64,000 nt of DNA from Trichomonas vaginalis G3 (Eukaryota > Parabasalia > Trichomonadida > Trichomonadidae), in NCBI RefSeq assembly GCF_026262505.1, contig NC_067208.1, positions 17,927,962-17,991,961 of the forward strand, read 5' to 3'. The position numbers and the translations under genes are program-made. Of this stretch, positions 1-64,000 are shown in pieces. The notes beneath the pieces were generated by a model. That model was given only the letters and a program-made list of their open reading frames with translations, searched no databases and was not told where the DNA came from. The first letter of the stretch is position 1. Each line of letters opens with the position of its first letter.

Positions 1-161
1 AAGAAGGCTATGAAGTGAAAAGATGTGAAGAAGATTTCTTGGCGTATTTGAAGAAAAAGAGACTAAAGCCAATGGCTCAAAATAAGTTTCAATCGATGTT
101 TGAAAAGAAACGTTTGAGCTATGGTGGTGTAAGAAGCACATATTACTTTGTTAAGAAGTGA
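1..161 (+). CDS. C-terminal end of element-C octapeptide-repeat protein (partial)
   Basis: The window opens inside a reading frame that ends in a stop at 159-161. The visible residues match the non-repetitive C-terminal tail of the repeat protein at 30527-31645 in element C. The tail is Lys/Arg-rich and contains EDFLAYLKKK followed by a Gly-Gly-Val-Arg-Ser-containing end, which resembles the small winged-helix tails of D5-type primase-helicases. That resemblance is inference. The rest of the gene lies upstream of the window. The fragment shows that a further copy of the C-family right end sits immediately left of Maverick A. Confidence 0.6.
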   Translation, partial: EGYEVKRCEEDFLAYLKKKRLKPMAQNKFQSMFEKKRLSYGGVRSTYYFVKK

Positions 162-804
162 GGACATTTATTTTTGTCGTTAGTGTTGGAGTTTGTGTTT
201 GTTGTTAGTGAGAGAATAAATTAAATCATGAACTTTGCCATGGTCTCTGTCCCTAGTAGTTTCATTAAGTTCTGGAAATAATGAAAGTCATGAACTTTGC
301 CATGGTCTCTGTCCCTAGTAGTTTTCATTAAGTTCTGGAAATAATGAAAGTCATAAACTTTGCCATGGTCTCTGTCCCTAGTAGTTTTCATTATCTCACA
401 GAGTTAATGAAAGTCATACTTTCTATCAGATGAAGCATGCAGATGAACATAATGAAAGTTAGTGAGTTTGCCACGAGTTATGAATAAAATATTGGCATAT
501 TAGATGTGATAGCTGATGAAACAGATGAAGATAAATTAAATCTTGGACTTTGCCACACTCTGTCCCTAGTTCCTCAAAATCCTTGACAACGTTGCTTAGA
601 AATTTTGGTTCAAAACCTCATCTGATTTTAATCTGTTATGCTACCTGTTAAGTTTCGCGAGATTATAAATGTCATGGAGTTATATAAAAAGGAGGGACAG
701 CTAGGGACACTGGAAGTACTTGTAAGGCTATCTGTTAAGATTGCATGAAATACTAAAAAGTCATGAAATCCATTATCGCTGTGCTAGCTTCACCTTAGAG
801 TAAA
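162..804. repeat. non-coding stretch with 62-65 bp tandem repeats
   Basis: No gene is seen here. From about 224 to 415 a unit of 62-65 bp containing CATGAACTTTGCCATGG and CTGTCCCTAGTAG occurs three times. The rest is unique A+T-rich leader before the 82-aa gene. The same block lies in both arms of element C (about 13478-14000 reversed, and about 31880-32414). This copy has one more repeat unit and lacks the roughly 62-bp GTTAGTGTTGGAG repeats seen in those arms. Confidence 0.75.
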
Positions 805-1053
805 ATGACGACTAAAGTCACTGAAGCAATGAAACAAAAGTTTTTGGTAGAATACATTAAATCAGGAACTATTCCAGAAGGTTTTTACATTCATACTATG
901 AAGGATGGTAGAGTTCAGTTTAGAAAGATAAAGCAACCATTAGATAAAGAAGGAATTTTGAGAAAGATTAAACTTCATGAGGACAACATTGCTGAACTTA
1001 AGAAGAAGTTAGAAGAGTTGGAGAAACCAAGGAAGAGAGTTATAAAGCAATGA
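805..1053 (+). CDS. 82-aa basic Maverick-end protein, third copy
   Basis: This small basic protein of 82 residues has no known function. Its N-terminal half carries a motif with Gly-Thr-Ile-Pro-Glu-Gly, then KDGRVQFRK, followed by a Lys/Glu-rich coiled-coil segment and a basic end. Copies lie at 13229-13477 (minus) and 32415-32663 (plus) in the two arms of element C, and a broken copy lies at 48679-48921 in Maverick B. This copy agrees with the left arm in reading SGTIPEG where the right arm has SRTIPEG. A 36-nt hairpin follows the stop by 19 nt. The KDG-basic motif recurs in two larger genes (51060-51494 and the gene split by the mariner), which suggests a shared small domain, perhaps nucleic-acid binding. 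Confidence 0.7.
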   Translation: MTTKVTEAMKQKFLVEYIKSGTIPEGFYIHTMKDGRVQFRKIKQPLDKEGILRKIKLHEDNIAELKKKLEELEKPRKRVIKQ

Positions 1054-1072
1054 ATTCAACAGGGTAGAAATG

Positions 1073-1108
1073 AGGTGAAAAAAGAGGTTAGATCTCACCA
1101 CTTCACCT
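1073..1108 (+). terminator. 36-nt AGATCT-centred hairpin downstream of stop
   Basis: The outer arms AGGTGAA and TTCACCT pair around an inner near-palindrome centred on AGATCT. The hairpin begins 19 nt after the stop of the 82-aa gene. It belongs to a family of at least 18 elements in this window, nearly all exactly 36 nt long. Its position suggests a 3'-end or termination signal. That role is inference. Confidence 0.5.
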
Positions 1109-1207
1109 AAATTTATTTTTGTGCTATGTTTTCATACGTGTGAGGGTGGTGAGATCATTTATTTTTTATTTTATTTTTTAAAATTATTTTTATTTTATTT
1201 GGATGTA

Positions 1208-1492
1208 ATGACAGAACAAAAGCAACTCATACAAATCAAAACATATAACAAACATACATTTAAACATTTATTCTTCCTTCCTGAGCATAACATGTTCTTT
1301 CAAATACATCCGAGACCAGTTGACTTTTCATTGACTGTTTATAAAGATAGAAATAGTTATATCATTAAACCATACGATGACGAAGGTAAGTTATGTAAAT
1401 TGTACGTTAAGAAGTTAGAGAAAGTTTATGGCTTCAAGTATGACTACAATAGGGTTAACACTGATGATGAAGATATTGAGGAAAATTTATGA
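1208..1492 (+). CDS. 94-aa hypothetical protein at Maverick end, third copy
   Basis: The protein is 94 residues long and starts at MTEQKQ. The upstream in-frame extension is low-complexity Phe/Tyr/Leu-rich and runs through the hairpin region, so the ATG at 1208 is preferred. It is rich in aromatic and basic residues, with an acidic C-terminus (DDEDIEENL). Copies with nearly the same sequence lie at 12791-13075 and 32818-33102, next to the ends of element C. No family was recognised. In Maverick B the corresponding end position holds a different 144-aa protein. Confidence 0.65.
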   Translation: MTEQKQLIQIKTYNKHTFKHLFFLPEHNMFFQIHPRPVDFSLTVYKDRNSYIIKPYDDEGKLCKLYVKKLEKVYGFKYDYNRVNTDDEDIEENL

Positions 1493-1685
1493 GAACATTA
1501 GTGAAGTTGTTAGTGAGAACGATAGTGAGGTGAAATTGTTGGCGGCTTTGTAAATATTTAAGGTTAAGTTAGTTTTTGCGTTCATGTTGTAAAATATACG
1601 TTAACGGTTTTGTAAAGTGTCAAATTCACAAGTATTGGGTAAGGTGGAACGCAGTGCCACCATACCCAAGACTTGTATACTAACT
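1493..1685. repeat. right terminal inverted repeat of an element-C family copy
   Basis: This A+T-rich terminal sequence ends in ...CTTGTATACTAACT at 1685. It matches the terminus at 33295, the mirrored terminus at 12598, and more distantly the start of Maverick B at 47855. It contains a GGTGGAACGCAGTGCCACC hairpin about 30-50 nt from the end. The bases after the end (AACTT, 1686-1690) would be the target duplication, but the left end of this copy is outside the window. Confidence 0.75.
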
Positions 1686-2151
1686 AACTTGATATTTGTA
1701 AATATCATACTTTATAACGTAAATAAGAACTTGACCTATTAAGAAAAGCAGTAATGAAAAGAAAATCTGAAATTCATAAAAATTACAAGTTTCTGATGAC
1801 AATTAGCTTAATTAAACCAGGTACAAGATTATATAATTGTATTTTCTATTCAATTATCCATATAATATCTTATCCAGAAAAAATAACTTGATCAATACCA
1901 AATGATTTTTTAACTAGTAAATAAAGTATTTTCTTTACACACACATTGTATATCATAGTTTTTTTTGGTTTCGCAAAACATCCAAAAACAAATATGCTAT
2001 AAAAGTGACAATTTTAGCAAAACGAAACCCTTATTAAGAGAAAAACAATTCTTCTTCTTCAATCAGGTCAGGTAAGTGGGGCTTCCAGGCGCGTTGCGCC
2101 CTATAGCCCCGAAGATGTTTAGTATAAATGAAGTTTTTATTCGGAAAATTG
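1686..2151. other. A+T-rich intergenic stretch with a GC-rich hairpin
   Basis: No gene is seen. The stretch is A+T-rich and may be chromosomal DNA or the left flank of Maverick A. No AGTTAG-type Maverick terminus was found here. At 2078-2110 there is a strong nested hairpin: GGGGCT pairs with AGCCCC and GGCGC with GCGCC. It lies 42 nt past the stop of the minus-strand gene at 2152-3054 and is far more GC-rich than its surroundings, so it may be that gene's 3'-end signal. Confidence 0.5.
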
Positions 2152-3054
2152 TTAGTCTTCTGGTGTGAATTCGGAGGACTCTTCTTGGATAGAGTCTTGT
2201 ATTTCCTCCTCCTCTTCTTTCTCCTCCATTGCTTCTGGGAAGAAGCCTTCTTCTGGGTCGAAAACATTATATAATGTGTAATTGAATGACACATTATATC
2301 TTTCTTTGAGTTCGCTCCTGACAAAGAACTTAGTTCCAGGAATACAGAAGACTTCTGTGCGTTGGAAAAGCTGATGTCCTGGAACGAATTTGGCAATTAG
2401 AGACTTCTTTTTTCCGAATTGTTCAGGAGTTTTCATGACGACAGTAACAACATCTCCATCTGCGAGGTCTTGTTGTTGTTCGGAAAGGTAAAGAGCAATG
2501 ATATGAATGGTTGCTGCGTTGAATTCGAGAAAGTCGAATTCAAATTGCGTTGTCGTATAACATTCAAACCATTTTGTACAGTTGTCTCCGAACTCGTCAA
2601 CGTATTCATCTTCGTCATATCCGTAACTAAAGACTTGGAATTCGGCAATTCTCTTGTCGAATGACCGTTGGATGTAACGAGGAAGATTTTGACGAACTTG
2701 GTATAAAGTTCTCAACATTATAAGCTTAGTAAATGTTGGAAAATACTGAACTAAGACATCGCTAAGCTCAATTGGACTTGGAATTGTCTTAGTAAGTTCA
2801 ATTGAACTAGTAATTGCTTTGTTCAGAACTTCACAGAACTGAGTATTGTATGTAGCGTCTGTTGTTGTGTTTTCTTCGGCGTCTTTGAGATATTTAGAGC
2901 AAATTTGTTGAAGAATTTCTCTTAATTCGCTGTTAGACTTTTTGGTGGTTATTCTAACCGCTGTGCCGGTTCTTGGAGGTTGTGGGGCTTTGGCTTTGGT
3001 TAGCGGTTGAGAATTGTTAATGTTTGAATTGTGGTTAACAGCGTTGGCTTCCAT
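2152..3054 (-). CDS. 300-aa acidic-tailed hypothetical protein of Maverick A
   Basis: The product has 300 residues when started at MEANAV. This ATG follows an initiator-like TTCATTTTTCAT at once, so it is preferred over the upstream in-frame ATG at 3120. The N-terminus is polar, with a Pro-rich basic patch around residues 20-40. The middle is mixed globular sequence. The C-terminus has runs of Glu and ends acidic. No family was recognised. The gene is divergent from the large protein at 3524, and the two share a 469-bp intergenic region with repeated AACGG motifs. A structural or regulatory role is possible but unsupported. Confidence 0.7.
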   Translation of the reverse strand: MEANAVNHNSNINNSQPLTKAKAPQPPRTGTAVRITTKKSNSELREILQQICSKYLKDAEENTTTDATYNTQFCEVLNKAITSSIELTKTIPSPIELSDVLVQYFPTFTKLIMLRTLYQVRQNLPRYIQRSFDKRIAEFQVFSYGYDEDEYVDEFGDNCTKWFECYTTTQFEFDFLEFNAATIHIIALYLSEQQQDLADGDVVTVVMKTPEQFGKKKSLIAKFVPGHQLFQRTEVFCIPGTKFFVRSELKERYNVSFNYTLYNVFDPEEGFFPEAMEEKEEEEEIQDSIQEESSEFTPED

Positions 3055-3523
3055 TATGAAAAATGAACTGTTTTTTTTGGACCACTCATAGAAAAGTTTG
3101 AGATAAACCGTTTTCGTCAACGGAGACCCCCTCTATTTTTTATTTTATTTAATAGTTACCGTTGGAAAAACGGTTTATCTCAAATATTGAATGAACTATA
3201 AACGTTTTTTGTTTTCTATATATACTTTTTTGTCCAACGGTAAAACTTTTTACACAACGGTTTTTGAGAGTCGTCGCCGTTGACTTTTTTGTAGAGCACT
3301 CAAAATAGTATAACTTTGTCCGGACAAGTAAGGGTCTATCGTCGCTACAGGAAAAGTTACAGGCGTTCCAAGGAAGTATACTTTGAGAAGCCTTCCCCCT
3401 TATAGAATGAGATAAGACGGTTATTTTACAAAACTGACAACACTTTGACCGAGTAGTTTTTTGTGCTGAACAAAAAGTGTCATATAAACATCTGTCAAAA
3501 ACCGCTTTTTAACTTCACTTAAA
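3055..3523. promoter_or_regulatory. bidirectional promoter with repeated AACGG/CCGTT motifs
   Basis: This intergenic region between divergent genes holds many copies of AACGG or its complement, including CGTCAACGG, ACCGTTGGAAAAACGGTTT, CCAACGG, ACAACGG, GCCGTTGAC and GACGG. AACGG is the core of Myb-type binding sites, and Myb factors are major regulators in T. vaginalis (established knowledge). Initiator-like motifs lie at both ends: TTCATTTTTCAT before 3054 and TTCACTTAAA before 3524. Regulation by Myb is inference. Confidence 0.45.
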
Positions 3524-6500
3524 ATGCCACGTAAGCTACGTAAGAATATACGTAAGAGGAAGGGAGCATTGAAACATCCAATAGTAAAACTGACACCACA
3601 ACAACAGTTGCAACAACAAATGATGAATGACCCCACTATGTTGCAACAAATGTCAAGCAACCCTATGCTTTTAAACCGAGTTATTGGTGCACAGAGTGGA
3701 GGTTTAAGAGCGGCACTTTTAGCGAAAATGGCAGGCTATGGTGGAGCTGCAGACGGAACAGCTTATAACCCTCAAAGTCAAATGAATTTGAGTTCACTCA
3801 AAAATCAAATAACAGATGTCAAAAAGTCAAACATAGACATACAGAAACAAATAAGCGAAAACGAAAAGAAACTAGAATATGACAGACACACAAAGAAACT
3901 CAATGAGTTAAACGTAGAGAAAAAGAAGAAAGAAGAACAACTGAAAGAACTAAGTACAGAGGAATATGCGAAAAAAGTGTCAGAAAAAGCAGCAGAAGTA
4001 GCAAAAATGGAACAAGATGTTATAAATTTGAAAAACCATACTACTCAATATAAAGTACTGAAAGATGAAGAAATAAAACAAAAAGCCCTGAAGACATATA
4101 TGGATAGCGATGAGTATAAAAAAGAAGTTGAAGCAAATGTAAAGGCAGAAAAACTTTTACAGTTGCAAAACCAAACCGTACAGTATGAAAACTTAGCACA
4201 AGAAAGTAAAAATAACGACGCAGCCATGCAAAAGGCAATGAAAAGCGCAGAATATATAAAAGCTAACAATGACTGGTTAGATGCCCAAGCCAACGCTAAA
4301 GCAGCCCAACTTATAGGGTCAATAAGGACAAAAATACAAGCGGATGAAGACAGTTCAAATGAAGCTTTAATGAATGCTGACTTTAAGAATGCATTCGAAG
4401 CTCTTCATAGTAAGGTGAAACTAGTGAACGACTTCTCATCTGGAAAGAAACTGAAGTCTGAAGGTTTCGACAAAGAGTTAAGAGAAGTAGCACAAAATAT
4501 GACGAAAATAACAGATGCAGCAACGAGACAGGCGGTTCAAAGTGCCTATGACGCCGTTAGAGCAGCTGTTGTGGAAAGTCAAGAAAAAGAGTTACAACAG
4601 ACCAAAACAGACCTAGTAAATGCTTTCTTAAAAACGAAAAGTCAGGTAGGACATTATGCTGCAGATGGAACATATGTGCCAGCTGGTGGAACTTATATAC
4701 CACCAAACCCTCCAAGAGAAGCACCTGCACCAGGACTACCTAAAACATTTACATCGTCACATGGACACAGACACAGGCATGCACCAAAACAACAACCAAA
4801 ACCAACAGTTCAAAATCCAGCACCACAACAACAACCAAAACCAACAGTTCAAAACCCTGCACAGCAACCAACAGTTCAAAATCCAGCACCACAACCAAAA
4901 CCAGCACAACAACCACCTCCACAACCAGCACAGCAACCAACAGTTCAAAACCCTGCACAACAACAACCACAAACAGAGCAAGGACATAAAAGAAGTAGAG
5001 AAAAAGGAAACCAAGAATTCTTAAAAATGCTTAAGGAAGATTATGGTTACCCAGATACTCTTGACTTTAGTGACAGATATAAAGAAGCTATTAGAAAGTT
5101 CAAGGAAGGAAATACTGACCCGAACCTATTTAGCTTTATGGCTCAGCATCAAATCGGATATAATCTCAAACCTGGAAAATACAAGCTCGCTAAGGGATAT
5201 GATTTAATAGCATATCATCCAAATGACATGAATGAATTTACTCCGAGATATTTGATGTCAGAGCTAAATGATAATTCAACTCTCTTCATGAAACGCGTAA
5301 AAAATAGAGACGGAACGAAAGAAGAAAGGTTTATGAGTCCGGATGACTTAGATAGGGAACTTGTTAAAAATGTTCTCGGAATATATGAAATGCCAGCAGA
5401 TGAGGTACAAGAAACTCAACAGGAAGAAGTTCAGATACAACCAGACATGGAAGAAATAGTTCAGCAACAACAGCTAGAAGAGCCTGAAGGAAACGAACAA
5501 ATCCCTCCTTTGGAAACTAACTTCACAGAACTAGATGAAGATTTGGAACAGCCGAAAAATCTTGACCCTCAACAAGAGTATGAGGTGAATATGGAATCTT
5601 TCCAAGAGTCTAAGAAAAATTCGGCTGACATAGTAGAAGAATATCGAAAAATGTTCACCGACATACAAAAGACTCCAACATCAGATGAAAATATTCAGCA
5701 TAGAATGGAAGTACTGAAAGAAAATGTACGCAAATACAATAATCCTTTTTACTTACGACCATATAACGTTCAATCTTGGCTGAACTCGGTGAAAATAAAA
5801 GGTTAAATTTCAACAAAACATATAGAAATGAAACATTGTTTAAAGTTCATTCAGAACCTAACCAATATGGAAACAAACCTACTTTTGTTTCTGCAGACTA
5901 TGGAACTACAATGAAATGGGGTCATAAAGCTAATCCGGATAGGTGGTTCATAAACTTACAACCTCAATTCCAAGAAGTTGTAGACGCAATGGAAGTGAAT
6001 GGTGAACCAGATATAGCTGGTATTTTCAGCGCGGCTTTAATGCCATTGAAAGATATGAAATATGCAGATATTTTGGACCAGTATGAAATGAACATGGCTG
6101 AGGGAAATATAACACCTGACGTTCTAGAACATTTATCTCAAAGAACTACACAGAACCATAGAGATGGTATATTTGGTGAAGAGTTTAGAAAGAAAGTTAG
6201 GGAGAGAGAAGGAAGAGAACCTATTGTACATGACCTTGCAAACGAAAGTTTGCAAAATGTCATAAAAACTTACTTTGCAGACAATGAACGAGAAGGGATG
6301 AATATTTAAGAAAACTCAAATGGACAGTACCAAATGAAATGTTAGTATTGAAAAACACGTTCCTTGACAAAATAAAACCAACTACAGAAATAAATGACGC
6401 AAGCCTGAAACGTTGGGTAAAAGCTTTCCCATTCACAAAAGATATTATTGGTACATGGAAAGAAAACCAGAATGGCTACAAAAACATATATTTGGAAACG

Positions 6501-6861
6501 AGCTTATTCCATATGGACAAGCTCTGTTTGAAGAGCTTGAACCGGAAACTCAGGAAAGAGTCATGCAAACAATAGCGAAGACTCAAATACAAACTATGAC
6601 AAAATCTTTCTAGGATATAGGTTACCTGAGATGGGCGACCAGAGCCCAAAGGCAAAAAGGACATGGGAAATTTACAACATACTAGGTGAACATGAGGCAA
6701 AGATGCTACAACTTGAAGCAGAGGGCAAGTTACCAAAAGCGACACCAAAGAAGAAGAGAAGAGTAGAACAAAGTGAAAGTAGTGAAGAAGTAACTTCATC
6801 TAGTGAAAGTAGTGGCAATGAAGGAAAAAGAAGAGTTAAAACTCAGCCAGGAAGAAAGTAA
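3524..6861 (+). pseudogene. large coiled-coil/Pro-rich putative virion protein, frameshifted
   Basis: The first 760 codons (3524-5806) are open. The N-terminus is very basic and Gln-rich, with a coiled coil at about residues 90-250. A Pro/Gln/Thr-rich stretch follows with repeated PTVQNPA, and then a globular region begins. Coding character continues after the stop in successive frames (5776-6309, 6339-6575, 6413-6613, 6631-6861), implying at least four one- or two-base indels. The last segment contains PKKKRRV, close to the SV40-type nuclear signal, then a Ser/Glu-rich tract and a basic end. An intact product would be about 1,100 residues. The position next to the capsid gene suggests a large virion or scaffold protein, which is inference. 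The start follows TTCACTTAAA. Confidence 0.6.
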
Positions 6862-6927
6862 AGCTTGGTCCGAGTGGGTTTATTATGACATATAAATCCA
6901 ACTATTCTATATTTTTACCCATATGAA

Positions 6928-8535
6928 ATGTACGCCGCTCAGAATATAACGCCAACAGTTTGGATGCCATGAACGGAAATGTTTCCGAATGGTATAACGA
7001 ATGCGACAATGCCATTAGAAGGTCAGAAATAGTTCCTGGAACTTACGAATATACAACTGCTGTTTCTTATGGAAACGTAGGTGAGTTTGGAGAAGGTTCT
7101 TCAACAACAGTAGATATTGCTTGCGACAGGTTTCATATTATTTCTATTGACAACTCATTCTTATACGTGGAACAAGACATTGAAATAAAACCTTCTGCCA
7201 AGTTGTCTGACAAGAAAGGTTGCAATGGAATTTTCTATGTCGGATACCAATATGCTCCAGAAGTTTTCATGGGATATAAGATAATATTCTAACTCTGACT
7301 TAGTTCAAACAGTAACATGGGCAAACTATGAATGGTTCGCTTTGAGAAACTCAGTACAACCACAAGCTAGAGAACAAACAGACCAGTATGCAAATATTGA
7401 AAAAATAAGAAGACTTGACCTAACGTTCCAGGAGTTTATGTTGACCTTTCTGGACAAAACTGCAGCAGCAGTACCAAAGTAAAACTGAAACTTAGAGTTC
7501 CTTTGTCATCTTTCCTCATCTTCAGGTTTTTAAGATACTTGCCAAACTGGGCAGGAAAAATTTCTATCGAACTTACTCCAAGCAAAAATAACTTAGTCAT
7601 TGCACCAACACAAGACCCATTCACTATTACAGACGTAAAGGGAACAAATCAAACGTCATTCGCCGAATTTTGCAAAAGACAAAGTTGACTTAGACTTTGG
7701 TTTCTCAAACTTCAACAATGAAGTAAACTATTATTTCAATGCTGCTGGAACTGCTTGGGACCCAGTTAAGTTCACATGCGAAACAGTTTGAATGCAAGAG
7801 AATAGAAAGCAGACTTGCAGTCTATATGTTGGACCCAGATATTTCAAATGCTTTAGCTGCCAAATATATTGCAGTTCCACTTAGTTCCCTATACACCAAA
7901 TATCTGTCAAAGACTTTGCAGGTGAATTGGAAACCAAAATCCAGGAGCCGAAGGTGCAAGAAAGATATTGCTTTAACAACTGCAATGAAACATGCAGATA
8001 CTATGTTTGTACTGTTCAGACGAACTTAAATGACTATTCTTGTTTCTACAACCCTGGTATTAAATATCATATAAACATTAGATGGCAAATATTATCCAAG
8101 AGAAGAATATTCTACAGTTGAGGATATGAGGTCATACAACTTGACATTAGATGCTATGAACTTTAACAACAACTTCACAACAACCATTACCCTGAAATGC
8201 AAAGTTCTATTATGCCATATGTGAAAGTATGGACTCATACAGGAGGTCAAAAAACTCAATATACAAATGGAGACCGTTCAAACTTTTGGCTTGGCATTCC
8301 ATTTGCTGACTCAGAAGACTTTATGGGTGGTATTTCAACTGTTGGTACAGTTCAAATACAATATACTGGTGACAGAGACGGTCCAAATGAATTGAAAGCA
8401 AAGAAGTTTACAAAACCAATAGCACTTTTCACGGAAGATGCTCTTTTGAAGATTCGTTCGATTGAAACCTGCTGGGCTCTCAGATTGGGCATAACGACAG
8501 CTTCCATCGAGCAGATTTTGGCAGCAGGTCAGTAA
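6928..8535 (+). pseudogene. double-jelly-roll major capsid protein of Maverick A, degenerate
   Basis: The coding sequence is spread over several frames: 6928 onward, then 6960-7292, 7503-7688, 7739-8029, 7927-8121 and 8197-8535. A segment near 7503-7600 (VPLSSFL, then RYLPNWAGKISIEL) lines up with IPVRRFL and RFIPAFAGNIQLKV in the intact capsid protein of Maverick B at 49458-51032. Other pieces keep the same order, for example the late segment with SNFWLGIPFADSEDF. The protein would form the hexon-like major capsid shell of the Maverick particle (established for the family). Nearly all damage is small indels, so it may be either a recent pseudogene or poor consensus sequence. The 3' limit is uncertain because the minus-strand gene at 8480-8848 overlaps it. 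Confidence 0.65.
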
Positions 8536-8848
8536 GTTGTTCTTGAACTGACTTCTCTCCGTCAAATATTGACAGTACGCCAGTTTTGACATAATATTGT
8601 ATTATAAACTTTCCTTTAGTAATATCTGTAAGTTTTGAAGTTAATATTTGTCTGCTTCAAGAACTTTCACCATTTCAGTTATACCAACTTTCTTTGCTTT
8701 ATGAAAATATTTTGGTTCAGCAAAGACTGCTATTCTATAACATTTTCCATTGTTTGTATAAAAGAACTATTCTATCAATGAACTTGTATTGTTTGTGTGT
8801 GTAAACTTTGTTTTGCTTCAATTCGAAGAGATACTCAAATACGTCCAT
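8480..8848 (-). pseudogene. small hypothetical gene of Maverick A, frameshifted
   Basis: Reading from an ATG at 8848 gives MDVFEYLFEL. The frame then shifts to a stretch with NNGKCYRIAVFAEPKYF, and shifts again to a segment with KGKFIIQYYVKTGVLSIFDG ending at 8480. Together the pieces would make about 120 residues. No family was recognised. The gene runs tail-to-tail into the 3' end of the capsid gene. It shares the high indel density of the 5.8-9.4 kb region. Confidence 0.4.
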
Positions 8849-8866
8849 CTTTTTATTCTAAGTAAA

Positions 8867-9396
8867 ATGTCATTCCGAAAAATAGAAGCGTAAGTGTTTT
8901 CAAAAGGTTTAATGGCGATGGCAGATTGTGAAGTTAAATTCACCAACTCAAACAAACAGTCAAAGTGTTGTTGTCAATGTCAAAGACAGAGATGTTGAAG
9001 TGGGAAACCATACGAAGACGAAGATGGTATAACAATTGTTCCTGTAAAAGAACCAACATATCCTGAAGTTAACAGAGACTTAAGTTCTGTTGCAGATATT
9101 CGAAACGACTACCAACAACTGAAAGACAAACTTCAACTCAGGAGAAGATTTGTCAAGCTTTAAGTATAATGTTAAACTTGGTCGAACACAACCCTGTAAA
9201 AGTGAACTCATATGTTATTGCACCATGAAGTTTTGAAAGAACTATTGAAACTTTTGACAGAGCAGACGATATAAACATCAAAGAAATAGAACCCGACATT
9301 GGTTGCTGTGGTGTTTCATATAATGTCATTGGCAAGATATACGTTATGAAAGGAGGTGAAACGTTGAACTTAAAATATAGTTCCCAGACGTTATAA
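8867..9396 (+). pseudogene. hypothetical Maverick A gene, multiply frameshifted
   Basis: An ATG at 8867 (MSFRKIEA) leads into coding-like sequence in alternating frames. Recognisable pieces include VVVNVKDRDVEVG, then DGITIVPVKEPTYPEVNRDL, then SFERTIETFDRADDIN and a final stretch ending at 9394-9396. About 175 residues in total would be encoded. The function is unknown. It sits between the capsid gene and the probable minor capsid gene, so a virion role is possible. The stretch 9397-9561 holds no supportable gene beyond a 12-codon reading frame at 9444. Confidence 0.4.
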
Positions 9397-9561
9397 AAAT
9401 ATTTGACGACCACAACATTTATTAAAATTTATTTGCTAAGTAAATGGCAGAAGACATAATGGTTTATACTATTACGACTTAAAAAACCTGAGTCATATAA
9501 TTCTATAACAACAAACTTACAAAGTCCTCAAGGATGATATTGTAAACTAACCTTAAACACA

Positions 9562-10242
9562 ATGACGACTAAAGCCTGTTTTGCTCTTTTGACACCAGAA
9601 GACTTTATTGTTGTGAATGGTAAAAAATACTCCTTTGAAGATACTTACTCAGATATACCACCAACAGGTTTTGTTGACTTATTTAATACTTTAAGTACGG
9701 GTGTAACATGTGCTGCAACTAGAGCAGGTTTCATTATGTTTGGATGTCCGACTGAGTTTACTATAAACGATATGAGCTATAATACAAAACTTATTTCTGG
9801 TTTTTACTACCAACAGTTTCCTATAACAGGAAAAGGTGTCATACAAGGAATGTCTATTCCATTGACATTAAGCACACCAATCTTATATATCGTTTCAAAC
9901 TTAGGTTCAAAGTGTTATTCGAATGTCGACAGAAACTATTATGACCAAAAGATACTCATGCGTATAAACAACACTTTCTCTGCTGGTTTGCCTATTGTTC
10001 ATTCGAATGCAGAGTTTTCAGCTTTAGTGAACTCAAACACTTTGGCAAGTATAACGTTGACATTAGTTGACGCAAACTTTGTTCCTGTAAAACTTTTATG
10101 TCCTATGTATTTGTCAATGACGGCAGAAAGTTTCGAATTGGAAGATGCAACCGGTGAAAGTATTGTATTACAAGAACAACTTCAACAACAAATAGCTCAA
10201 GAACAACAAATGCAACAAATGGAACAACAAAGTCAAGAATAA
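9562..10242 (+). CDS. probable minor capsid (penton-like) protein of Maverick A
   Basis: The intact protein has 226 residues. It is rich in beta-strand-forming sequence and small residues and has few charges until a Gln-rich tail (residues 203-226). A late segment reading SITLTLVDANFVPVKLL followed by a hydrophobic strand resembles the conserved C-terminal strand pattern of penton-type single-jelly-roll proteins in Mavericks and Polinton-like viruses. It lies downstream of the capsid gene and upstream of the helicase, on the same strand. The call rests on size, position and strand pattern only. A structure prediction showing one jelly roll would confirm it. Confidence 0.45.
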   Translation: MTTKACFALLTPEDFIVVNGKKYSFEDTYSDIPPTGFVDLFNTLSTGVTCAATRAGFIMFGCPTEFTINDMSYNTKLISGFYYQQFPITGKGVIQGMSIPLTLSTPILYIVSNLGSKCYSNVDRNYYDQKILMRINNTFSAGLPIVHSNAEFSALVNSNTLASITLTLVDANFVPVKLLCPMYLSMTAESFELEDATGESIVLQEQLQQQIAQEQQMQQMEQQSQE

Positions 10243-10272
10243 AAAAATAATATTTTTTTTATTTTTATAAAA

Positions 10273-11508
10273 ATGTACAGAATAGATGTTTCAGATTTTT
10301 ATGACTTCCAAGCATTCAGAAATATGTGTCCATTTAGAGACTATAACAAAGCAGTCGAGAATTTGAAACGTTTAGTCATTTATGTCGACTCTGCCCCAGA
10401 ATGTTATGTCATGAAAGAATGGGATGTAGTCTTTAACAAACCTAAAGCGACAATAGTTTCAGAACAAGAATGTAAACAGAAACTTAAGAAAATAAAAGTC
10501 GTACAAGTTGGCATGAAGATGTTAGATGCTTGGGATATCTTATTGTCAAAGTTAGAAGATTTTTCAGTTCGAGGTATAAAGTTCTATACACCTTCTCCAA
10601 ACTTCTATTCTATCTTCACTGGATATAAATACGAACAAGTAGAATGGAAAGAAAATATTATAGAAGCTTGGTTAGACCATGTCAAAGAAATTATATGCAA
10701 TGGAAACGAAAAGGTTTATGAGTATATCTTATGTTGGTTTGCAAACATCTTACAACATCCAAGTGCTAAAAATGAAACTGCTCTCATTATAATTGGAAAA
10801 CAAGGAACAGGTAAGAACACATTCTTTACAGATATCTTATGCAAACTGTTAGAAGGTTATTCGAACCCTAATATGACAAACTTAGAAAACATCTGTGGCA
10901 AGTTTAACTCCTCAATAGAGAATATGAAACTTATAGTTTGCAATGAACTTCAAAGTATAGATACAACAAAAGTTTTGAACTCAGATGCTTTGAAGAGTCT
11001 TATAACAGACAAAGTTGGAGTTGTTGAAAGAAAGTATAAAGACCAAAGAGTTTGTGAAAATGTTGCAAACTTCATTATGGTTTCAAACAATGCTGTTCCG
11101 ATGAAGTTAGAAAGTTCTGACAGAAGATATGTAGTTGTCAGAACGTCAGATTCTCATATGCAAGATACAGAATATTTTGACGACTTAGCAGAAACTTTGA
11201 CATCTGACTTTTACAACCACTTGTTCTCATATTTCATGACATTAGATATTTCTAAGTTCAATCCAAGACAAATTCCACATACCGAAGAGAGACAAACATT
11301 GTTAGAAGCAAACAAGAGTGTATATGAACTGTTCATAGATGAAACTGACTTTGTGTCATTAGATGAAAAGTCTTTATATGATGAATATAAACAATATTGT
11401 CAAGAATATGGTTATATGGAAGCTTCTAAACGTACAGTCTTGGCAAATGTCAAATGTCTTTTAGACGTACAGAATGGTGTATATACAAAGAAAAATTTTT
11501 CTGAGTAA
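10273..11508 (+). CDS. SF3/D5-type replicative helicase of Maverick A
   Basis: The product has 411 residues. Walker A is IIIGKQGTGKNTF (about residues 175-187), Walker B is MKLIVCNEL, and the SF3 motif C/arginine region is FIMVSNNAVPM followed by SSDRRYVVV. The C-terminus resembles the small winged-helix tail of D5-like helicases. The enzyme would unwind DNA during replication of the element. It lacks the roughly 300-residue N-terminal region of its relative in element C (28305-30539), but the helicase cores are clearly homologous. It starts 31 nt after the minor capsid gene and 36 nt before the next gene, so it is part of a closely packed same-strand cluster. Confidence 0.85.
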   Translation: MYRIDVSDFYDFQAFRNMCPFRDYNKAVENLKRLVIYVDSAPECYVMKEWDVVFNKPKATIVSEQECKQKLKKIKVVQVGMKMLDAWDILLSKLEDFSVRGIKFYTPSPNFYSIFTGYKYEQVEWKENIIEAWLDHVKEIICNGNEKVYEYILCWFANILQHPSAKNETALIIIGKQGTGKNTFFTDILCKLLEGYSNPNMTNLENICGKFNSSIENMKLIVCNELQSIDTTKVLNSDALKSLITDKVGVVERKYKDQRVCENVANFIMVSNNAVPMKLESSDRRYVVVRTSDSHMQDTEYFDDLAETLTSDFYNHLFSYFMTLDISKFNPRQIPHTEERQTLLEANKSVYELFIDETDFVSLDEKSLYDEYKQYCQEYGYMEASKRTVLANVKCLLDVQNGVYTKKNFSE

Positions 11509-11543
11509 ATTTTAAAAAAATATTTTTTTATCCGATAGAAAAG

Positions 11544-11963
11544 ATGGCAAAATTCATCTCAGTAAACAAGTACATGTCAGGACTTAAAGAAGAACTAGAC
11601 CCATTCACATATTTGAATGTTTACTTCTACCATTTTGAAAAGTCTTCATTCAGCAAAGTTTGGAACATCGAACCAGTTAAGTTTGCTATTGTGACTAAAA
11701 ATGGTGCGAAATTTGAAGACTTAGACATAGAAGGTTTGTTAACAGTAAAAGAAAGTTTTGACAGAAGGTTCTCAAACCTTAAAGAAGGCAAAGCATACAA
11801 ACTTGTTATACCTTATGAACCAAAGAAGACAGACGACTATGAATATTATGAGTCTAAAGTTGTAGAAGTTCAAGGTAAATTGGGTAAAAAGATTTTAGAG
11901 TCTAAGCCAGTGTTTACTCCTAAAGAGGAAGAGAACATTGACATTGACCCAGAAATGTTCTAA
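11544..11963 (+). CDS. 139-aa hypothetical protein with acidic tail, next to helicase
   Basis: This intact 139-residue protein has a mixed alpha/beta globular body and a short acidic C-terminus (EENIDIDPEMF). Small size, an acidic tail and a place just behind a replicative helicase are typical of single-stranded DNA-binding proteins, but no OB-fold motif can be recognised by eye. The 157-aa protein at 56594-57067 in Maverick B has a comparable acidic tail (IDIDEGSEM) and may be its counterpart. Function is unassigned. Confidence 0.6.
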   Translation: MAKFISVNKYMSGLKEELDPFTYLNVYFYHFEKSSFSKVWNIEPVKFAIVTKNGAKFEDLDIEGLLTVKESFDRRFSNLKEGKAYKLVIPYEPKKTDDYEYYESKVVEVQGKLGKKILESKPVFTPKEEENIDIDPEMF

Positions 11964-11980
11964 AAAATAAAATTTTATTT

Positions 11981-12430
11981 TTACATGTCAAATTTCTTTT
12001 TCTCTGGAACTGGTTCAGGTTCTTTCTTCTCTTCTTCTTTTTTCTCTTTCTTTTCTTTCTTCTTCTTTTCTGGTGGTGAGACGTCAAATTTCTCAGAACC
12101 ATATTTATGTAAAAGTTCTTTGTCCTTTAATAGCTCATCTATTCTGTTTTCTATTTCATCTTCAAGAACAGCGCATGTGTCTTCTTTGCATTCTAAGAAC
12201 TTTTGTTGGACTTCATCTTTCCAATCGGCGTCATCTCTGTCAACAAGTCTGTCATTGACAAATTTTAAGACTGCTCTTTGTAATGTTTTATGGTTCTTGT
12301 CATATTCCCAGAAACAGAACTTTAGAACAAATTCACCTTTCTTGTTGACACAATGTAAGATTTTATGGTCGACAGAAGTTTTAGAGTCGAAAAGTTTGTC
12401 ACGGACATAGATAGCGAAATCGCTAGACAT
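11981..12430 (-). CDS. 149-aa hypothetical protein with Lys/Glu-rich tail
   Basis: The intact minus-strand gene converges on the 139-aa gene, with only 17 nt between the stops. The first 105 residues look globular and rich in Asp and Lys. The remainder is a long highly charged KKKEKKEKKEEEKK stretch with Pro. No family was recognised. It is divergent from the packaging ATPase gene, whose ATG at 12467 is 36 nt away, so the two probably share a promoter. Confidence 0.6.
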   Translation of the reverse strand: MSSDFAIYVRDKLFDSKTSVDHKILHCVNKKGEFVLKFCFWEYDKNHKTLQRAVLKFVNDRLVDRDDADWKDEVQQKFLECKEDTCAVLEDEIENRIDELLKDKELLHKYGSEKFDVSPPEKKKKEKKEKKEEEKKEPEPVPEKKKFDM

Positions 12431-12466
12431 TTTTTAAAAGATAAAAATTTTAATTTTTCTAAAAAT

Positions 12467-12597
12467 ATGTTAGAAAAAAAGTTTGCTGACATTGACAAAA
12501 AATTTGAGAATGTTTTAAATAAGAACAAGAGGAAGTTAGAAAATGCTCAGATAAAACCTATACATGACAAGTTCTTATTTGCTCAGAATGGTATAAC
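12467..12597 (+). pseudogene. packaging ATPase of Maverick A, 5' fragment cut by element C
   Basis: The first 43 or so codons of the ATPase gene, rich in Lys and Glu, run up to the insertion point of element C. The gene resumes at 33296 on the other side. The 5-bp direct repeat ATAAC (12593-12597 and 33296-33300) is the target duplication. With one copy of it and the element removed, the two parts are in the same frame. So this gene was intact before element C landed a few codons upstream of Walker A. Confidence 0.85.
12593..12597. repeat. target site duplication (left), ATAAC
   Basis: ATAAC directly precedes the AGTTAGTATAC terminus of element C. The same five bases follow the other terminus at 33296-33300. 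Mavericks are known to make 5-6 bp target duplications. Confidence 0.85.
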
Positions 12598-12790
12598 AGT
12601 TAGTATACAAGTCTTGGGTATGGTGGCACTGCGTTCCACCTTACCCAATACTTGTGAATTTGACACTTTACAAAACCGTTAACGTATATTTTACAACATG
12701 AACGCAAAAACTAACTTAACCTTAAATATTTACAAAGCCGCCAACAATTTCACCTCACTATCGTTCTCACTAACAACTTCACTAATGTTC
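12598..12790. repeat. left terminus of element C
   Basis: This terminal sequence begins AGTTAGTATACAAG. It contains a GGTGGCACTGCGTTCCACC hairpin about 30-50 nt from the end and is mirrored at 33103-33295. It shares GACACTTTAC, GTAACGTATATTTTACAAC-like and CTTAACCTTAAATATTTAC blocks with the start of Maverick B at about 47910-47990. Confidence 0.85.
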
Positions 12791-13075
12791 TCATAAATTT
12801 TCCTCAATATCTTCATCATCAGTGTTAACCCTATTGTAGTCATACTTGAAGCCATAAACTTTCTCTAACTTCTTAACGTACAATTTACATAACTTACCTT
12901 CGTCATCGTATGGTTTAATGATATAACTATTTCTATCTTTATAAACAGTCAATGAAAAGTCAACTGGTCTCGGATGTATTTGAAAGAACATGTTATGCTC
13001 AGGAAGGAAGAATAAATGTTTAAATGTATGTTTGTTATATGTTTTGATTTGTATGAGTTGCTTTTGTTCTGTCAT
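12791..13075 (-). CDS. 94-aa hypothetical protein, left arm
   Basis: This is the left-arm copy of the 94-aa gene found at 32818-33102 and 1208-1492. The start is the ATG giving MTEQKQ. It lies about 190 bp from the terminus of the element and is transcribed toward that terminus. The function is unknown. Confidence 0.65.
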   Translation of the reverse strand: MTEQKQLIQIKTYNKHTFKHLFFLPEHNMFFQIHPRPVDFSLTVYKDRNSYIIKPYDDEGKLCKLYVKKLEKVYGFKYDYNRVNTDDEDIEENL

Positions 13076-13173
13076 TACATCCAAATAAAATAAAAATAAT
13101 TTTAAAAAATAAAATAAAAATAAATGATCTCACCACCCTCACACGTATGAAAACATAGCACAAAAATAAATTT

Positions 13174-13209
13174 AGGTGAAGTGGTGAGATCTAACCTCTT
13201 TTTTCACCT
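13174..13209 (-). terminator. 36-nt AGATCT-centred hairpin, left arm
   Basis: This is the mirror copy of the element at 32683-32718. It has AGGTGAA/TTCACCT outer arms and begins 19 nt after the stop of the minus-strand 82-aa gene. Confidence 0.5.
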
Positions 13210-13228
13210 CATTTCTACCCTGTTGAAT

Positions 13229-13477
13229 TCATTGCTTTATAACTCTCTTCCTTGGTTTCTCCAACTCTTCTAACTTCTTCTTAAGTTCAGCAATGTTGTC
13301 CTCATGAAGTTTAATCTTTCTCAAAATTCCTTCTTTATCTAATGGTTGCTTTATCTTTCTAAACTGAACTCTACCATCCTTCATAGTATGAATGTAAAAA
13401 CCTTCTGGAATAGTTCCTGATTTAATGTATTCTACCAAAAACTTTTGTTTCATTGCTTCAGTGACTTTAGTCGTCAT
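13229..13477 (-). CDS. 82-aa basic protein, left arm
   Basis: This is the left-arm copy of the 82-aa gene (see 805-1053), intact, with SGTIPEG like the copy at the window start. Transcription runs toward the element end, in line with the 94-aa gene downstream. The GAGTAAAATG start context is the same in all copies. Confidence 0.7.
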   Translation of the reverse strand: MTTKVTEAMKQKFLVEYIKSGTIPEGFYIHTMKDGRVQFRKIKQPLDKEGILRKIKLHEDNIAELKKKLEELEKPRKRVIKQ

Positions 13478-14244
13478 TTTACTCTAAGGTGAAGCTAGCA
13501 CAGCGATAATGGATTTCATGACTTTTTAGTATTTCATGCAATCTTAACAGATAGCCTTACAAGTACTTCCAGTGTCCCTAGCTGTCCCTCCTTTTTATAT
13601 AACTCCATGACATTTATAATCTCGCGAAACTTAACAGGTAGCATAACAGATTAAAATCAGATGAGGTTTTGAACCAAAATTTCTAAGCAACGTTGTCAAG
13701 GATTTTGAGGAACTAGGGACAGAGTGTGGCAAAGTCCAAGATTTAATTTATCTTCATCTGTTTCATCAGCTATCTCATCTAATATGCCAATATTTTATTC
13801 ATAACTCGTGGCAAACTCACTAACTTTCATTATGTTCATCTGCATGCTTCATCTGATAGAAAGTATGACTTTCATTAACTCTGTGAGATAATGAAAACTA
13901 GGGACAGAGACCATGGCAAAGTTTATGATTTTCATTATTTCCGGAACTTAATGAAAACTACTAGGGACAGAGACCATGGCAAAGTTCATGATTTAATTTA
14001 TTCTCTCACTAACAACAAACACAAACTCCAACACTAACATCAAGTACTAACCTCAGCACAAATGACAAACACTAACAACAAACACAAACTCCAACACTAA
14101 CGACAAGTACTAACCTCAGCACAAATGACAAACGCTAACAACAAACACAAACTCCAACACTAACATCAAGTACTAACCTCAGCACAAATGACAAACACTA
14201 ACAACAAACACAAACTCCAACACTAACGACAAAAATAAATGTCC
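13478..14244. repeat. non-coding leader and 62-bp tandem repeats, left arm
   Basis: No gene is seen. From 13880 to 13990 lie copies of the CTAGGGACAGAGACCATGGC repeat. From about 13995 to 14235 lies a tandem repeat of about 62 bp with CACAAACTCCAACACTAAC and AGTACTAACCTCAGCAC, four copies. The right arm holds the same arrays at about 31665-31990. Confidence 0.75.
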
Positions 14245-14968
14245 TCACTTCTTAACAAAGTAATATGTGCTTCTTACAACCATAGCTCAAACGTTTCTTT
14301 TCAAACATCGATTGAAACTTATTTTGAGCCATTGGCTTTAGTCTCTTTTTCTTCAAATACGCCAAGAAATCTTCTTCACATCTTTTCACTTCATAGCCTT
14401 CTTTAAACTCCTCCTTGTTAAGTTCTATGAAATCCTTTATCTCATTCTTTGTTGCAATGGCTTCTTCACGAACGACATCGTGAACTATTTCAACACTGTT
14501 CTCATGAACGACCTCCTCACTGTTCTCATGAACTATTTCAACACTGTTCTCATGTATGACCTCCTTACTGTTCTCATGAACTATTTCAACACTGTTCTCA
14601 TGAACGACCTCCTCACTGTTCTCATGAACTATTTCAACACTGTTCTCATGTATGACCTCCTCACTGTTCTCATGAACTATTTCATCATTGTTCTCATGAA
14701 CGACCTCCTCACTGTTCTCATGAACTATTTCATCATTGTTCTCATGAACGACCTCCTCACTGTTCTCATGAACTATTTCACTGTTCTCATGAACGACCTC
14801 CTCACTGTTCTCATGAACTATTTCATCATTGTTCTCATGAACTATTTCATCACTGTTCTCATGTATGACCTCCTCACTGTTCTCATGAACTATTTCATCA
14901 CTGTTCTCATGTTGACCTCCTCACTGTTCTCATGTATGACCTCCTCACTGTTCTCATGAACTATTTCA
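14245..14968 (-). pseudogene. octapeptide-repeat protein tail, left arm
   Basis: This is the left-arm counterpart of 30527-31645. It has a non-repetitive C-terminal tail (14245 to about 14475) and about 20 copies of a 24-bp unit encoding [IV]VHENS[EDV]E. The right arm has about 36 copies. One junction has lost bases near 14917. As in the right arm, the repeat frame is offset from the helicase frame by a small deletion where they meet (14950-14970). Confidence 0.6.
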
Positions 14969-17193
14969 TTATTGCATGTATGACCTCCTTACTGTCTTTC
15001 ATAAGCGTTTCAAAGTCTCCTTTACTCATTACTTCAATCTCATGCTGTTCACAGTAGTACTTAAACTCACTGTATATGTCTTTGTTGTATGTTATATTGC
15101 TTCCCATGTACTCCATGAATTTTTCAAGCACTTCCTCATAATTCACTGTTTCTTTCTTTCCACGACCTTCTAATATCATACTTGCTTCGTAAATATAACT
15201 TCTTGCAGAACCGTCTCGCTTTCTACTTCTCTTCACAAATTCTCTCATCTTGCCACCAAATACATTTGAACTACATGCAAAGAATTCATTCTCCTTCGCA
15301 AATTCTTTATATCTTCTGTAGCACTCTGTACAATTCCATCCGGATACAAACTTTTCATAGAACTCCTCGTAAAACATTTGGTAAGGTGTTTTGTTCATTT
15401 CGATGAGTTCTTGTTTAGCCCTGGTGAATGGTATCTTCCTTACATCAAATTCACTTAAATCTTTCTCATGAAGTACGTCAGTAAGTTTGAATAAAACTCT
15501 TCATTAAAGCTTTCAATGAGATTTGAGAAATATTCGTAATTTCCTTTGTATCTGCTGCTTACGTCAATGACAACAAATCTTCTGTCGTCTTTGTCAATCT
15601 TTACTGAGTTGAAGTTGTTAGATATCATGATGATATTACAAACATTCTCTATCTTTCTTACTGGCTGACACTTCTGATTTAAGTCCAACTGAGTCTCTGT
15701 TACTATTGACTTTAGTGCGTCGTGGTTCATGACCTTAGACGTATCGCATGAGCTTAGTTCATTGCATACGATGAGCTTCATGTTCTCAATAGCAGCATTG
15801 AATCTACCAACCACATTCTCTATTGCCGTTATATTATTGTTGGCGTACTTGCTAATGAGCTCGCATAGAACATTACTAAGTACATTCTTACCAGTTCCTT
15901 GCTTTCCTATTAACAAAAGTACTGTTCCAGTCTTTCCACAAGGATTTTGAACGATGTAGGCGAACCAGTTCAAAACATACTCATAAAGCTCTTCATCCTC
16001 ATTACATATGACATCGTGAACATGTTTCAAATATCCTTCAATAACGTTCTCATCTACTTCATTCAGTACCTCATACTCATATCCTCTGAAATAGCTGTAA
16101 ATGTCATCTCTTTCGTCAAAGAATCTCATGCCTGACTTCATAAGATAGTTCTTGTTCTGACCCGCTTCATAAATCATCAGTGCGTTCACATCCTTCTCCT
16201 CAATACGTCCTACATAAATACTCTTCATGAGCTTATTGAATTCCTTGCTATCTACTGACACAAGTGTTGTTGTGTCTCGTATTCCATCATAATCTTTCAC
16301 TAGATATGTCATACGTGCTCCGTCAATAACACAACACATCTTCTTAAGTCATTTATAACACTAGCTATGTCAATACCTTCTTCACTCATGTACTTATTTT
16401 TCCTCAAGTCCTTTAGTGTGAAAGTGTCTCTAAGTTCTATTTCAAGCAATTCATTTACACATCCTTTGCAATACTTCTCTATAAAATATTTCTGTCGTTC
16501 TTTACTAAGTTTCTTAACAGCTCTGAAGAACCATGTGTTTTGACTCAAACATCCTTCACAACTTCTCTCATTCATTCCTAGTTCTTTCATGTCATTATCT
16601 TCAACCTCTATGGTCTCATTGACTAAGGTCAAAGGGTTCTTAGTCATTGCTGGTCTTATCTGAAACAATGTTTGTGCAACAGGTTTAACTAGTTCAGCAA
16701 CGTCCTTCCTTAATATGAATAGCTGTTTCCACTCATCTTTGCTAACAGTTCTTTCATAACCACTGACAGTAATGATTTCATTTGCTGACCTTAGACACTT
16801 ATGTTCTATCATTTGTATTGCTTTTGTGTAAGGCTTTCGTGAGCATAGGTTGTATATGTCATTCCTGCAATGTTCATTCATGCCAATAGTACTAAATCCT
16901 TTCTTTGCTGTTGAGTGCATAATATCCATTAGTTCCTGTGTTCGTATTGCTGTCTCATAAAATACAACAAGACCTTTGTCATCTATGACGTACTTACCGA
17001 AAACATTGCTTATATTCTTTAACCATGAAATAACATCCTCATTCATGCTGTCAAACATGAAGTAAGGTCTTACATACTCTTCACTTATAAGATACTCCAC
17101 AAAGTACTTGTTAAGCTCTATGTCCTCGTGAGCGATTTCATTAGGTTTGATATTAGTTCCTTTTGTCATTGCTGTCATGTACTTCACTCTCAT
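14961..17193 (-). pseudogene. primase/SF3-helicase-like protein, left arm, two frameshifts
   Basis: This copy of the 28305-30539 gene is broken by two one-base deletions relative to the right arm. One is near 16326, where TGTTGTCGTTATT has become TGTTGTGTTATT. The other is near 15465, where ATGAGGAAAG has become ATGAGAAAG. Walker A (GKQGTGKN), Walker B and the SF3 motifs remain readable in the middle segment (15455-16339). Otherwise the arms are almost identical at protein level. The deletions may be real decay or consensus errors. Confidence 0.75.
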
Positions 17194-17291
17194 AGTTCCT
17201 TTCAATAGCGTAAAAACTTCATTGTTTCATAACTGCTCTAAATTCTGTTCAAAATTCGTACAACATAACTTTTTAACATTAGTGAAAGAAC

Positions 17292-17994
17292 ATGAGCGAA
17301 ACAACAACATCTAACATTACAGAAGAAGTCAATGACAATGCCGATGAAAACATTACAGAAGGAGCTAGTGAAAATATTGACGAGTTCAGTGAGGAAGAAG
17401 ATATTGAGGACGTCAATGAGAACGTTAGTGGGGAACAAACTCAATGGGAAACATTGAGAAATCATGAAGATTATGAGATTTGTACGACATATCCTTTTAC
17501 TATTCGTCGAAAGAAAAACAAACATATTAAGAGTGAATGCTTAAATAATCATGGTTATATTGAGCTTAGTTTAAACAACAAAACCATTTAAAGCATAGAA
17601 TTATTGCAGAACAGTGGATTGAAAATCCAAACAATTTGAAAGAAATAGACCATATAAATCATGATAGAACGGACAACAGAATCTCAAACCTTCGTTGGTG
17701 TTCTAAATCTGAAAACAATAGAAATAAAAGCAAGTATGGCGATATAGTTTATGAGTTCGTTGATGAAATATCTGACGAAGCTGTTGAAATAACAGATTAT
17801 GGTAAGCATTCGTTTGAGTTCTACTATATGTTGAGAATGAGGACGCATTCTATTATTATACAGGTCTTAACTATCGAAAACTTCATATAAACTTTACAAA
17901 AACAGGTGCTGCTTATGTTTGTATGATAGATACAGAAAACAAGAGAGTAATCTTATGCATAAACAAATTCAAACGCTTGTACGGCTTCATGTAG
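17292..17994 (+). pseudogene. NUMOD4/HNH endonuclease, left arm, two frameshifts
   Basis: This copy of the 27500-28204 gene has one-base deletions near 17590 (AAACGCATTT to AAACCATTT) and near 17826 (CTATTATGTT to CTATATGTT). The N-terminal acidic repeats, the NUMOD4-like segment and the HNH signature (DHINHDRTDNRISNLRW) are all visible but in different frames. It is divergent from the helicase, with about 100 bp between them. Confidence 0.75.
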
Positions 17995-18176
17995 GACAAA
18001 CATTATTTTTCAACACTAACGCCAACACGTAGGACAAACATTCATGACTAACATTACTGTATAACATAAATGTTTTGTCATGACCTCATCGTAAATGTTT
18101 TGTCATGATTTCATCGTAAATGTTTTGTCAAGACTTTTTCATCGTAATGAGCGTAAATGATCCAAAAATATATTTT

Positions 18177-18211
18177 AGGTGAAGAGGTGAGATCTCACCT
18201 CTTTTTCACCT
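18177..18211. repeat. AGATCT-centred hairpin, GGTGAA type
   Basis: AGGTGAAGAGGTGAGATCTC and its near-complement form an almost perfect palindrome of 35 nt. It follows the CCAAAAATA-type leader and is followed by extra half-arms (TTTTCTCACCTCATGAATTT). Confidence 0.6.
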
Positions 18212-18586
18212 CTTTTCTCACCTCATGAATTTTCATGACTTCTTCATCGTACATGTTTTGTCAAGACTTCTTCATCGTATATGTTTTGTCAAGACTTCTT
18301 CGTATATGTTTTGTCATGATTTAATCGTATATGTTTTGTCATGATTTAATCGTATATGTTTTGTCATGACCTCATCGTAAATGTTTTGTCATGATTTCAT
18401 CGTAAATGTTTTGTCATGATTTAATCGTATATGTTTTGTCATGATTTAATCGTATATGTTTTGTCATGACTTCTTCGTAATGAACGTACATGTTTTGTCA
18501 AGACTTCTTCGTATATGTTTTTGTCATGACTTCTTCGTATATGTTTTGTCATGATTTAATCGTATATGTTTTGTGAAGAATATAAC

Positions 18587-18613
18587 AACCGCCTGAATTC
18601 AGACGGTTGCTTT
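18587..18613. repeat. EcoRI-centred stem-loop CAACCG...CGGTTG
   Basis: CAACCGCCTGAATTC pairs with GAATTCAGACGGTTG around a GAATTC centre, followed by a T-run. It marks the start of each KilA-N fragment unit (also at about 26885, 60705, 61715 and 62725). It looks like a terminator or a recombination-prone palindrome. Its function is unknown. Confidence 0.55.
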
Positions 18614-18903
18614 TTATACAAAATTCACACAGGAAAATTCTTGAGTTTTGGTTGAAAGAATACGGTCAAGCCAAAAGTGGCTCGACCTCAAAACAAACAT
18701 TTTATGAGCTTACTAAGGCATTTATGAATGAATTCAAAGGTATTTGCATACATCCTGACCTCGTTTATTTTGTTGCTGAATGGTGCTCTGTAAAGTATGC
18801 ATTTTATGTCAAAGATATTATGGACTCCATAGATAAGAAAGTTCATGAGAAGTTAGATGAAGAAGAACTCGAAGATACAGTAGAGAATGCAAAACATTTT
18901 TGA
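18607..18903 (+). pseudogene. KilA-N domain fragment, left arm
   Basis: The open frame of about 98 codons encodes the C-terminal half of a KilA-N-type domain, with GICIHPDLVYFVAEWCSVKY and a following acidic helix. KilA-N domains are viral DNA-binding modules. The frame has no early ATG: it opens at a TTG inside the preceding stem-loop, and the first in-frame ATG is at 18724. It ends at a perfect 26-bp palindrome centred on AGATCT (18902-18927). A shortened second copy follows at about 18935-19035. It is most likely a gene fragment carried in the repeat unit. Confidence 0.6.
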
Positions 18904-19345
18904 CGAAGTGAAGATCTTCACTTCGTCAAAATGTGATGCAAAAACAAGCATTTTATGAGCTTACTAAGGCATTTATGAATGAATTCAAAGGTATTTGCAT
19001 ACATCCTGACCTCGTTCATTTTGTTGTTGAATTCAGCAAAAATAATGTTTAGGGTAGATGGTTTTTAGGTGTCACTACGTCACCATGTCACCAGGTTAAT
19101 TAACTTCTCTTAAAATTACTGACAACATGACATTTAGACAACAGTCCAGGAAATAAACTTCTTCGTAAATGTTTTGCCATGATTTCTTCGTAAATGTTTT
19201 GTCATGATTTCTTCGTATATGTTTTGTCATGATTTAATCGTATATGTTTTTGTCAAGACTTCTTCATCGTAATGAGCGTATATGTTTTGTCAAACATGAA
19301 CGTAAATGTTTTGTCATGATTTAATCGTAATGAGTGTAAATGATT

Positions 19346-19448
19346 TCATATAATTGCTTACCTCGGAAAACCGAGAGAAGAGATTCCATATGAAAATCGC
19401 AAGAATTTGGCTCCTGGTTTGAAATATTATTATGTTCATAGACTTCAT
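19346..19448 (+). pseudogene. KilA-N gene fragment (middle part), left arm
   Basis: The stretch encodes AYLGKPREEIPYENRKNLAP and onward to YYYVHRLH, matching the middle of the KilA-N protein of Maverick B (57358-58203; SLGKPREEIPYENRKNLAP). It is flanked on both sides by the short TTTTGTCATGA repeats and is too short to be a gene. Confidence 0.7.
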
Positions 19449-19710
19449 CGTATATGTTTTGTCAAACATGAGCGTATATGTTTTGTCATGATTTCATCGT
19501 AAATGTTTTGTCATGATTTAATCGTATATGTTTTGTCATGATGATTTCATCGAAACTAAACGTATATGTTTTGTCATGATTTCATCGTACATGTTTTGTC
19601 ATGATTTCATCGTATATGTTTTGTCATGACTTCTTCATCGTAATGAGTGTAAATGAACCAAAAATAATGTTTACGTTCATGTTTGACAACAACACAGGAG
19701 GAAGGCAGTT

Positions 19711-20170
19711 ATGAATTATTTTTGAAGAACTGAAGGGGTCACCAGGTCACCAGGTCACCAGGTCATTTAACTTCTCTGAAAAAGTGTGACAACATGACAT
19801 TTTGACAACATCATGGGTTATTCGATAATTAATTATTTTTGAAGAACTGAAGGGGTCACCAGGTCACCAGGTCACCAGGTCATTTAACTTCTCTGAAAAA
19901 GTGTGACAACATGACATTTTGACAACATCATGGGTTATTCGATAATTAATTATTTTTGAAGAACTGAAGGGGTCACCAGGTCACCAGGTCACCAGGTCAT
20001 TTAACTTCTCTGAAAAAATGTGACAACATGACATTTTGACAACAACACAGGAGGAAGGCAGTTATGACTTATTTTTGAAGAACTGAGGGTGCTACCATGT
20101 TACCATGTGCTACCAGGTTAATGAACTTCTCTGAAAAAATGAGACAACATGACATTTTGACAACAACACA
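19711..20170. repeat. 117-bp tandem repeats with GGTCACCAGG runs, left arm
   Basis: Three units of about 117 bp contain GGTCACCAGGTCACCAGG, then TTTAACTTCTCTGAAAAA, GACAACATGACATTTTGAC and a TTATTTTTGAAGAACTGAA joint. A fourth, divergent unit follows to about 20170. The mirror copy is at about 25290-25750. A related single unit with GTCACTACGTCACCATGTCA is found in each 1-kb unit after the gap. Confidence 0.75.
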
Positions 20171-20335
20171 GGAAATAAACTTCATCGTATATGTTTTGTC
20201 ATGATTTCTTCATCGTATATGTTTTGTCATGATTTCATCGAAACTAAACGTATATGTTTTGTCAAGACTTCTTCGTATATGTTTTGTCATGACTTCTTCA
20301 TCGTAATGAACGTAAATGACCCAAAAATAATGTTT

Positions 20336-20371
20336 AGGGTAGATGGTTAGATCTAACCTCATTTCTACCCT
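20336..20371. repeat. AGATCT-centred hairpin, GGGTAGA type
   Basis: The outer arms AGGGTAGA and TCTACCCT surround GGTTAGATCTAACC. The element is 36 nt long. Further copies of this type in the left arm lie at 20979-21014 and 21317-21352. Confidence 0.6.
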
Positions 20372-21439
20372 CATTTCTACCCTCATTGAATTTTCATGAT
20401 TTCTTCATCGTAATGAGCGTATATGCTTTGTCATGACTTCTTCATCGTAATGAGCGTATATGCTTTGTCATGACTTCTTCATCGTAATGAGCGTAAATGT
20501 TTTGTCATGATTTCTTCATCGTACATGTTTTGTCGAAACTTCATCGTACATGTTTTGTCGAAACTTCATCGTACATGTTTTGTCGAAACTTCATCGTAAA
20601 TGATTTGTCATGATTTCATCGTTTATGTTTTGTCATGATTTCTTCGTTTATGCTTTGTCATGATTTCTTCGTTTATGCTTTGTCGAAACTTCTTCATCGT
20701 AATGAGCGTATATGTTTTGTCAAGACTTCTTCATCGTATATGTTTTGTCGAAACTTCATCATCGTAATGAGTGTATATGCTTTGTCATGATTTCTTCATC
20801 GTAATGAGTGTAAATGTTTTGTCATGACTTCTTCATCGTAAATGTTTTGTCATGACTTCTTCATCGTACATGTTTTGTCATGATTTCTTCATCGTATATG
20901 TTTTGTCATGATTTCTTCATCGTAATGAGTGTATATGCTTTGTCAAACATGAACGTAAATGATCCAAAAATAATGTTTAGGGTAGATGGTTAGATCTAAC
21001 CTCATTTCTACCCTCATTTCTACCCTCATGAATTTTCATACGGAATCTCTTCGTATATGTTTTGTCATGATTTCTTCATCGTAATGAGTGTAAATGTTTT
21101 GTCGAAACTTCATCGTAAATGTTTTGTCAAGACTTCTTCATCGTAATGAGCGTATATGCTTTGTCAAACATGAGCGTAAATGTTTTGTCATGACTTCTTC
21201 ATCGTATATGTTTTGTCATGATTTCTTCATCGTATATGTTTTGTCATGATTTCTTCATCGTAATGAGTGTATATGCTTTGTCAAACATGAACGTAAATGA
21301 TCCAAAAATAATGTTTAGGGTAGATGGTTAGATCTAACCTCATTTCTACCCTCATGAATTTTCATACGGAATCTCTTCGTAAATGTTTTGTCATGATTTC
21401 TTCATCGTAATGAGCGTAAATGACCCAAAAATAATGTTT

Positions 21440-21475
21440 AGGTGAAGTGGTGAGATCTCACCTCTTTTCTCACCT
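21440..21475. repeat. AGATCT-centred hairpin, GGTGA type
   Basis: AGGTGA and TCACCT arms surround GGTGAGATCTCACC. The element is 36 nt long, with the usual AAAATAATGTTT leader on its left. Confidence 0.6.
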
Positions 21476-21928
21476 CTTTTCTCACCTCATGAATTTTCAT
21501 GACTTCTTCATCGTAATGAGCGTAAATGATTTGTCATGATTTCATCGTTTATGTTTTGTCATGATTTCTTCGTTTATGCTTTGTCAAACATGAGCGTAAA
21601 TGTTTTGTCATGACTTCTTCATCGTAATGAGCGTATATGCTTTGTCATGACTTCTTCATCGTAATGAATGTAAATGTTTTGTCATGACTTCTTCATCGTA
21701 ATGAGCGTACATGTTTTGTCATGACTTCTTCATCGTAATGAGTGTAAATGATTTGTCATGATTTCATCGTACATGTTTTGTCATGACTTCTTCATCGTAA
21801 TGAGTGTAAATGATTTGTCATGATTTCATCGTACATGTTTTGTCATGACTTCTTCATCGTAATGAGCGTATATGTTTTGTCATGACTTCTTCATCGTAAT
21901 GAGCGTAAATGACCCAAAAATAATGTTT

Positions 21929-21964
21929 ATGTTAGAATGTTAGATCTAACACCTTTTCTAACAT
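21929..21964. repeat. AGATCT-centred hairpin, GTTAGAA type
   Basis: ATGTTAGAA pairs with a TTCTAACAT-like arm around GTTAGATCTAAC. The element is 36 nt long. A second copy lies at 22157-22192, and both are mirrored at 22667-22702 and 22895-22930. Confidence 0.6.
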
Positions 21965-22231
21965 GTTTTCTCACCTCATGTTTTGTCATGACTTCTTCAT
22001 CGAAACTAAACGTATATGTTTTGTCATGACTTCTTCGTAAATGATTTGTCGAAACTTCTTCGTAAATGATTTGTCGAAACTTCTTCATCGTAATGAGCGT
22101 ATATGTTTTGTCATGACTTCTTCGTAATGAGCGTAAATGATCCAAAAATAATGTTTATGTTAGAATGTTAGATCTAACACCTTTTCTAACATGTTTTCTA
22201 ACATGGAGGATTTCATTAGATATAAATATTA

Positions 22232-22628
22232 TTTGGTGAAAGTATCCTAAAATATTTGATGGACTTTAACTAAAATAATGTTTAGGGAAGAATGTTTATA
22301 TCAGATGAAACAGTAAATATTTTATATCTAAATCGTCTATGATGTAATTGTGTATAGAATGAAATGAAGGAAGAATATTTATATCTAATGAAACAGTAAA
22401 GTATTATATCTATTAAATCGTCTATGATGTAATTGTGTATAGAATGAAATGAAGGAAGAATATTTATATCTAATGAAACAGTAAAGTATTATATCTATTA
22501 AATCGTCTATGATGTAATTGTGTATAGAATGAAATGAAGGAAGAATATTTATATCTAATGAAACAGTAAAGTATTATATCTATTAAATCGTCTATGATGT
22601 AATTGTGTATAGAATGAAATGAAGGAAG
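22232..22628. repeat. central spacer of the palindrome: 85-bp tandem repeats
   Basis: The spacer between the arms contains about four copies of an 85-bp unit (starts near 22366, 22451, 22536 and 22621) with GAAGGAAGAATATTTATATC and AAATCGTCTATGATGTAATT. One divergent copy precedes them. The sequence is very A+T-rich and non-coding. Its last repeat half merges into the start of the right arm. Confidence 0.85.
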
Positions 22629-25600
22629 AATATTTATATCTAATGAAATCCTCCATGTTAGAAAACATGTTAGAAAAGGTGTTAGATCTAACATTCTAAC
22701 ATAAACATTATTTTTGGATCATTTACGCTCATTACGAAGAAGTCATGACAAAACATATACGCTCATTACGATGAAGAAGTTTCGACAAATCATTTACGAA
22801 GAAGTTTCGACAAATCATTTACGAAGAAGTCATGACAAAACATATACGTTTAGTTTCGATGAAGAAGTCATGACAAAACATGAGGTGAGAAAACATGTTA
22901 GAAAAGGTGTTAGATCTAACATTCTAACATAAACATTATTTTTGGGTCATTTACGCTCATTACGATGAAGAAGTCATGACAAAACATATACGCTCATTAC
23001 GATGAAGAAGTCATGACAAAACATGTACGATGAAATCATGACAAATCATTTACACTCATTACGATGAAGAAGTCATGACAAAACATGTACGATGAAATCA
23101 TGACAAATCATTTACACTCATTACGATGAAGAAGTCATGACAAAACATGTACGCTCATTACGATGAAGAAGTCATGACAAAACATTTACATTCATTACGA
23201 TGAAGAAGTCATGACAAAGCATATACGCTCATTACGATGAAGAAGTCATGACAAAACATTTACGCTCATGTTTGACAAAGCATAAACGAAGAAATCATGA
23301 CAAAACATAAACGATGAAATCATGACAAATCATTTACGCTCATTACGATGAAGAAGTCATGAAAATTCATGAGGTGAGAAAAGAGGTGAGAAAAGAGGTG
23401 AGATCTCACCACTTCACCTAAACATTATTTTTGGGTCATTTACGCTCATTACGATGAAGAAATCATGACAAAACATTTACGAAGAGATTCCGTATGAAAA
23501 TTCATGAGGGTAGAAATGAGGTTAGATCTAACCATCTACCCTAAACATTATTTTTGGATCATTTACGTTCATGTTTGACAAAGCATATACACTCATTACG
23601 ATGAAGAAATCATGACAAAACATATACGATGAAGAAATCATGACAAAACATATACGATGAAGAAGTCATGACAAAAACATTTACGCTCATGTTTGACAAA
23701 GCATATACGCTCATTACGATGAAGAAGTCTTGACAAAACATTTACGATGAAGTTTCGACAAAACATTTACACTCATTACGATGAAGAAATCATGACAAAA
23801 CATATACGAAGAGATTCCGTATGAAAATTCATGAGGGTAGAAATGAGGTTAGATCTAACCATCTACCCTAAACATTATTTTTGGATCATTTACGTTCATG
23901 TTTGACAAAGCATACACTCATTACGATGAAGAAATCATGACAAAACATATACGATGAAGAAATCATGACAAAACATATACGATGAAGAAGTCATGACAAA
24001 ACATTTACGCTCATGTTTGACAAAGCATATACGCTCATTACGATGAAGAAGTCTTGACAAAACATTTACGATGAAGTTTCGACAAAACATTTACACTCAT
24101 TACGATGAAGAAATCATGACAAAACATATACGAAGAGATTCCGTATGAAAATTCATGAGGGTAGAAATGAGGGTAGAAATGAGGTTAGATCTAACCATCT
24201 ACCCTAAACATTATTTTTGGATCATTTACGTTCATGTTTGACAAAGCATATACACTCATTACGATGAAGAAATCATGACAAAACATATACGATGAAGAAA
24301 TCATGACAAAACATATACGATGAAGAAGTCATGACAAAACATTTACGCTCATGTTTGACAAAGCATATACGCTCATTACGATGAAGAAGTCTTGACAAAA
24401 CATTTACGATGAAGTTTCGACAAAACATTTACACTCATTACGATGAAGAAATCATGACAAAACATATACGAAGAGATTCCGTATGAAAATTCATGAGGGT
24501 AGAAATGAGGGTAGAAATGAGGTTAGATCTAACCATCTACCCTAAACATTATTTTTGGATCATTTACGTTCATGTTTGACAAAGCATATACACTCATTAC
24601 GATGAAGAAATCATGACAAAACATATACGATGAAGAAATCATGACAAAACATGTACGATGAAGAAGTCATGACAAAACATTTACGATGAAGAAGTCATGA
24701 CAAAACATTTACACTCATTACGATGAAGAAATCATGACAAAGCATATACACTCATTACGATGATGAAGTTTCGACAAAACATATACGATGAAAAGTCTTG
24801 ACAAAACATATACGCTCATTACGATGAAGAAGTTTCGACAAAGCATAAACGAAGAAATCATGACAAAACATAAACGATGAAATCATGACAAATCATTTAC
24901 GATGAAGTTTCGACAAAACATGTACGATGAAGAAATCATGACAAAACATTTACGCTCATTACGATGAAGAAGTCATGAGAAAGCATATACGCTCATTACG
25001 ATGAAGAAGTCATGACAAAGCATATACGCTCATTACGATGAAGAAATCATGAAAATTCAATGAGGGTAGAAATGAGGGTAGAAATGAGGTTAGATCTAAC
25101 CATCTACCCTAAACATTATTTTTGGGTCATTTACGTTCATTACGATGAAGAAGTCATGACAAAACATATACGAAGAAGTCTTGACAAAACATATACGTTT
25201 AGTTTCGATGAAATCATGACAAAACATATACGATGAAGAAATCATGACAAACATATACGATGAAGTTTATTTCCTGTGTTGTTGTCAAAATGTCATGTTG
25301 TCTCATTTTTCAGAGAAGTTCATTAACCTGGTAGCACATGGTAACATGGTAGCACCCTCAGTTCTTCAAAAATAAGTCATAACTGCCTTCCTCCTGTGTT
25401 GTTGTCAAAATGTCATGTTGTCACATTTTTTCAGAGAAGTTAAATGACCTGGTGACCTGGTGACCTGGTGACCCCTTCAGTTCTTCAAAAATAATTAATT
25501 ATCGAATAACCCATGATGTTGTCAAAATGTCATGTTGTCACACTTTTTCAGAGAAGTTAAATGACCTGGTGACCTGGTGACCTGGTGACCCCTTCAGTTC

Positions 25601-27490
25601 TTCAAAAATAATTAATTATCGAATAACCCATGATGTTGTCAAAATGTCATGTTGTCACACTTTTTCAGAGAAGTTAAATGACCTGGTGACCTGGTGACCT
25701 GGTGACCCCTTCAGTTCTTCAAAAATAATTCATAACTGCCTTCCTCCTGTGTTGTTGTCAAACATGAACGTAAACATTATTTTTGGTTCATTTACACTCA
25801 TTACGATGAAGAAGTCATGACAAAACATATACGATGAAATCATGACAAAACATGTACGATGAAATCATGACAAAACATGTACGATGAAATCATGACAAAA
25901 CATATACGTTTAGTTTCGATGAAATCATCATGACAAAACATATACGATTAAATCATGACAAAACATTTACGATGAAATCATGACAAAACATATACGCTCA
26001 TGTTTGACAAAACATATACGATGAAGTCTATGAACATAATAATATTTCAAACCAGGAGCCAAATTCTTGCGATTTTCATATGGAATCTCTTCTCTCGGTT
26101 TTCCGAGGTAAGCAATTATATGAAATCATTTACACTCATTACGATTAAATCATGACAAAACATTTACGTTCATGTTTGACAAAACATATACGCTCATTAC
26201 GATGAAGAAGTCTTGACAAAAACATATACGATTAAATCATGACAAAACATATACGAAGAAATCATGACAAAATATATACGAAGAAATCATGACAAAACAT
26301 TTACGAAGAAATCATGGCAAAACATTTACGAAGAAGTTTATTTCCTGGACTGTTGTCTAAATGTCATGTTGTCAGTAATTTTAAGAGAAGTTAATTAACC
26401 TGGTGACATGGTGACGTAGTGACACCTAAAAACCATCTACCCTAAACATTATTTTTGCTGAATTCAACAACAAAATGAACGAGGTCAGGATGTATGCAAA
26501 TACCTTTGAATTCATTCATAAATGCCTTAGTAAGCTCATAAAATGCTTGTTTTTGCATCACATTTTGACGAAGTGAAGATCTTCACTTCGTCAAAAATGT
26601 TTTGCATTCTCTACTGTATCTTCGAGTTCTTCTTCATCTAACTTCTCATGAACTTTCTTATCTATGGAGTCCATAATATCTTTGACATAAAATGCATACT
26701 TTACAGAGCACCATTCAGCAACAAAATAAACGAGGTCAGGATGTATGCAAATACCTTTGAATTCATTCATAAATGCCTTAGTAAGCTCATAAAATGTTTG
26801 TTTTGAGGTCGAGCCACTTTTGGCTTGACCGTATTCTTTCAACCAAAACTCAAGAATTTTCCTGTGTGAATTTTGTATAAAAAGCAACCGTCTGAATTCA
26901 GGCGGTTGTTATATTCTTCACAAAACATATACGATTAAATCATGACAAAACATATACGAAGAAGTCATGACAAAACATATACGAAGAAGTCTTGACAAAA
27001 CATGTACGTTCATTACGAAGAAGTCATGACAAAACATATACGATTAAATCATGACAAAACATATACGATTAAATCATGACAAAACATTTACGATGAAATC
27101 ATGACAAAACATTTACGATGAGGTCATGACAAAACATATACGATTAAATCATGACAAAACATATACGATTAAATCATGACAAAACATATACGAAGAAGTC
27201 TTGACAAAACATATACGATGAAGAAGTCTTGACAAAACATGTACGATGAAGAAGTCATGAAAATTCATGAGGTGAGAAAAGAGGTGAAAAAAGAGGTGAG
27301 ATCTCACCACTTCACCTAAAATATATTTTTGGATCATTTACGCTCATTACGATGGAAAAGTCTTGACAAAACATTTACGATGAAATCATGACAAAACATT
27401 TACGATGAGGTCATGACAAAACATTTATGTTATACAGTAATGTTAGTCATGAATGTTTGTCCTACGTGTTGGCGTTAGTGTTGAAAAATA
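22629..27490. repeat. right-arm short-repeat array with hairpins and gene fragments
   Basis: This is the inverted counterpart of 17995-22231. Units read TCATGACAAAACATATACG then ATGAAGAAG. The 36-nt hairpins lie at 22667-22702, 22895-22930, 23384-23419, 23507-23542, 23834-23869, 24170-24205, 24508-24543, 25075-25110 and 27282-27317. A block of about 340 bp containing one GGGTAGA-type hairpin occurs several times in a row (23507-24560), which explains most of the extra length over the left arm. KilA-N fragments lie at 26041-26120 (minus) and 26591-26887 (minus). Confidence 0.8.
26591..26887 (-). pseudogene. KilA-N domain fragment, right arm
   Basis: This is the inverted copy of the fragment at 18607-18903, identical at protein level. 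It too opens at a TTG in the GAATTC-centred stem-loop and ends at the AGATCT-centred 26-bp palindrome. It is read as a carried gene fragment, not a gene. Confidence 0.6.
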
Positions 27491-27499
27491 ATGTTTGTC

Positions 27500-28204
27500 C
27501 TACATGAAGCCGTACAAGCGTTTGAATTTGTTTATGCATAAGATTACTCTCTTGTTTTCTGTATCTATCATACAAACATAAGCAACACCTGTTTTTGTAA
27601 AGTTTATATGAAGTTTTCGATAGTTAAGACCTGTATAATAATAGAATGCGTCCTCATTCTCAACATAATAGTAGAACTCAAACGAATGCTTACCATAATC
27701 TGTTATTTCAACAGCTTCGTCAGATATTTCATCAACGAACTCATAAACTATATCGCCATACTTGCTTTTATTTCTATTGTTTTCAGATTTAGAACACCAA
27801 CGAAGGTTTGAGATTCTGTTGTCCGTTCTATCATGATTTATATGGTCTATTTCTTTCAAATTGTTTGGATTTTCAATCCACTGTTCTGCAATAATTCTAT
27901 GCTTTAAATGCGTTTTGTTGTTTAAACTAAGCTCAATATAACCATGATTATTTAAGCATTCACTCTTAATATGTTTGTTTTTCTTTCGACGAATAGTAAA
28001 AGGATATGTCGTACAAATCTCATAATCTTCATGATTTCTCAATGTTTCCCATTGAGTTTGTTCCCCACTAACGTTCTCATTGACGTCCTCAATATCTTCT
28101 TCCTCACTGAGCTCGTCAATATTTTCACTAGCTCCTTCTGTAATGTTTTCATCGGCATTGTCATTGACTTCTTCTGTAATGTTAGATGTTGTTGTTTCGC
28201 TCAT
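27500..28204 (-). CDS. NUMOD4/HNH homing-type endonuclease, right arm (intact)
   Basis: The protein has 234 residues. Residues 1-55 are an acidic low-complexity region with repeated EN-I/V-(T/D/S)-E motifs. Residues about 55-100 match the NUMOD4 pattern (QWETLRNHEDYEICTTYPF). The HNH nuclease core follows, with DHINHDRTDNRISNLRW then CSKSENNRNKSKYG. About 90 further residues have no clear match. Such proteins cut DNA at specific sites and spread themselves or their host element (known for the family). A related protein lies in Maverick A at 36923-37597. It is divergent from the helicase at 28305. Confidence 0.8.
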   Translation of the reverse strand: MSETTTSNITEEVNDNADENITEGASENIDELSEEEDIEDVNENVSGEQTQWETLRNHEDYEICTTYPFTIRRKKNKHIKSECLNNHGYIELSLNNKTHLKHRIIAEQWIENPNNLKEIDHINHDRTDNRISNLRWCSKSENNRNKSKYGDIVYEFVDEISDEAVEITDYGKHSFEFYYYVENEDAFYYYTGLNYRKLHINFTKTGVAYVCMIDTENKRVILCINKFKRLYGFM

Positions 28205-28304
28205 GTTCTTTCACTAATGTTAAAAAGTTATGTTGTACGAATTTTGAACAGAATTTAGAGCAGTTATGAAACAATGAAGTATTTTTACGCTATTGAAAGG
28301 AACT

Positions 28305-30539
28305 ATGAGAGTGAAGTACATGACAGCAATGACAAAAGGAACTAATATCAAACCTAATGAAATCACTCACGAGGACATAGAGCTTAACAAGTACTTTGTG
28401 GAGTATCTTATAAGTGAAGAGTATGTAAGACCTTACTTCATGTTTGACAGCATGAATGAGGATGTTATTTCATGGTTAAAGAATATAAGCAATGTTTTCG
28501 GTAAGTACGTCATAGATGACAAAGGTCTTGTTGTATTTTATGAGACAGCAATACGAACACAGGAACTAATGGATATTATGCACTCAACAGCAAAGAAAGG
28601 ATTTAGTACTATTGGCATGAATGAACATTGCAGGAATGACATATACAACCTATGCTCACGAAAGCCTTACACAAAAGCAATACAAATGATAGAACATAAG
28701 TGTCTAAGGTCAGCAAATGAAATCATTACTGTCAGTGGTTATGAAAGAACTGTTAGCAAAGATGAGTGGAAACAGCTATTCATATTAAGGAAGGACGTTG
28801 CTGAACTAGTTAAACCTGTTGCACAAACATTGTTTCAGATAAGACCAGCAATGACTAAGAACCCTTTGACCTTAGTCAATGAGACCATAGAGGTTGAAGA
28901 TAATGACATGAAAGAACTAGGAATGAATGAGAGAAGTTGTGAAGGATGTTTGAGTCAAAATACATGGTTCTTCAGAGCTGTTAAGAAACTTAGTAAAGAA
29001 CGACAGAAATATTTTATAGAGAAGTATTGCAAAGGATGTGTAAATGAATTGCTTGAAATAGAACTTAGAGACACTTTCACACTAAAGGACTTGAGGAAAA
29101 ATAAGTACATGAGTGAAGAAGGTATTGACATAGCTAGTGTTATAAATGACTTAAGAAGATGTGTTGTCGTTATTGACGGAGCACGTATGACATATCTAGT
29201 GAAAGATTATGATGGAATACGAGACACAACAACACTTGTGTCAGTAGATAGCAAGGAATTCAATAAGCTCATGAAGAGTATTTATGTAGGACGTATTGAG
29301 GAGAAGGATGTGAACGCACTGATGATTTATGAAGCGGGTCAGAACAAGAACTATCTTATGAAGTCAGGCATGAGATTCTTTGACGAAAGAGATGACATTT
29401 ACAGCTATTTCAGAGGATATGAGTATGAGGTACTGAATGAAGTAGATGAGAACGTTATTGAAGGATATTTGAAACATGTTCACGATGTCATATGTAATGA
29501 GGATGAAGAGCTTTATGAGTATGTTTTGAACTGGTTCGCCTACATCGTTCAAAATCCTTGTGGAAAGACTGGAACAGTACTTTTGTTAATAGGAAAGCAA
29601 GGAACTGGTAAGAATGTACTTAGTAATGTTCTATGCGAGCTCATTAGCAAGTACGCCAACAATAATATAACGGCAATAGAGAATGTGGTTGGTAGATTCA
29701 ATGCTGCTATTGAGAACATGAAGCTCATCGTATGCAATGAACTAAGCTCATGCGATACGTCTAAGGTCATGAACCACGACGCACTAAAGTCAATAGTAAC
29801 AGAGACTCAGTTGGACTTAAATCAGAAGTGTCAGCCAGTAAGAAAGATAGAGAATGTTTGTAATATCATCATGATATCTAACAACTTCAACTCAGTAAAG
29901 ATTGACAAAGACGACAGAAGATTTGTTGTCATTGACGTAAGCAGCAGATACAAAGGAAATTACGAATATTTCTCAAATCTCATTGAAAGCTTTAATGAAG
30001 AGTTTTATTCAAACTTACTGACGTACTTCATGAGGAAAGATTTAAGTGAATTTGATGTAAGGAAGATACCATTCACCAGGGCTAAACAAGAACTCATCGA
30101 AATGAACAAAACACCTTACCAAATGTTTTACGAGGAGTTCTATGAAAAGTTTGTATCCGGATGGAATTGTACAGAGTGCTACAGAAGATATAAAGAATTT
30201 GCGAAGGAGAATGAATTCTTTGCATGTAGTTCAAATGTATTTGGTGGCAAGATGAGAGAATTTGTGAAGAGAAGTAGAAAGCGAGACGGTTCTGTAAGAA
30301 GTTATATTTACGAAGCAAGTATGATATTAGAAGGTCGTGGAAAGAAAGAAACAGTGAATTATGAGGAAGTGCTTGAAAAATTCATGGAGTACATGGGAAG
30401 CAATATAACATACAACAAAGACATATACAGTGAGTTTAAGTACTATTGTGAACAGCATGAGATTGAAGTAATGAGTAAAGGAGACTTTGAAACGCTTATG
30501 AAAGACAGTAAGGAGGTCATACATGCAATAATGAAATAG
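28305..30539 (+). CDS. primase/SF3-helicase-like replication protein, right arm
   Basis: The product has 744 residues from the first in-frame ATG. Residues 1 to about 300 are of unknown fold and include a possible zinc ribbon (CEGC and CKGC, about 30 residues apart). The SF3 helicase core follows with Walker A LLLIGKQGTGKNVL, Walker B MKLIVCNEL and motif C IIMISNNFNSVKI then DDRRFVVID. The C-terminus has two small helical, winged-helix-like segments. The core is homologous to 10273-11508. The start is uncertain: a short alternative frame from ATG 28274 (MKYFYAIERN) looks coding too, so a frameshift near the start is possible. The stop may also be premature (see the next feature). Confidence 0.8.
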   Translation: MRVKYMTAMTKGTNIKPNEITHEDIELNKYFVEYLISEEYVRPYFMFDSMNEDVISWLKNISNVFGKYVIDDKGLVVFYETAIRTQELMDIMHSTAKKGFSTIGMNEHCRNDIYNLCSRKPYTKAIQMIEHKCLRSANEIITVSGYERTVSKDEWKQLFILRKDVAELVKPVAQTLFQIRPAMTKNPLTLVNETIEVEDNDMKELGMNERSCEGCLSQNTWFFRAVKKLSKERQKYFIEKYCKGCVNELLEIELRDTFTLKDLRKNKYMSEEGIDIASVINDLRRCVVVIDGARMTYLVKDYDGIRDTTTLVSVDSKEFNKLMKSIYVGRIEEKDVNALMIYEAGQNKNYLMKSGMRFFDERDDIYSYFRGYEYEVLNEVDENVIEGYLKHVHDVICNEDEELYEYVLNWFAYIVQNPCGKTGTVLLLIGKQGTGKNVLSNVLCELISKYANNNITAIENVVGRFNAAIENMKLIVCNELSSCDTSKVMNHDALKSIVTETQLDLNQKCQPVRKIENVCNIIMISNNFNSVKIDKDDRRFVVIDVSSRYKGNYEYFSNLIESFNEEFYSNLLTYFMRKDLSEFDVRKIPFTRAKQELIEMNKTPYQMFYEEFYEKFVSGWNCTECYRRYKEFAKENEFFACSSNVFGGKMREFVKRSRKRDGSVRSYIYEASMILEGRGKKETVNYEEVLEKFMEYMGSNITYNKDIYSEFKYYCEQHEIEVMSKGDFETLMKDSKEVIHAIMK

Positions 30540-31645
30540 TTCATGAGAACAGTGAGGAGGTCATACATGAGAACAGTGAGGAGGTCATACATGAGAACAG
30601 TGATGAAATAGTTCATGAGAACAGTGAGGAGGTCATACATGAGAACAGTGATGAAATAGTTCATGAGAACAATGATGAAATAGTTCATGAGAACAGTGAG
30701 GAGGTCGTTCATGAGAACAGTGATGAAATAGTTCATGAGAACAGTGAGGAGGTCGTTCATGAGAACAATGATGAAATAGTTCATGAGAACAGTAAGGAAG
30801 TCGTTCATGAGAACAATGATGAAATAGTTCATGAGAACAGTGAGGAGGTCATACATGAGAACAGTGTTGAAATAGTTCATGAGAACAGTGAGGAGGTCGT
30901 TCATGAGAACAATGATGAAATAGTTCATGAGAACAGTAAGGAAGTCGTTCATGAGAACAATGATGAAATAGTTCATGAGAACAGTGAGGAGGTCATACAT
31001 GAGAACAGTGTTGAAATAGTTCATGAGAACAGTGAGGAGGTCGTTCATGAGAACAGTGTTGAAATAGTTCATGAGAACAGTGAGGAGGTCATACATGAGA
31101 ACAGTGTTGAAATAGTTCATGAGAACAGTAAGGAGGTCGTTCATGAGAACAGTGTTGAAATAGTTCATGAGGACAGTGAGGATGTCATACATGAGAACAG
31201 TGTTGAAATAGTTCATGAGAACAGTGAGGAGGTCGTTCATGAGAACAATGATGAAATAGTTCATGAGAACAGTAAGGAAGTCGTTCATGAGAACAATGAT
31301 GAAATAGTTCATGAGAACAGTGAGGAGGTCATACATGAGAACAGTGTTGAAATAGTTCATGAGAACAGTGAGGAGGTCGTTCATGAGAACAGTGTTGAAA
31401 TAGTTCACGATGTCGTTCGTGAAGAAGCCATTGCAACAAAGAATGAGATAAAGGATTTCATAGAACTTAACAAGGAGGAGTTTAAAGAAGGCTATGAAGT
31501 GAAAAGATGTGAAGAAGATTTCTTGGCGTATTTGAAGAAAAAGAGACTAAAGCCAATGGCTCAAAATAAGTTTCAATCGATGTTTGAAAAGAAACGTTTG
31601 AGCTATGGTGGTGTAAGAAGCACATATTACTTTGTTAAGAAGTGA
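30527..31645 (+). CDS. octapeptide-repeat region, probably the helicase C-terminus, frame-offset
   Basis: The open frame overlaps the helicase end and has no start codon of its own. It encodes about 36 copies of an eight-residue unit [IV]VHENS[EDV]E (24 bp each). A non-repetitive tail follows, ending at 31645 and matching 1-161. The helicase ends in EVIHAIMK, itself one degenerate repeat. At the junction about four bases are missing relative to a perfect repeat, which shifts the frame. An ancestral helicase with a long repeat linker and a third winged-helix-like tail is the simplest reading. Both arms share the offset. Confidence 0.55.
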   Translation, partial: NNEIVHENSEEVIHENSEEVIHENSDEIVHENSEEVIHENSDEIVHENNDEIVHENSEEVVHENSDEIVHENSEEVVHENNDEIVHENSKEVVHENNDEIVHENSEEVIHENSVEIVHENSEEVVHENNDEIVHENSKEVVHENNDEIVHENSEEVIHENSVEIVHENSEEVVHENSVEIVHENSEEVIHENSVEIVHENSKEVVHENSVEIVHEDSEDVIHENSVEIVHENSEEVVHENNDEIVHENSKEVVHENNDEIVHENSEEVIHENSVEIVHENSEEVVHENSVEIVHDVVREEAIATKNEIKDFIELNKEEFKEGYEVKRCEEDFLAYLKKKRLKPMAQNKFQSMFEKKRLSYGGVRSTYYFVKK

Positions 31646-32414
31646 GGACATTTATTTTTGTCGTTAGTGTTGGAGTTTGTGTTTGTTGTTAGTGTTTGTC
31701 ATTTGTGCTGAGGTTAGTACTTGATGTTAGTGTTGGAGTTTGTGTTTGTTGTTAGCGTTTGTCATTTGTGCTGAGGTTAGTACTTGTCGTTAGTGTTGGA
31801 GTTTGTGTTTGTTGTTAGTGTTTGTCATTTGTGCTGAGGTTAGTACTTGATGTTAGTGTTGGAGTTTGTGTTTGTTGTTAGTGAGAGAATAAATTAAATC
31901 ATGAACTTTGCCATGGTCTCTGTCCCTAGTAGTTTTCATTAAGTTCCGGAAATAATGAAAATCATAAACTTTGCCATGGTCTCTGTCCCTAGTAGTTTTC
32001 ATTATCTCACAGAGTTAATGAAAGTCATACTTTCTATCAGATGAAGCATGCAGATGAACATAATGAAAGTTAGTGAGTTTGCCACGAGTTATGAATAAAA
32101 TATTGGCATATTAGATGAGATAGCTGATGAAACAGATGAAGATAAATTAAATCTTGGACTTTGCCACACTCTGTCCCTAGTTCCTCAAAATCCTTGACAA
32201 CGTTGCTTAGAAATTTTGGTTCAAAACCTCATCTGATTTTAATCTGTTATGCTACCTGTTAAGTTTCGCGAGATTATAAATGTCATGGAGTTATATAAAA
32301 AGGAGGGACAGCTAGGGACACTGGAAGTACTTGTAAGGCTATCTGTTAAGATTGCATGAAATACTAAAAGTCATGAAATCCATTATCGCTGTGCTAGCTT
32401 CACCTTAGAGTAAA
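31646..32414. repeat. non-coding leader and 62-bp tandem repeats, right arm
   Basis: No gene is seen. Four copies of a unit of about 62 bp with GTTAGTGTTGGAGTTTGTG lie at 31665-31890. They are followed by CATGGTCTCTGTCCCTAG repeats and a unique leader to the 82-aa gene. It mirrors 13478-14244. Confidence 0.75.
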
Positions 32415-32663
32415 ATGACGACTAAAGTCACTGAAGCAATGAAACAAAAGTTTTTGGTAGAATACATTAAATCAAGAACTATTCCAGAAGGTTTTTACAT
32501 TCATACTATGAAGGATGGTAGAGTTCAGTTTAGAAAGATAAAGCAACCATTAGATAAAGAAGGAATTTTGAGAAAGATTAAACTTCATGAGGACAACATT
32601 GCTGAACTTAAGAAGAAGTTAGAAGAGTTGGAGAAACCAAGGAAGAGAGTTATAAAGCAATGA
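32415..32663 (+). CDS. 82-aa basic protein, right arm
   Basis: This is the right-arm copy of the 82-aa gene (see 805-1053), intact, with one substitution (SRTIPEG for SGTIPEG). The 36-nt hairpin follows the stop at 32683-32718. Confidence 0.7.
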   Translation: MTTKVTEAMKQKFLVEYIKSRTIPEGFYIHTMKDGRVQFRKIKQPLDKEGILRKIKLHEDNIAELKKKLEELEKPRKRVIKQ

Positions 32664-32682
32664 ATTCAACAGGGTAGAAATG

Positions 32683-32718
32683 AGGTGAAAAAAGAGGTTA
32701 GATCTCACCACTTCACCT
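32683..32718 (+). terminator. 36-nt AGATCT-centred hairpin, right arm
   Basis: The outer arms AGGTGAA and TTCACCT lie 19 nt beyond the 82-aa stop. This is the same element as at 1073-1108. Confidence 0.5.
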
Positions 32719-32817
32719 AAATTTATTTTTGTGCTATGTTTTCATACGTGTGAGGGTGGTGAGATCATTTATTTTTTATTTTATTTTTTAAAATTATTTT
32801 TATTTTATTTGGATGTA

Positions 32818-33102
32818 ATGACAGAACAAAAGCAACTCATACAAATCAAAACATATAACAAACATACATTTAAACATTTATTCTTCCTTCCTGAGCATAA
32901 CATGTTCTTTCAAATACATCCGAGACCAGTTGACTTTTCATTGACTGTTTATAAAGATAGAAATAGTTATATCATTAAACCATACGATGACGAAGGTAAG
33001 TTATGTAAATTGTACGTTAAGAAGTTAGAGAAAGTTTATGGCTTCAAGTATGACTACAATAGGGTTAACACTGATGATGAAGATATTGAGGAAAATTTAT
33101 GA
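32818..33102 (+). CDS. 94-aa hypothetical protein, right arm
   Basis: This is the right-arm copy of the 94-aa gene (see 1208-1492), intact. It is transcribed toward the element end at 33295. Confidence 0.65.
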   Translation: MTEQKQLIQIKTYNKHTFKHLFFLPEHNMFFQIHPRPVDFSLTVYKDRNSYIIKPYDDEGKLCKLYVKKLEKVYGFKYDYNRVNTDDEDIEENL

Positions 33103-33295
33103 GAACATTAGTGAAGTTGTTAGTGAGAACGATAGTGAGGTGAAATTGTTGGCGGCTTTGTAAATATTTAAGGTTAAGTTAGTTTTTGCGTTCATGTTGT
33201 AAAATATACGTTAACGGTTTTGTAAAGTGTCAAATTCACAAGTATTGGGTAAGGTGGAACGCAGTGCCACCATACCCAAGACTTGTATACTAACT
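33103..33295. repeat. right terminus of element C
   Basis: This is the mirror of 12598-12790. It ends ...CTTGTATACTAACT at 33295 and is followed by the ATAAC target duplication. An apparent upstream extension of the ATPase frame through this stretch opens at a GTG within the terminus and is not a real start. Confidence 0.85.
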
Positions 33296-34045
33296 ATAAC
33301 AGGTCTAATTGCACCACCTGGGTCGGGTAAGACTTTCACTTATCTTAAAATGGCTGCACAACAACAAGAACTAGATGAGAAGAACCCATTCTATGAGTTA
33401 GTTGTTATTTGTTCGACTTCTGGTCAATTTGACCAAACCGTCAATTCGTTCAAAGATATTATAAAGAAGTCTAAGTTAGTATGTATAAAGGATACTGAGT
33501 TGTTAGATTGGATAAAGAAGTACCAAAGAAGAGTTTTGAAGTATAATGCTATAAATGAGTATATAAATTCTAAGTTAAAAGACCCTAATGAGGAAATGCA
33601 GAGAATATTAGAGAAGAAACACTTCAGAAACAAACAGAAAGAGATAGAATACATTTCGAAGAAATTGCAATCTTACGATTGGAAGACTTACCCTCATAGA
33701 TGTCTTCTTATCTTAGATGATTTCGCCTCTCATCCTTTGTTAAAGAACAGAGAACAAGATATGTGTCGAATTCTTAAGAAGCTCAGACACTTTAACATCT
33801 CAGTTGTCATTTGTGTACAGACAGCAAAGAGTTTAAGTAAGGATGTTAAAAGAATACTTACTGACATAATACTTTTCCCCGGATTGTCCGAAGACGATTT
33901 CATGGAACTTATGAAAGAGTCCATGGCAGGTAAGTTTGACAGACATGAACTATGGGAGAAGTACAAAGTCATACAAGACCCTCATACTTCTTTCAGAATT
34001 CATATCTACGCAAACAAAGTTCAAATTGTAAAAAGTCAAGCTTGA
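33296..34045 (+). pseudogene. packaging ATPase of Maverick A, 3' part with catalytic motifs
   Basis: About 250 residues follow the insertion point. Walker A (APPGSGKTFTY) lies right at the start and Walker B (CLLILDDF) near the middle. A downstream VVICVQTAKSL segment resembles the sensor strand of FtsK/HerA-type ATPases. In Mavericks and related viruses this enzyme pumps DNA into the capsid (family knowledge). The frame is intact here but is separated from its start (12467) by element C, so no full-length product is expected unless another copy supplies it. Confidence 0.85.
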
Positions 34046-34064
34046 AAAATCTAAGTGTTTAGTC

Positions 34065-34244
34065 TTAGTAAGATGGTAGCTTCTTAAAGCAAATACCATT
34101 GCTGAGTTTTATGTACGTGAAGAGAAGTACAATGAATTCAATTACGAGTACAATTGCAATGACAACTAAGGCAACTATTTTTGTCTTTTGCCAGCAAGGG
34201 TACTTCTTCTCTTCCAATGGTTCGGCAGAACTATACTCACTCAT
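34065..34244 (-). CDS. small single-pass membrane protein
   Basis: The product has 59 residues from MSEYSS, and the in-frame ATG at 34256 would add four. One strong transmembrane segment (IVALVVIAIVLVIEFIVLLF) follows a short polar, charged N-terminus, and the C-terminal tail is short and basic. The function is unknown. It converges on the ATPase gene and is divergent from the gene at 34289. Confidence 0.55.
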   Translation of the reverse strand: MSEYSSAEPLEEKKYPCWQKTKIVALVVIAIVLVIEFIVLLFTYIKLSNGICFKKLPSY

Positions 34245-34288
34245 GAGAAATGCCAAAACGGTTTAATAGAAAAAGTGTCATTTTTTTC

Positions 34289-34477
34289 ATGTCCGAAGAC
34301 TCGAAGGTGCAACACTTCCAAAATACCGACGAACTCAGAAGAGCAGCATGGCAGTATCTTCTTGACAACTTCTTTGAGTTCTCCAGGTACACCTTGGAAA
34401 ATGCTGAAGAACTCCGACACAGAGAATTTGGAGAAATTGCACTCCAATACTACCTTGACAAACAAAGGGTAAATTAA
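34289..34477 (+). CDS. 62-aa hypothetical protein
   Basis: The start MSEDSK at 34289 directly follows the initiator-like GTGTCATTTTTTTC and is preferred over the upstream ATG at 34250. The product is a small helical charged protein with an Arg/Glu-rich middle. No family was recognised. It sits in a row of short plus-strand genes with similar initiator motifs. Confidence 0.5.
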   Translation: MSEDSKVQHFQNTDELRRAAWQYLLDNFFEFSRYTLENAEELRHREFGEIALQYYLDKQRVN

Positions 34478-34512
34478 GACTAAAAACTTAACGTTTAAAA
34501 AGTGACATTTTT

Positions 34513-34713
34513 ATGAGCTCCGAGTCACCGAGAAAACTTGGTCAGATGTTAGCAGCTTACTTCCCTGAGGAGGATGGAAGCGTTACATACATCAGGTTCA
34601 AAAACAACGAACCTGGAATTGCGTACCAAATTCGCAATTACATGACCATGGAAGAGTACGAAAGGTTTCTACAAGAGAAACCAGCTCTAAACAACTCAGA
34701 AAAGAAAGAGTAA
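34513..34713 (+). CDS. 66-aa hypothetical protein
   Basis: The start follows AAAAAGTGACATTTTT, the same initiator type as the upstream gene. The product is a small mixed-charge protein ending in Lys/Glu. No family was recognised. It converges on the gene at 34742. Confidence 0.5.
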   Translation: MSSESPRKLGQMLAAYFPEEDGSVTYIRFKNNEPGIAYQIRNYMTMEEYERFLQEKPALNNSEKKE

Positions 34714-34741
34714 AAAGTTTAATTCGTAATTGTTTATTTTT

Positions 34742-35305
34742 TTACTTGTAAGGGCAAGCTGCAAGTATGAAGTCGACTATCTCCGTCTTTGTTTTGACGA
34801 GCTGGACGGCTCTTGCGAATACGTCTGTTTTGCGGTCTCCAGCTGGTGTCTGACCTTCGTAATTGCGCATGTTCTTGAGAGCTCCAACTGTAAATGGTTG
34901 TAGGATGAAGAGTCTCTCAGACTGCTTGAGGTAGTCTTCACGGTCACGAACCGAATCTGTGGTACGAGTCGAATCGGTCGATTTGAGGGAAGAGAGTGAG
35001 AGCCTGTCTTCTTCCATTGGGGCAGTAGCATACTCTTTGCGTAAGCGGTTCAGACCTTCCTCGAACTCTTGGTCTCTCTTGGATTGAGATTGGAATTGTG
35101 GGGCAGGGTTTTGCATAAACAGCCAAGGGTTGGGGCAGTAAGGCATAGGCTGAGGAGGGTAGTTCGGGAAGCCTTGTGGTGGGTAGTAACCTTGAGGTGG
35201 AAATTGGTAGTAATTCGGAGGTCCTTGTTGGAACTGAGGTGCAGGGGCTGGTGCTTTAGGTTCCTCTGGTTTGGGAATGGACTCGGTTGGTGGTACGTCG
35301 GACAT
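34742..35305 (-). CDS. 187-aa Pro-rich protein with charged helical C-terminus
   Basis: The start is MSDVPP at 35305. A longer in-frame extension upstream is only translated promoter repeat. Residues 1-75 are Pro/Tyr/Gln-rich, with repeated PPQG(Y/F)-type motifs, and probably disordered. The remainder is a charged helical domain with Ser/Thr-rich stretches. Such tails are common in virion matrix or scaffold proteins, but no family was recognised. The upstream region carries tandem TGTTCTGAAAAAGTACAAG repeats shared with the divergent gene at 35595. Confidence 0.6.
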   Translation of the reverse strand: MSDVPPTESIPKPEEPKAPAPAPQFQQGPPNYYQFPPQGYYPPQGFPNYPPQPMPYCPNPWLFMQNPAPQFQSQSKRDQEFEEGLNRLRKEYATAPMEEDRLSLSSLKSTDSTRTTDSVRDREDYLKQSERLFILQPFTVGALKNMRNYEGQTPAGDRKTDVFARAVQLVKTKTEIVDFILAACPYK

Positions 35306-35594
35306 TGTCTTGAAACAGTACAAATATTGTTCTGAAGCAGTGCAAGTCTTGTTCTGAAAAAGTACAAGTATTGTTCTGAAGCAGTGCAAGTATTGTTCTG
35401 AAAAAGTACAAGTATTGTTCTGAAAAAGTACAAGTATTGTTCTGAAACAGAAAATTTTTCTCACAAATTGAGAGCTTTTACGGGAAATTTGTTCTGAAAA
35501 AGTTCAAGTCTTGTTCTGAAAAAGTACAAGTATTGTTCTGAAACAGTACAAGTATTGTTCTGAAAAAGTACAAGACTAGTTCTGAAACAGAACA
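35306..35594. promoter_or_regulatory. bidirectional promoter made of TGTTCTGAAAAAGTACAAG repeats
   Basis: About eleven copies of a 22-24 bp unit, TTGTTCTGAAAAAGTACAAG or TTGTTCTGAAGCAGTGCAAG, fill the space between divergent genes, interrupted once at 35450-35490. TGTTCTGA with the facing TCAGAACA forms are possible protein-binding sites. The same array may also serve as a replication iteron. Neither role is shown. Confidence 0.6.
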
Positions 35595-35960
35595 ATGGAC
35601 AACATCGAGCCATTAGATGAGGCAATTTACCTTATAGAGATAAATGAAGTTGTTAAGCAGTACTTGGGCAAGGACAAAGCCAACATGTCCCTCGGCTTCT
35701 GGTTGTCTGGAAGAGGTGCGCTGAAAATCGAAATTGAAACCGGAATTGTCCTACAAATACCAGAAAACACTCCTGTAGACGACATAAAGGAGATGAAGAA
35801 AGAAGCTCTTCTCAAGTTCTTTGCAAAGCGCCCATGGATACAACTTCCAAACAGAGAGAGTCCAATTCCACGAATTATACAAATTCTCAGAGCACTGTTC
35901 CACTTCTCAGGACGGCCGTTCTTCATAACCTCAGAAGGCGACATCCAACCAATTCAGTAA
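35595..35960 (+). CDS. 121-aa hypothetical protein
   Basis: The intact small gene lies directly after the repeat promoter. The protein is globular-looking, with a long central Lys-rich helix and a C-terminus rich in Phe and Arg (IIQILRALFHFSGRPFFI). No family was recognised. Confidence 0.6.
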   Translation: MDNIEPLDEAIYLIEINEVVKQYLGKDKANMSLGFWLSGRGALKIEIETGIVLQIPENTPVDDIKEMKKEALLKFFAKRPWIQLPNRESPIPRIIQILRALFHFSGRPFFITSEGDIQPIQ

Positions 35961-35987
35961 ACCTTAACGTTTAACTTCACTTTTTTT

Positions 35988-36283
35988 ATGTTTTTACTCA
36001 CACTCGTACTCACCTGGTATGAGTACAATTGTTTCAACTGTGAACCTTATGTAGAAGGAATGATTGCGACTATCGCTTCGGTCGATGGATAATACGTGCT
36101 GGTTTTACAGACACTGGAAACTGTACTTCTGACAGATGTTGTTGCGACTGTCAGATAACTGAAATTACAGACCCACCTCCCCCAAGAACTCCAACACCAA
36201 CACTCAAGTTACCAGAGTCTCATGTGAAGAAGAAGCCTTCTGGTAAGTTTCTTATAGCCATCTATATGGCACGTTTAGAGTAA
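35988..36283 (+). pseudogene. small Cys-rich, possibly secreted protein, frameshifted
   Basis: The start at 35988 follows TTCACTTTTTTT. The first segment begins with a hydrophobic leader (MFLLTLVLTW) and has a CFNC pair. It hits a stop at about 36090, but coding-like sequence continues in another frame with CTSDRCCCDC, then a PPPPRTPTPT stretch and a basic C-terminus, ending at 36283. One indel near 36075-36090 explains the break. The cysteine pattern suggests a disulfide-rich or zinc-binding domain. The family is unknown. Confidence 0.45.
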
Positions 36284-36305
36284 AAACATTTTTTTCATTT
36301 TTTGA

Positions 36306-36890
36306 ATGAAGCAAGTTAAATTCGTCCCACACCAAACTCAATGGACTGATGAAGAGTTTCAAGCTATGGTTGAAGGTGTTGAGAACGACATAGACGGCGA
36401 ACTTGAAGGAGCTCAAACCACAATTGCAACCAAAATTGCACAAGTCAAAGAAGAGATAGCTCCACTTAAAGCTACCAAAGCTACTCTTGACCTCATGGAT
36501 ACTTACCGTTTAGATGTCAAGAGAGGAATAAGACAATTAAAATTAAAACTCTTAAATTACGAAGCTATACTCCAGAAGTTAGCAGAAATGAGAAGACTTT
36601 ACCAGAGCTACTTACATGTAAGGGACTTACCTTCAAGCAGTCCGACCAAAGATGAATTTTCTGACATTGTCCCAATTTTGTCCGAAAGTCAGCTCAGATG
36701 TTTTGAACTGCTCCCAACATATCCAGAATATGAACGTTTGCCTGAACTCTTCCGCAATCTCAAAAAACGTTTTTTGGTTCTCATGTTCGAAACTTTTATC
36801 GGAAGAGACAACAAACGTTCAGAAGAAGAACAAGATATTATTTTAAACTTGTTGTATGACTTAACTGTCATAACCAACTTTTTGAAGTAA
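36306..36890 (+). CDS. 194-aa helical (coiled-coil) hypothetical protein
   Basis: The intact protein is predicted by eye to be mostly helical, with Glu/Lys-rich amphipathic stretches at residues 20-110 and a Phe/Leu-rich C-terminal half. The start follows ATTTTTTTCATTTTTTG. No family was recognised. It is followed by the coiled-coil/HNH gene at 36923. Confidence 0.6.
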   Translation: MKQVKFVPHQTQWTDEEFQAMVEGVENDIDGELEGAQTTIATKIAQVKEEIAPLKATKATLDLMDTYRLDVKRGIRQLKLKLLNYEAILQKLAEMRRLYQSYLHVRDLPSSSPTKDEFSDIVPILSESQLRCFELLPTYPEYERLPELFRNLKKRFLVLMFETFIGRDNKRSEEEQDIILNLLYDLTVITNFLK

Positions 36891-36922
36891 AACCGTCATT
36901 CTCAAACCACTTCATTTTTTCG

Positions 36923-37597
36923 ATGTCCGAACAAGCACCGAAGCCGAACACAATGGCAGATGTCCTTTCAAGGTTGCCAGACAAGCACTCAATTCAAATT
37001 CAAATTGCCCAATTGAAAGCTCATCTGACAAACACCATTAAGACTCTCCAAAGTAGTCTTATGACAGAGATGACCAATCTCAAAGCCGATGTCCTCATGA
37101 ACCAAGCTTCCAATGAGAAATGCCTGAACGATTTCTCAGAATCGTTGCGCAATTACGAGAGAGAGAACCGAGACCTTGCCAGACTCATCTACCGTTTCTT
37201 CGAAGAGATAGACGCCATCTGGAAGGTACTCGGAAAGGACAGAACATGCAACACCGTACTTCGTGAGTACCAAATTGAAGAAGGAATTGTCGAGGAAGAA
37301 GAGAAACACGAAGAAGTTCCTGAAGCCGCTACATGGGCAACCCTTGTTGCCGATGATGGTTACGAAATTTCCCAACCCTACCCATACCAAATCCGCAACA
37401 AGGAGACAGGCAAGGTTCTTACCCCAGTCCTCAACAACTTGGGACACTTGAACCTTAACCTTCGGAATCGCGGTTCAATCTCCATGGGCAAGCTTGTCGC
37501 AATTCAATGGGTTCCAAATCCAGACAAGAAGACGAAGGTCAGACACATTGACGGTGACAAGCTCAACAACCGTAAGGAGAACCTCGAGTGGTTCTAA
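36923..37597 (+). CDS. coiled-coil protein with NUMOD4/HNH-like C-terminus
   Basis: The product has 224 residues. Residues 20-100 form a coiled-coil-like region. The C-terminal 90 residues match NUMOD4 (WATLVADDGYEISQPYPYQI) followed by an HNH-like segment (VRHIDGDKLNNRKENLEW). The protein stops right after this signature and lacks the 10-15 residues that usually follow in HNH nucleases, so activity is uncertain. The architecture parallels the element C endonuclease at 27500-28204 (acidic or coiled N-terminus plus NUMOD4/HNH). The start follows TTCATTTTTTCG. Confidence 0.7.
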   Translation: MSEQAPKPNTMADVLSRLPDKHSIQIQIAQLKAHLTNTIKTLQSSLMTEMTNLKADVLMNQASNEKCLNDFSESLRNYERENRDLARLIYRFFEEIDAIWKVLGKDRTCNTVLREYQIEEGIVEEEEKHEEVPEAATWATLVADDGYEISQPYPYQIRNKETGKVLTPVLNNLGHLNLNLRNRGSISMGKLVAIQWVPNPDKKTKVRHIDGDKLNNRKENLEWF

Positions 37598-37645
37598 GAG
37601 TAAAAAAAATTATTTTAGGGGGAAACCCCAAGTAAATTTAAGTTT

Positions 37646-37903
37646 TTATTTTTGGTATTCGTACCAATCTTGGAATGTGAAGACCACATCCCAACCTCTG
37701 TACGTGAGTCTTGGGTCCACGTCTAAGACCCTTCTGTAGCAATTCCAAGCCCGAGCAAATTCAATTGTCAACCACTCGTCTCCTCTGTAGTCTTCAATCC
37801 ATTCTTTGAAGAGACGGTCGAGTTCGGGCTTGGAATATCTCTTGCCTGGGTCCGAGACCAACATTTGGTTGAACTGGACGAAGCGCTCAGGGATGTACGC
37901 CAT
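37646..37903 (-). CDS. 85-aa hypothetical protein
   Basis: The intact minus-strand gene starts behind AAAGTGACATTTTTTTA. The small protein is rich in Trp, Tyr, Arg and Asp. No family was recognised. It is the gene after the polymerase in the same direction, 33 nt downstream. Confidence 0.55.
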   Translation of the reverse strand: MAYIPERFVQFNQMLVSDPGKRYSKPELDRLFKEWIEDYRGDEWLTIEFARAWNCYRRVLDVDPRLTYRGWDVVFTFQDWYEYQK

Positions 37904-37936
37904 TAAAAAAATGTCACTTTTTTTAAAATAAATTTT

Positions 37937-40086
37937 TTATTTCATGCAATGTTTAACTATTTCACCATCTTCTTTAACACCCCAGTACTTACGCTTGGAG
38001 AGGACATGAACTTCGGTGAAAATTTTGTCCAATTTGAATTGACCCATCTTTTCACCGACCATTCCCATTTCAATGAGTTTGTTGTATCCTTCTTCGTTCG
38101 TCATGAGTGCGTCAATGTTCTCATAGTAAACCTTGACTTTCGATTTGACTTCGGAGAAGAATTTGTAGTTGTCAAGGACTGCTTTTGCGAACTGAGGGTA
38201 AGACCAATGCTCGACAATAGGTTTTAATGTGGTTACTAAGCCACTTTGACCTTGAGTGAATTCGTACTTCAAAACAAAAGGAGAAAACTTTCAACAAAGT
38301 TGTCGACCTTCTCATAATGTTTACTCTTCATCTCTTGAGGTTTCTTAATGGAATATCCCCATGTCGAATTCATAAGCAATTTGAGTGTCATTGCAAGTTT
38401 GGGGTTTGAAGCTTTCCTAATATCATACAGTTGTTGTATGACTTTTCCAACTGTATAGTTCCTTCCCGGGAACTCACCATCTTCGTTTGGAATTCCAGTC
38501 GGAATATATTGGACAAACCTCATGTATGCAGCGTTAAGGTCGACATAGTATATCTTTTCATCTGAGTCGAACTTGTCGCAACCAATTGGTCCAGTTTGTG
38601 GAAATTCAAGTGAGTCTCTTATCTTCTGAGAAACTTCTCCTGTTATCTCATAAACATCGTCGAAGCAACCTGTTTCATATAAAACCTTCTGACCTAACTC
38701 AGATGCTCTCCAATACAATTTGACGTCAATTGGATGTCTCAATGGAAGTTTGTTTATAGCATCTTGAAGTTCTTGCAACCTCATTGGAAGTTCTTCTGGT
38801 TCAGGTTGGTATCCGAACATACCAACTCCTTGTGGAACTGTGTACTTCTTTTGTACTAGAACTTTGTCTGGAACAACTTTTGGTCTTGCTAACAATGAAA
38901 AGTTTGTTTCGTCTTTTGGTACAAAAGTTTCTGTCAGCTTGTCATCTGGAATTGGTTCCAACAAACCTTTCTCGAAAAGAATGTTTACAGCTCTGACAAT
39001 GTTGCACTTACTTTTACCAAAGAATGGGTTTGTAAGACTTTCGTTCAACATGAAGTGGTTGTGGACAATTACAATCTTCAACCATGGTAAGTCTTTGTCA
39101 ACAACATAGTCGTCATGTGAAGAACCTTTAGCTGTAGGTATGTTGACTCGGATATTGACATTTGCCAACGGTGCAATTTTTGCCAATTGACCTCTGAGAA
39201 TGTACCTTGTCTTCACACATGACTCAAGATACTTCATCTTCTCATCTGTAACAAGACCAGAGTTCCTGAGACATGTAAGAATACAAGGTTCATTGACAAT
39301 TGTTTCAATTGAATTGTAAATTCCATACCTTGTCAAGTCAATGTCAGACTTATTTATGAAGGGGAAGTATCCAGCATGTTGTCTGACTGCTTGAGGGTTA
39401 GGTTGGTACCATTCGAACTTGACACTTGCAATTCCTTCAATTGCATTCAAAATGTCTGAGTCGGAGTCAACCATTTGTTCTCTCTTTGTAGTCTTGAAAG
39501 CGTCAAGAAGTTTTGCGGCTGTTTGTTCATTGCCATGTGCATAGTAAATGTGACCATCCAAATCTGTTATGGTCAATCTGAGATTGTGTCCTTTCTTATT
39601 TCCGTCTTGAATTGCAGCAAGTACTCCCATGAAGCCTTCTTTGTTCTTTCCTTCATCAAAGTTTACTGTAAAGGTTCGACCAGATGTAATTTGACTTCTA
39701 ACTTCACGATACTTTTCATATGCATATCTTGTTCTTTCCATGGGAGCATGTGCGTCTTCACCTTTTCCTTTTTTCCTTCTCAAAGGATGCAATTGTTCGT
39801 CATGTTTCCAGTAGAATCTGGTAAAGCCGTCGTGTCCTTCAACTTGAGGTTCACTAACATCGAAAGGCATGTCCATAAGACGTTCTTCTTCTAACCTCTC
39901 TAGTCTGTTTGGATAATTGGCACGTGCTGTTTCCAAATCCATTTCGTAGCGAAGACCAGACAATTTGTCATAGACTTTTATGGGTCTTCCCTTCCTATAT
40001 TTAAAATTGTTCGAAACTCTCCAACCATATCTTTGCAACTCTGCTTTTATTCTACCAGACTTTCTATCCATTCTATATGGGGGCAT
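37937..40086 (-). pseudogene. compact PolB-like DNA polymerase of Maverick A, one frameshift
   Basis: Two minus-strand frames together give about 715 residues. In the first (605 codons) the middle has a Cys/His-containing domain (NEPCILTCLRNSG, VIVHNHFMLNESL) that also precedes the exonuclease in the Maverick B polymerase. PolB motif A follows as YYVDLNAAYM and motif B as KLLMNSTWGY. After a one-base shift near 38270 the second frame (no ATG start) has motif C as VYYENIDALM, then GEKMGQFKLDK. No exonuclease motif is visible. The A-to-B spacing is only about 55 residues and there is little after KYWG, so the enzyme is unusually short. It could be a reduced polymerase or a decayed one. Confidence 0.7.
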
Positions 40087-40558
40087 TTTTATAAAAATAA
40101 AAAAATATTTTTTTCTTTACTTTTAAAAATAAAAAAATATTTTTTCTTTACTTTACATAACCGCCTGCTGCCATAAGTCTTTGACGCCAACCCATACCAG
40201 CTAATGAAGGTTGACTTGGTTTAGTTTGGAAACTAAACTTTGGTTTTGGTTTATCTTCAGTTTTTGTTTTTTCTTCTTCTATCAGTTTTTCGTCACTTTT
40301 CGGTTCCTCTGACTTTACTTCACTTGCAGGAACAGTTGTGTCGTCAACATCTTCATAAATATCATATGCCATTTGTTTTTGTTTTCCTTTCAACTTTTTG
40401 TGTTTGTTGTAAAGTTTAGAATATTTCGACTCTAAGTCAATGAGATGTTCTATAATGAACTGTTGGTCAGTGAAGTAAACTTTTCCATCTGTTGTCTCGA
40501 AAGCTCCTTCAGACTTCAATATTTTATTTGTGAGAGTCTGTTTCTTTTTTGAGATATA

Positions 40559-41857
40559 GGGTGTCCAAAGGTGTGTTTAGCACAAACCTGAATACTGCGA
40601 ATAGAAATAAACAAGTTACATATATATAAAGTTTATTTAAATATAATCACCATTGGATTCAATCACGCGTTCGCAGCGATCGATCCAGGCTTGAAAGACA
40701 CGCTTTAAATCATCATGAGAAAATTGCTCAAATTGCTCTCTTACAAAATTTTCAAGATCATCTGGACTCGCGAATTCGCGTCCTTCAGCTCTCTTTTTTA
40801 GCGTGCCGAATAAATAAAAGTCAGAGGGTGCAATATCAGGTGAATAAATTGGGTTTGGAACAACTTTGACATTGTTTTCCACCAAGTAATTCATTACCTT
40901 ATGACTTTTGTGAACTCTTGAATTATCAAAATGAATTGCAAACTTTTGTTTTTGTTGTTTGGATTTCTCAAACTCATCAGAATTGATAATTTGAGTAAGA
41001 ACATTGTCAATTAGATACTGAGCATTCATCGTATTAGGTTTTTGAAGAATATCAATTGCGATGATGCCATTCACGCCCCAAAAAACCGACAACATCATCA
41101 TTGGTGTGTCAATTTTTTCTTCGGGAATGTTTGCGGATTTTCATCCTTCGGGATCCACATGATTTTGGCTTCTGTTGCATATTGAAACCAAGACTCGTCC
41201 CCTGTTACTAAAAAGCGAAACTTCTTGGATTGATACGCACCCAATATAGAGAGGAGCTCTTTCGAAGATTAGACTCTAGATTTTTTTTGAACTGAATTAA
41301 GGTTGTGCGGAACCCAACGTGTATACGCTAGTTTGTAGTTCAAATAATTGTGCAGATAATAACTGACTGTTGTACGTGGTATCTTTGTCATCTCCTCTAT
41401 CCTTCTGAGTGATGCTCTTGGGTCTTCATCTAGCGCTTGAAGAATTGCTTTGATTTTTCTTTGATCCGGCGATTTTTTGTCAATTTTTATGATGGGCGCC
41501 TTTTTGTTCATGAAGTGATATATCCTAACATGATACGTTACAGTGGAATAGCTAGGAGCATCCATACCGAAGCATTTTACCAATGTCTCGTAGATTTTTT
41601 TACAGTCTTTGCATTTTTTTGCAAGAGCGAGGATGTTTTCTTTATGATTCATTAAAAAAATGAAAAAAATCCCGCCAAAATTTCCCGCGAAACCGCCTCT
41701 TGTCTCAAAATTCATTTTATATCCCGGCATGGCGCCAAAATACAACATATTCATCATATACATATATTCATATTTTTTATTATATATTTATAATCAGCAT
41801 ATATCTCCTTTAATAGTCTCATATAGAGCGCTGTGCTAAACGCACCTTTGGACACCC
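40559..41857 (-). mobile_element. mariner-family transposon, Tvmar-like
   Basis: The element is 1,299 bp long and is flanked by TA at 40557-40558 and 41858-41859. The terminal inverted repeats begin GGGTGTCCAAAGGTG and continue to about GTTTAGCACA. Size, TA duplication and transposase identify the Tc1/mariner superfamily. T. vaginalis is known to carry many copies of the mariner Tvmar1. Function of the host gene is interrupted. Confidence 0.9.
40637..41652 (-). pseudogene. mariner transposase, inactivated
   Basis: The N-terminal region (from MNHKEN at 41652) has the paired helix-turn-helix DNA-binding domain. The catalytic region has the first Asp in LVTGDESWF, the second in HFDNSRVHKS and the third in YSPDIAPSDFYLF, the usual mariner DD34D arrangement. 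An in-frame TAA lies at 41269 and a frameshift near 41103, so this copy cannot make a full enzyme. Confidence 0.85.
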
Positions 41858-42056
41858 TATACTAGCCGTTCCATTTCTATGAAAAGTGACTTTATAGTTA
41901 GGGTTTGTATTTCCAGACCTGGCACTTTCTATTATTGAATTTTTCTCTTCATCTGTAAGTTCTTTGACAGGTTTTGACAATGGTTCTGAACTTTTTGTTT
42001 GTGGTGTCAAATCTACCGTTTCAACTTCTTCGGTCATTTCATCTCAGTAAAAAATT

Positions 42057-42197
42057 TTAGTTTGGTTTGTTTTCAACTGGTTGTTTAGGTTTTTTAAGTC
42101 GGTCTAAAACTTCCTGAGGTATAGGAAGAACTTTACAAACACGTGGTGTAAAAGGTGGTCTTCCATGACTTATTCTGTTTAAAGCTGCATTGTTCAT
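42057..42197 (-). CDS. 46-aa hypothetical protein (paralogue pair, downstream member)
   Basis: A short gene begins MNNAAL and ends QPVENKPN. It is too short for most gene finders, but it is supported by the paralogue at 42217-42381, which has the same first six and last eight residues, and by the shared upstream sequence TTTTTACTGAGATGAAATG. It is Pro-rich and basic. The pair probably arose by tandem duplication. The function is unknown. Confidence 0.5.
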   Translation of the reverse strand: MNNAALNRISHGRPPFTPRVCKVLPIPQEVLDRLKKPKQPVENKPN

Positions 42198-42216
42198 TTC
42201 ATCTCAGTAAAAAATT

Positions 42217-42381
42217 TTAGTTTGGTTTGTTTTCAACTGGTTGTTGTTGTGGAGGTGGGATGGTTCCTTTAATAATATCATTCAGTTTCACATGCTGAGC
42301 CTGACTATATGGTATCGGTTTAAATGCTGGAAGCCGACAAATCCATCTTGAACTCATTTGTCTCAATGCTGCATTGTTCAT
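42217..42381 (-). CDS. 54-aa hypothetical protein (paralogue pair, upstream member)
   Basis: This is the paralogue of the 42057-42197 gene. It begins MNNAALRQM and ends PPPQQQPVENKPN, with a different middle. It is preceded by TTTATTGAGATGAAATG, nearly the same as before the neighbouring genes. It lies 19 nt behind the end of the amphipathic-protein gene, so the row of four minus-strand genes is tightly packed. Confidence 0.5.
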   Translation of the reverse strand: MNNAALRQMSSRWICRLPAFKPIPYSQAQHVKLNDIIKGTIPPPQQQPVENKPN

Positions 42382-42400
42382 TTCATCTCAATAAAAAACT

Positions 42401-42802
42401 TTACATTCCCCACGTTTGAGGCGGTTGGGGTTGGTTATTGTTTACCCACTGTTGTGCATGGTTATATCCTCTGTTAAAGAATCTTTCACTTTGGTCCATA
42501 TAGTGTCCTGCTTGGTTATAGTAGTCATTTGCTTTGTTATAATAGTTTCCTGCTTGTCTTCCTACATTGTCCATCCATCCTTGAACTTTTCCTCTTGTTT
42601 CAGGATTTGGAATAAGATTTGTTGCATCTCGTGCTACATCCCAACCTTTCTGTACAGTTTGTATAATAGGTTGTGCTTTCTCTTTCAGTATACCTAATGT
42701 ACTCAAAATCTTCCTTCCAATTCCAAATACACCTCTGGCTATTGTTCCCACTGCGGGTAAAAATCTAGATGCGACTCCTGCTAATGCGCCAAATAAACCC
42801 AT
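42401..42802 (-). CDS. 133-aa amphipathic virion-like protein
   Basis: The intact protein begins with a Gly/Ala/Phe-rich amphipathic stretch (GLFGALAGVASRFLPAVGTI) and goes on to a Lys-containing helix, then a Tyr/Asn/Gln-rich C-terminal half ending TWGM. The N-terminus recalls the membrane-active amphipathic helices of adenovirus protein VI and similar proteins of other capsid-forming elements. This is a resemblance in composition only. The gene is divergent from the integrase, with 17 bp between the two ATGs. Confidence 0.5.
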   Translation of the reverse strand: MGLFGALAGVASRFLPAVGTIARGVFGIGRKILSTLGILKEKAQPIIQTVQKGWDVARDATNLIPNPETRGKVQGWMDNVGRQAGNYYNKANDYYNQAGHYMDQSERFFNRGYNHAQQWVNNNQPQPPQTWGM

Positions 42803-42819
42803 TTCTTATAGGGTAAAAA
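42803..42819. promoter_or_regulatory. 17-bp divergent intergenic region before integrase
   Basis: Only TTCTTATAGGGTAAAAA separates the start codons of the amphipathic protein (minus) and the integrase (plus). Any promoter must reach into one or both coding regions, or transcripts must be nearly leaderless, which is common in T. vaginalis. Confidence 0.5.
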
Positions 42820-43779
42820 ATGACGAATCCGAACAAGGACCCCTATGTTTCTAATGCGACAAAGAAAGCACTCATGATAAAAATCTTTAGTTCAACACCA
42901 AATGCTTGGTTTATGGATATCTTGGAAAACATTCCGAGAGTTAGAACAGATGGACCACCATACTGGTTAATATTTGTTGGTCAAAACACAAGATACTGTG
43001 AAGCCATACCATTATGGTCCAAAAATATTTTAGATGTGAAAACTGCTTTGACAATATTCGTTGACAAATACCATCCAACAAAACTGACATCTGACTGTGA
43101 AAGTTCTTTCAAATCAGATGATGTAAAAAACTATCTGCGTTCAAAAAATGTAAACCAATATTTCATTGTCGACCAAAACCATTCTGCTCTTGGTGTCATT
43201 GACGGATGTATAAAAATGTTAAGAGACTTAAACCAACCACAAGGTGGTGAAGCAAATGAAATGTCATATGACGACAAATATAGACACTTCTCCATGGCAA
43301 AGATGAGACAAGTTTTAAATATTTACAATAACCGTAAACAAAAAGGTTTGGGAAACCACTCCCCCGAAGAAATGAAAAACAACCCTGACTTAGAGAAAGA
43401 CTATATATTTAATAATTTAGTCAAAAGGGACAAACAAGAAAGAATGCCGGGCTTCAAACTTCAGAAAGGTGACAAAGTAAAAATAGAAATACCTAAACGC
43501 GACCCATATGAAAATACTATTGACTATGACAACAATGGGAACTCGACAGGTACTCACATTCGTGTTCGTAAAAATAGAAGAAAGTATACAAGAGAATATT
43601 ATGAAGTTTTAGGCAAACATGGCAAAATGTACACACTGCAAGCAGAAGATAAAACTACTATTGTCAGACCTCGTTTCAAACTTGTCAAAGTTCAAGGTGG
43701 TATACTTTCAAAGACAGTTCCTAACAAATATAAGACAACTCCTGACGAATATGCTAAAGAAGTTGAAAATGACGACTAA
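42820..43779 (+). CDS. Maverick-type DDE integrase of Maverick A
   Basis: The product has 319 residues. The retroviral-type integrase core has D33 (WFMDILENI), D92 (TSDCESSF) and a third acidic residue at 128 (HSALGVIDGCI), 35 residues after D92. The third position is Asp where Glu is usual. The C-terminus (about residues 215-300) is Lys/Arg-rich with a RKYTREYYEVLG pattern like the SH3-type DNA-binding domain of integrases. No zinc-binding HHCC domain is seen at the short N-terminus. The enzyme would join element ends to target DNA and make the 5-6 bp duplication. The frame is intact. Confidence 0.85.
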   Translation: MTNPNKDPYVSNATKKALMIKIFSSTPNAWFMDILENIPRVRTDGPPYWLIFVGQNTRYCEAIPLWSKNILDVKTALTIFVDKYHPTKLTSDCESSFKSDDVKNYLRSKNVNQYFIVDQNHSALGVIDGCIKMLRDLNQPQGGEANEMSYDDKYRHFSMAKMRQVLNIYNNRKQKGLGNHSPEEMKNNPDLEKDYIFNNLVKRDKQERMPGFKLQKGDKVKIEIPKRDPYENTIDYDNNGNSTGTHIRVRKNRRKYTREYYEVLGKHGKMYTLQAEDKTTIVRPRFKLVKVQGGILSKTVPNKYKTTPDEYAKEVENDD

Positions 43780-43957
43780 GCAATTCTATACCATGCGTAA
43801 ACTGTCATGTAAGGTGGCATGTATTCTTTACTTTGTCCCGTTGTTTGCGTATATCCTGAAACGAAATGTGTATGGTTTCCTTCTCCCTGCGTGTCATCCC
43901 AGTAACAATTTATAGCAAACTTAACGTCGTCTTTAACATCATATCCTTTACCTTTTG
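43776..43957 (-). pseudogene. tail-collar-like C-terminus, gene cut by insertions
   Basis: The minus-strand frame ending at 43776 overlaps the integrase stop tail-to-tail. It encodes about 60 residues, with INCYWDDTQGEGNHTHFVSG followed by YMPPYMTVYAWYRIA. The PPY-x-TVYAW ending is typical of phage tail-collar and fibre C-termini, so this may be a host-attachment or spike-like protein of Maverick A. The frame continues into 47847-47854 beyond the long-TIR element and is then cut by the terminus of Maverick B. An in-frame ATG just after that terminus allows a 61-aa product as an alternative. Confidence 0.5.
43950..43957. repeat. target site duplication, ACCTTTTG (left)
   Basis: The eight bases directly precede GAGATATAAAAATTG. 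The same eight bases follow the other end at 47839-47846. Confidence 0.8.
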
Positions 43958-46900
43958 GAGATATAAAAATTGCTCACATTTGCTCACATTTTGGCACTTT
44001 TTTTGTACGTTTGTCAAAAAATTATGAGGAAGATCTCACAAAAATAGTCAAAATGTGAGCAAATTTTGAGAAGTGCTCACATTTTGACATACGATTATTT
44101 TCATACGTTTTTTTGATGAATTCTAATAAAACTTCATTACCACTTTCAGAACGAAGCGTAACTTTTCAGCACGTAACGCTCTATCATGTGTAGTGACATA
44201 TTATTCAAAAAAACTCAGATTGCTTATCTTATAATAACAATTTCATTAGAAAAAATGCACGATTTCACGCTAAAACTTTGAAGCAATTCTTAAATTCGGA
44301 TAAAAAATCGATATGTATTACACTTTAAACTTCAAAAAATGGTTCAAAATTTAGACTTAGTTTATCTTAACAATATAGCAGATTTTAAGCCGAACAAGTA
44401 GGAGTAATAGAAATAGCTCTTGAAAATAATTACAATTAGTAATATGTAAGTCAAAGTTCGAGTATTCTAATAAATAAACGTTCCGGATTTTCTTTACTAC
44501 AAGAATCAATACTTAATATATAGAAGCAACAGTAAAAACTTATTAGAGATTCAAAAAGAAAGTTGACTAAAGAGAATCTTTTTATATAAGTAATTTTATT
44601 TTTTTGAAATACGAGATCGAATAAACATGTATTTTATTTTATTACTATAATAATACGTTTTTACATAGTAAGAAAGTTTAGAGACTGAAATGAAATTAAA
44701 AATTGAGAAAAAAATAAAGCTTTTCTATAAAAATTCATATTAATATATAGTATAATGATATTACAATTTATTGATCAAATAAAAAGAATATTTGTTGAAT
44801 AATTTCTGTTCAAATTAAAAGTTCTTCAACTTACGGTAAATCTATCTGCCTTAAAAAGTATTACGATATTATGCAAAGTCAATTTTCTCCAAAAAAATAT
44901 TTGAAGATGATACTTTAAGTATACCAAAAATACAAGAATTTTGAGAGAACTCAATGAATTTTTGTGAAGGTGGAGTTAAATTGAGAAGATTTTTGGTCAG
45001 AGAAAAACAAAAATTACTATCTGATAAAATGGTATTAAAATGAAAAAAGTTTAAACAAAGGAAATGAAGAATTTATATTATATTAGAATTTAAAGAGTAA
45101 ATATAAAAGATTGAAAGAAAGAATAATAATAGGATTCTTGAATGCAACATTTGGAATGATGTTTCCAGTTGTAGATGTGTTAAGCAAAGAGAGATAATGA
45201 TAGTTTCTTGAGTTTTGAGTTAAGCTTGTTGTAGATGAGAGAGAAATTTTGACGAGACTGAGGAACTTCATTTGGAATGATGTTTCCAGTTGTAGATGTG
45301 TTAAGCAAAGAGAGATAATGATAGTTTCTTGAGTTTTTGCAATTAACCATCCTCAATGACTATTGTTTTAATATAATTTTTAAATTTTTTAAAACTGACA
45401 TTTTAGTTGTATATTTTTTCTAACAAAGGTACATTCACTAGGCGATAACAGTAAAATGGGATGAAAATATGATAAATAGCATCCCTATATAGTGCCAAAC
45501 AATATTTATACGGGCCAAAAAATTTGGCTATAGATTTGGCGAGTTATAAAACTTAGAAAATTGAGAGGGATTTTTATTTTTGAATTTTTTTTGGAAAGTT
45601 AAAATTGCGATTAAAAATCGATTTCCGGGAGAACTAAGCATCTCATCATATATTTAAATCGATAAAAATATTAAATAATAGTTGAATAGTATAACAACGT
45701 GAAATTATGGCTGAATCTACAGAAAAAATGAACATATTTGACATTTTTGAAAATTCATACGTTAGATGGTGACAGGCTCATAAACTATACTTTAGCTAAG
45801 ATTGATATATGGTTTCAACAACACATGGTTAAAATTGTAAAAATATTTTAGATTTCAAAAAGATATATATGGTAATATAATGGAACAAAGTCAACAAATA
45901 GCATGTTAAATATGTTATAATTAACTTTTTATTAGATCCAATAGTAGATATCGAATGGTTTCCAGCTTTATGGTTAAATATTTTCTTTTCGAGCTTCTCT
46001 TTAACTGTTGTATTAAGGTTGTAAATTTTTGATGCTAGAAACTATGGAATCTTCTTTGCTGCTGCATTTTTCTTGAGAGTTCTTGCAATTTCGAATAGAT
46101 CTGCGCATTGTATGAAATTGAGGCTTTAAAATATCTTGAAAACAGAATAGGACTGCTTTTCCAAAGGAATGCTTACTTGTAAATCAGAGAGTTTCAAAAT
46201 TGAGAGCAAGATTATCATCATAACTTTCGATTTTGCTGCGAAAAAGGAAGACAAGTAATTAACAAATCATTTACTGTTGTTCATAAAAGAAGAAAACTTT
46301 GATAACAACTAATGATGATAAAATCAAGCTATCTTTTAATATTTTAAATTGATAAGACATTCAAAATATTTGAATGGTTTAAAATATTTTCTTTTAATTT
46401 CTATAAGATATTATCATGATTATATAATAAAATTTAAATTTTTATTCAAAAAGGCAATATTTCAAACTTTTAATTTCAAAAATCTTAATTCTGCAATAAG
46501 TGTATTTAATTGTAGCAAATTTAATGATCCTTCGTCATGCTTAGCAATTTGGAACTCATAAATTAATGATTTCTTCAAGTAAAATTCTGCATTATTTCAA
46601 AAGTCAATAATTCTCTAGTAACTTTTCTTCAAACCCTAACCATTATATTATATGTATAATGGAGAATAATTGCAAAGAAAGATAGCCGAATTTACTGGGT
46701 AGTTCTTGTGATGCGAAATAATTGCAAATTAACACATAGTTTTAACAGCATCAATCTCTTTTTGCTCTCATTTAAATGCATTCGCACACTTTAATTTTGA
46801 AATATAAGAGTTTTGGAAATTATCAAATTTATCTGCTCAAATACTATAGATCTTCATAAGTGTTAATAGAATCACCAGCCTTACATATAGTGTTTAATAT

Positions 46901-47838
46901 AATGATGCACATCATACTGGGATTTATTCCTTATTCATCTAGTTATTATAAGATTTACAACCCCATGAAAATTTAAAATTTTGTCAAAAATAGTGAATGT
47001 ACCTTTTTTCTAACACAACTATCAATAAATTGTAATATCATTATACTATATATTAATATGAATTTTTATAGAAAAGCTTTATTTTTTTCTCAATTTTTAA
47101 TTTCATTTCAGTCTCTAAACTTTCTTACTATGTAAAAACGTATTATTATAGTAATAAAATAAAATACATGTTTATTCGATCTCGTATTTCAAAAAAATAA
47201 AATTACTTATATAAAAAGATTCTCTTTAGTCAACTTTCTTTTTGAATCTCTAATAAGTTTTTACTGTTGCTTCTATATATTAAGTATTGATTCTTGTAGT
47301 AAAGAAAATCCGGAACGTTTATTTATTAGAATACTCGAACTTTGACTTACATATTACTAATTGTAATTATTTTCAAGAGCTATTTCTATTACTCCTACTT
47401 GTTCGGCTTAAAATCTGCTATATTGTTAAGATAAACTAAGTCTAAATTTTGAACCATTTTTTGAAGTTTAAAGTGTAATACATATCGATTTTTTATCCGA
47501 ATTTAAGAATTGCTTCAAAGTTTTAGCGTGAAATCGTGCATTTTTTCTAATGAAATTGTTATTATAAGATAAGCAATCTGAGTTTTTTTGAATAATATGT
47601 CACTACACATGATAGAGCGTTACGTGCTGAAAAGTTACGCTTCGTTCTGAAAGTGGTAATGAAGTTTTATTAGAATTCATCAAAAAAACGTATGAAAATA
47701 ATTGTATGTCAAAATGTGAGCACTTCTCAAAATTTGCTCACATTTTGACTATTTTTGTGAGATCTTCCTCACAATTTTTTGACAAACGTACAAAAAAAGT
47801 GCCAAAATGTGAGCAAATGTGAGCAATTTTTATATCTC
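43958..47838. mobile_element. non-coding long-TIR transposon (Mutator-like ends)
   Basis: The element is 3,881 bp long and starts GAGATATAAAAATTGCTCAC. Inverted repeats of about 818 bp (43958-44775 and 47021-47838) are nearly identical. The 8-bp target duplication is ACCTTTTG. Repeats beginning GAGATA and several hundred bases long suggest a non-autonomous Mutator-like or foldback element. Eight bases would also suit hAT. The inner 2.2 kb (44776-47020) is very A+T-rich and has no supportable gene, only a 70-bp direct duplication at about 45148-45218 and 45269-45336. It sits 16 bp from the start of Maverick B. Confidence 0.8.
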
Positions 47839-47854
47839 ACCTTTTGTCATTCCT

Positions 47855-48097
47855 AGTTAGTATCCCTAAGTCGCGTACTGTGGCACTGCGCGCCTCCGTA
47901 CACCACTTAGCGGTTTTGACACTTTACGAAACCAGTAACGTATATTTTACAACACAACCATAACACCAACTTAACCTTAAATATTTACAAAACCATCTGA
48001 CACATAAACGACTTCACTAACGAATTCCCTACCGTCCTCACTAAATAAAAATAACCTTATTTTTATTTTTTTTAATTTTTTATTTCATTACAAAGAC
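47855..48097. repeat. left terminus of Maverick B
   Basis: It begins AGTTAGTATCCCTAAG and has GACACTTTACGAAACC, AACGTATATTTTACAACAC and CTTAACCTTAAATATTTACA blocks in the same order as the ends of element C. The hairpin near the end differs in sequence (GTGGCACTGCGCGCCTCC region). No gene lies in it. Confidence 0.8.
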
Positions 48098-48532
48098 ATG
48101 TCCGACTACATTTACTATGACTCTTTCCCAGAACGTTTCCGTGAACTATTCAAAACTCAAGTAAAACTGAGAAACATGCATTTTAACAAAGACAGACCCA
48201 TTGACGATGAAAGAAACCCTGAATATATTACAATCCCTTATGACGCAAAGTTCATTGCATACATTCCTTATGGTCGCAGAGGAACGAAAACTATTTCAAC
48301 AAAGAACAAAAATTATTTCTGGAGCGATGAAGAAAATTGCCTTATCTACATAAATGCATACTTAAATAAAGCTACATATTGTACAAAAGAAGGTTGGACT
48401 GGATTTGAGCTCTACATATACGACGACGATGGAAACAGACGTTGTGTATACCCATACGATAATATGTACCATTGTTTTCATCAAGCATTAAACGAATACA
48501 TAGTCAGTAAGGGTCTCATTCCTGTTGAGTAG
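48098..48532 (+). CDS. 144-aa hypothetical protein at the end of Maverick B
   Basis: The intact protein is rich in Tyr, Asp and Asn. It has a YDDDGNRRCVYPYDNMYHCF segment near its C-terminus. No family was recognised. It occupies the position of the 94-aa gene in element C but shows no clear similarity to it. The start follows TTTCATTACAAAGAC, an initiator-like context. Confidence 0.6.
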   Translation: MSDYIYYDSFPERFRELFKTQVKLRNMHFNKDRPIDDERNPEYITIPYDAKFIAYIPYGRRGTKTISTKNKNYFWSDEENCLIYINAYLNKATYCTKEGWTGFELYIYDDDGNRRCVYPYDNMYHCFHQALNEYIVSKGLIPVE

Positions 48533-48621
48533 ATATGCTTTATTTTTGTTCCCACATTTATTTAAAAATTAATGATATCACCACCCTCACACGTATGAAA
48601 ACATAGCACAAAAATAAATTT

Positions 48622-48657
48622 AGGTGAAGTGGTGAAATCTCACCTCTTTTTTCACCC
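48622..48657 (-). terminator. AGATCT-type hairpin variant after the broken 82-aa gene
   Basis: AGGTGAA and TTCACC arms surround GGTGAAATCTCACC, so the centre here is AAATCT, not AGATCT. It lies 21 nt beyond the stop of the 82-aa pseudogene, as in element C. Confidence 0.5.
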
Positions 48658-48678
48658 GGTTTTTCACCCTGTTGAATT

Positions 48679-48921
48679 CATTGCTTTATAACTCTCTTCC
48701 TTTCTCCAACTCTTCTAGCTTCTTCTTAAGTTCAGCAATGTTGTCCTCATGAAGTTTAATCTTTCCTTAATATACCTTCTCTATCTAATGGTTGCTTTAT
48801 CTTTCTAAACTGAACTCTACCATCCTTCATAGTATGAATGTAAAAACCTTCTGGAACAGTTCCTGATTTAATATTCTACCAAAAACTTTTGTTTCATTGC
48901 TTCAGTGACTTTATTTGTCAT
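48679..48921 (-). pseudogene. 82-aa basic protein, degenerate copy in Maverick B
   Basis: This is clearly the same gene as 13229-13477. It starts in the same Thr/Lys-rich motif, but at least three small indels break the frame (near 48870, 48770 and 48705). The hairpin and the surrounding 3' sequence are conserved. It shows that Maverick B and element C share not only termini but also the gene nearest to them. Confidence 0.8.
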
Positions 48922-48998
48922 TTCAATCAAATAAAAATTTTAATATTAAATAAAAATAACGTTATTTTTTCAGTAAGGAAACGCAGGAGTTTTACGAT

Positions 48999-49427
48999 TT
49001 ATTTGAGGAGTAGGTTCTGGTTTAAATTTGGAGTCGGTTTAGGAGTTGACTTTTGAACAGGAGTTTGTACTTCCATAGGTTCAGGAGTCATTGAAGGTTT
49101 TGCTTGTGAAGGCGTTGGTTTTGGCGAAGGTGTTGGAGTTTGTTTAACTTCAGCTACTTCAGTATTATTTACAACATTTGCTTTATTTCTTTTCAACATC
49201 ATAACTGCTCCTGCTGTAGCTAGCAAACCTAGTGGGAGACCATATCTTATATAAGGACTTGACCAAATGCTATTTTTGACAGGAGCTGGTGGAACACCTA
49301 ACCTTGGTGAGACTGCTCTTTGCCATTGTGCAGCTCGTAAGAAATATTCAATAGGTGCTCCATAATCGTTTGGTAAAGTTTGTTTCATAGATGGTGAAGG
49401 TTCACGAGAGCTTGATGAAGAACTCAT
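48999..49427 (-). CDS. 142-aa membrane protein with Pro/Thr/Lys-rich tail
   Basis: A Ser-rich N-terminus is followed by one hydrophobic segment (RYGLPLGLLATAGAVMML, about residues 61-78) and a long tail of TPxPxPTP-type repeats. The tail periodicity continues in the next frame past the stop, down to about 48970 (PEPTPQINRKTPAFPY). This suggests a one-base shift near 49020 and a slightly longer original protein. It lies just downstream of the capsid gene. A virion membrane or anchor protein is possible. Confidence 0.55.
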   Translation of the reverse strand: MSSSSSSREPSPSMKQTLPNDYGAPIEYFLRAAQWQRAVSPRLGVPPAPVKNSIWSSPYIRYGLPLGLLATAGAVMMLKRNKANVVNNTEVAEVKQTPTPSPKPTPSQAKPSMTPEPMEVQTPVQKSTPKPTPNLNQNLLLK

Positions 49428-49457
49428 TTATAAGCTTTAAAAATAAACGTTCATCCT

Positions 49458-51032
49458 TTATTCCTCACTGTCGTCCGTAGCTAAGTTATAGTCATCTAAT
49501 CTTATTATGGGGATGCCATTAGCACGCACCTGAATGGCAAAGCAACAATCCCTCATAAATCCAATAAGTGGCTTTGGTACATTTTCAGTTGCTAGTTCAA
49601 TAGGTCCTTTAACAGACAATTTGTATGTTATTGGAGCAGTAGATGTTTGACCTTGCTGGAAGCAAAAGTCCACTTCTGTTGGAAAACCACATAAGAAATG
49701 TGTGTTGTCATAGCTATCCCATTTATGTTCCACACTACCATCATCCACCAATGACCTCATAACATCTTCATTAAATCCTATCATATCATTGTTTGTATTG
49801 CAGGCGTTCGCAACCATTTCATAAAATACAGGTCCATATGATTTTTCAGGTTCTGCAGGCATATTTCCATAAGCTCCCATGGAAAGCTGAAGATATTTAA
49901 ACTTAGGGTTCTCAAAATTAACATAATAGTTGTCTTTCTTTCTAAATAGTGCCCAAATACTTTTAACATTAATAGGCGTATAAGCTGCTGTAAATGTTGC
50001 ACTTGAACTATCTGTATTCTTTGAGAATGAACCGTCCATAGGAATCCAATCCATAACTTTAACAGGAAAACATAAAGCCTCGTTTGTATAATGTTCTACA
50101 AGTTCTGTATAAATGTTAGGGTCTAAAGAGAATGACTTTGGATGAATGAAACATTCATTAAAATCCATCTTTGTTCGAAATAGTTGCTGGGTTACAGTTG
50201 TAATAGTAACTGTTCCACTAGCTTCTACTGCCTTCGTTATCATAGTGAATGGTTCATTCCATGGAACAAATTTATTTGTCGGTGGATTTGAATCTGAAGC
50301 AAATGCAACTTTAAGAGTTGGATTGAAAGCAATGATATCATTTACAGATATAGATGTGCATTGTAAGGCGTCGCTACTGAACTTTACTTTAAGCTGAATG
50401 TTTCCTGCAAAAGCTGGAATAAATCGAATAGCTTCTAATGGAAGGAATCTTCTAACAGGAATTCTTAAACGAAGCTTAAAATCAAATGATTTTCCTGCTG
50501 TAATTGGACCACTAACAATTTGTCCTGTTCTGCATGTTCCCGAATGACTCCATACATCTTCATGTCGAGTCTTTGAGAAAACATCTACTTTCTTTATTTG
50601 TTCGGTAGTTTGTGAGTTTGAAGTTATATATGCTTCTTCTCTTGCGTTGTCTTGAGAATATACGATACGACCATTTGCAAGGATTTGATATCCAGCAACT
50701 GCATAGAAAGCGTCATCGAAACCAATCCAAAATCCTGGTGGGTTTGTTTTATTGGAACCTGAACCAATTTCTTTATCTACAATAAATTGACCTTCCATTT
50801 TATACGTAATGAATGTATTGTAAAGGTCCAACATATTTTCACCAGGAGGTGAGAGATTGAATGTTACCCATGTGTTATCTTTAGCAGTTCCAGGTTGTGA
50901 TGGAATCTTTGCGTCAGAATATTTTCTATTAGTGTCACCAATTTGAACTGCATTGTCTATGATATCGAAATATGAGCGAATCTGATGAATATGCTCTGCT
51001 GGAGTAAATTCGTTTAACTGTTCGTTCTGCAT
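49458..51032 (-). CDS. double-jelly-roll major capsid protein of Maverick B
   Basis: The intact protein has 524 residues. The N-terminal part has the conserved layout of Maverick capsid proteins, with a FNLSPPGENMLDLYNTFITY strand, then an IPVRRFLPLEAIRFIPAFAG strand near residue 190. The C-terminal half has a second beta-rich domain. It would form the trimeric hexon-like shell units of a virus-like particle (family knowledge). The damaged capsid gene of Maverick A (6928-8535) has the same landmarks. It is transcribed with 48999-49427 downstream and 51060-51494 upstream. Confidence 0.8.
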   Translation of the reverse strand: MQNEQLNEFTPAEHIHQIRSYFDIIDNAVQIGDTNRKYSDAKIPSQPGTAKDNTWVTFNLSPPGENMLDLYNTFITYKMEGQFIVDKEIGSGSNKTNPPGFWIGFDDAFYAVAGYQILANGRIVYSQDNAREEAYITSNSQTTEQIKKVDVFSKTRHEDVWSHSGTCRTGQIVSGPITAGKSFDFKLRLRIPVRRFLPLEAIRFIPAFAGNIQLKVKFSSDALQCTSISVNDIIAFNPTLKVAFASDSNPPTNKFVPWNEPFTMITKAVEASGTVTITTVTQQLFRTKMDFNECFIHPKSFSLDPNIYTELVEHYTNEALCFPVKVMDWIPMDGSFSKNTDSSSATFTAAYTPINVKSIWALFRKKDNYYVNFENPKFKYLQLSMGAYGNMPAEPEKSYGPVFYEMVANACNTNNDMIGFNEDVMRSLVDDGSVEHKWDSYDNTHFLCGFPTEVDFCFQQGQTSTAPITYKLSVKGPIELATENVPKPLIGFMRDCCFAIQVRANGIPIIRLDDYNLATDDSEE

Positions 51033-51059
51033 GTATTTACTTCAGATAAAAATATCTAT

Positions 51060-51494
51060 TTACTTCATTATTCTCACTCTTCTTCTTGGCATTCGTGGTG
51101 GAAGTTGTTTCTTGACATTTTCAATGAACTGTACATTCTCTTTTGTCTCAACTTCTTTCACTGGCGGGTCAGGATTCTTTGACTCGGTTTGTTTTTCAAT
51201 GAAATTCACGAACTTTGCAATAAGCTCTTGGTTCGTTATTGAAAGTACATCTGGCTTCTTTTCTTCTGGTTCTATTGGTGGCTCAGTTTGAACAGAAGGT
51301 TTTATATGGGCTTCGTGGACTTCACCCTTGCCATACACCTTAATGTTGTCGCTTTCTGCATTCGCTAATGGAACCTTTCTTTTTCTTACGTATATTTTAC
51401 CATCTTTACTCTGACTTACGTAATAGAAAGGATGTTGTATTCCTCTTGCGTCATTTAATATAATAGACTCTCGCTCTGATTTTGACAAGCTCAT
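51060..51494 (-). CDS. 144-aa protein with shared KDG-basic motif
   Basis: The N-terminal 45 residues carry SKSERESIILNDARG, then FYYVSQSKDGKIYVRKRK. This is the same layout as the 82-aa proteins and the gene split by the mariner. The middle is acidic and Pro-rich. The C-terminus is strongly basic (RMPRRRVRIMK). It lies 28 nt upstream of the capsid gene. A DNA-binding virion or core protein is possible, but the motif is not one that was recognised. Confidence 0.6.
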   Translation of the reverse strand: MSLSKSERESIILNDARGIQHPFYYVSQSKDGKIYVRKRKVPLANAESDNIKVYGKGEVHEAHIKPSVQTEPPIEPEEKKPDVLSITNQELIAKFVNFIEKQTESKNPDPPVKEVETKENVQFIENVKKQLPPRMPRRRVRIMK

Positions 51495-51539
51495 TTTACA
51501 TCGGTTAAAGTTTTAATTTTGTTTTTTATCTGCAGTCAA

Positions 51540-51773
51540 ATGACTCAGACAAGCCCTACGGACAAGACCCAAGGGGTCATAGATGTTGAAGCATTGAAGA
51601 AAGAAATTCGTGAGCAAATTTTATCCGAACTGAAGGAACAAAAACAAGAACAAAAGCCAGAGAGACCAAAGAGAAAACTTAGTGAAAAACAACTTGCTGC
51701 ATTAGCTGCTGGAAGACAAAAGAACCCACGTTTGCTGAAGAAAGCTAGAGAAAAGCTGAAGAAGAAAAGCTGA
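51540..51773 (+). CDS. 77-aa Lys-rich protein
   Basis: The start is MTQTSP at 51540, divergent from the 144-aa gene with 45 bp between. A helical Glu/Lys-rich segment leads to KRKLSEKQLAALAAGRQKNP and a very basic end (KKAREKLKKKS). Its composition fits a small DNA-condensing or DNA-binding protein. No family was recognised. Confidence 0.5.
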   Translation: MTQTSPTDKTQGVIDVEALKKEIREQILSELKEQKQEQKPERPKRKLSEKQLAALAAGRQKNPRLLKKAREKLKKKS

Positions 51774-51813
51774 AGCAAAGAAAGAGTAAATGGTTTATTT
51801 TTATCCGAATTAA

Positions 51814-52669
51814 ATGTATAGACAAATACCTTTATCTGTTGCGTTCAGTAGTGAAAACCCTGACGTCAAAATAAAGGGGAACAGAGTAACGTTTAAGTTT
51901 CCAACAGACTGGATTGTGAACATAAATGAAGAGAAGTACATTGGCATAACATATGTATATAACACGTGCTTTCAGAAAGGTTGACTTTATACTTCAAGTC
52001 GAGATAGAAAATGACGAACAGTCTTTAAGCGCCCAAAACATTCACATATACAAATACTTTAAAGACGATACAACATTGCAACAATGTATGATTTCATTTA
52101 ATGAGATGTTCGAGAAAAAGTTCAACATTGAAGTACAAACTTTACAGCCTTTACGTGAGTTTCTTGCACAACTGAAAGAAGAAGGTAGTCAGCCACAACT
52201 TATAGACTTTCATTATGAATTTAATGAAAATGAAGATGGAACTCATGACTGTCAATTCATTGTATTCTCACCATTCAATGAAGTAGCTAAAAAGAAAGAA
52301 AATTCATTACGTATAAGATTTCAAATCTCTGAACCAAGTGATGATTTCAAGAATGTTTTCAATTATGATGCAATGCTTCCGAGGAAAAATGAATTTTCCG
52401 AAATTAGATTTCCAGGTATTTGGGATAGAAAACAAGCAATATTATATTCAAACCTAAGTAAAGGAGTTGAAAATGAGTTCATTGGTCATACAAGAACTTC
52501 ACCACTTCCTAACCCTAAATACTATAAATTAACTGGCTTCAATCGTGAGTTTTGGATAGACATGTTCTCCACTCATGACCATAAAGCACCTGTTTTGCTA
52601 CCTCCAGACCATAAGGACTGTCTCTACATTGAAGCACAACTCTTAAACTCTACCATCGCAGTATTGTAA
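51814..52669 (+). pseudogene. probable minor capsid (penton-like) protein of Maverick B, one frameshift
   Basis: Reading from ATG 51814 gives about 55 coding-like residues (MYRQIPLSVAFSSENPDVKI...) before a stop at 51982. The sequence continues in another frame from about 51950 to 52669. One indel near 51950 explains this. The full product would be about 285 residues. It is beta-rich, and its C-terminal part reads FWIDMFSTHDHKAPVLLPP then a final strand, reminiscent of the last strands of penton-type proteins. Its place near the capsid gene supports a minor capsid role. Identification is tentative. Confidence 0.45.
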
Positions 52670-52729
52670 ATGACCTCATGGGCTTATTTTTATCACGAAT
52701 GACCTCATTGCTGACAAAAATAAATGACC

Positions 52730-55700
52730 TCAGAACTTCAACTTACGAATAAAGCTTGTTTTAGTCGTTATTGAGAAGTTAAACTTTTCAGCAAAGCAAG
52801 GACTAGAAGACTTACATAAGTCAAATCCAATCTCTTGACCATCATGAAGTGCTTTGTAAAGTTTCATTAAACTGAACTCAGAGTCTTTGTCAAATTTTCC
52901 TTGCGGAACCATTAAACCTTTATCTTCATCATAGAAACACTGAACAGAGTCAGGAAACATTTCATTAGCGGTTAAAGCAATAACATCTTGCTTCACGCCT
53001 TTCATTCTGCAGTGAAATGCAACTTCATTTAAATCATTCGTGAGTAAGTCTATGTAAGTCTTCTTTCCACAAAATATTGACTTGTATGCTAAACTTTGTT
53101 TATCTTTTGTGATTTCTGCAAAGTCGCTATGAAATTGACCAAGGTTTTTACCAATGAGAACTCTTCCATAACGCTTCTCAAACTCTTCAGCTAAACGAGG
53201 GATATCTTCATTGTAGAGATGCATACTGTCCGTATCGCTATAAAAGATGTCCATTCCTAAGTCCTCAGCAGTACAGAATACTTCACACATTATTCTCTTC
53301 GACATAGACAGAATGTTAACACCAAGTGGACAGAAGTTAAAGTGTCTGCAAATGCTTTTCGTTAGCTTGAAAATAGTTTTATCTGAACCATCCAAACCTT
53401 CGAACTTCACTATATGGTTGTAGTTTCTGATGGCATATCTTATAGCATCTTTGTCATTTACTATGGTTATTTTTGACTCAATAGGAGATAGAATAGTTTT
53501 GCCATAAATACTGTTCAGAATGAGCTTTATATTTTCTTGCAAAGGATTTCCTTCTTTCTTATACTTTAACCTTAACTCAAACAACTTCTTTACTTCATCT
53601 CTTATTCTAATATCTCTGTTTCCATCGTAATAGTATCCTTGCAACACTTCACATTTGACACCTTGATATTTTATGAGGTCTTGTAATGTTATATGGTCAA
53701 CATACATTAAACAGCAAGTGTTTGAACTTCTGGGAACGTTAAGTTCTGGATTTAGTTCAGGGTCACAAACTATTAAAGGAAAGTGTCTATGTATTCCAAT
53801 CTCTGTTATCTTAATGAGAACAAAGAAGCCAGACATAAACTTTTCACCAATGGGTTCCTTTTGGTCGTCATCGAATAAATGTCTCATGAGATACTCTGTG
53901 CTTAACATTTCTTTCTTCATAACCTTTGGAATACCTTCTAAAGTATAAAGTCTTGCTATAGCTGATGGATATAATGAAACAGCGTCGAAGTCAGCAATGA
54001 GTTTCTTTTCACTCTTTTGTTTCATGTTATCTGACAGCATACATCTTCCACCTTGAATACAGCGTGAAATAAATTCTCTTGGTTTATTTGAGAGGTCATA
54101 TAAATTTCCATTCGGGAAGTACACTCTGTTCTCAAATAATTTGTTAGCAATTGAACAAATGCTAACGTAATAATAAACGTTTAAATCAAACTCTTTCAAT
54201 ATATCATTTCTGAACTTAACAAAACCTTCTCTTAAAATTCTTACATCTTGTTTGCAATAGAATGTGCTATATTTTTCTAAGTCGAAGTGGTTCTCATCTA
54301 TTCTGCAACCTTTGATGGAATCTATGTTTTTCATGAACGTATCAATATCTTTTACAAACTTACACGCTTCAGAAATGACACCAGTTCTGTTGTCATTTGC
54401 TAACAAAACACTGCTGTAGTAGTTATATGGAAATACTTCTTTCGGTCCTGTTTGTAAGTTAAACATAGCAGGAAATAGTTTAAGCTTCTTATTTATAACA
54501 CTGTAAGAGTCTTTTATAATAATTGCCCTTCCTTTATATAAGCCAGTTATTTGCATTGTTCGTGAACCTTTAATGATGGGAGTTCCTTTCACTTCTGTCA
54601 TGTGTCTTAAGATGAAGTTTATCATAACTGAGGTTATGGAAATATATTAAACTCTTGTCAGGAAGTCGTTCCAAAAATTCTGTTGCACAGTTCTGGCCCC
54701 AAATGCTTTCACTCACTGAACCATCTTCACTGTCGTAACATATGTTAAAAGCTTTATGAAAGCCATCGGTACTGCACTCAAAGTCAGCAAAGAAAACGTG
54801 CTCAGGAATGAACTTGCACTTATTTTTATTTACTTCTTTTGACTCGGCTTTCTTCTTCAGTTGTACACAATACTTTGGAGCATATGACAAGTCTTTAAAT
54901 GGTGCAAGGTTCTGTTTATATAAGTCAGTCGTATATGTGAAAAGTTCTCCATAAGAAATAGGTTCGAAATATTTGCACTCCCACAATGTTTTCATAACAT
55001 CCCATAACGGTGTTGTTCTATCATAACGAACTACATATTTATATTCTCTCTTTGTATAAATCTTCATTTGTTTCTCAATGTTCATTCCACCACAAGCTTT
55101 GAGAATTTCTTTGTAATTTCTGACGAAATATGTTGTCATTGGTAATCTTTCGTTTAGCATGTAGTGGTCTTCAACAAGAAGTAAGTCAATAGTTCGAACA
55201 GTTTCACATTCTTTTGGTATGTATCTCTTTATTTCATTATGTCTTGAGTCATTGAAATAACCAATGGTAACATTAAATGCTATACCTGTTGCGTCAGAAA
55301 TTTCTTGTACTTTACTTTGAGGAAAGTCTCTAACACGAATGACTTCTCTCATGTGGTCAATAGTCTCTCCATCTACTCCAGCCTGAATGCAAGCATAAAC
55401 GAAACAATTGTCTTCTGTCATAAGTGCTGCAGTTCTTTTGTTCAATTCATTGAAGATTTGGTAGCGTTCAAGATTTATAGGTAATGTGCAAAGATACTTC
55501 CAGAACTGACCGCTTCTCTTCTTATAAAACTTCTTTTCACCATTATCTTTCCAAAAGCTTTCTATAAGTGCTGGGTTTCCTGTTTGCTTAAGAGCTTCCA
55601 AAATGGCTTTCTGGTCATTTGTCAGTGTGCTTTCATCTCTATATGGTCTCTTTTTTGGTTTGCCTTTCTTTACATCTGACATCGTTAAGCCTTCATATTC

Positions 55701-55898
55701 TGTTAAATCATACATCTTTATTTCGGTAAGATTCTTTATGTTTGTCAAGAAGAAGTCATAGTGCATTTCAACAATACCTGCAGCATTTGCTTCTATCTCT
55801 GATATAAAGTTCTCCTTCAAGAGCTGATGTAGTAATGTTCCAATATTATTGAGGTTTAACGTAGAACATTCATACTTTCCACCAAGTTTATATACCAT
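52730..55898 (-). pseudogene. family B DNA polymerase of Maverick B, one frameshift
   Basis: The N-terminal frame (55898-54570) has a Cys/His domain (DNCFVYACIQAG, LLLVEDHYMLNERL), then exonuclease motif I (ADFECS) and motif II (YFHNLSYD). A one-base shift at about 54570-54625 leads to the second frame (54625-52730) with exonuclease III (YCKQDV), polymerase motif A (DFDAVSLYPS), motif B (KLILNSIYG) and motif C (YSDTDS). Together they give about 1,050 residues, the usual size for Maverick PolB, which is thought to be protein-primed. All catalytic residues are present, so only the shift separates it from a working gene. It could be a consensus error. Confidence 0.9.
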
Positions 55899-55914
55899 CC
55901 ATCTTTGTTGGAGT

Positions 55915-56502
55915 TTATTTTAATTTCTCTAAGAGTCTCATGAAAACCTTACCGAAATGTTTGTGTAAGTAGTCTCTGTTTGGTTCATCTAAAGCTTCGA
56001 TGTTAAAGTCAATGAGTCTATTGCCTGACTTCACATTTCTCTTCCTATTCTCTTCATCTTTCTTTAACCATCTCTCACCTTCTTTTGGTTTGTCGTCAAT
56101 GGAACGAAGGACATCGTTAGCTTTGCGAACTTGTTCTATAGCGCTCTTCAACATCTCTCTTCTCTGTTGTTTCAGTGTGTCGTCTCTTCTTCTTGTTTCA
56201 CCAACGTTTGCATGTGTTATGTCAAACATTTCTCTTCTTACTTCATGAGGTACTGAACGTCTATGATATAAGTCAATAGCAACGTCATTTAAAGGAAATG
56301 CTCTTGCATGGACTTCGTCCTCGCCGCGTTGCGGCTTTATGAACTCATGAATTCTATCATAACTTATTGCACCATTATAGTCTTTAATGAAGTCAGCGAG
56401 TGCTTTTTTGTTTGTTGCGTAATGCTTTGCAACATCTATGTTAGCTTCTGTAAGAAGTTGTTTTATTTCCGAGTGTTCCAACTTAGACAACTTCCGATAC
56501 AT
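55915..56502 (-). CDS. 195-aa hypothetical protein upstream of PolB
   Basis: The intact protein is Arg/Lys/Glu-rich and mostly helical, with an RREMLKSAIEQVRKANDVLR segment. It lies 16 nt upstream of the polymerase on the same strand. By position it could be a terminal-protein primer or a polymerase partner, but no motif supports either. No family was recognised. Confidence 0.55.
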   Translation of the reverse strand: MYRKLSKLEHSEIKQLLTEANIDVAKHYATNKKALADFIKDYNGAISYDRIHEFIKPQRGEDEVHARAFPLNDVAIDLYHRRSVPHEVRREMFDITHANVGETRRRDDTLKQQRREMLKSAIEQVRKANDVLRSIDDKPKEGERWLKKDEENRKRNVKSGNRLIDFNIEALDEPNRDYLHKHFGKVFMRLLEKLK

Positions 56503-56593
56503 CTTTAGTAGGAAATAAAAAAAATATTTTTTGAAAAAATTAGATTAGATTTTTTTAAGTTATTTTTCAAAATAATTTAATATTTTTATTTTA

Positions 56594-57067
56594 ATGAAAC
56601 ACATGCAAGATTGCAAGTTCTTTTCATACAATGCTCTCGCTACTGCCATCAAGAATGAGTTCAATAATGCTTCAAATGTTAATGTTATCTTTAACAAGAA
56701 GTTTGTGAAAGAATCTAAGTTTGGTCAGTATGTCAGACCATTAGCTATCGTCATTGACCGCAAACGTTATACTTCACAAGAGTTAGCAGTAGTTTTGAAA
56801 CAAAAGAGTTTCTTCGTGAATGTCAAAGATACACACTATACTGTTATAAAGAACTCTAACATTGACTTCTTCAGTATTGCTTTAAATCTTTCCGAACAGA
56901 AAGAATATAAGAAAGGTGAAACAAATGTGAAATATTATCCTTCATCTCTGAAGACAATAACGAACAAAGATGTTATACAGAAATTCTTACCAAAGGTTGA
57001 AGAAGCTTCTATTGACATTGACGAAGGAAGTGAAATGGTTGAAGAAATAGACCCTGAAGCTATTTAA
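56594..57067 (+). CDS. 157-aa hypothetical protein with acidic tail
   Basis: The intact plus-strand gene is divergent from the 195-aa gene. The body is basic and mixed alpha/beta. The tail is acidic (EEASIDIDEGSEMVEEIDPEAI). An acidic tail on a small basic protein of a replicating element suggests a single-stranded DNA-binding protein, like the 139-aa protein of Maverick A. A second in-frame ATG at 56603 is also possible as a start. Confidence 0.55.
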   Translation: MKHMQDCKFFSYNALATAIKNEFNNASNVNVIFNKKFVKESKFGQYVRPLAIVIDRKRYTSQELAVVLKQKSFFVNVKDTHYTVIKNSNIDFFSIALNLSEQKEYKKGETNVKYYPSSLKTITNKDVIQKFLPKVEEASIDIDEGSEMVEEIDPEAI

Positions 57068-57085
57068 GCAAAAATATATTTTTGG

Positions 57086-57301
57086 TTAGTCTTCATATGG
57101 ATATTTTACAACAATTCCCCAATGTATAAACTTTTCATACGCTTTTTCATAAGCTTTATATACCTTCAGAAATTTTGCATAATCTTTAGAAGCATTTAGA
57201 TATTGTTTAAATGCTTTGTATGTCTTCAGAAATTTTGCATAATCTTTTACATGTTGTTCGTTCTCTTCTTCTGTCATGAGTTCCGAATATTCTAAATTCA
57301 T
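57086..57301 (-). CDS. 71-aa repeat-containing hypothetical protein
   Basis: The small protein has an internal duplication: KDYAKFLKTYKAFKQYL and KDYAKFLKVYKAYEKAY. It is Lys/Tyr-rich and helical. It converges on the 157-aa gene. No family was recognised. Confidence 0.5.
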   Translation of the reverse strand: MNLEYSELMTEEENEQHVKDYAKFLKTYKAFKQYLNASKDYAKFLKVYKAYEKAYEKFIHWGIVVKYPYED

Positions 57302-57357
57302 GTTCTTTCATATGAGATAAAATTTTATAAAAAAAAATAAAATTAGCTTAGATTTTT

Positions 57358-58203
57358 TTATTCTTCCTCTTTGAAGTTATCGAAATATTCTGTTATTTTT
57401 TCCTTCAGTAATGGTAAGTCTTCTTTGAATGTAAGTATTGTGCAACCTTTGATGTCATAGTGTGTTTGAGGAAGAGTATTTTTGACAATTTCCTTTATTT
57501 GCTCATTCGGTGTCATTGAAATCGGTAAGTTTTCACGATAGAACCAGTTTCTGTCAGATTTATATATTTTAGCTAAGTCATAAAAGCTTTTGTTGTTTCT
57601 TCTGACTAAATGTAACATAACCATATCTTTATCTTCTTCTTTCTCCAACTCTTCAGTATAAATCATATACTTATAACTCTTTTCCTTTCCTTTTGGTACT
57701 GAACGCGGTATTCTTTTCTGTATGCTTTTGTCTTTGGATTCAATGACTTCATCTTTTGCTTGAAGTTTCTTTTCCATCTCTCCACGTTCTGCTTTATATA
57801 GTTCATCTAACATCATGAAAATATAACAAGCATAACGAGGTGAAGCCCACATTGCTACAGCGTTTACTAAAAGTCTATGAACATAATAACCTTTCAAACC
57901 AGGAGCCAAATTCTTGCGATTTTCGTACGGAATCTCTTCTCTCGGTTTTCCGAGGGAAGCAATCATATGAGGAAATTCTTCTAAAAGTTCTTTTGTCTGT
58001 TGGTTTTCAAACCAATGATATGCTTGCTTTGTAGAACGAAGAGCATTCATTATACTTTGCATTTGGTACATGTCATCTTTGACTGAACGAATGAGACGTA
58101 ACTGTTTGTTATACTGTATGTACTCGTATTCTTCATTTATAGCTTCATGGACTATAACTGTTGTTGTGTTCTCTGATGTTGACATTACTGTCTTTACATA
58201 CAA
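57358..58203 (-). CDS. KilA-N domain protein of Maverick B
   Basis: The intact protein has 281 residues. Residues about 55-135 form a KilA-N-type DNA-binding domain, with TKQAYHWFENQQ, then GLKGYYVHRLLVNAVAMWAS and PRYACYIFMMLDELY. A coiled coil (about 135-165) follows, and then a C-terminal domain with FYDLAKIYKSDRNWFYREN. Such proteins are common in large DNA viruses and phages and bind DNA. An alternative start at MSTSEN (58185) is possible. Pieces of this gene recur in the repeat arrays of element C and after the gap. Confidence 0.75.
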   Translation of the reverse strand: MYVKTVMSTSENTTTVIVHEAINEEYEYIQYNKQLRLIRSVKDDMYQMQSIMNALRSTKQAYHWFENQQTKELLEEFPHMIASLGKPREEIPYENRKNLAPGLKGYYVHRLLVNAVAMWASPRYACYIFMMLDELYKAERGEMEKKLQAKDEVIESKDKSIQKRIPRSVPKGKEKSYKYMIYTEELEKEEDKDMVMLHLVRRNNKSFYDLAKIYKSDRNWFYRENLPISMTPNEQIKEIVKNTLPQTHYDIKGCTILTFKEDLPLLKEKITEYFDNFKEEE

Positions 58204-58294
58204 AATAAAAAAATTTGTTAGAAAAAAATTAGCGTTATTTTTCTAACTAAGGAAATTCATGATTTTTGTGCTGAATTCAATAAAAATAATTTTT

Positions 58295-58330
58295 AGGTGA
58301 AGAGGTGAGATTTCACCTGTTTTTTCACCT
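58295..58330 (-). terminator. AGATCT-type hairpin variant after the zinc-motif gene
   Basis: AGGTGAAGAGGTGAGATTTC and its near-complement form a hairpin with AGATTT at the centre, 19 nt beyond the stop at 58350. The spacing matches that seen after the 82-aa genes, although the gene is unrelated. Confidence 0.55.
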
Positions 58331-58349
58331 AATTTTTCACCTCTTTTTT

Positions 58350-58685
58350 TCACAAGCGTTTTACATGAATTGTACGATGTATATTTGAAATCCTAAACAG
58401 TTTTGTAGCTTCTATTTCTTCTTTTAGTACATCGAATGTTTTAACAATGCCGAAAGTCTCTTTATATTTCTTCTTGACGTCAGACAGAAGGAAATCTTCT
58501 GCTGTTGGATAGTTTTTATTAAGAAATGTCAACATATCCATTTTATCTTCTGCTGGCTTTTCTGCTTCTTTCTTTAAGTCTGCATAGTCGTTTCGCATTC
58601 TTTCTATCTCTTTGACTGAGTAGTTATATTTTCTTATTGCTGCTTTACATTTTGAACATTGCGGCATCGTTTTTGCGTTATACAT
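58350..58685 (-). CDS. 111-aa protein with one CxxC motif and coiled coil
   Basis: An N-terminal CSKCKAAIRKYNY is followed by a coiled-coil helix and a C-terminal helical domain (TFLNKNYPTAEDFLLSDVKKKY and onward). A second start at MPQCSK (58667) is possible. The lone CxxC could form a zinc site in a dimer. No family was recognised. Confidence 0.5.
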   Translation of the reverse strand: MYNAKTMPQCSKCKAAIRKYNYSVKEIERMRNDYADLKKEAEKPAEDKMDMLTFLNKNYPTAEDFLLSDVKKKYKETFGIVKTFDVLKEEIEATKLFRISNIHRTIHVKRL

Positions 58686-58718
58686 TGAAATAAAACCAGC
58701 TAAACAACTAAGGCGTCA

Positions 58719-58744
58719 ATGGTTTTCTTTAACTCAAAAGCTGC
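58719..58744 (+). CDS. possible gene start cut by the gap
   Basis: An ATG at 58719 begins MVFFNSKA and runs into the N run. It is divergent from the 111-aa gene by 33 bp. Too little is left to say more. Confidence 0.25.
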
Positions 58745-58844
58745 NNNNNNNNNNNNNNNNNNNNNNNNNNNNNNNNNNNNNNNNNNNNNNNNNNNNNNNN
58801 NNNNNNNNNNNNNNNNNNNNNNNNNNNNNNNNNNNNNNNNNNNN
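58745..58844. other. assembly gap of 100 N
   Basis: Exactly 100 N, a conventional scaffold gap of unknown true size. Sequence on the two sides need not be neighbours in the genome: the left side is Maverick B and the right side is element-C-like repeat array. Confidence 0.99.
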
Positions 58845-59083
58845 GTCAAGCCAAAAGTGGCTCGACCTCAAAACAAACATTTTATGAGCTTACTAAGGCA
58901 TTTATGAATGAATTCAAAGGTATTTGCATACATCCTGACCTCGCTTCATTTTGTTGCTGAATGGTGCTCTGTAAAGTATGCATTTTATGTCAAAGATATT
59001 ATGGACTCCATAGATAAGAAAGTTCATGAGAAGTTAGATGAAGAAGAACTCGAAGATACAGTAGAGAATGCAAAACATTTTTG
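58845..59083 (+). pseudogene. KilA-N fragment after the gap, frameshifted
   Basis: This is the 98-codon fragment with its first part lost in the gap. An inserted base near 58943 (CTCGCTTCATT for CTCGTTCATT) breaks the frame. The AGATCT-centred palindrome follows at 59083-59108. Confidence 0.6.
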
Positions 59084-60724
59084 ACGAAGTGAAGATCTTC
59101 ACTTCGTCAAAATGTGATGCAAAAACAAGCATTTTATGAAGCTTACTAAGGCATTTATGAATGAATTCAAAGGTATTTGCATACATCCTGACCTCGTTCA
59201 TTTTGTTGTGAATTCAGCAAAAATAACGTTTAGGGTAGATGCGTTTTTAGGTGTCACTACGTCACCATGTCACCAGGTTAATTAACTTCTCTTAAAATTA
59301 CTGACAACATGACATTTAGACAACAGTCCAGGAAATAAACTTCTTCGTAAATGTTTTGTCATGATTTACATTTAATCGTAAATGTTTTGTCATGATTTCA
59401 TCGTATATGTTTTGTCAAGGTTTCTTCGTATATGTTTTGTCATGATTTAATCGTATATGTTTTGTCATGATTTAATCGTATATGTTTTGTCAAACATGAA
59501 CGTATATGTTTTGTCAAACATGAACGTAAATGTTTTGTCATGATTTAATCGTAATGAGTGTAAATGATTTCATATAATTGCTTACCTCGGAAAACGAGAG
59601 AAGAGATTCCATATGAAAATCGCAAGAATTTGGCTCCTGGTTTGAAATATTATTATGTTCATAGACTTCATCGTATATGTTTTGTCAAACATGAGCGTAT
59701 ATGTTTTTGTCATGATTTCATCGTACATGTTTTGTCATGATTTCATCGTATATGCTTTGTCATGATGATTTCATCGAAACTAAACGTATATGTTTTGTCA
59801 TGATTTAATCGTAAATGTTTTGTCATGATTTCATCGTATATGTTTTGTCAAGGTTTCTTCGTATATTTTGTCATGATTTAATCGTATATGTTTTTGTCAT
59901 GATTTAATCGTATATGTTTTGTCAAACATGAACGTAAATGTTTTGTCAAACATGAACGTAAATGTTTTGTCATGATTTAATCGTAATGAGTGTAAATGAT
60001 TTCATATAATTGCTTACCTCGGAAAACCGAGAGAAGAGATTCCATATGAAAATCGCAAGAATTTGGCTCCTGGTTTGAAATATTATTATGTTCATAGACT
60101 TCATCGTATATGTTTTGTCAAACATGAGCGTATATGTTTTGTCATGATTTCATCGTACATGTTTGTCATGATTTCATCGTATATGCTTTGTCATGATGAT
60201 TTCATCGAAACTAAACGTATATGTTTTGTCATGATTTCATCGTACATGTTTTGTCAAGATTTCATCGTAATGAGTGTAAATGAACCAAAAATAATGTTTA
60301 CGTTCATGTTTGACAACACAGCAGGGGAAGGCATTTATGAATTATTTTCGAAGAACTGAAGGTGTCACTATGTCACCATGTGTCACTCGGTTAATTAACT
60401 TCTCTGAAAAATGAGACAACATGACATTTTGACAACAACACAGGAAATAAATGTTTACGTATATGTTTTGTCATGATTTATCGTATATGTTTTGTCATGA
60501 TTTAATCGTATATGTTTTGTCATGATTTAATCGTATATGTTTTGTCATGACTTCTTCGTAATGAACGTATATGTTTTTGTCAAGACTTCTTCGTATATGT
60601 TTTGTCATGATTTAATCGTATATGTTTTGTCATGATTTAATCGTACATGTTTTGTCAAGACTTCTTCATCGTAATGAGCGTATATGTTTTGTGAAGAATA
60701 TAGCAACCGCCTGAATTCAGACGG

Positions 60725-61021
60725 TTGCTTTTTATACAAAATTCACACAGGAAAATTCTTGAGTTTTGGTTGAAAGAATACGGTCAAGCCAAAAGTGGCT
60801 CGACCTCAAAACAAACATTTTATGAGCTTACTAAGGCATTTATGAATGAATTCAAAGGTATTTGCATACATCCTGACCTCGTTCATTTTGTTGCTGAATG
60901 GTGCTCTGTAAAGTATGCATTTTATGTCAAAGATATTATGGACTCCATAGATAAGAAAGTTCATGAGAAGTTAGATGAAGAAGAACTCGAAGATACAGTA
61001 GAGAATGCAAAACATTTTTGA
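60725..61021 (+). pseudogene. KilA-N fragment, tandem unit 1
   Basis: This is the same 98-codon fragment as 18607-18903, with YFV replaced by HFV. It opens at a TTG in the stem-loop, and the first in-frame ATG is at 60842. Identical fragments lie at 61735-62040 (a one-base insertion alters the last residues) and 62742-63038. Confidence 0.6.
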
Positions 61022-61734
61022 CGAAGTGAAGATCTTCACTTCGTCAAAATGTGATGCAAAACAAGCATTTTATGAGCTTACTAAGGCATTTATGAATGAA
61101 TTCAAAGGTATTTGCATACATCCTGACCTCGTTCATTTTGTTGTTGAATTCAGCAAAAATAATGTTTAGGGTAGATGGTTTTTAGGTGTCACTACGTCAC
61201 CATGTCACCAGGTTAATTAACTTCTCTTAAAATTACTGACAACATGACATTTAGACAACAGTCCAGGAAATAAACTTCTTCGTAAATGTTTTGTCATGAT
61301 TTAATCGTAAATGTTTTGTCATGATTTCATCGTATATGTTTTGTCAAGGTTTCTTCGTATATGTTTTGTCATGATTTAATCGTATATGTTTTTGTCATGA
61401 TTTAATCGTATATGTTTTGTCAAACATGAACGTAAATGTTTTGTCAAACATGAACGTAAATGTTTTGTCATGATTTAATCGTAATGAGTGTAAATGATTT
61501 CATATAATTGCTTACCTCGGAAAACCGAGAGAAGAGATTCCATATGAAAATCGCAAGAATTTGGCTCCTGGTTTGAAATATTATTATGTTCATAGACTTC
61601 ATCGTATATGTTTTGTCAAACATGAGCGTATATGTTTTGTCATGATTTAATCGTACATGTTTTGTCAAGACTTCTTCATCGTAATGAGCGTATATGTTTT
61701 GTGAAGAATATAGCAACCGCCTGAATTCAGACGG

Positions 61735-62040
61735 TTGCTTTTTATACAAAATTCACACAGGAAAATTCTTGAGTTTTGGTTGAAAGAATACGGTCAAGCC
61801 AAAAGTGGCTCGACCTCAAAACAAACATTTTATGAGCTTACTAAGGCATTTATGAATGAATTCAAAGGTATTTGCATACATCCTGACCTCGTTCATTTTG
61901 TTGCTGAATGGTGCTCTGTAAAGTATGCATTTTATGTCAAAGATATTATGGACTCCATAGATAAGAAAGTTCATGAGAAGTTAGATGAAGAAGAACTCGA
62001 AGATACAGTAGAGAATGCAAAAACATTTTTGACGAAGTGA
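61735..62040 (+). pseudogene. KilA-N fragment, tandem unit 2
   Basis: This copy is 1,010 bp after unit 1. An extra A in the poly-A before the palindrome shifts the last residues, showing that the end is not under coding selection. Confidence 0.6.
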
Positions 62041-62741
62041 AGATCTTCACTTCGTCAAAATGTGATGCAAAAACAGCATTTTGAGCTTACTAAGGCATTT
62101 ATGAATGAATTCAAAGGTATTTGCATACATCCTGACCTCGTTCATTTTGTTGTTGAATTCAGCAAAAATAATGTTTAGGGTAGATGGTTTTTAGGTGTCA
62201 CTACGTCACCATGTCACAGGTTAATTAACTTCTCTTAAAATTACTGACAACATGACATTTAGACAACAGTCCAGGAAATAAACTTCTTCGTAAATGTTTT
62301 GTCATGATTTAATCGTAAATGTTTTGTCATGATTTCATCGTATATGTTTTGTCAAGGTTTCTTCGTATATGTTTTGTCATGATTTAATCGTATATGTTTT
62401 TGTCATGATTTAATCGTATATGTTTTGTCAAACATGAACGTAAATGTTTTGTCAAACATGAACGTAAATGTTTTGTCATGATTTAATCGTAATGAGTGTA
62501 AATGATTTCATATAATTGCTTACCTCGGAAAACCGAGAGAAGAGATTCCATATGAAAATCGCAAGAATTTGGCTCCTGGTTGAAATATTATTATGTTCAT
62601 AGACTTCATCGTATATGTTTTGTCAAACATGAGCGTATATGTTTTGTCATGATTTAATCGTACATGTTTTGTCAAGACTTCTTCATCGTAATGAGCGTAT
62701 ATGTTTTGTGAAGAATATAGCAACCGCCTGAATTCAGACGG

Positions 62742-63038
62742 TTGCTTTTTATACAAAATTCACACAGGAAAATTCTTGAGTTTTGGTTGAAAGAATACGG
62801 TCAAGCCAAAAGTGGCTCGACCTCAAAACAAACATTTTATGAGCTTACTAAGGCATTTATGAATGAATTCAAAGGTATTTGCATACATCCTGACCTCGTT
62901 CATTTTGTTGCTGAATGGTGCTCTGTAAAGTATGCATTTTATGTCAAAGATATTATGGACTCCATAGATAAGAAAGTTCATGAGAAGTTAGATGAAGAAG
63001 AACTCGAAGATACAGTAGAGAATGCAAAACATTTTTGA
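62742..63038 (+). pseudogene. KilA-N fragment, tandem unit 3
   Basis: This copy is 1,007 bp after unit 2 and identical in protein sequence to unit 1. It is followed by the palindrome and the usual shortened second piece. Confidence 0.6.
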
Positions 63039-64000
63039 CGAAGTGAAGATCTTCACTTCGTCAAAATGTGATGCAAAAACAAGCATTTTGAGCTTACTAA
63101 GGCATTTATGAATGAATTCAAAGGTATTTGCATACATCCTGACCTCGTTCATTTTTGTTGTTGAATTCAGCAAAAATAATGTTTAGGGTAGATGGTTTTT
63201 AGGTGTCACTACGTCACCATGTCACCAGGTTAATTAACTTCTCTTAAAATTACTGACAACATGACATTTAGACAACAGTCCAGGAAATAAACTTCTTCGT
63301 AAATGTTTTGTCATGATTTAATCGTAAATGTTTTGTCATGATTTCATCGTATATGTTTTGTCAAGGTTTCTTCGTATATGTTTTGTCATGATTTAATCGT
63401 ATATGTTTTTGTCATGATTTAATCGTATATGTTTTGTCAAACATGAACGTAAATGTTTTGTCAAACATGAACGTAAATGTTTTGTCATGATTTAATCGTA
63501 ATGAGTGTAAATGATTTCATATAATTGCTTACCTCGGAAAACCGAGAGAAGAGATTCCATATGAAAATCGCAAGAATTTGGCTCCTGGTTTGAAATATTA
63601 TTATGTTCATAGACTTCATCGTATATGTTTTGTCAAACATGAGCGTATATGTTTTGTCATGATTTCATCGTACATGTTTTGTCATGATTTCATCGTATAT
63701 GCTTTGTCATGATGATTTCATCGAAACTAAACGTATATGTTTTGTCATGATTTAATCGTAAATGTTTTGTCATGATTTCATCGTATATGTTTTGTCAAGG
63801 TTTCTTCGTATATGTTTTGTCATGATTTAATCGTATATGTTTTTGTCATGATTTAATCGTATATGTTTTGTCAAACATGAACGTAAATGTTTTGTCAAAC
63901 ATGAACGTAAATGTTTTGTCATGATTTAATCGTAATGAGTGTAAATGATTTCATATAATTGCTTACCTCGGAAAACCGAGAGAAGAGATTCCATATGAAA

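Follow-up and report, generated by a model that had tools for sequence, protein, structure and literature searches.

What kind of element is a 20.7-kb palindrome that carries genes in both of its halves, and how are its two arms kept alike? The window analysed here, a stretch of 64,000 nucleotides from Trichomonas vaginalis G3, contains such a structure at 12598-33295, with arms of ~9.6 and ~10.7 kb (Table 1). Inverted self-BLAST matches link 12598-14995 with 33295-30837 (96.1% identity), 14478-22125 with 31026-23311 (94.1%) and 20187-22233 with 24712-22626 (88.2%), and together with a global arm-to-arm alignment they confirm that the palindrome is real. The low self-BLAST identities mainly reflect tandem-array length, which is unequal between the two arms. 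In the global alignment of the window copy, there are 12 mismatches among the 7,498 compared positions over 12598-20097; the whole alignment has 136 mismatches and 1,090 gap columns, and the remaining 124 mismatches fall within the centre or the minisatellite of the inner arms. The preliminary description had reported a spacer of about 400 bp, which we measured as 392 bp, as well as matching ends and a 5-bp duplication; the ends, AGTTAGTATAC and GTATACTAACT, are indeed flanked on both sides by ATAAC. Its statement that the arms correspond gene for gene is correct as to which genes are present, but not as to their integrity, as the left helicase and left HNH genes are each broken into three frame pieces. 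In the right arm, the frames across the helicase and HNH regions are uninterrupted. The window also contains a 100-N gap, located beside similar repeats.

Table 1. Features of the palindromic element and its borders (positions in the window)
Feature	Position	Strand	Remarks
Target-site duplication, left copy	12593..12597		ATAAC
Left end	12598..13487	+	890 bp common to Maverick terminal repeats
48-bp coding array, left arm	14481..14969	-	~10 copies
SF3 helicase (DUF5906/VapE-like), left arm	14964..17226	-	three frame pieces, 14964-15500, 15458-16348 and 16312-17226
HNH endonuclease, left arm	17286..17991	+	three frame pieces
Minisatellite arrays, inner left arm	18067..22141		25- to 117-bp units
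Centre core, left copy	22170..22223	+	54 bp; overlaps perfect palindrome TGTTAGATCTAACA at 22166
Spacer at axis	22234..22625		392 bp; direct 85-bp units, array 22286-22648, 4.3 copies
Centre core, right copy	22636..22689	-	inverted
Minisatellite arrays, inner right arm	22720..27427		includes 338-bp x 3.9 array at 23437-24749
HNH endonuclease, right arm	27503..28210	-	236 residues stop to stop; Pfam HNH_3, E 3.8e-11; phage HNH families
SF3 helicase, right arm	28278..30536	+	stop-to-stop frame of 753 residues; lacks N-terminal primase motif region
48-bp coding array, right arm	30531..31407	+	~18 copies
Right end	32406..33295	-	Maverick-type terminal repeat mirroring left end; inner limit approximate
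Small ORF within right terminal repeat	32689..33099	+	same ORF in Maverick terminal repeats
Target-site duplication, right copy	33296..33300		ATAAC

The window palindrome is one copy of a numerous family of palindromic elements. A 47-mer from the helicase gene has 179 sites in the genome (180.9 Mb), and 80 of the 100 sites listed make up 40 inverted (-,+) pairs, where 0.9 would be expected. Likewise, a 50-mer from the HNH gene has 185 sites, with 42 inverted pairs among the 100 listed. By both probes, the structure singled out in the preliminary description as a possible new type of element thus has other two-armed copies. Among the matches listed, adjacent helicase couples less than 45 kb apart have the same order in 40 of 41 cases, the exception with plus-minus order being C1:11720572 and C1:11725709; the single HNH couple in opposite order has members belonging to two neighbouring elements. 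No inverted partner was demonstrated for ten of the 100 listed helicase sites, so single-arm copies may exist. We found no description of a palindromic element family in Trichomonas in the open-access literature covered here (PMC12695648, PMC10120064, PMC7845603, PMC6431247, PMC12220804).

The entire palindrome integrates as a single unit with a 5-6-bp target duplication, as had been proposed from the window copy. Both ends were located in 11 of the 14 elements tried (an end was not found in the other three), and in all 11 an exact duplication of 5-6 bp bounds the whole palindrome, while none of 110 mismatched end pairings has one. An exact empty site is present at window 40722-40726 and a near-identical one near window 10410-10417. 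The centre is a family feature as well, with direct 85-bp units enclosed by inverted copies of a conserved core. The 54-mer of the core has 173 sites genome-wide, and 38 of the 40 core pairs less than 800 bp apart are spaced by 215+86k within 3 bp, against 3.5 expected.

The family ends are Maverick terminal repeats. Among 40 full-size terminal-repeat matches, 28 end at query base 876-890, with 95-98% identity, and a PolB homologue was found in all nine elements of this class that were examined. Like the Mavericks/Polintons of T. vaginalis, the element has the terminal 890 bp including the small ORF, AGTTAGTATAC-type ends and a target duplication of 5-6 bp. Its SF3 helicase is related to that of Mavericks (40% identity over 369 residues), and so is its HNH domain (36% over 86 residues). 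Unlike those Mavericks, it has no PolB or integrase match and each of its halves is an inverted-repeat arm; moreover, the primase motif region of its helicase is deleted and, in the window copy, each arm harbours at least 4 kb of minisatellite. Tblastn searches of 10-kb pieces of the loci (E up to 1e-8), with the proteins of one Maverick as queries, yielded no match to a window Maverick PolB in any of the 10 palindrome loci searched or in either arm of the window copy, and none to a window rve-type integrase in the same set. The view of the element as a self-replicating Maverick is therefore not borne out, since it has Maverick ends yet no match to either enzyme, and it must borrow those functions or use others. 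It has ends common to autonomous Mavericks, and transposition genes were not found in these searches, as in a satellite. Because Maverick ends and a Maverick duplication length coincide with the lack of polymerase and integrase matches, these sequence features strongly suggest that Maverick PolB and integrase act in trans on the palindromic family. This suggests that part of the genome's 'Maverick' load may be a distinct parasite of Mavericks.

As for the helicase, it belongs to the Parvo_NS1/VapE/DUF5906 class. In an alignment with 33 relatives, the family helicase (P0001) has MFD in place of DFD, and its SxH segment is deleted. Thirty-two of these relatives have both DxD and the segment, with SxH in 31 and SMY in P0006, and the 33rd, P0015, is cut short at the primase segment. 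We take DxD and SxH to be the primase motifs of AEP-SF3 primase-helicases. The primase region is absent in all nine helicase-bearing palindrome loci where it is readable, and genomic helicase matches skip or shorten this stretch. The P4-type primase-helicases of phages and plasmids (TIGR01613; PDB 6k9c/6k9e) have a C-terminal helicase half that matches that of the element, with a TIGR01613 score under the curated cut-off, but the element family lacks the N-terminal primase motif region. No relatives on viral contigs were confirmed with P0001 and alignment A1 as queries. Of the helicase variants compared to gauge purifying selection, nine are synonymous and 16 amino-acid-changing, for a naive synonymous expectation of 0.19 in a model that leaves out substitution bias.

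How the arms stay alike can be addressed by comparing them within and between copies, and they proved far closer within. Helicase arms of the same element have a mean of 1.5 mismatches in ~1,285 positions (11 elements) and those of different elements 7.9 (220 comparisons), a difference of ~5x. The terminal 130 bp are 98.4-100% identical within an element (nine elements) and 89% on average between elements (144 comparisons). HNH variants are concordant in 41 of 42 arm pairs, the mean after shuffling being 21.7 and the maximum 30. A palindrome inherited unchanged, with arms evolving apart, can be rejected on the ~5x difference, because separate evolution predicts that arms differ within an element at least as much as between elements.

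Nearly identical arms that change together fit a snap-back or hairpin replicon, but gene conversion would produce a very similar pattern. Conversion in the chromosome after insertion might keep the arms alike, as in large chromosomal palindromes, while transposition merely copies the palindrome; the HNH nuclease, whose gene is present in both arms of the window copy, could initiate the process. Within-element identity and concordant variants are also predicted by this explanation. However, the distribution of the 25 minor-allele sites agrees with arms that are identical at birth and decay afterwards. The six sites common to at least two elements account for 20 occurrences, 19 of them two-armed. 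Of the 19 private sites, 12 are one-armed and the other seven two-armed, the latter as conversion would have it. The unequal array lengths of the window arms also argue against conversion. Arms more than 30 kb apart after later insertions have 3, 5, 5, 1 and 5 mismatches (mean 3.8, five elements), arms close together have 3.5 on average (12 elements) and those of different elements 9.3 (724 comparisons); in this series, L075/L076 were compared over a partial overlap of 1,041 positions. One close pair, L068/L069, scored 28 mismatches here versus 5 in the within-element helicase comparison, which we have taken as an end misalignment, and the mean of the close pairs without it is 1.3 (n=11). The counts for distant and close arms are not clearly different. 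All in all, we regard gene conversion as a serious but rather unlikely explanation.

We favour, with a probability of roughly 0.6, a non-autonomous family that is mobilised by Maverick enzymes and in which every round of fold-back replication makes the two arms identical. We infer the fold-back step as follows. Replication would begin at a terminal repeat, with displacement of one strand, which would snap back along the full 10-kb arms to yield a hairpin with the spacer as its loop. One end of this hairpin would be a complete origin, and copying round the loop, or correction of mismatches in the hairpin stem, would restore a palindrome whose two arms are identical. The helicase that the element encodes, having lost the primase motif region, would serve in this replication, and the HNH nuclease might act at the centre or represent a homing gene. 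Some points count against this reading: arm identity alone could also be obtained by post-insertion gene conversion, and the unequal array lengths in the window indicate that homogenisation is incomplete or that the arrays change fast. The couples in opposite order, the helicase sites without a demonstrated partner and the counts for distant arms, not clearly different from those for close ones, weigh on the same side. It is tempting to go one step further, though here our confidence falls short of even odds, and to propose a class of transposons heritable as complete gene-bearing palindromes. Such hairpin-replicating Maverick satellites might need a single terminal origin, have discarded primase and regenerate the two halves from a single strand each time they replicate, with a conserved core-loop-core centre as the turnaround.

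Palindromic derivatives are predicted from protein-primed replicons, and to our knowledge the only known examples are defective molecules of plasmids or viruses. The linear killer plasmids of yeast give rise to inverted-dimer deletion forms, and adenovirus to symmetric recombinant DNA. In these head-to-head palindromes, both ends are the same origin-bearing terminus, and snap-back of the displaced strand is the explanation; they are laboratory or defective extrachromosomal molecules. In contrast, the family described here is inherited and integrated at many sites, with a conserved centre. Transposons of the FoldBack and Galileo types also have very long inverted repeats, which account for most of their length and contain tandem arrays. 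The present element differs from them in the replication genes of its arms, its Maverick ends and its 5-6-bp duplication. Here a protein-primed palindromic derivative appears to have established itself as a successful heritable parasite of the genome; its insertions number in the dozens, and the age of each is recorded in its arms. The family offers a natural archive of the formation and maintenance of giant palindromes in a eukaryote, and the question of snap-back is testable with arms from different isolates.

Other origins of the palindrome fare less well. An autonomous, self-primed replicon of the rolling-hairpin type, using its own helicase and a host polymerase and having gained Maverick ends by recombination, would agree with the conserved centre and with a Parvo_NS1/VapE/DUF5906-class helicase devoid of the primase motif region. 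Nevertheless, Pfam, PHROGs and NCBIfam scans revealed no nicking or rolling-circle domain in the element ORFs, and the Maverick-like ends and duplication length point to the Maverick integrase, which makes such a replicon improbable. The T. vaginalis literature briefly mentions Mavericks fused end to end, which would be ordinary Mavericks joined head to head. We consider this origin very improbable for the family: the palindrome loci have no PolB or integrase match, their inner genes are only distant relatives of the helicase and HNH genes of the Mavericks compared (36-45% identity), and repeated chance fusions are not expected to give a single recurrent centre whose spacing is quantised. A chance head-to-head insertion of two Mavericks can also be rejected, as a single duplication encloses the whole palindrome and 40 of 41 adjacent helicase couples have the same order. 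Finally, assembly of long inverted repeats is difficult and the 100-N gap lies near similar repeats, but false palindromes from fold-back reads can be dismissed given the exact target duplications in all 11 elements for which both ends were found, the empty sites elsewhere, the arms that differ in array length and small variants, and the core spacing quantised across many loci.

Beyond the helicase/primase C-terminal and HNH matches, PHROGs and NCBIfam gave only weak low-complexity ones, and Rfam gave nothing at gathering cut-offs. A Pox_A32 match at 33215-34042 indicates a packaging-type ATPase gene on the right-hand side of the insertion; the window copy is therefore inserted in or at such a Maverick gene.

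Self-comparison bears out the nearly perfect palindrome with a spacer of about 400 bp reported in a preliminary description: the arms are recovered as inverted matches along their length, around an axis spacer of 392 bp. Outside the tandem arrays they differ at 12 of 7,498 compared positions. The remaining divergence is mostly in array length, the 48-bp coding array having about 10 copies in the left arm and about 18 in the right, with further mismatches in the inner minisatellite and the centre. The right flank codes for a packaging-type ATPase (Pox_A32), indicating that the insertion sits in a Maverick.

The palindrome is the usual form of the family. Our searches covered 180,853,573 bases in 86 contigs, six of them 20 to 40 Mb long; these contigs, the abundance of Mavericks and the presence of DUF4106, a Trichomonas family, are consistent with the six-chromosome T. 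vaginalis G3 assembly that PMC7845603 mentions. A helicase 47-mer has 179 genome sites (up to 3 mismatches) and an HNH 50-mer has 185. Other two-armed copies, for which the preliminary description had proposed to search, proved abundant: 80 of the 100 listed helicase sites form 40 adjacent minus-plus pairs, with 0.9 expected, and the 100 listed HNH sites yield 42 such pairs, both counts being samples rather than a census. The gap within the listed helicase pairs is 2.1 to 38.3 kb (median 13.0 kb), and one adjacent couple among the listed sites, C1:11720572 and C1:11725709, has the opposite order. For ten of the other 20 listed sites, further searches supplied either the inverted partner or a whole centre; 10 of the 100 are without a demonstrated partner, one of these near a contig end.

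The whole palindrome integrates as a single unit, as first surmised from the 5-bp duplication in the window. Sequence around both ends was examined for 14 elements (ten locus pairs, the window, L009/L010, L011/L012 and L015/L016), and both ends were recovered in 11 of them, tolerating up to 2 mismatches to the end motif; for L036/37, L038/39 and L050/51, one end lies outside the examined stretch or was unrecognised. An exact 5- or 6-bp target duplication is present in 11/11 elements with both ends and in 0/110 mismatched left-right pairings. The L015/L016 ends, among these 11, lie 186 kb apart, presumably separated by later insertions; as both carry the 6-bp duplication AACTTG, about 166 kb of later insertions may sit in one palindrome. 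The window also holds the uninterrupted target of L046/L047 (C3:27.21 Mb) and one closely similar to that of L048/L049, with flanks matching at 99% and 94%. For the latter, exact-string comparison was negative, but by inspection the two sequences match through the target.

As for the ends themselves, the first 1,003 bp of the palindrome gave 45 genome matches, 40 of them full-size; 12 of these 40 extend to the last base of the query, and the other 28 break off at base 876-890. In 9/9 examined elements of the latter kind, a Maverick PolB homologue is encoded. With the proteins of one Maverick as queries, neither PolB nor integrase had a match in the window arms or in ten palindrome loci searched in 10-kb pieces. 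The family thus combines the ends of a Maverick with no detectable Maverick genes for transposition. A short KilA-N match of 53 residues was seen in L016. L017 shows an ATPase match at 34% and, further in, a second terminal-repeat ORF, this ORF probably lying in a nested insertion. That Maverick-type elements may bear inverted repeats several hundred bases long is well established (PMC12220804), whereas here the arms make up nearly the whole element. End-to-end fused Mavericks receive a passing mention in PMC7845603, and in the literature searched we met with no account of a palindromic family that carries genes. Since the defining polymerase and integrase were not detected in these searches, we class the element as a palindromic satellite variant, not as a Maverick.

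Each window arm encodes one phage-type HNH nuclease and one SF3 helicase (DUF5906, VapE-like, Parvo_NS1), 40% related to that of the neighbouring Maverick; the left-arm helicase is interrupted. Of the 83 protein relatives identified, 33 were aligned. A YFDFDS...SMHVVF-type region, which we take as the DxD and SxH motifs known from archaeo-eukaryotic primases, is retained in 32 of these 33 (SxH in 31, SMY in P0006); P0015 is truncated there. The palindrome helicase has YFMFDS and then a deletion, as does P0005, a near-identical database copy. This deletion recurs in 9/9 readable helicase-bearing palindrome loci (L009, L010, L011, L015-L020). Among 57 genomic copies scored out of 4,381 candidates, N-terminal matches, listed for part of the copies, either break off at query residue 99 and pick up again at 128 or cross this stretch with about 27-30 residues fewer than in the query. 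The open frame exceeds 760 residues in 45 of the 57 (range 665-1,891), as expected if it continues into the 48-bp array.

Simple inheritance of the palindrome predicts that the arms of one element differ at least as much as those of different elements, and was rejected, the observed difference being smaller. Comparing arms within and between copies, as had been suggested, we found 0-5 helicase mismatches (mean 1.5 in about 1,285; 11 elements) versus a mean of 7.9 (range 0-19; 220 comparisons). The outer 130 bp are 98.4-100% identical within nine elements, versus a mean of 89% between elements (80.7-100; 144 comparisons). Among the 100 of 185 HNH sites listed, the two arms agree in their variant in 41/42 pairs (shuffled mean 21.7, maximum 30), and the 16 unpaired sites may conceal discordant pairs. 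The arms must therefore be re-made or corrected. Elements with arms more than 30 kb apart have 1-5 mismatches, an outcome that both processes allow. Re-making at birth is favoured by the age pattern of the variants: those common to several elements are two-armed in 19/20 occurrences, and private ones more often one-armed (12, with 7 two-armed).

Mavericks code for a protein-primed polymerase and an integrase, as stated in PMC6431247. Most likely, the element works by fold-back copying with Maverick enzymes. The displaced strand of a palindrome with Maverick ends would pair along its whole length into a hairpin with a single complete origin end and the spacer as loop. Copying through the loop would restore the double-stranded palindrome, its arms being equalised by mismatch correction or by copying from one strand. 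Such a route would dispense with lagging-strand priming, a feature that would agree with the loss of the primase region, and Maverick integrase would insert the product with a 5-6-bp duplication. It had been proposed that a protein-primed linear replicon with such arms could fold back; the element itself gave no PolB or integrase match in our searches, so we infer dependence on a helper, and retain from that idea the hairpin intermediate, with which the equal arms are consistent.

At the centre, the 54-bp core has 173 genome sites. Among the 100 listed, 86 form 43 convergent pairs. Forty of these pairs are closer than 800 bp, and in 38 of the 40 the spacing departs from 215+86k by at most 3 bp, against 3.5 expected, which indicates direct 85/86-bp units flanked by inverted core. 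These units occur in both orientations in three elements, among 100 of 208 sites listed.

Features of the window and of related genomic loci
Location	Feature	Remarks
Window 1-1685	Right terminus of a further palindrome	Left end probably L015, 186 kb upstream
Near window 10410-10417	Uninterrupted target similar to that of L048/L049	
Window 12598-33295	Palindrome	Ends AGTTAGTATAC; ATAAC flanks both sides
Window 12598-20097	Arm stretch compared outside arrays	
Window 30536	End of right-arm helicase	
Window 35304-35595	22-bp tandem array	Overlaps reading frames of the interrupted Maverick
Window 40640-41787	Mariner-type transposase remnants	Include the empty target (40722-40726) of the palindrome at C3:27.21 Mb
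Window 43958-47838	3.9-kb stretch bounded by an AT-rich 818-bp inverted repeat	Arms 99.8% identical; ends beside a Maverick-type end at 47855
Window 58745-64000	100-N gap, then family inner-arm minisatellite	Tandem units of about 1.01 kb, 98.9% alike; perhaps another palindrome copy, expanded or misassembled
C2:9952317-9970221 (L011)	48-bp coding array greatly expanded	Helicase frame open for 1,891 residues; most of right-arm helicase lost
C1:11718440-11725709	Three helicase sites inside 7.3 kb (minus, plus, minus)	Rearranged or nested copy, breaking the usual arm order
C1:10116425; C4:20728908	Two separate elements with core spacing enlarged to 1604-1606 bp	Perhaps a marked lineage that transposed carrying the insert
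C4:26353651-26358284	Several core-spacer-core centres at one locus	Would fit a duplicated or rearranged turnaround
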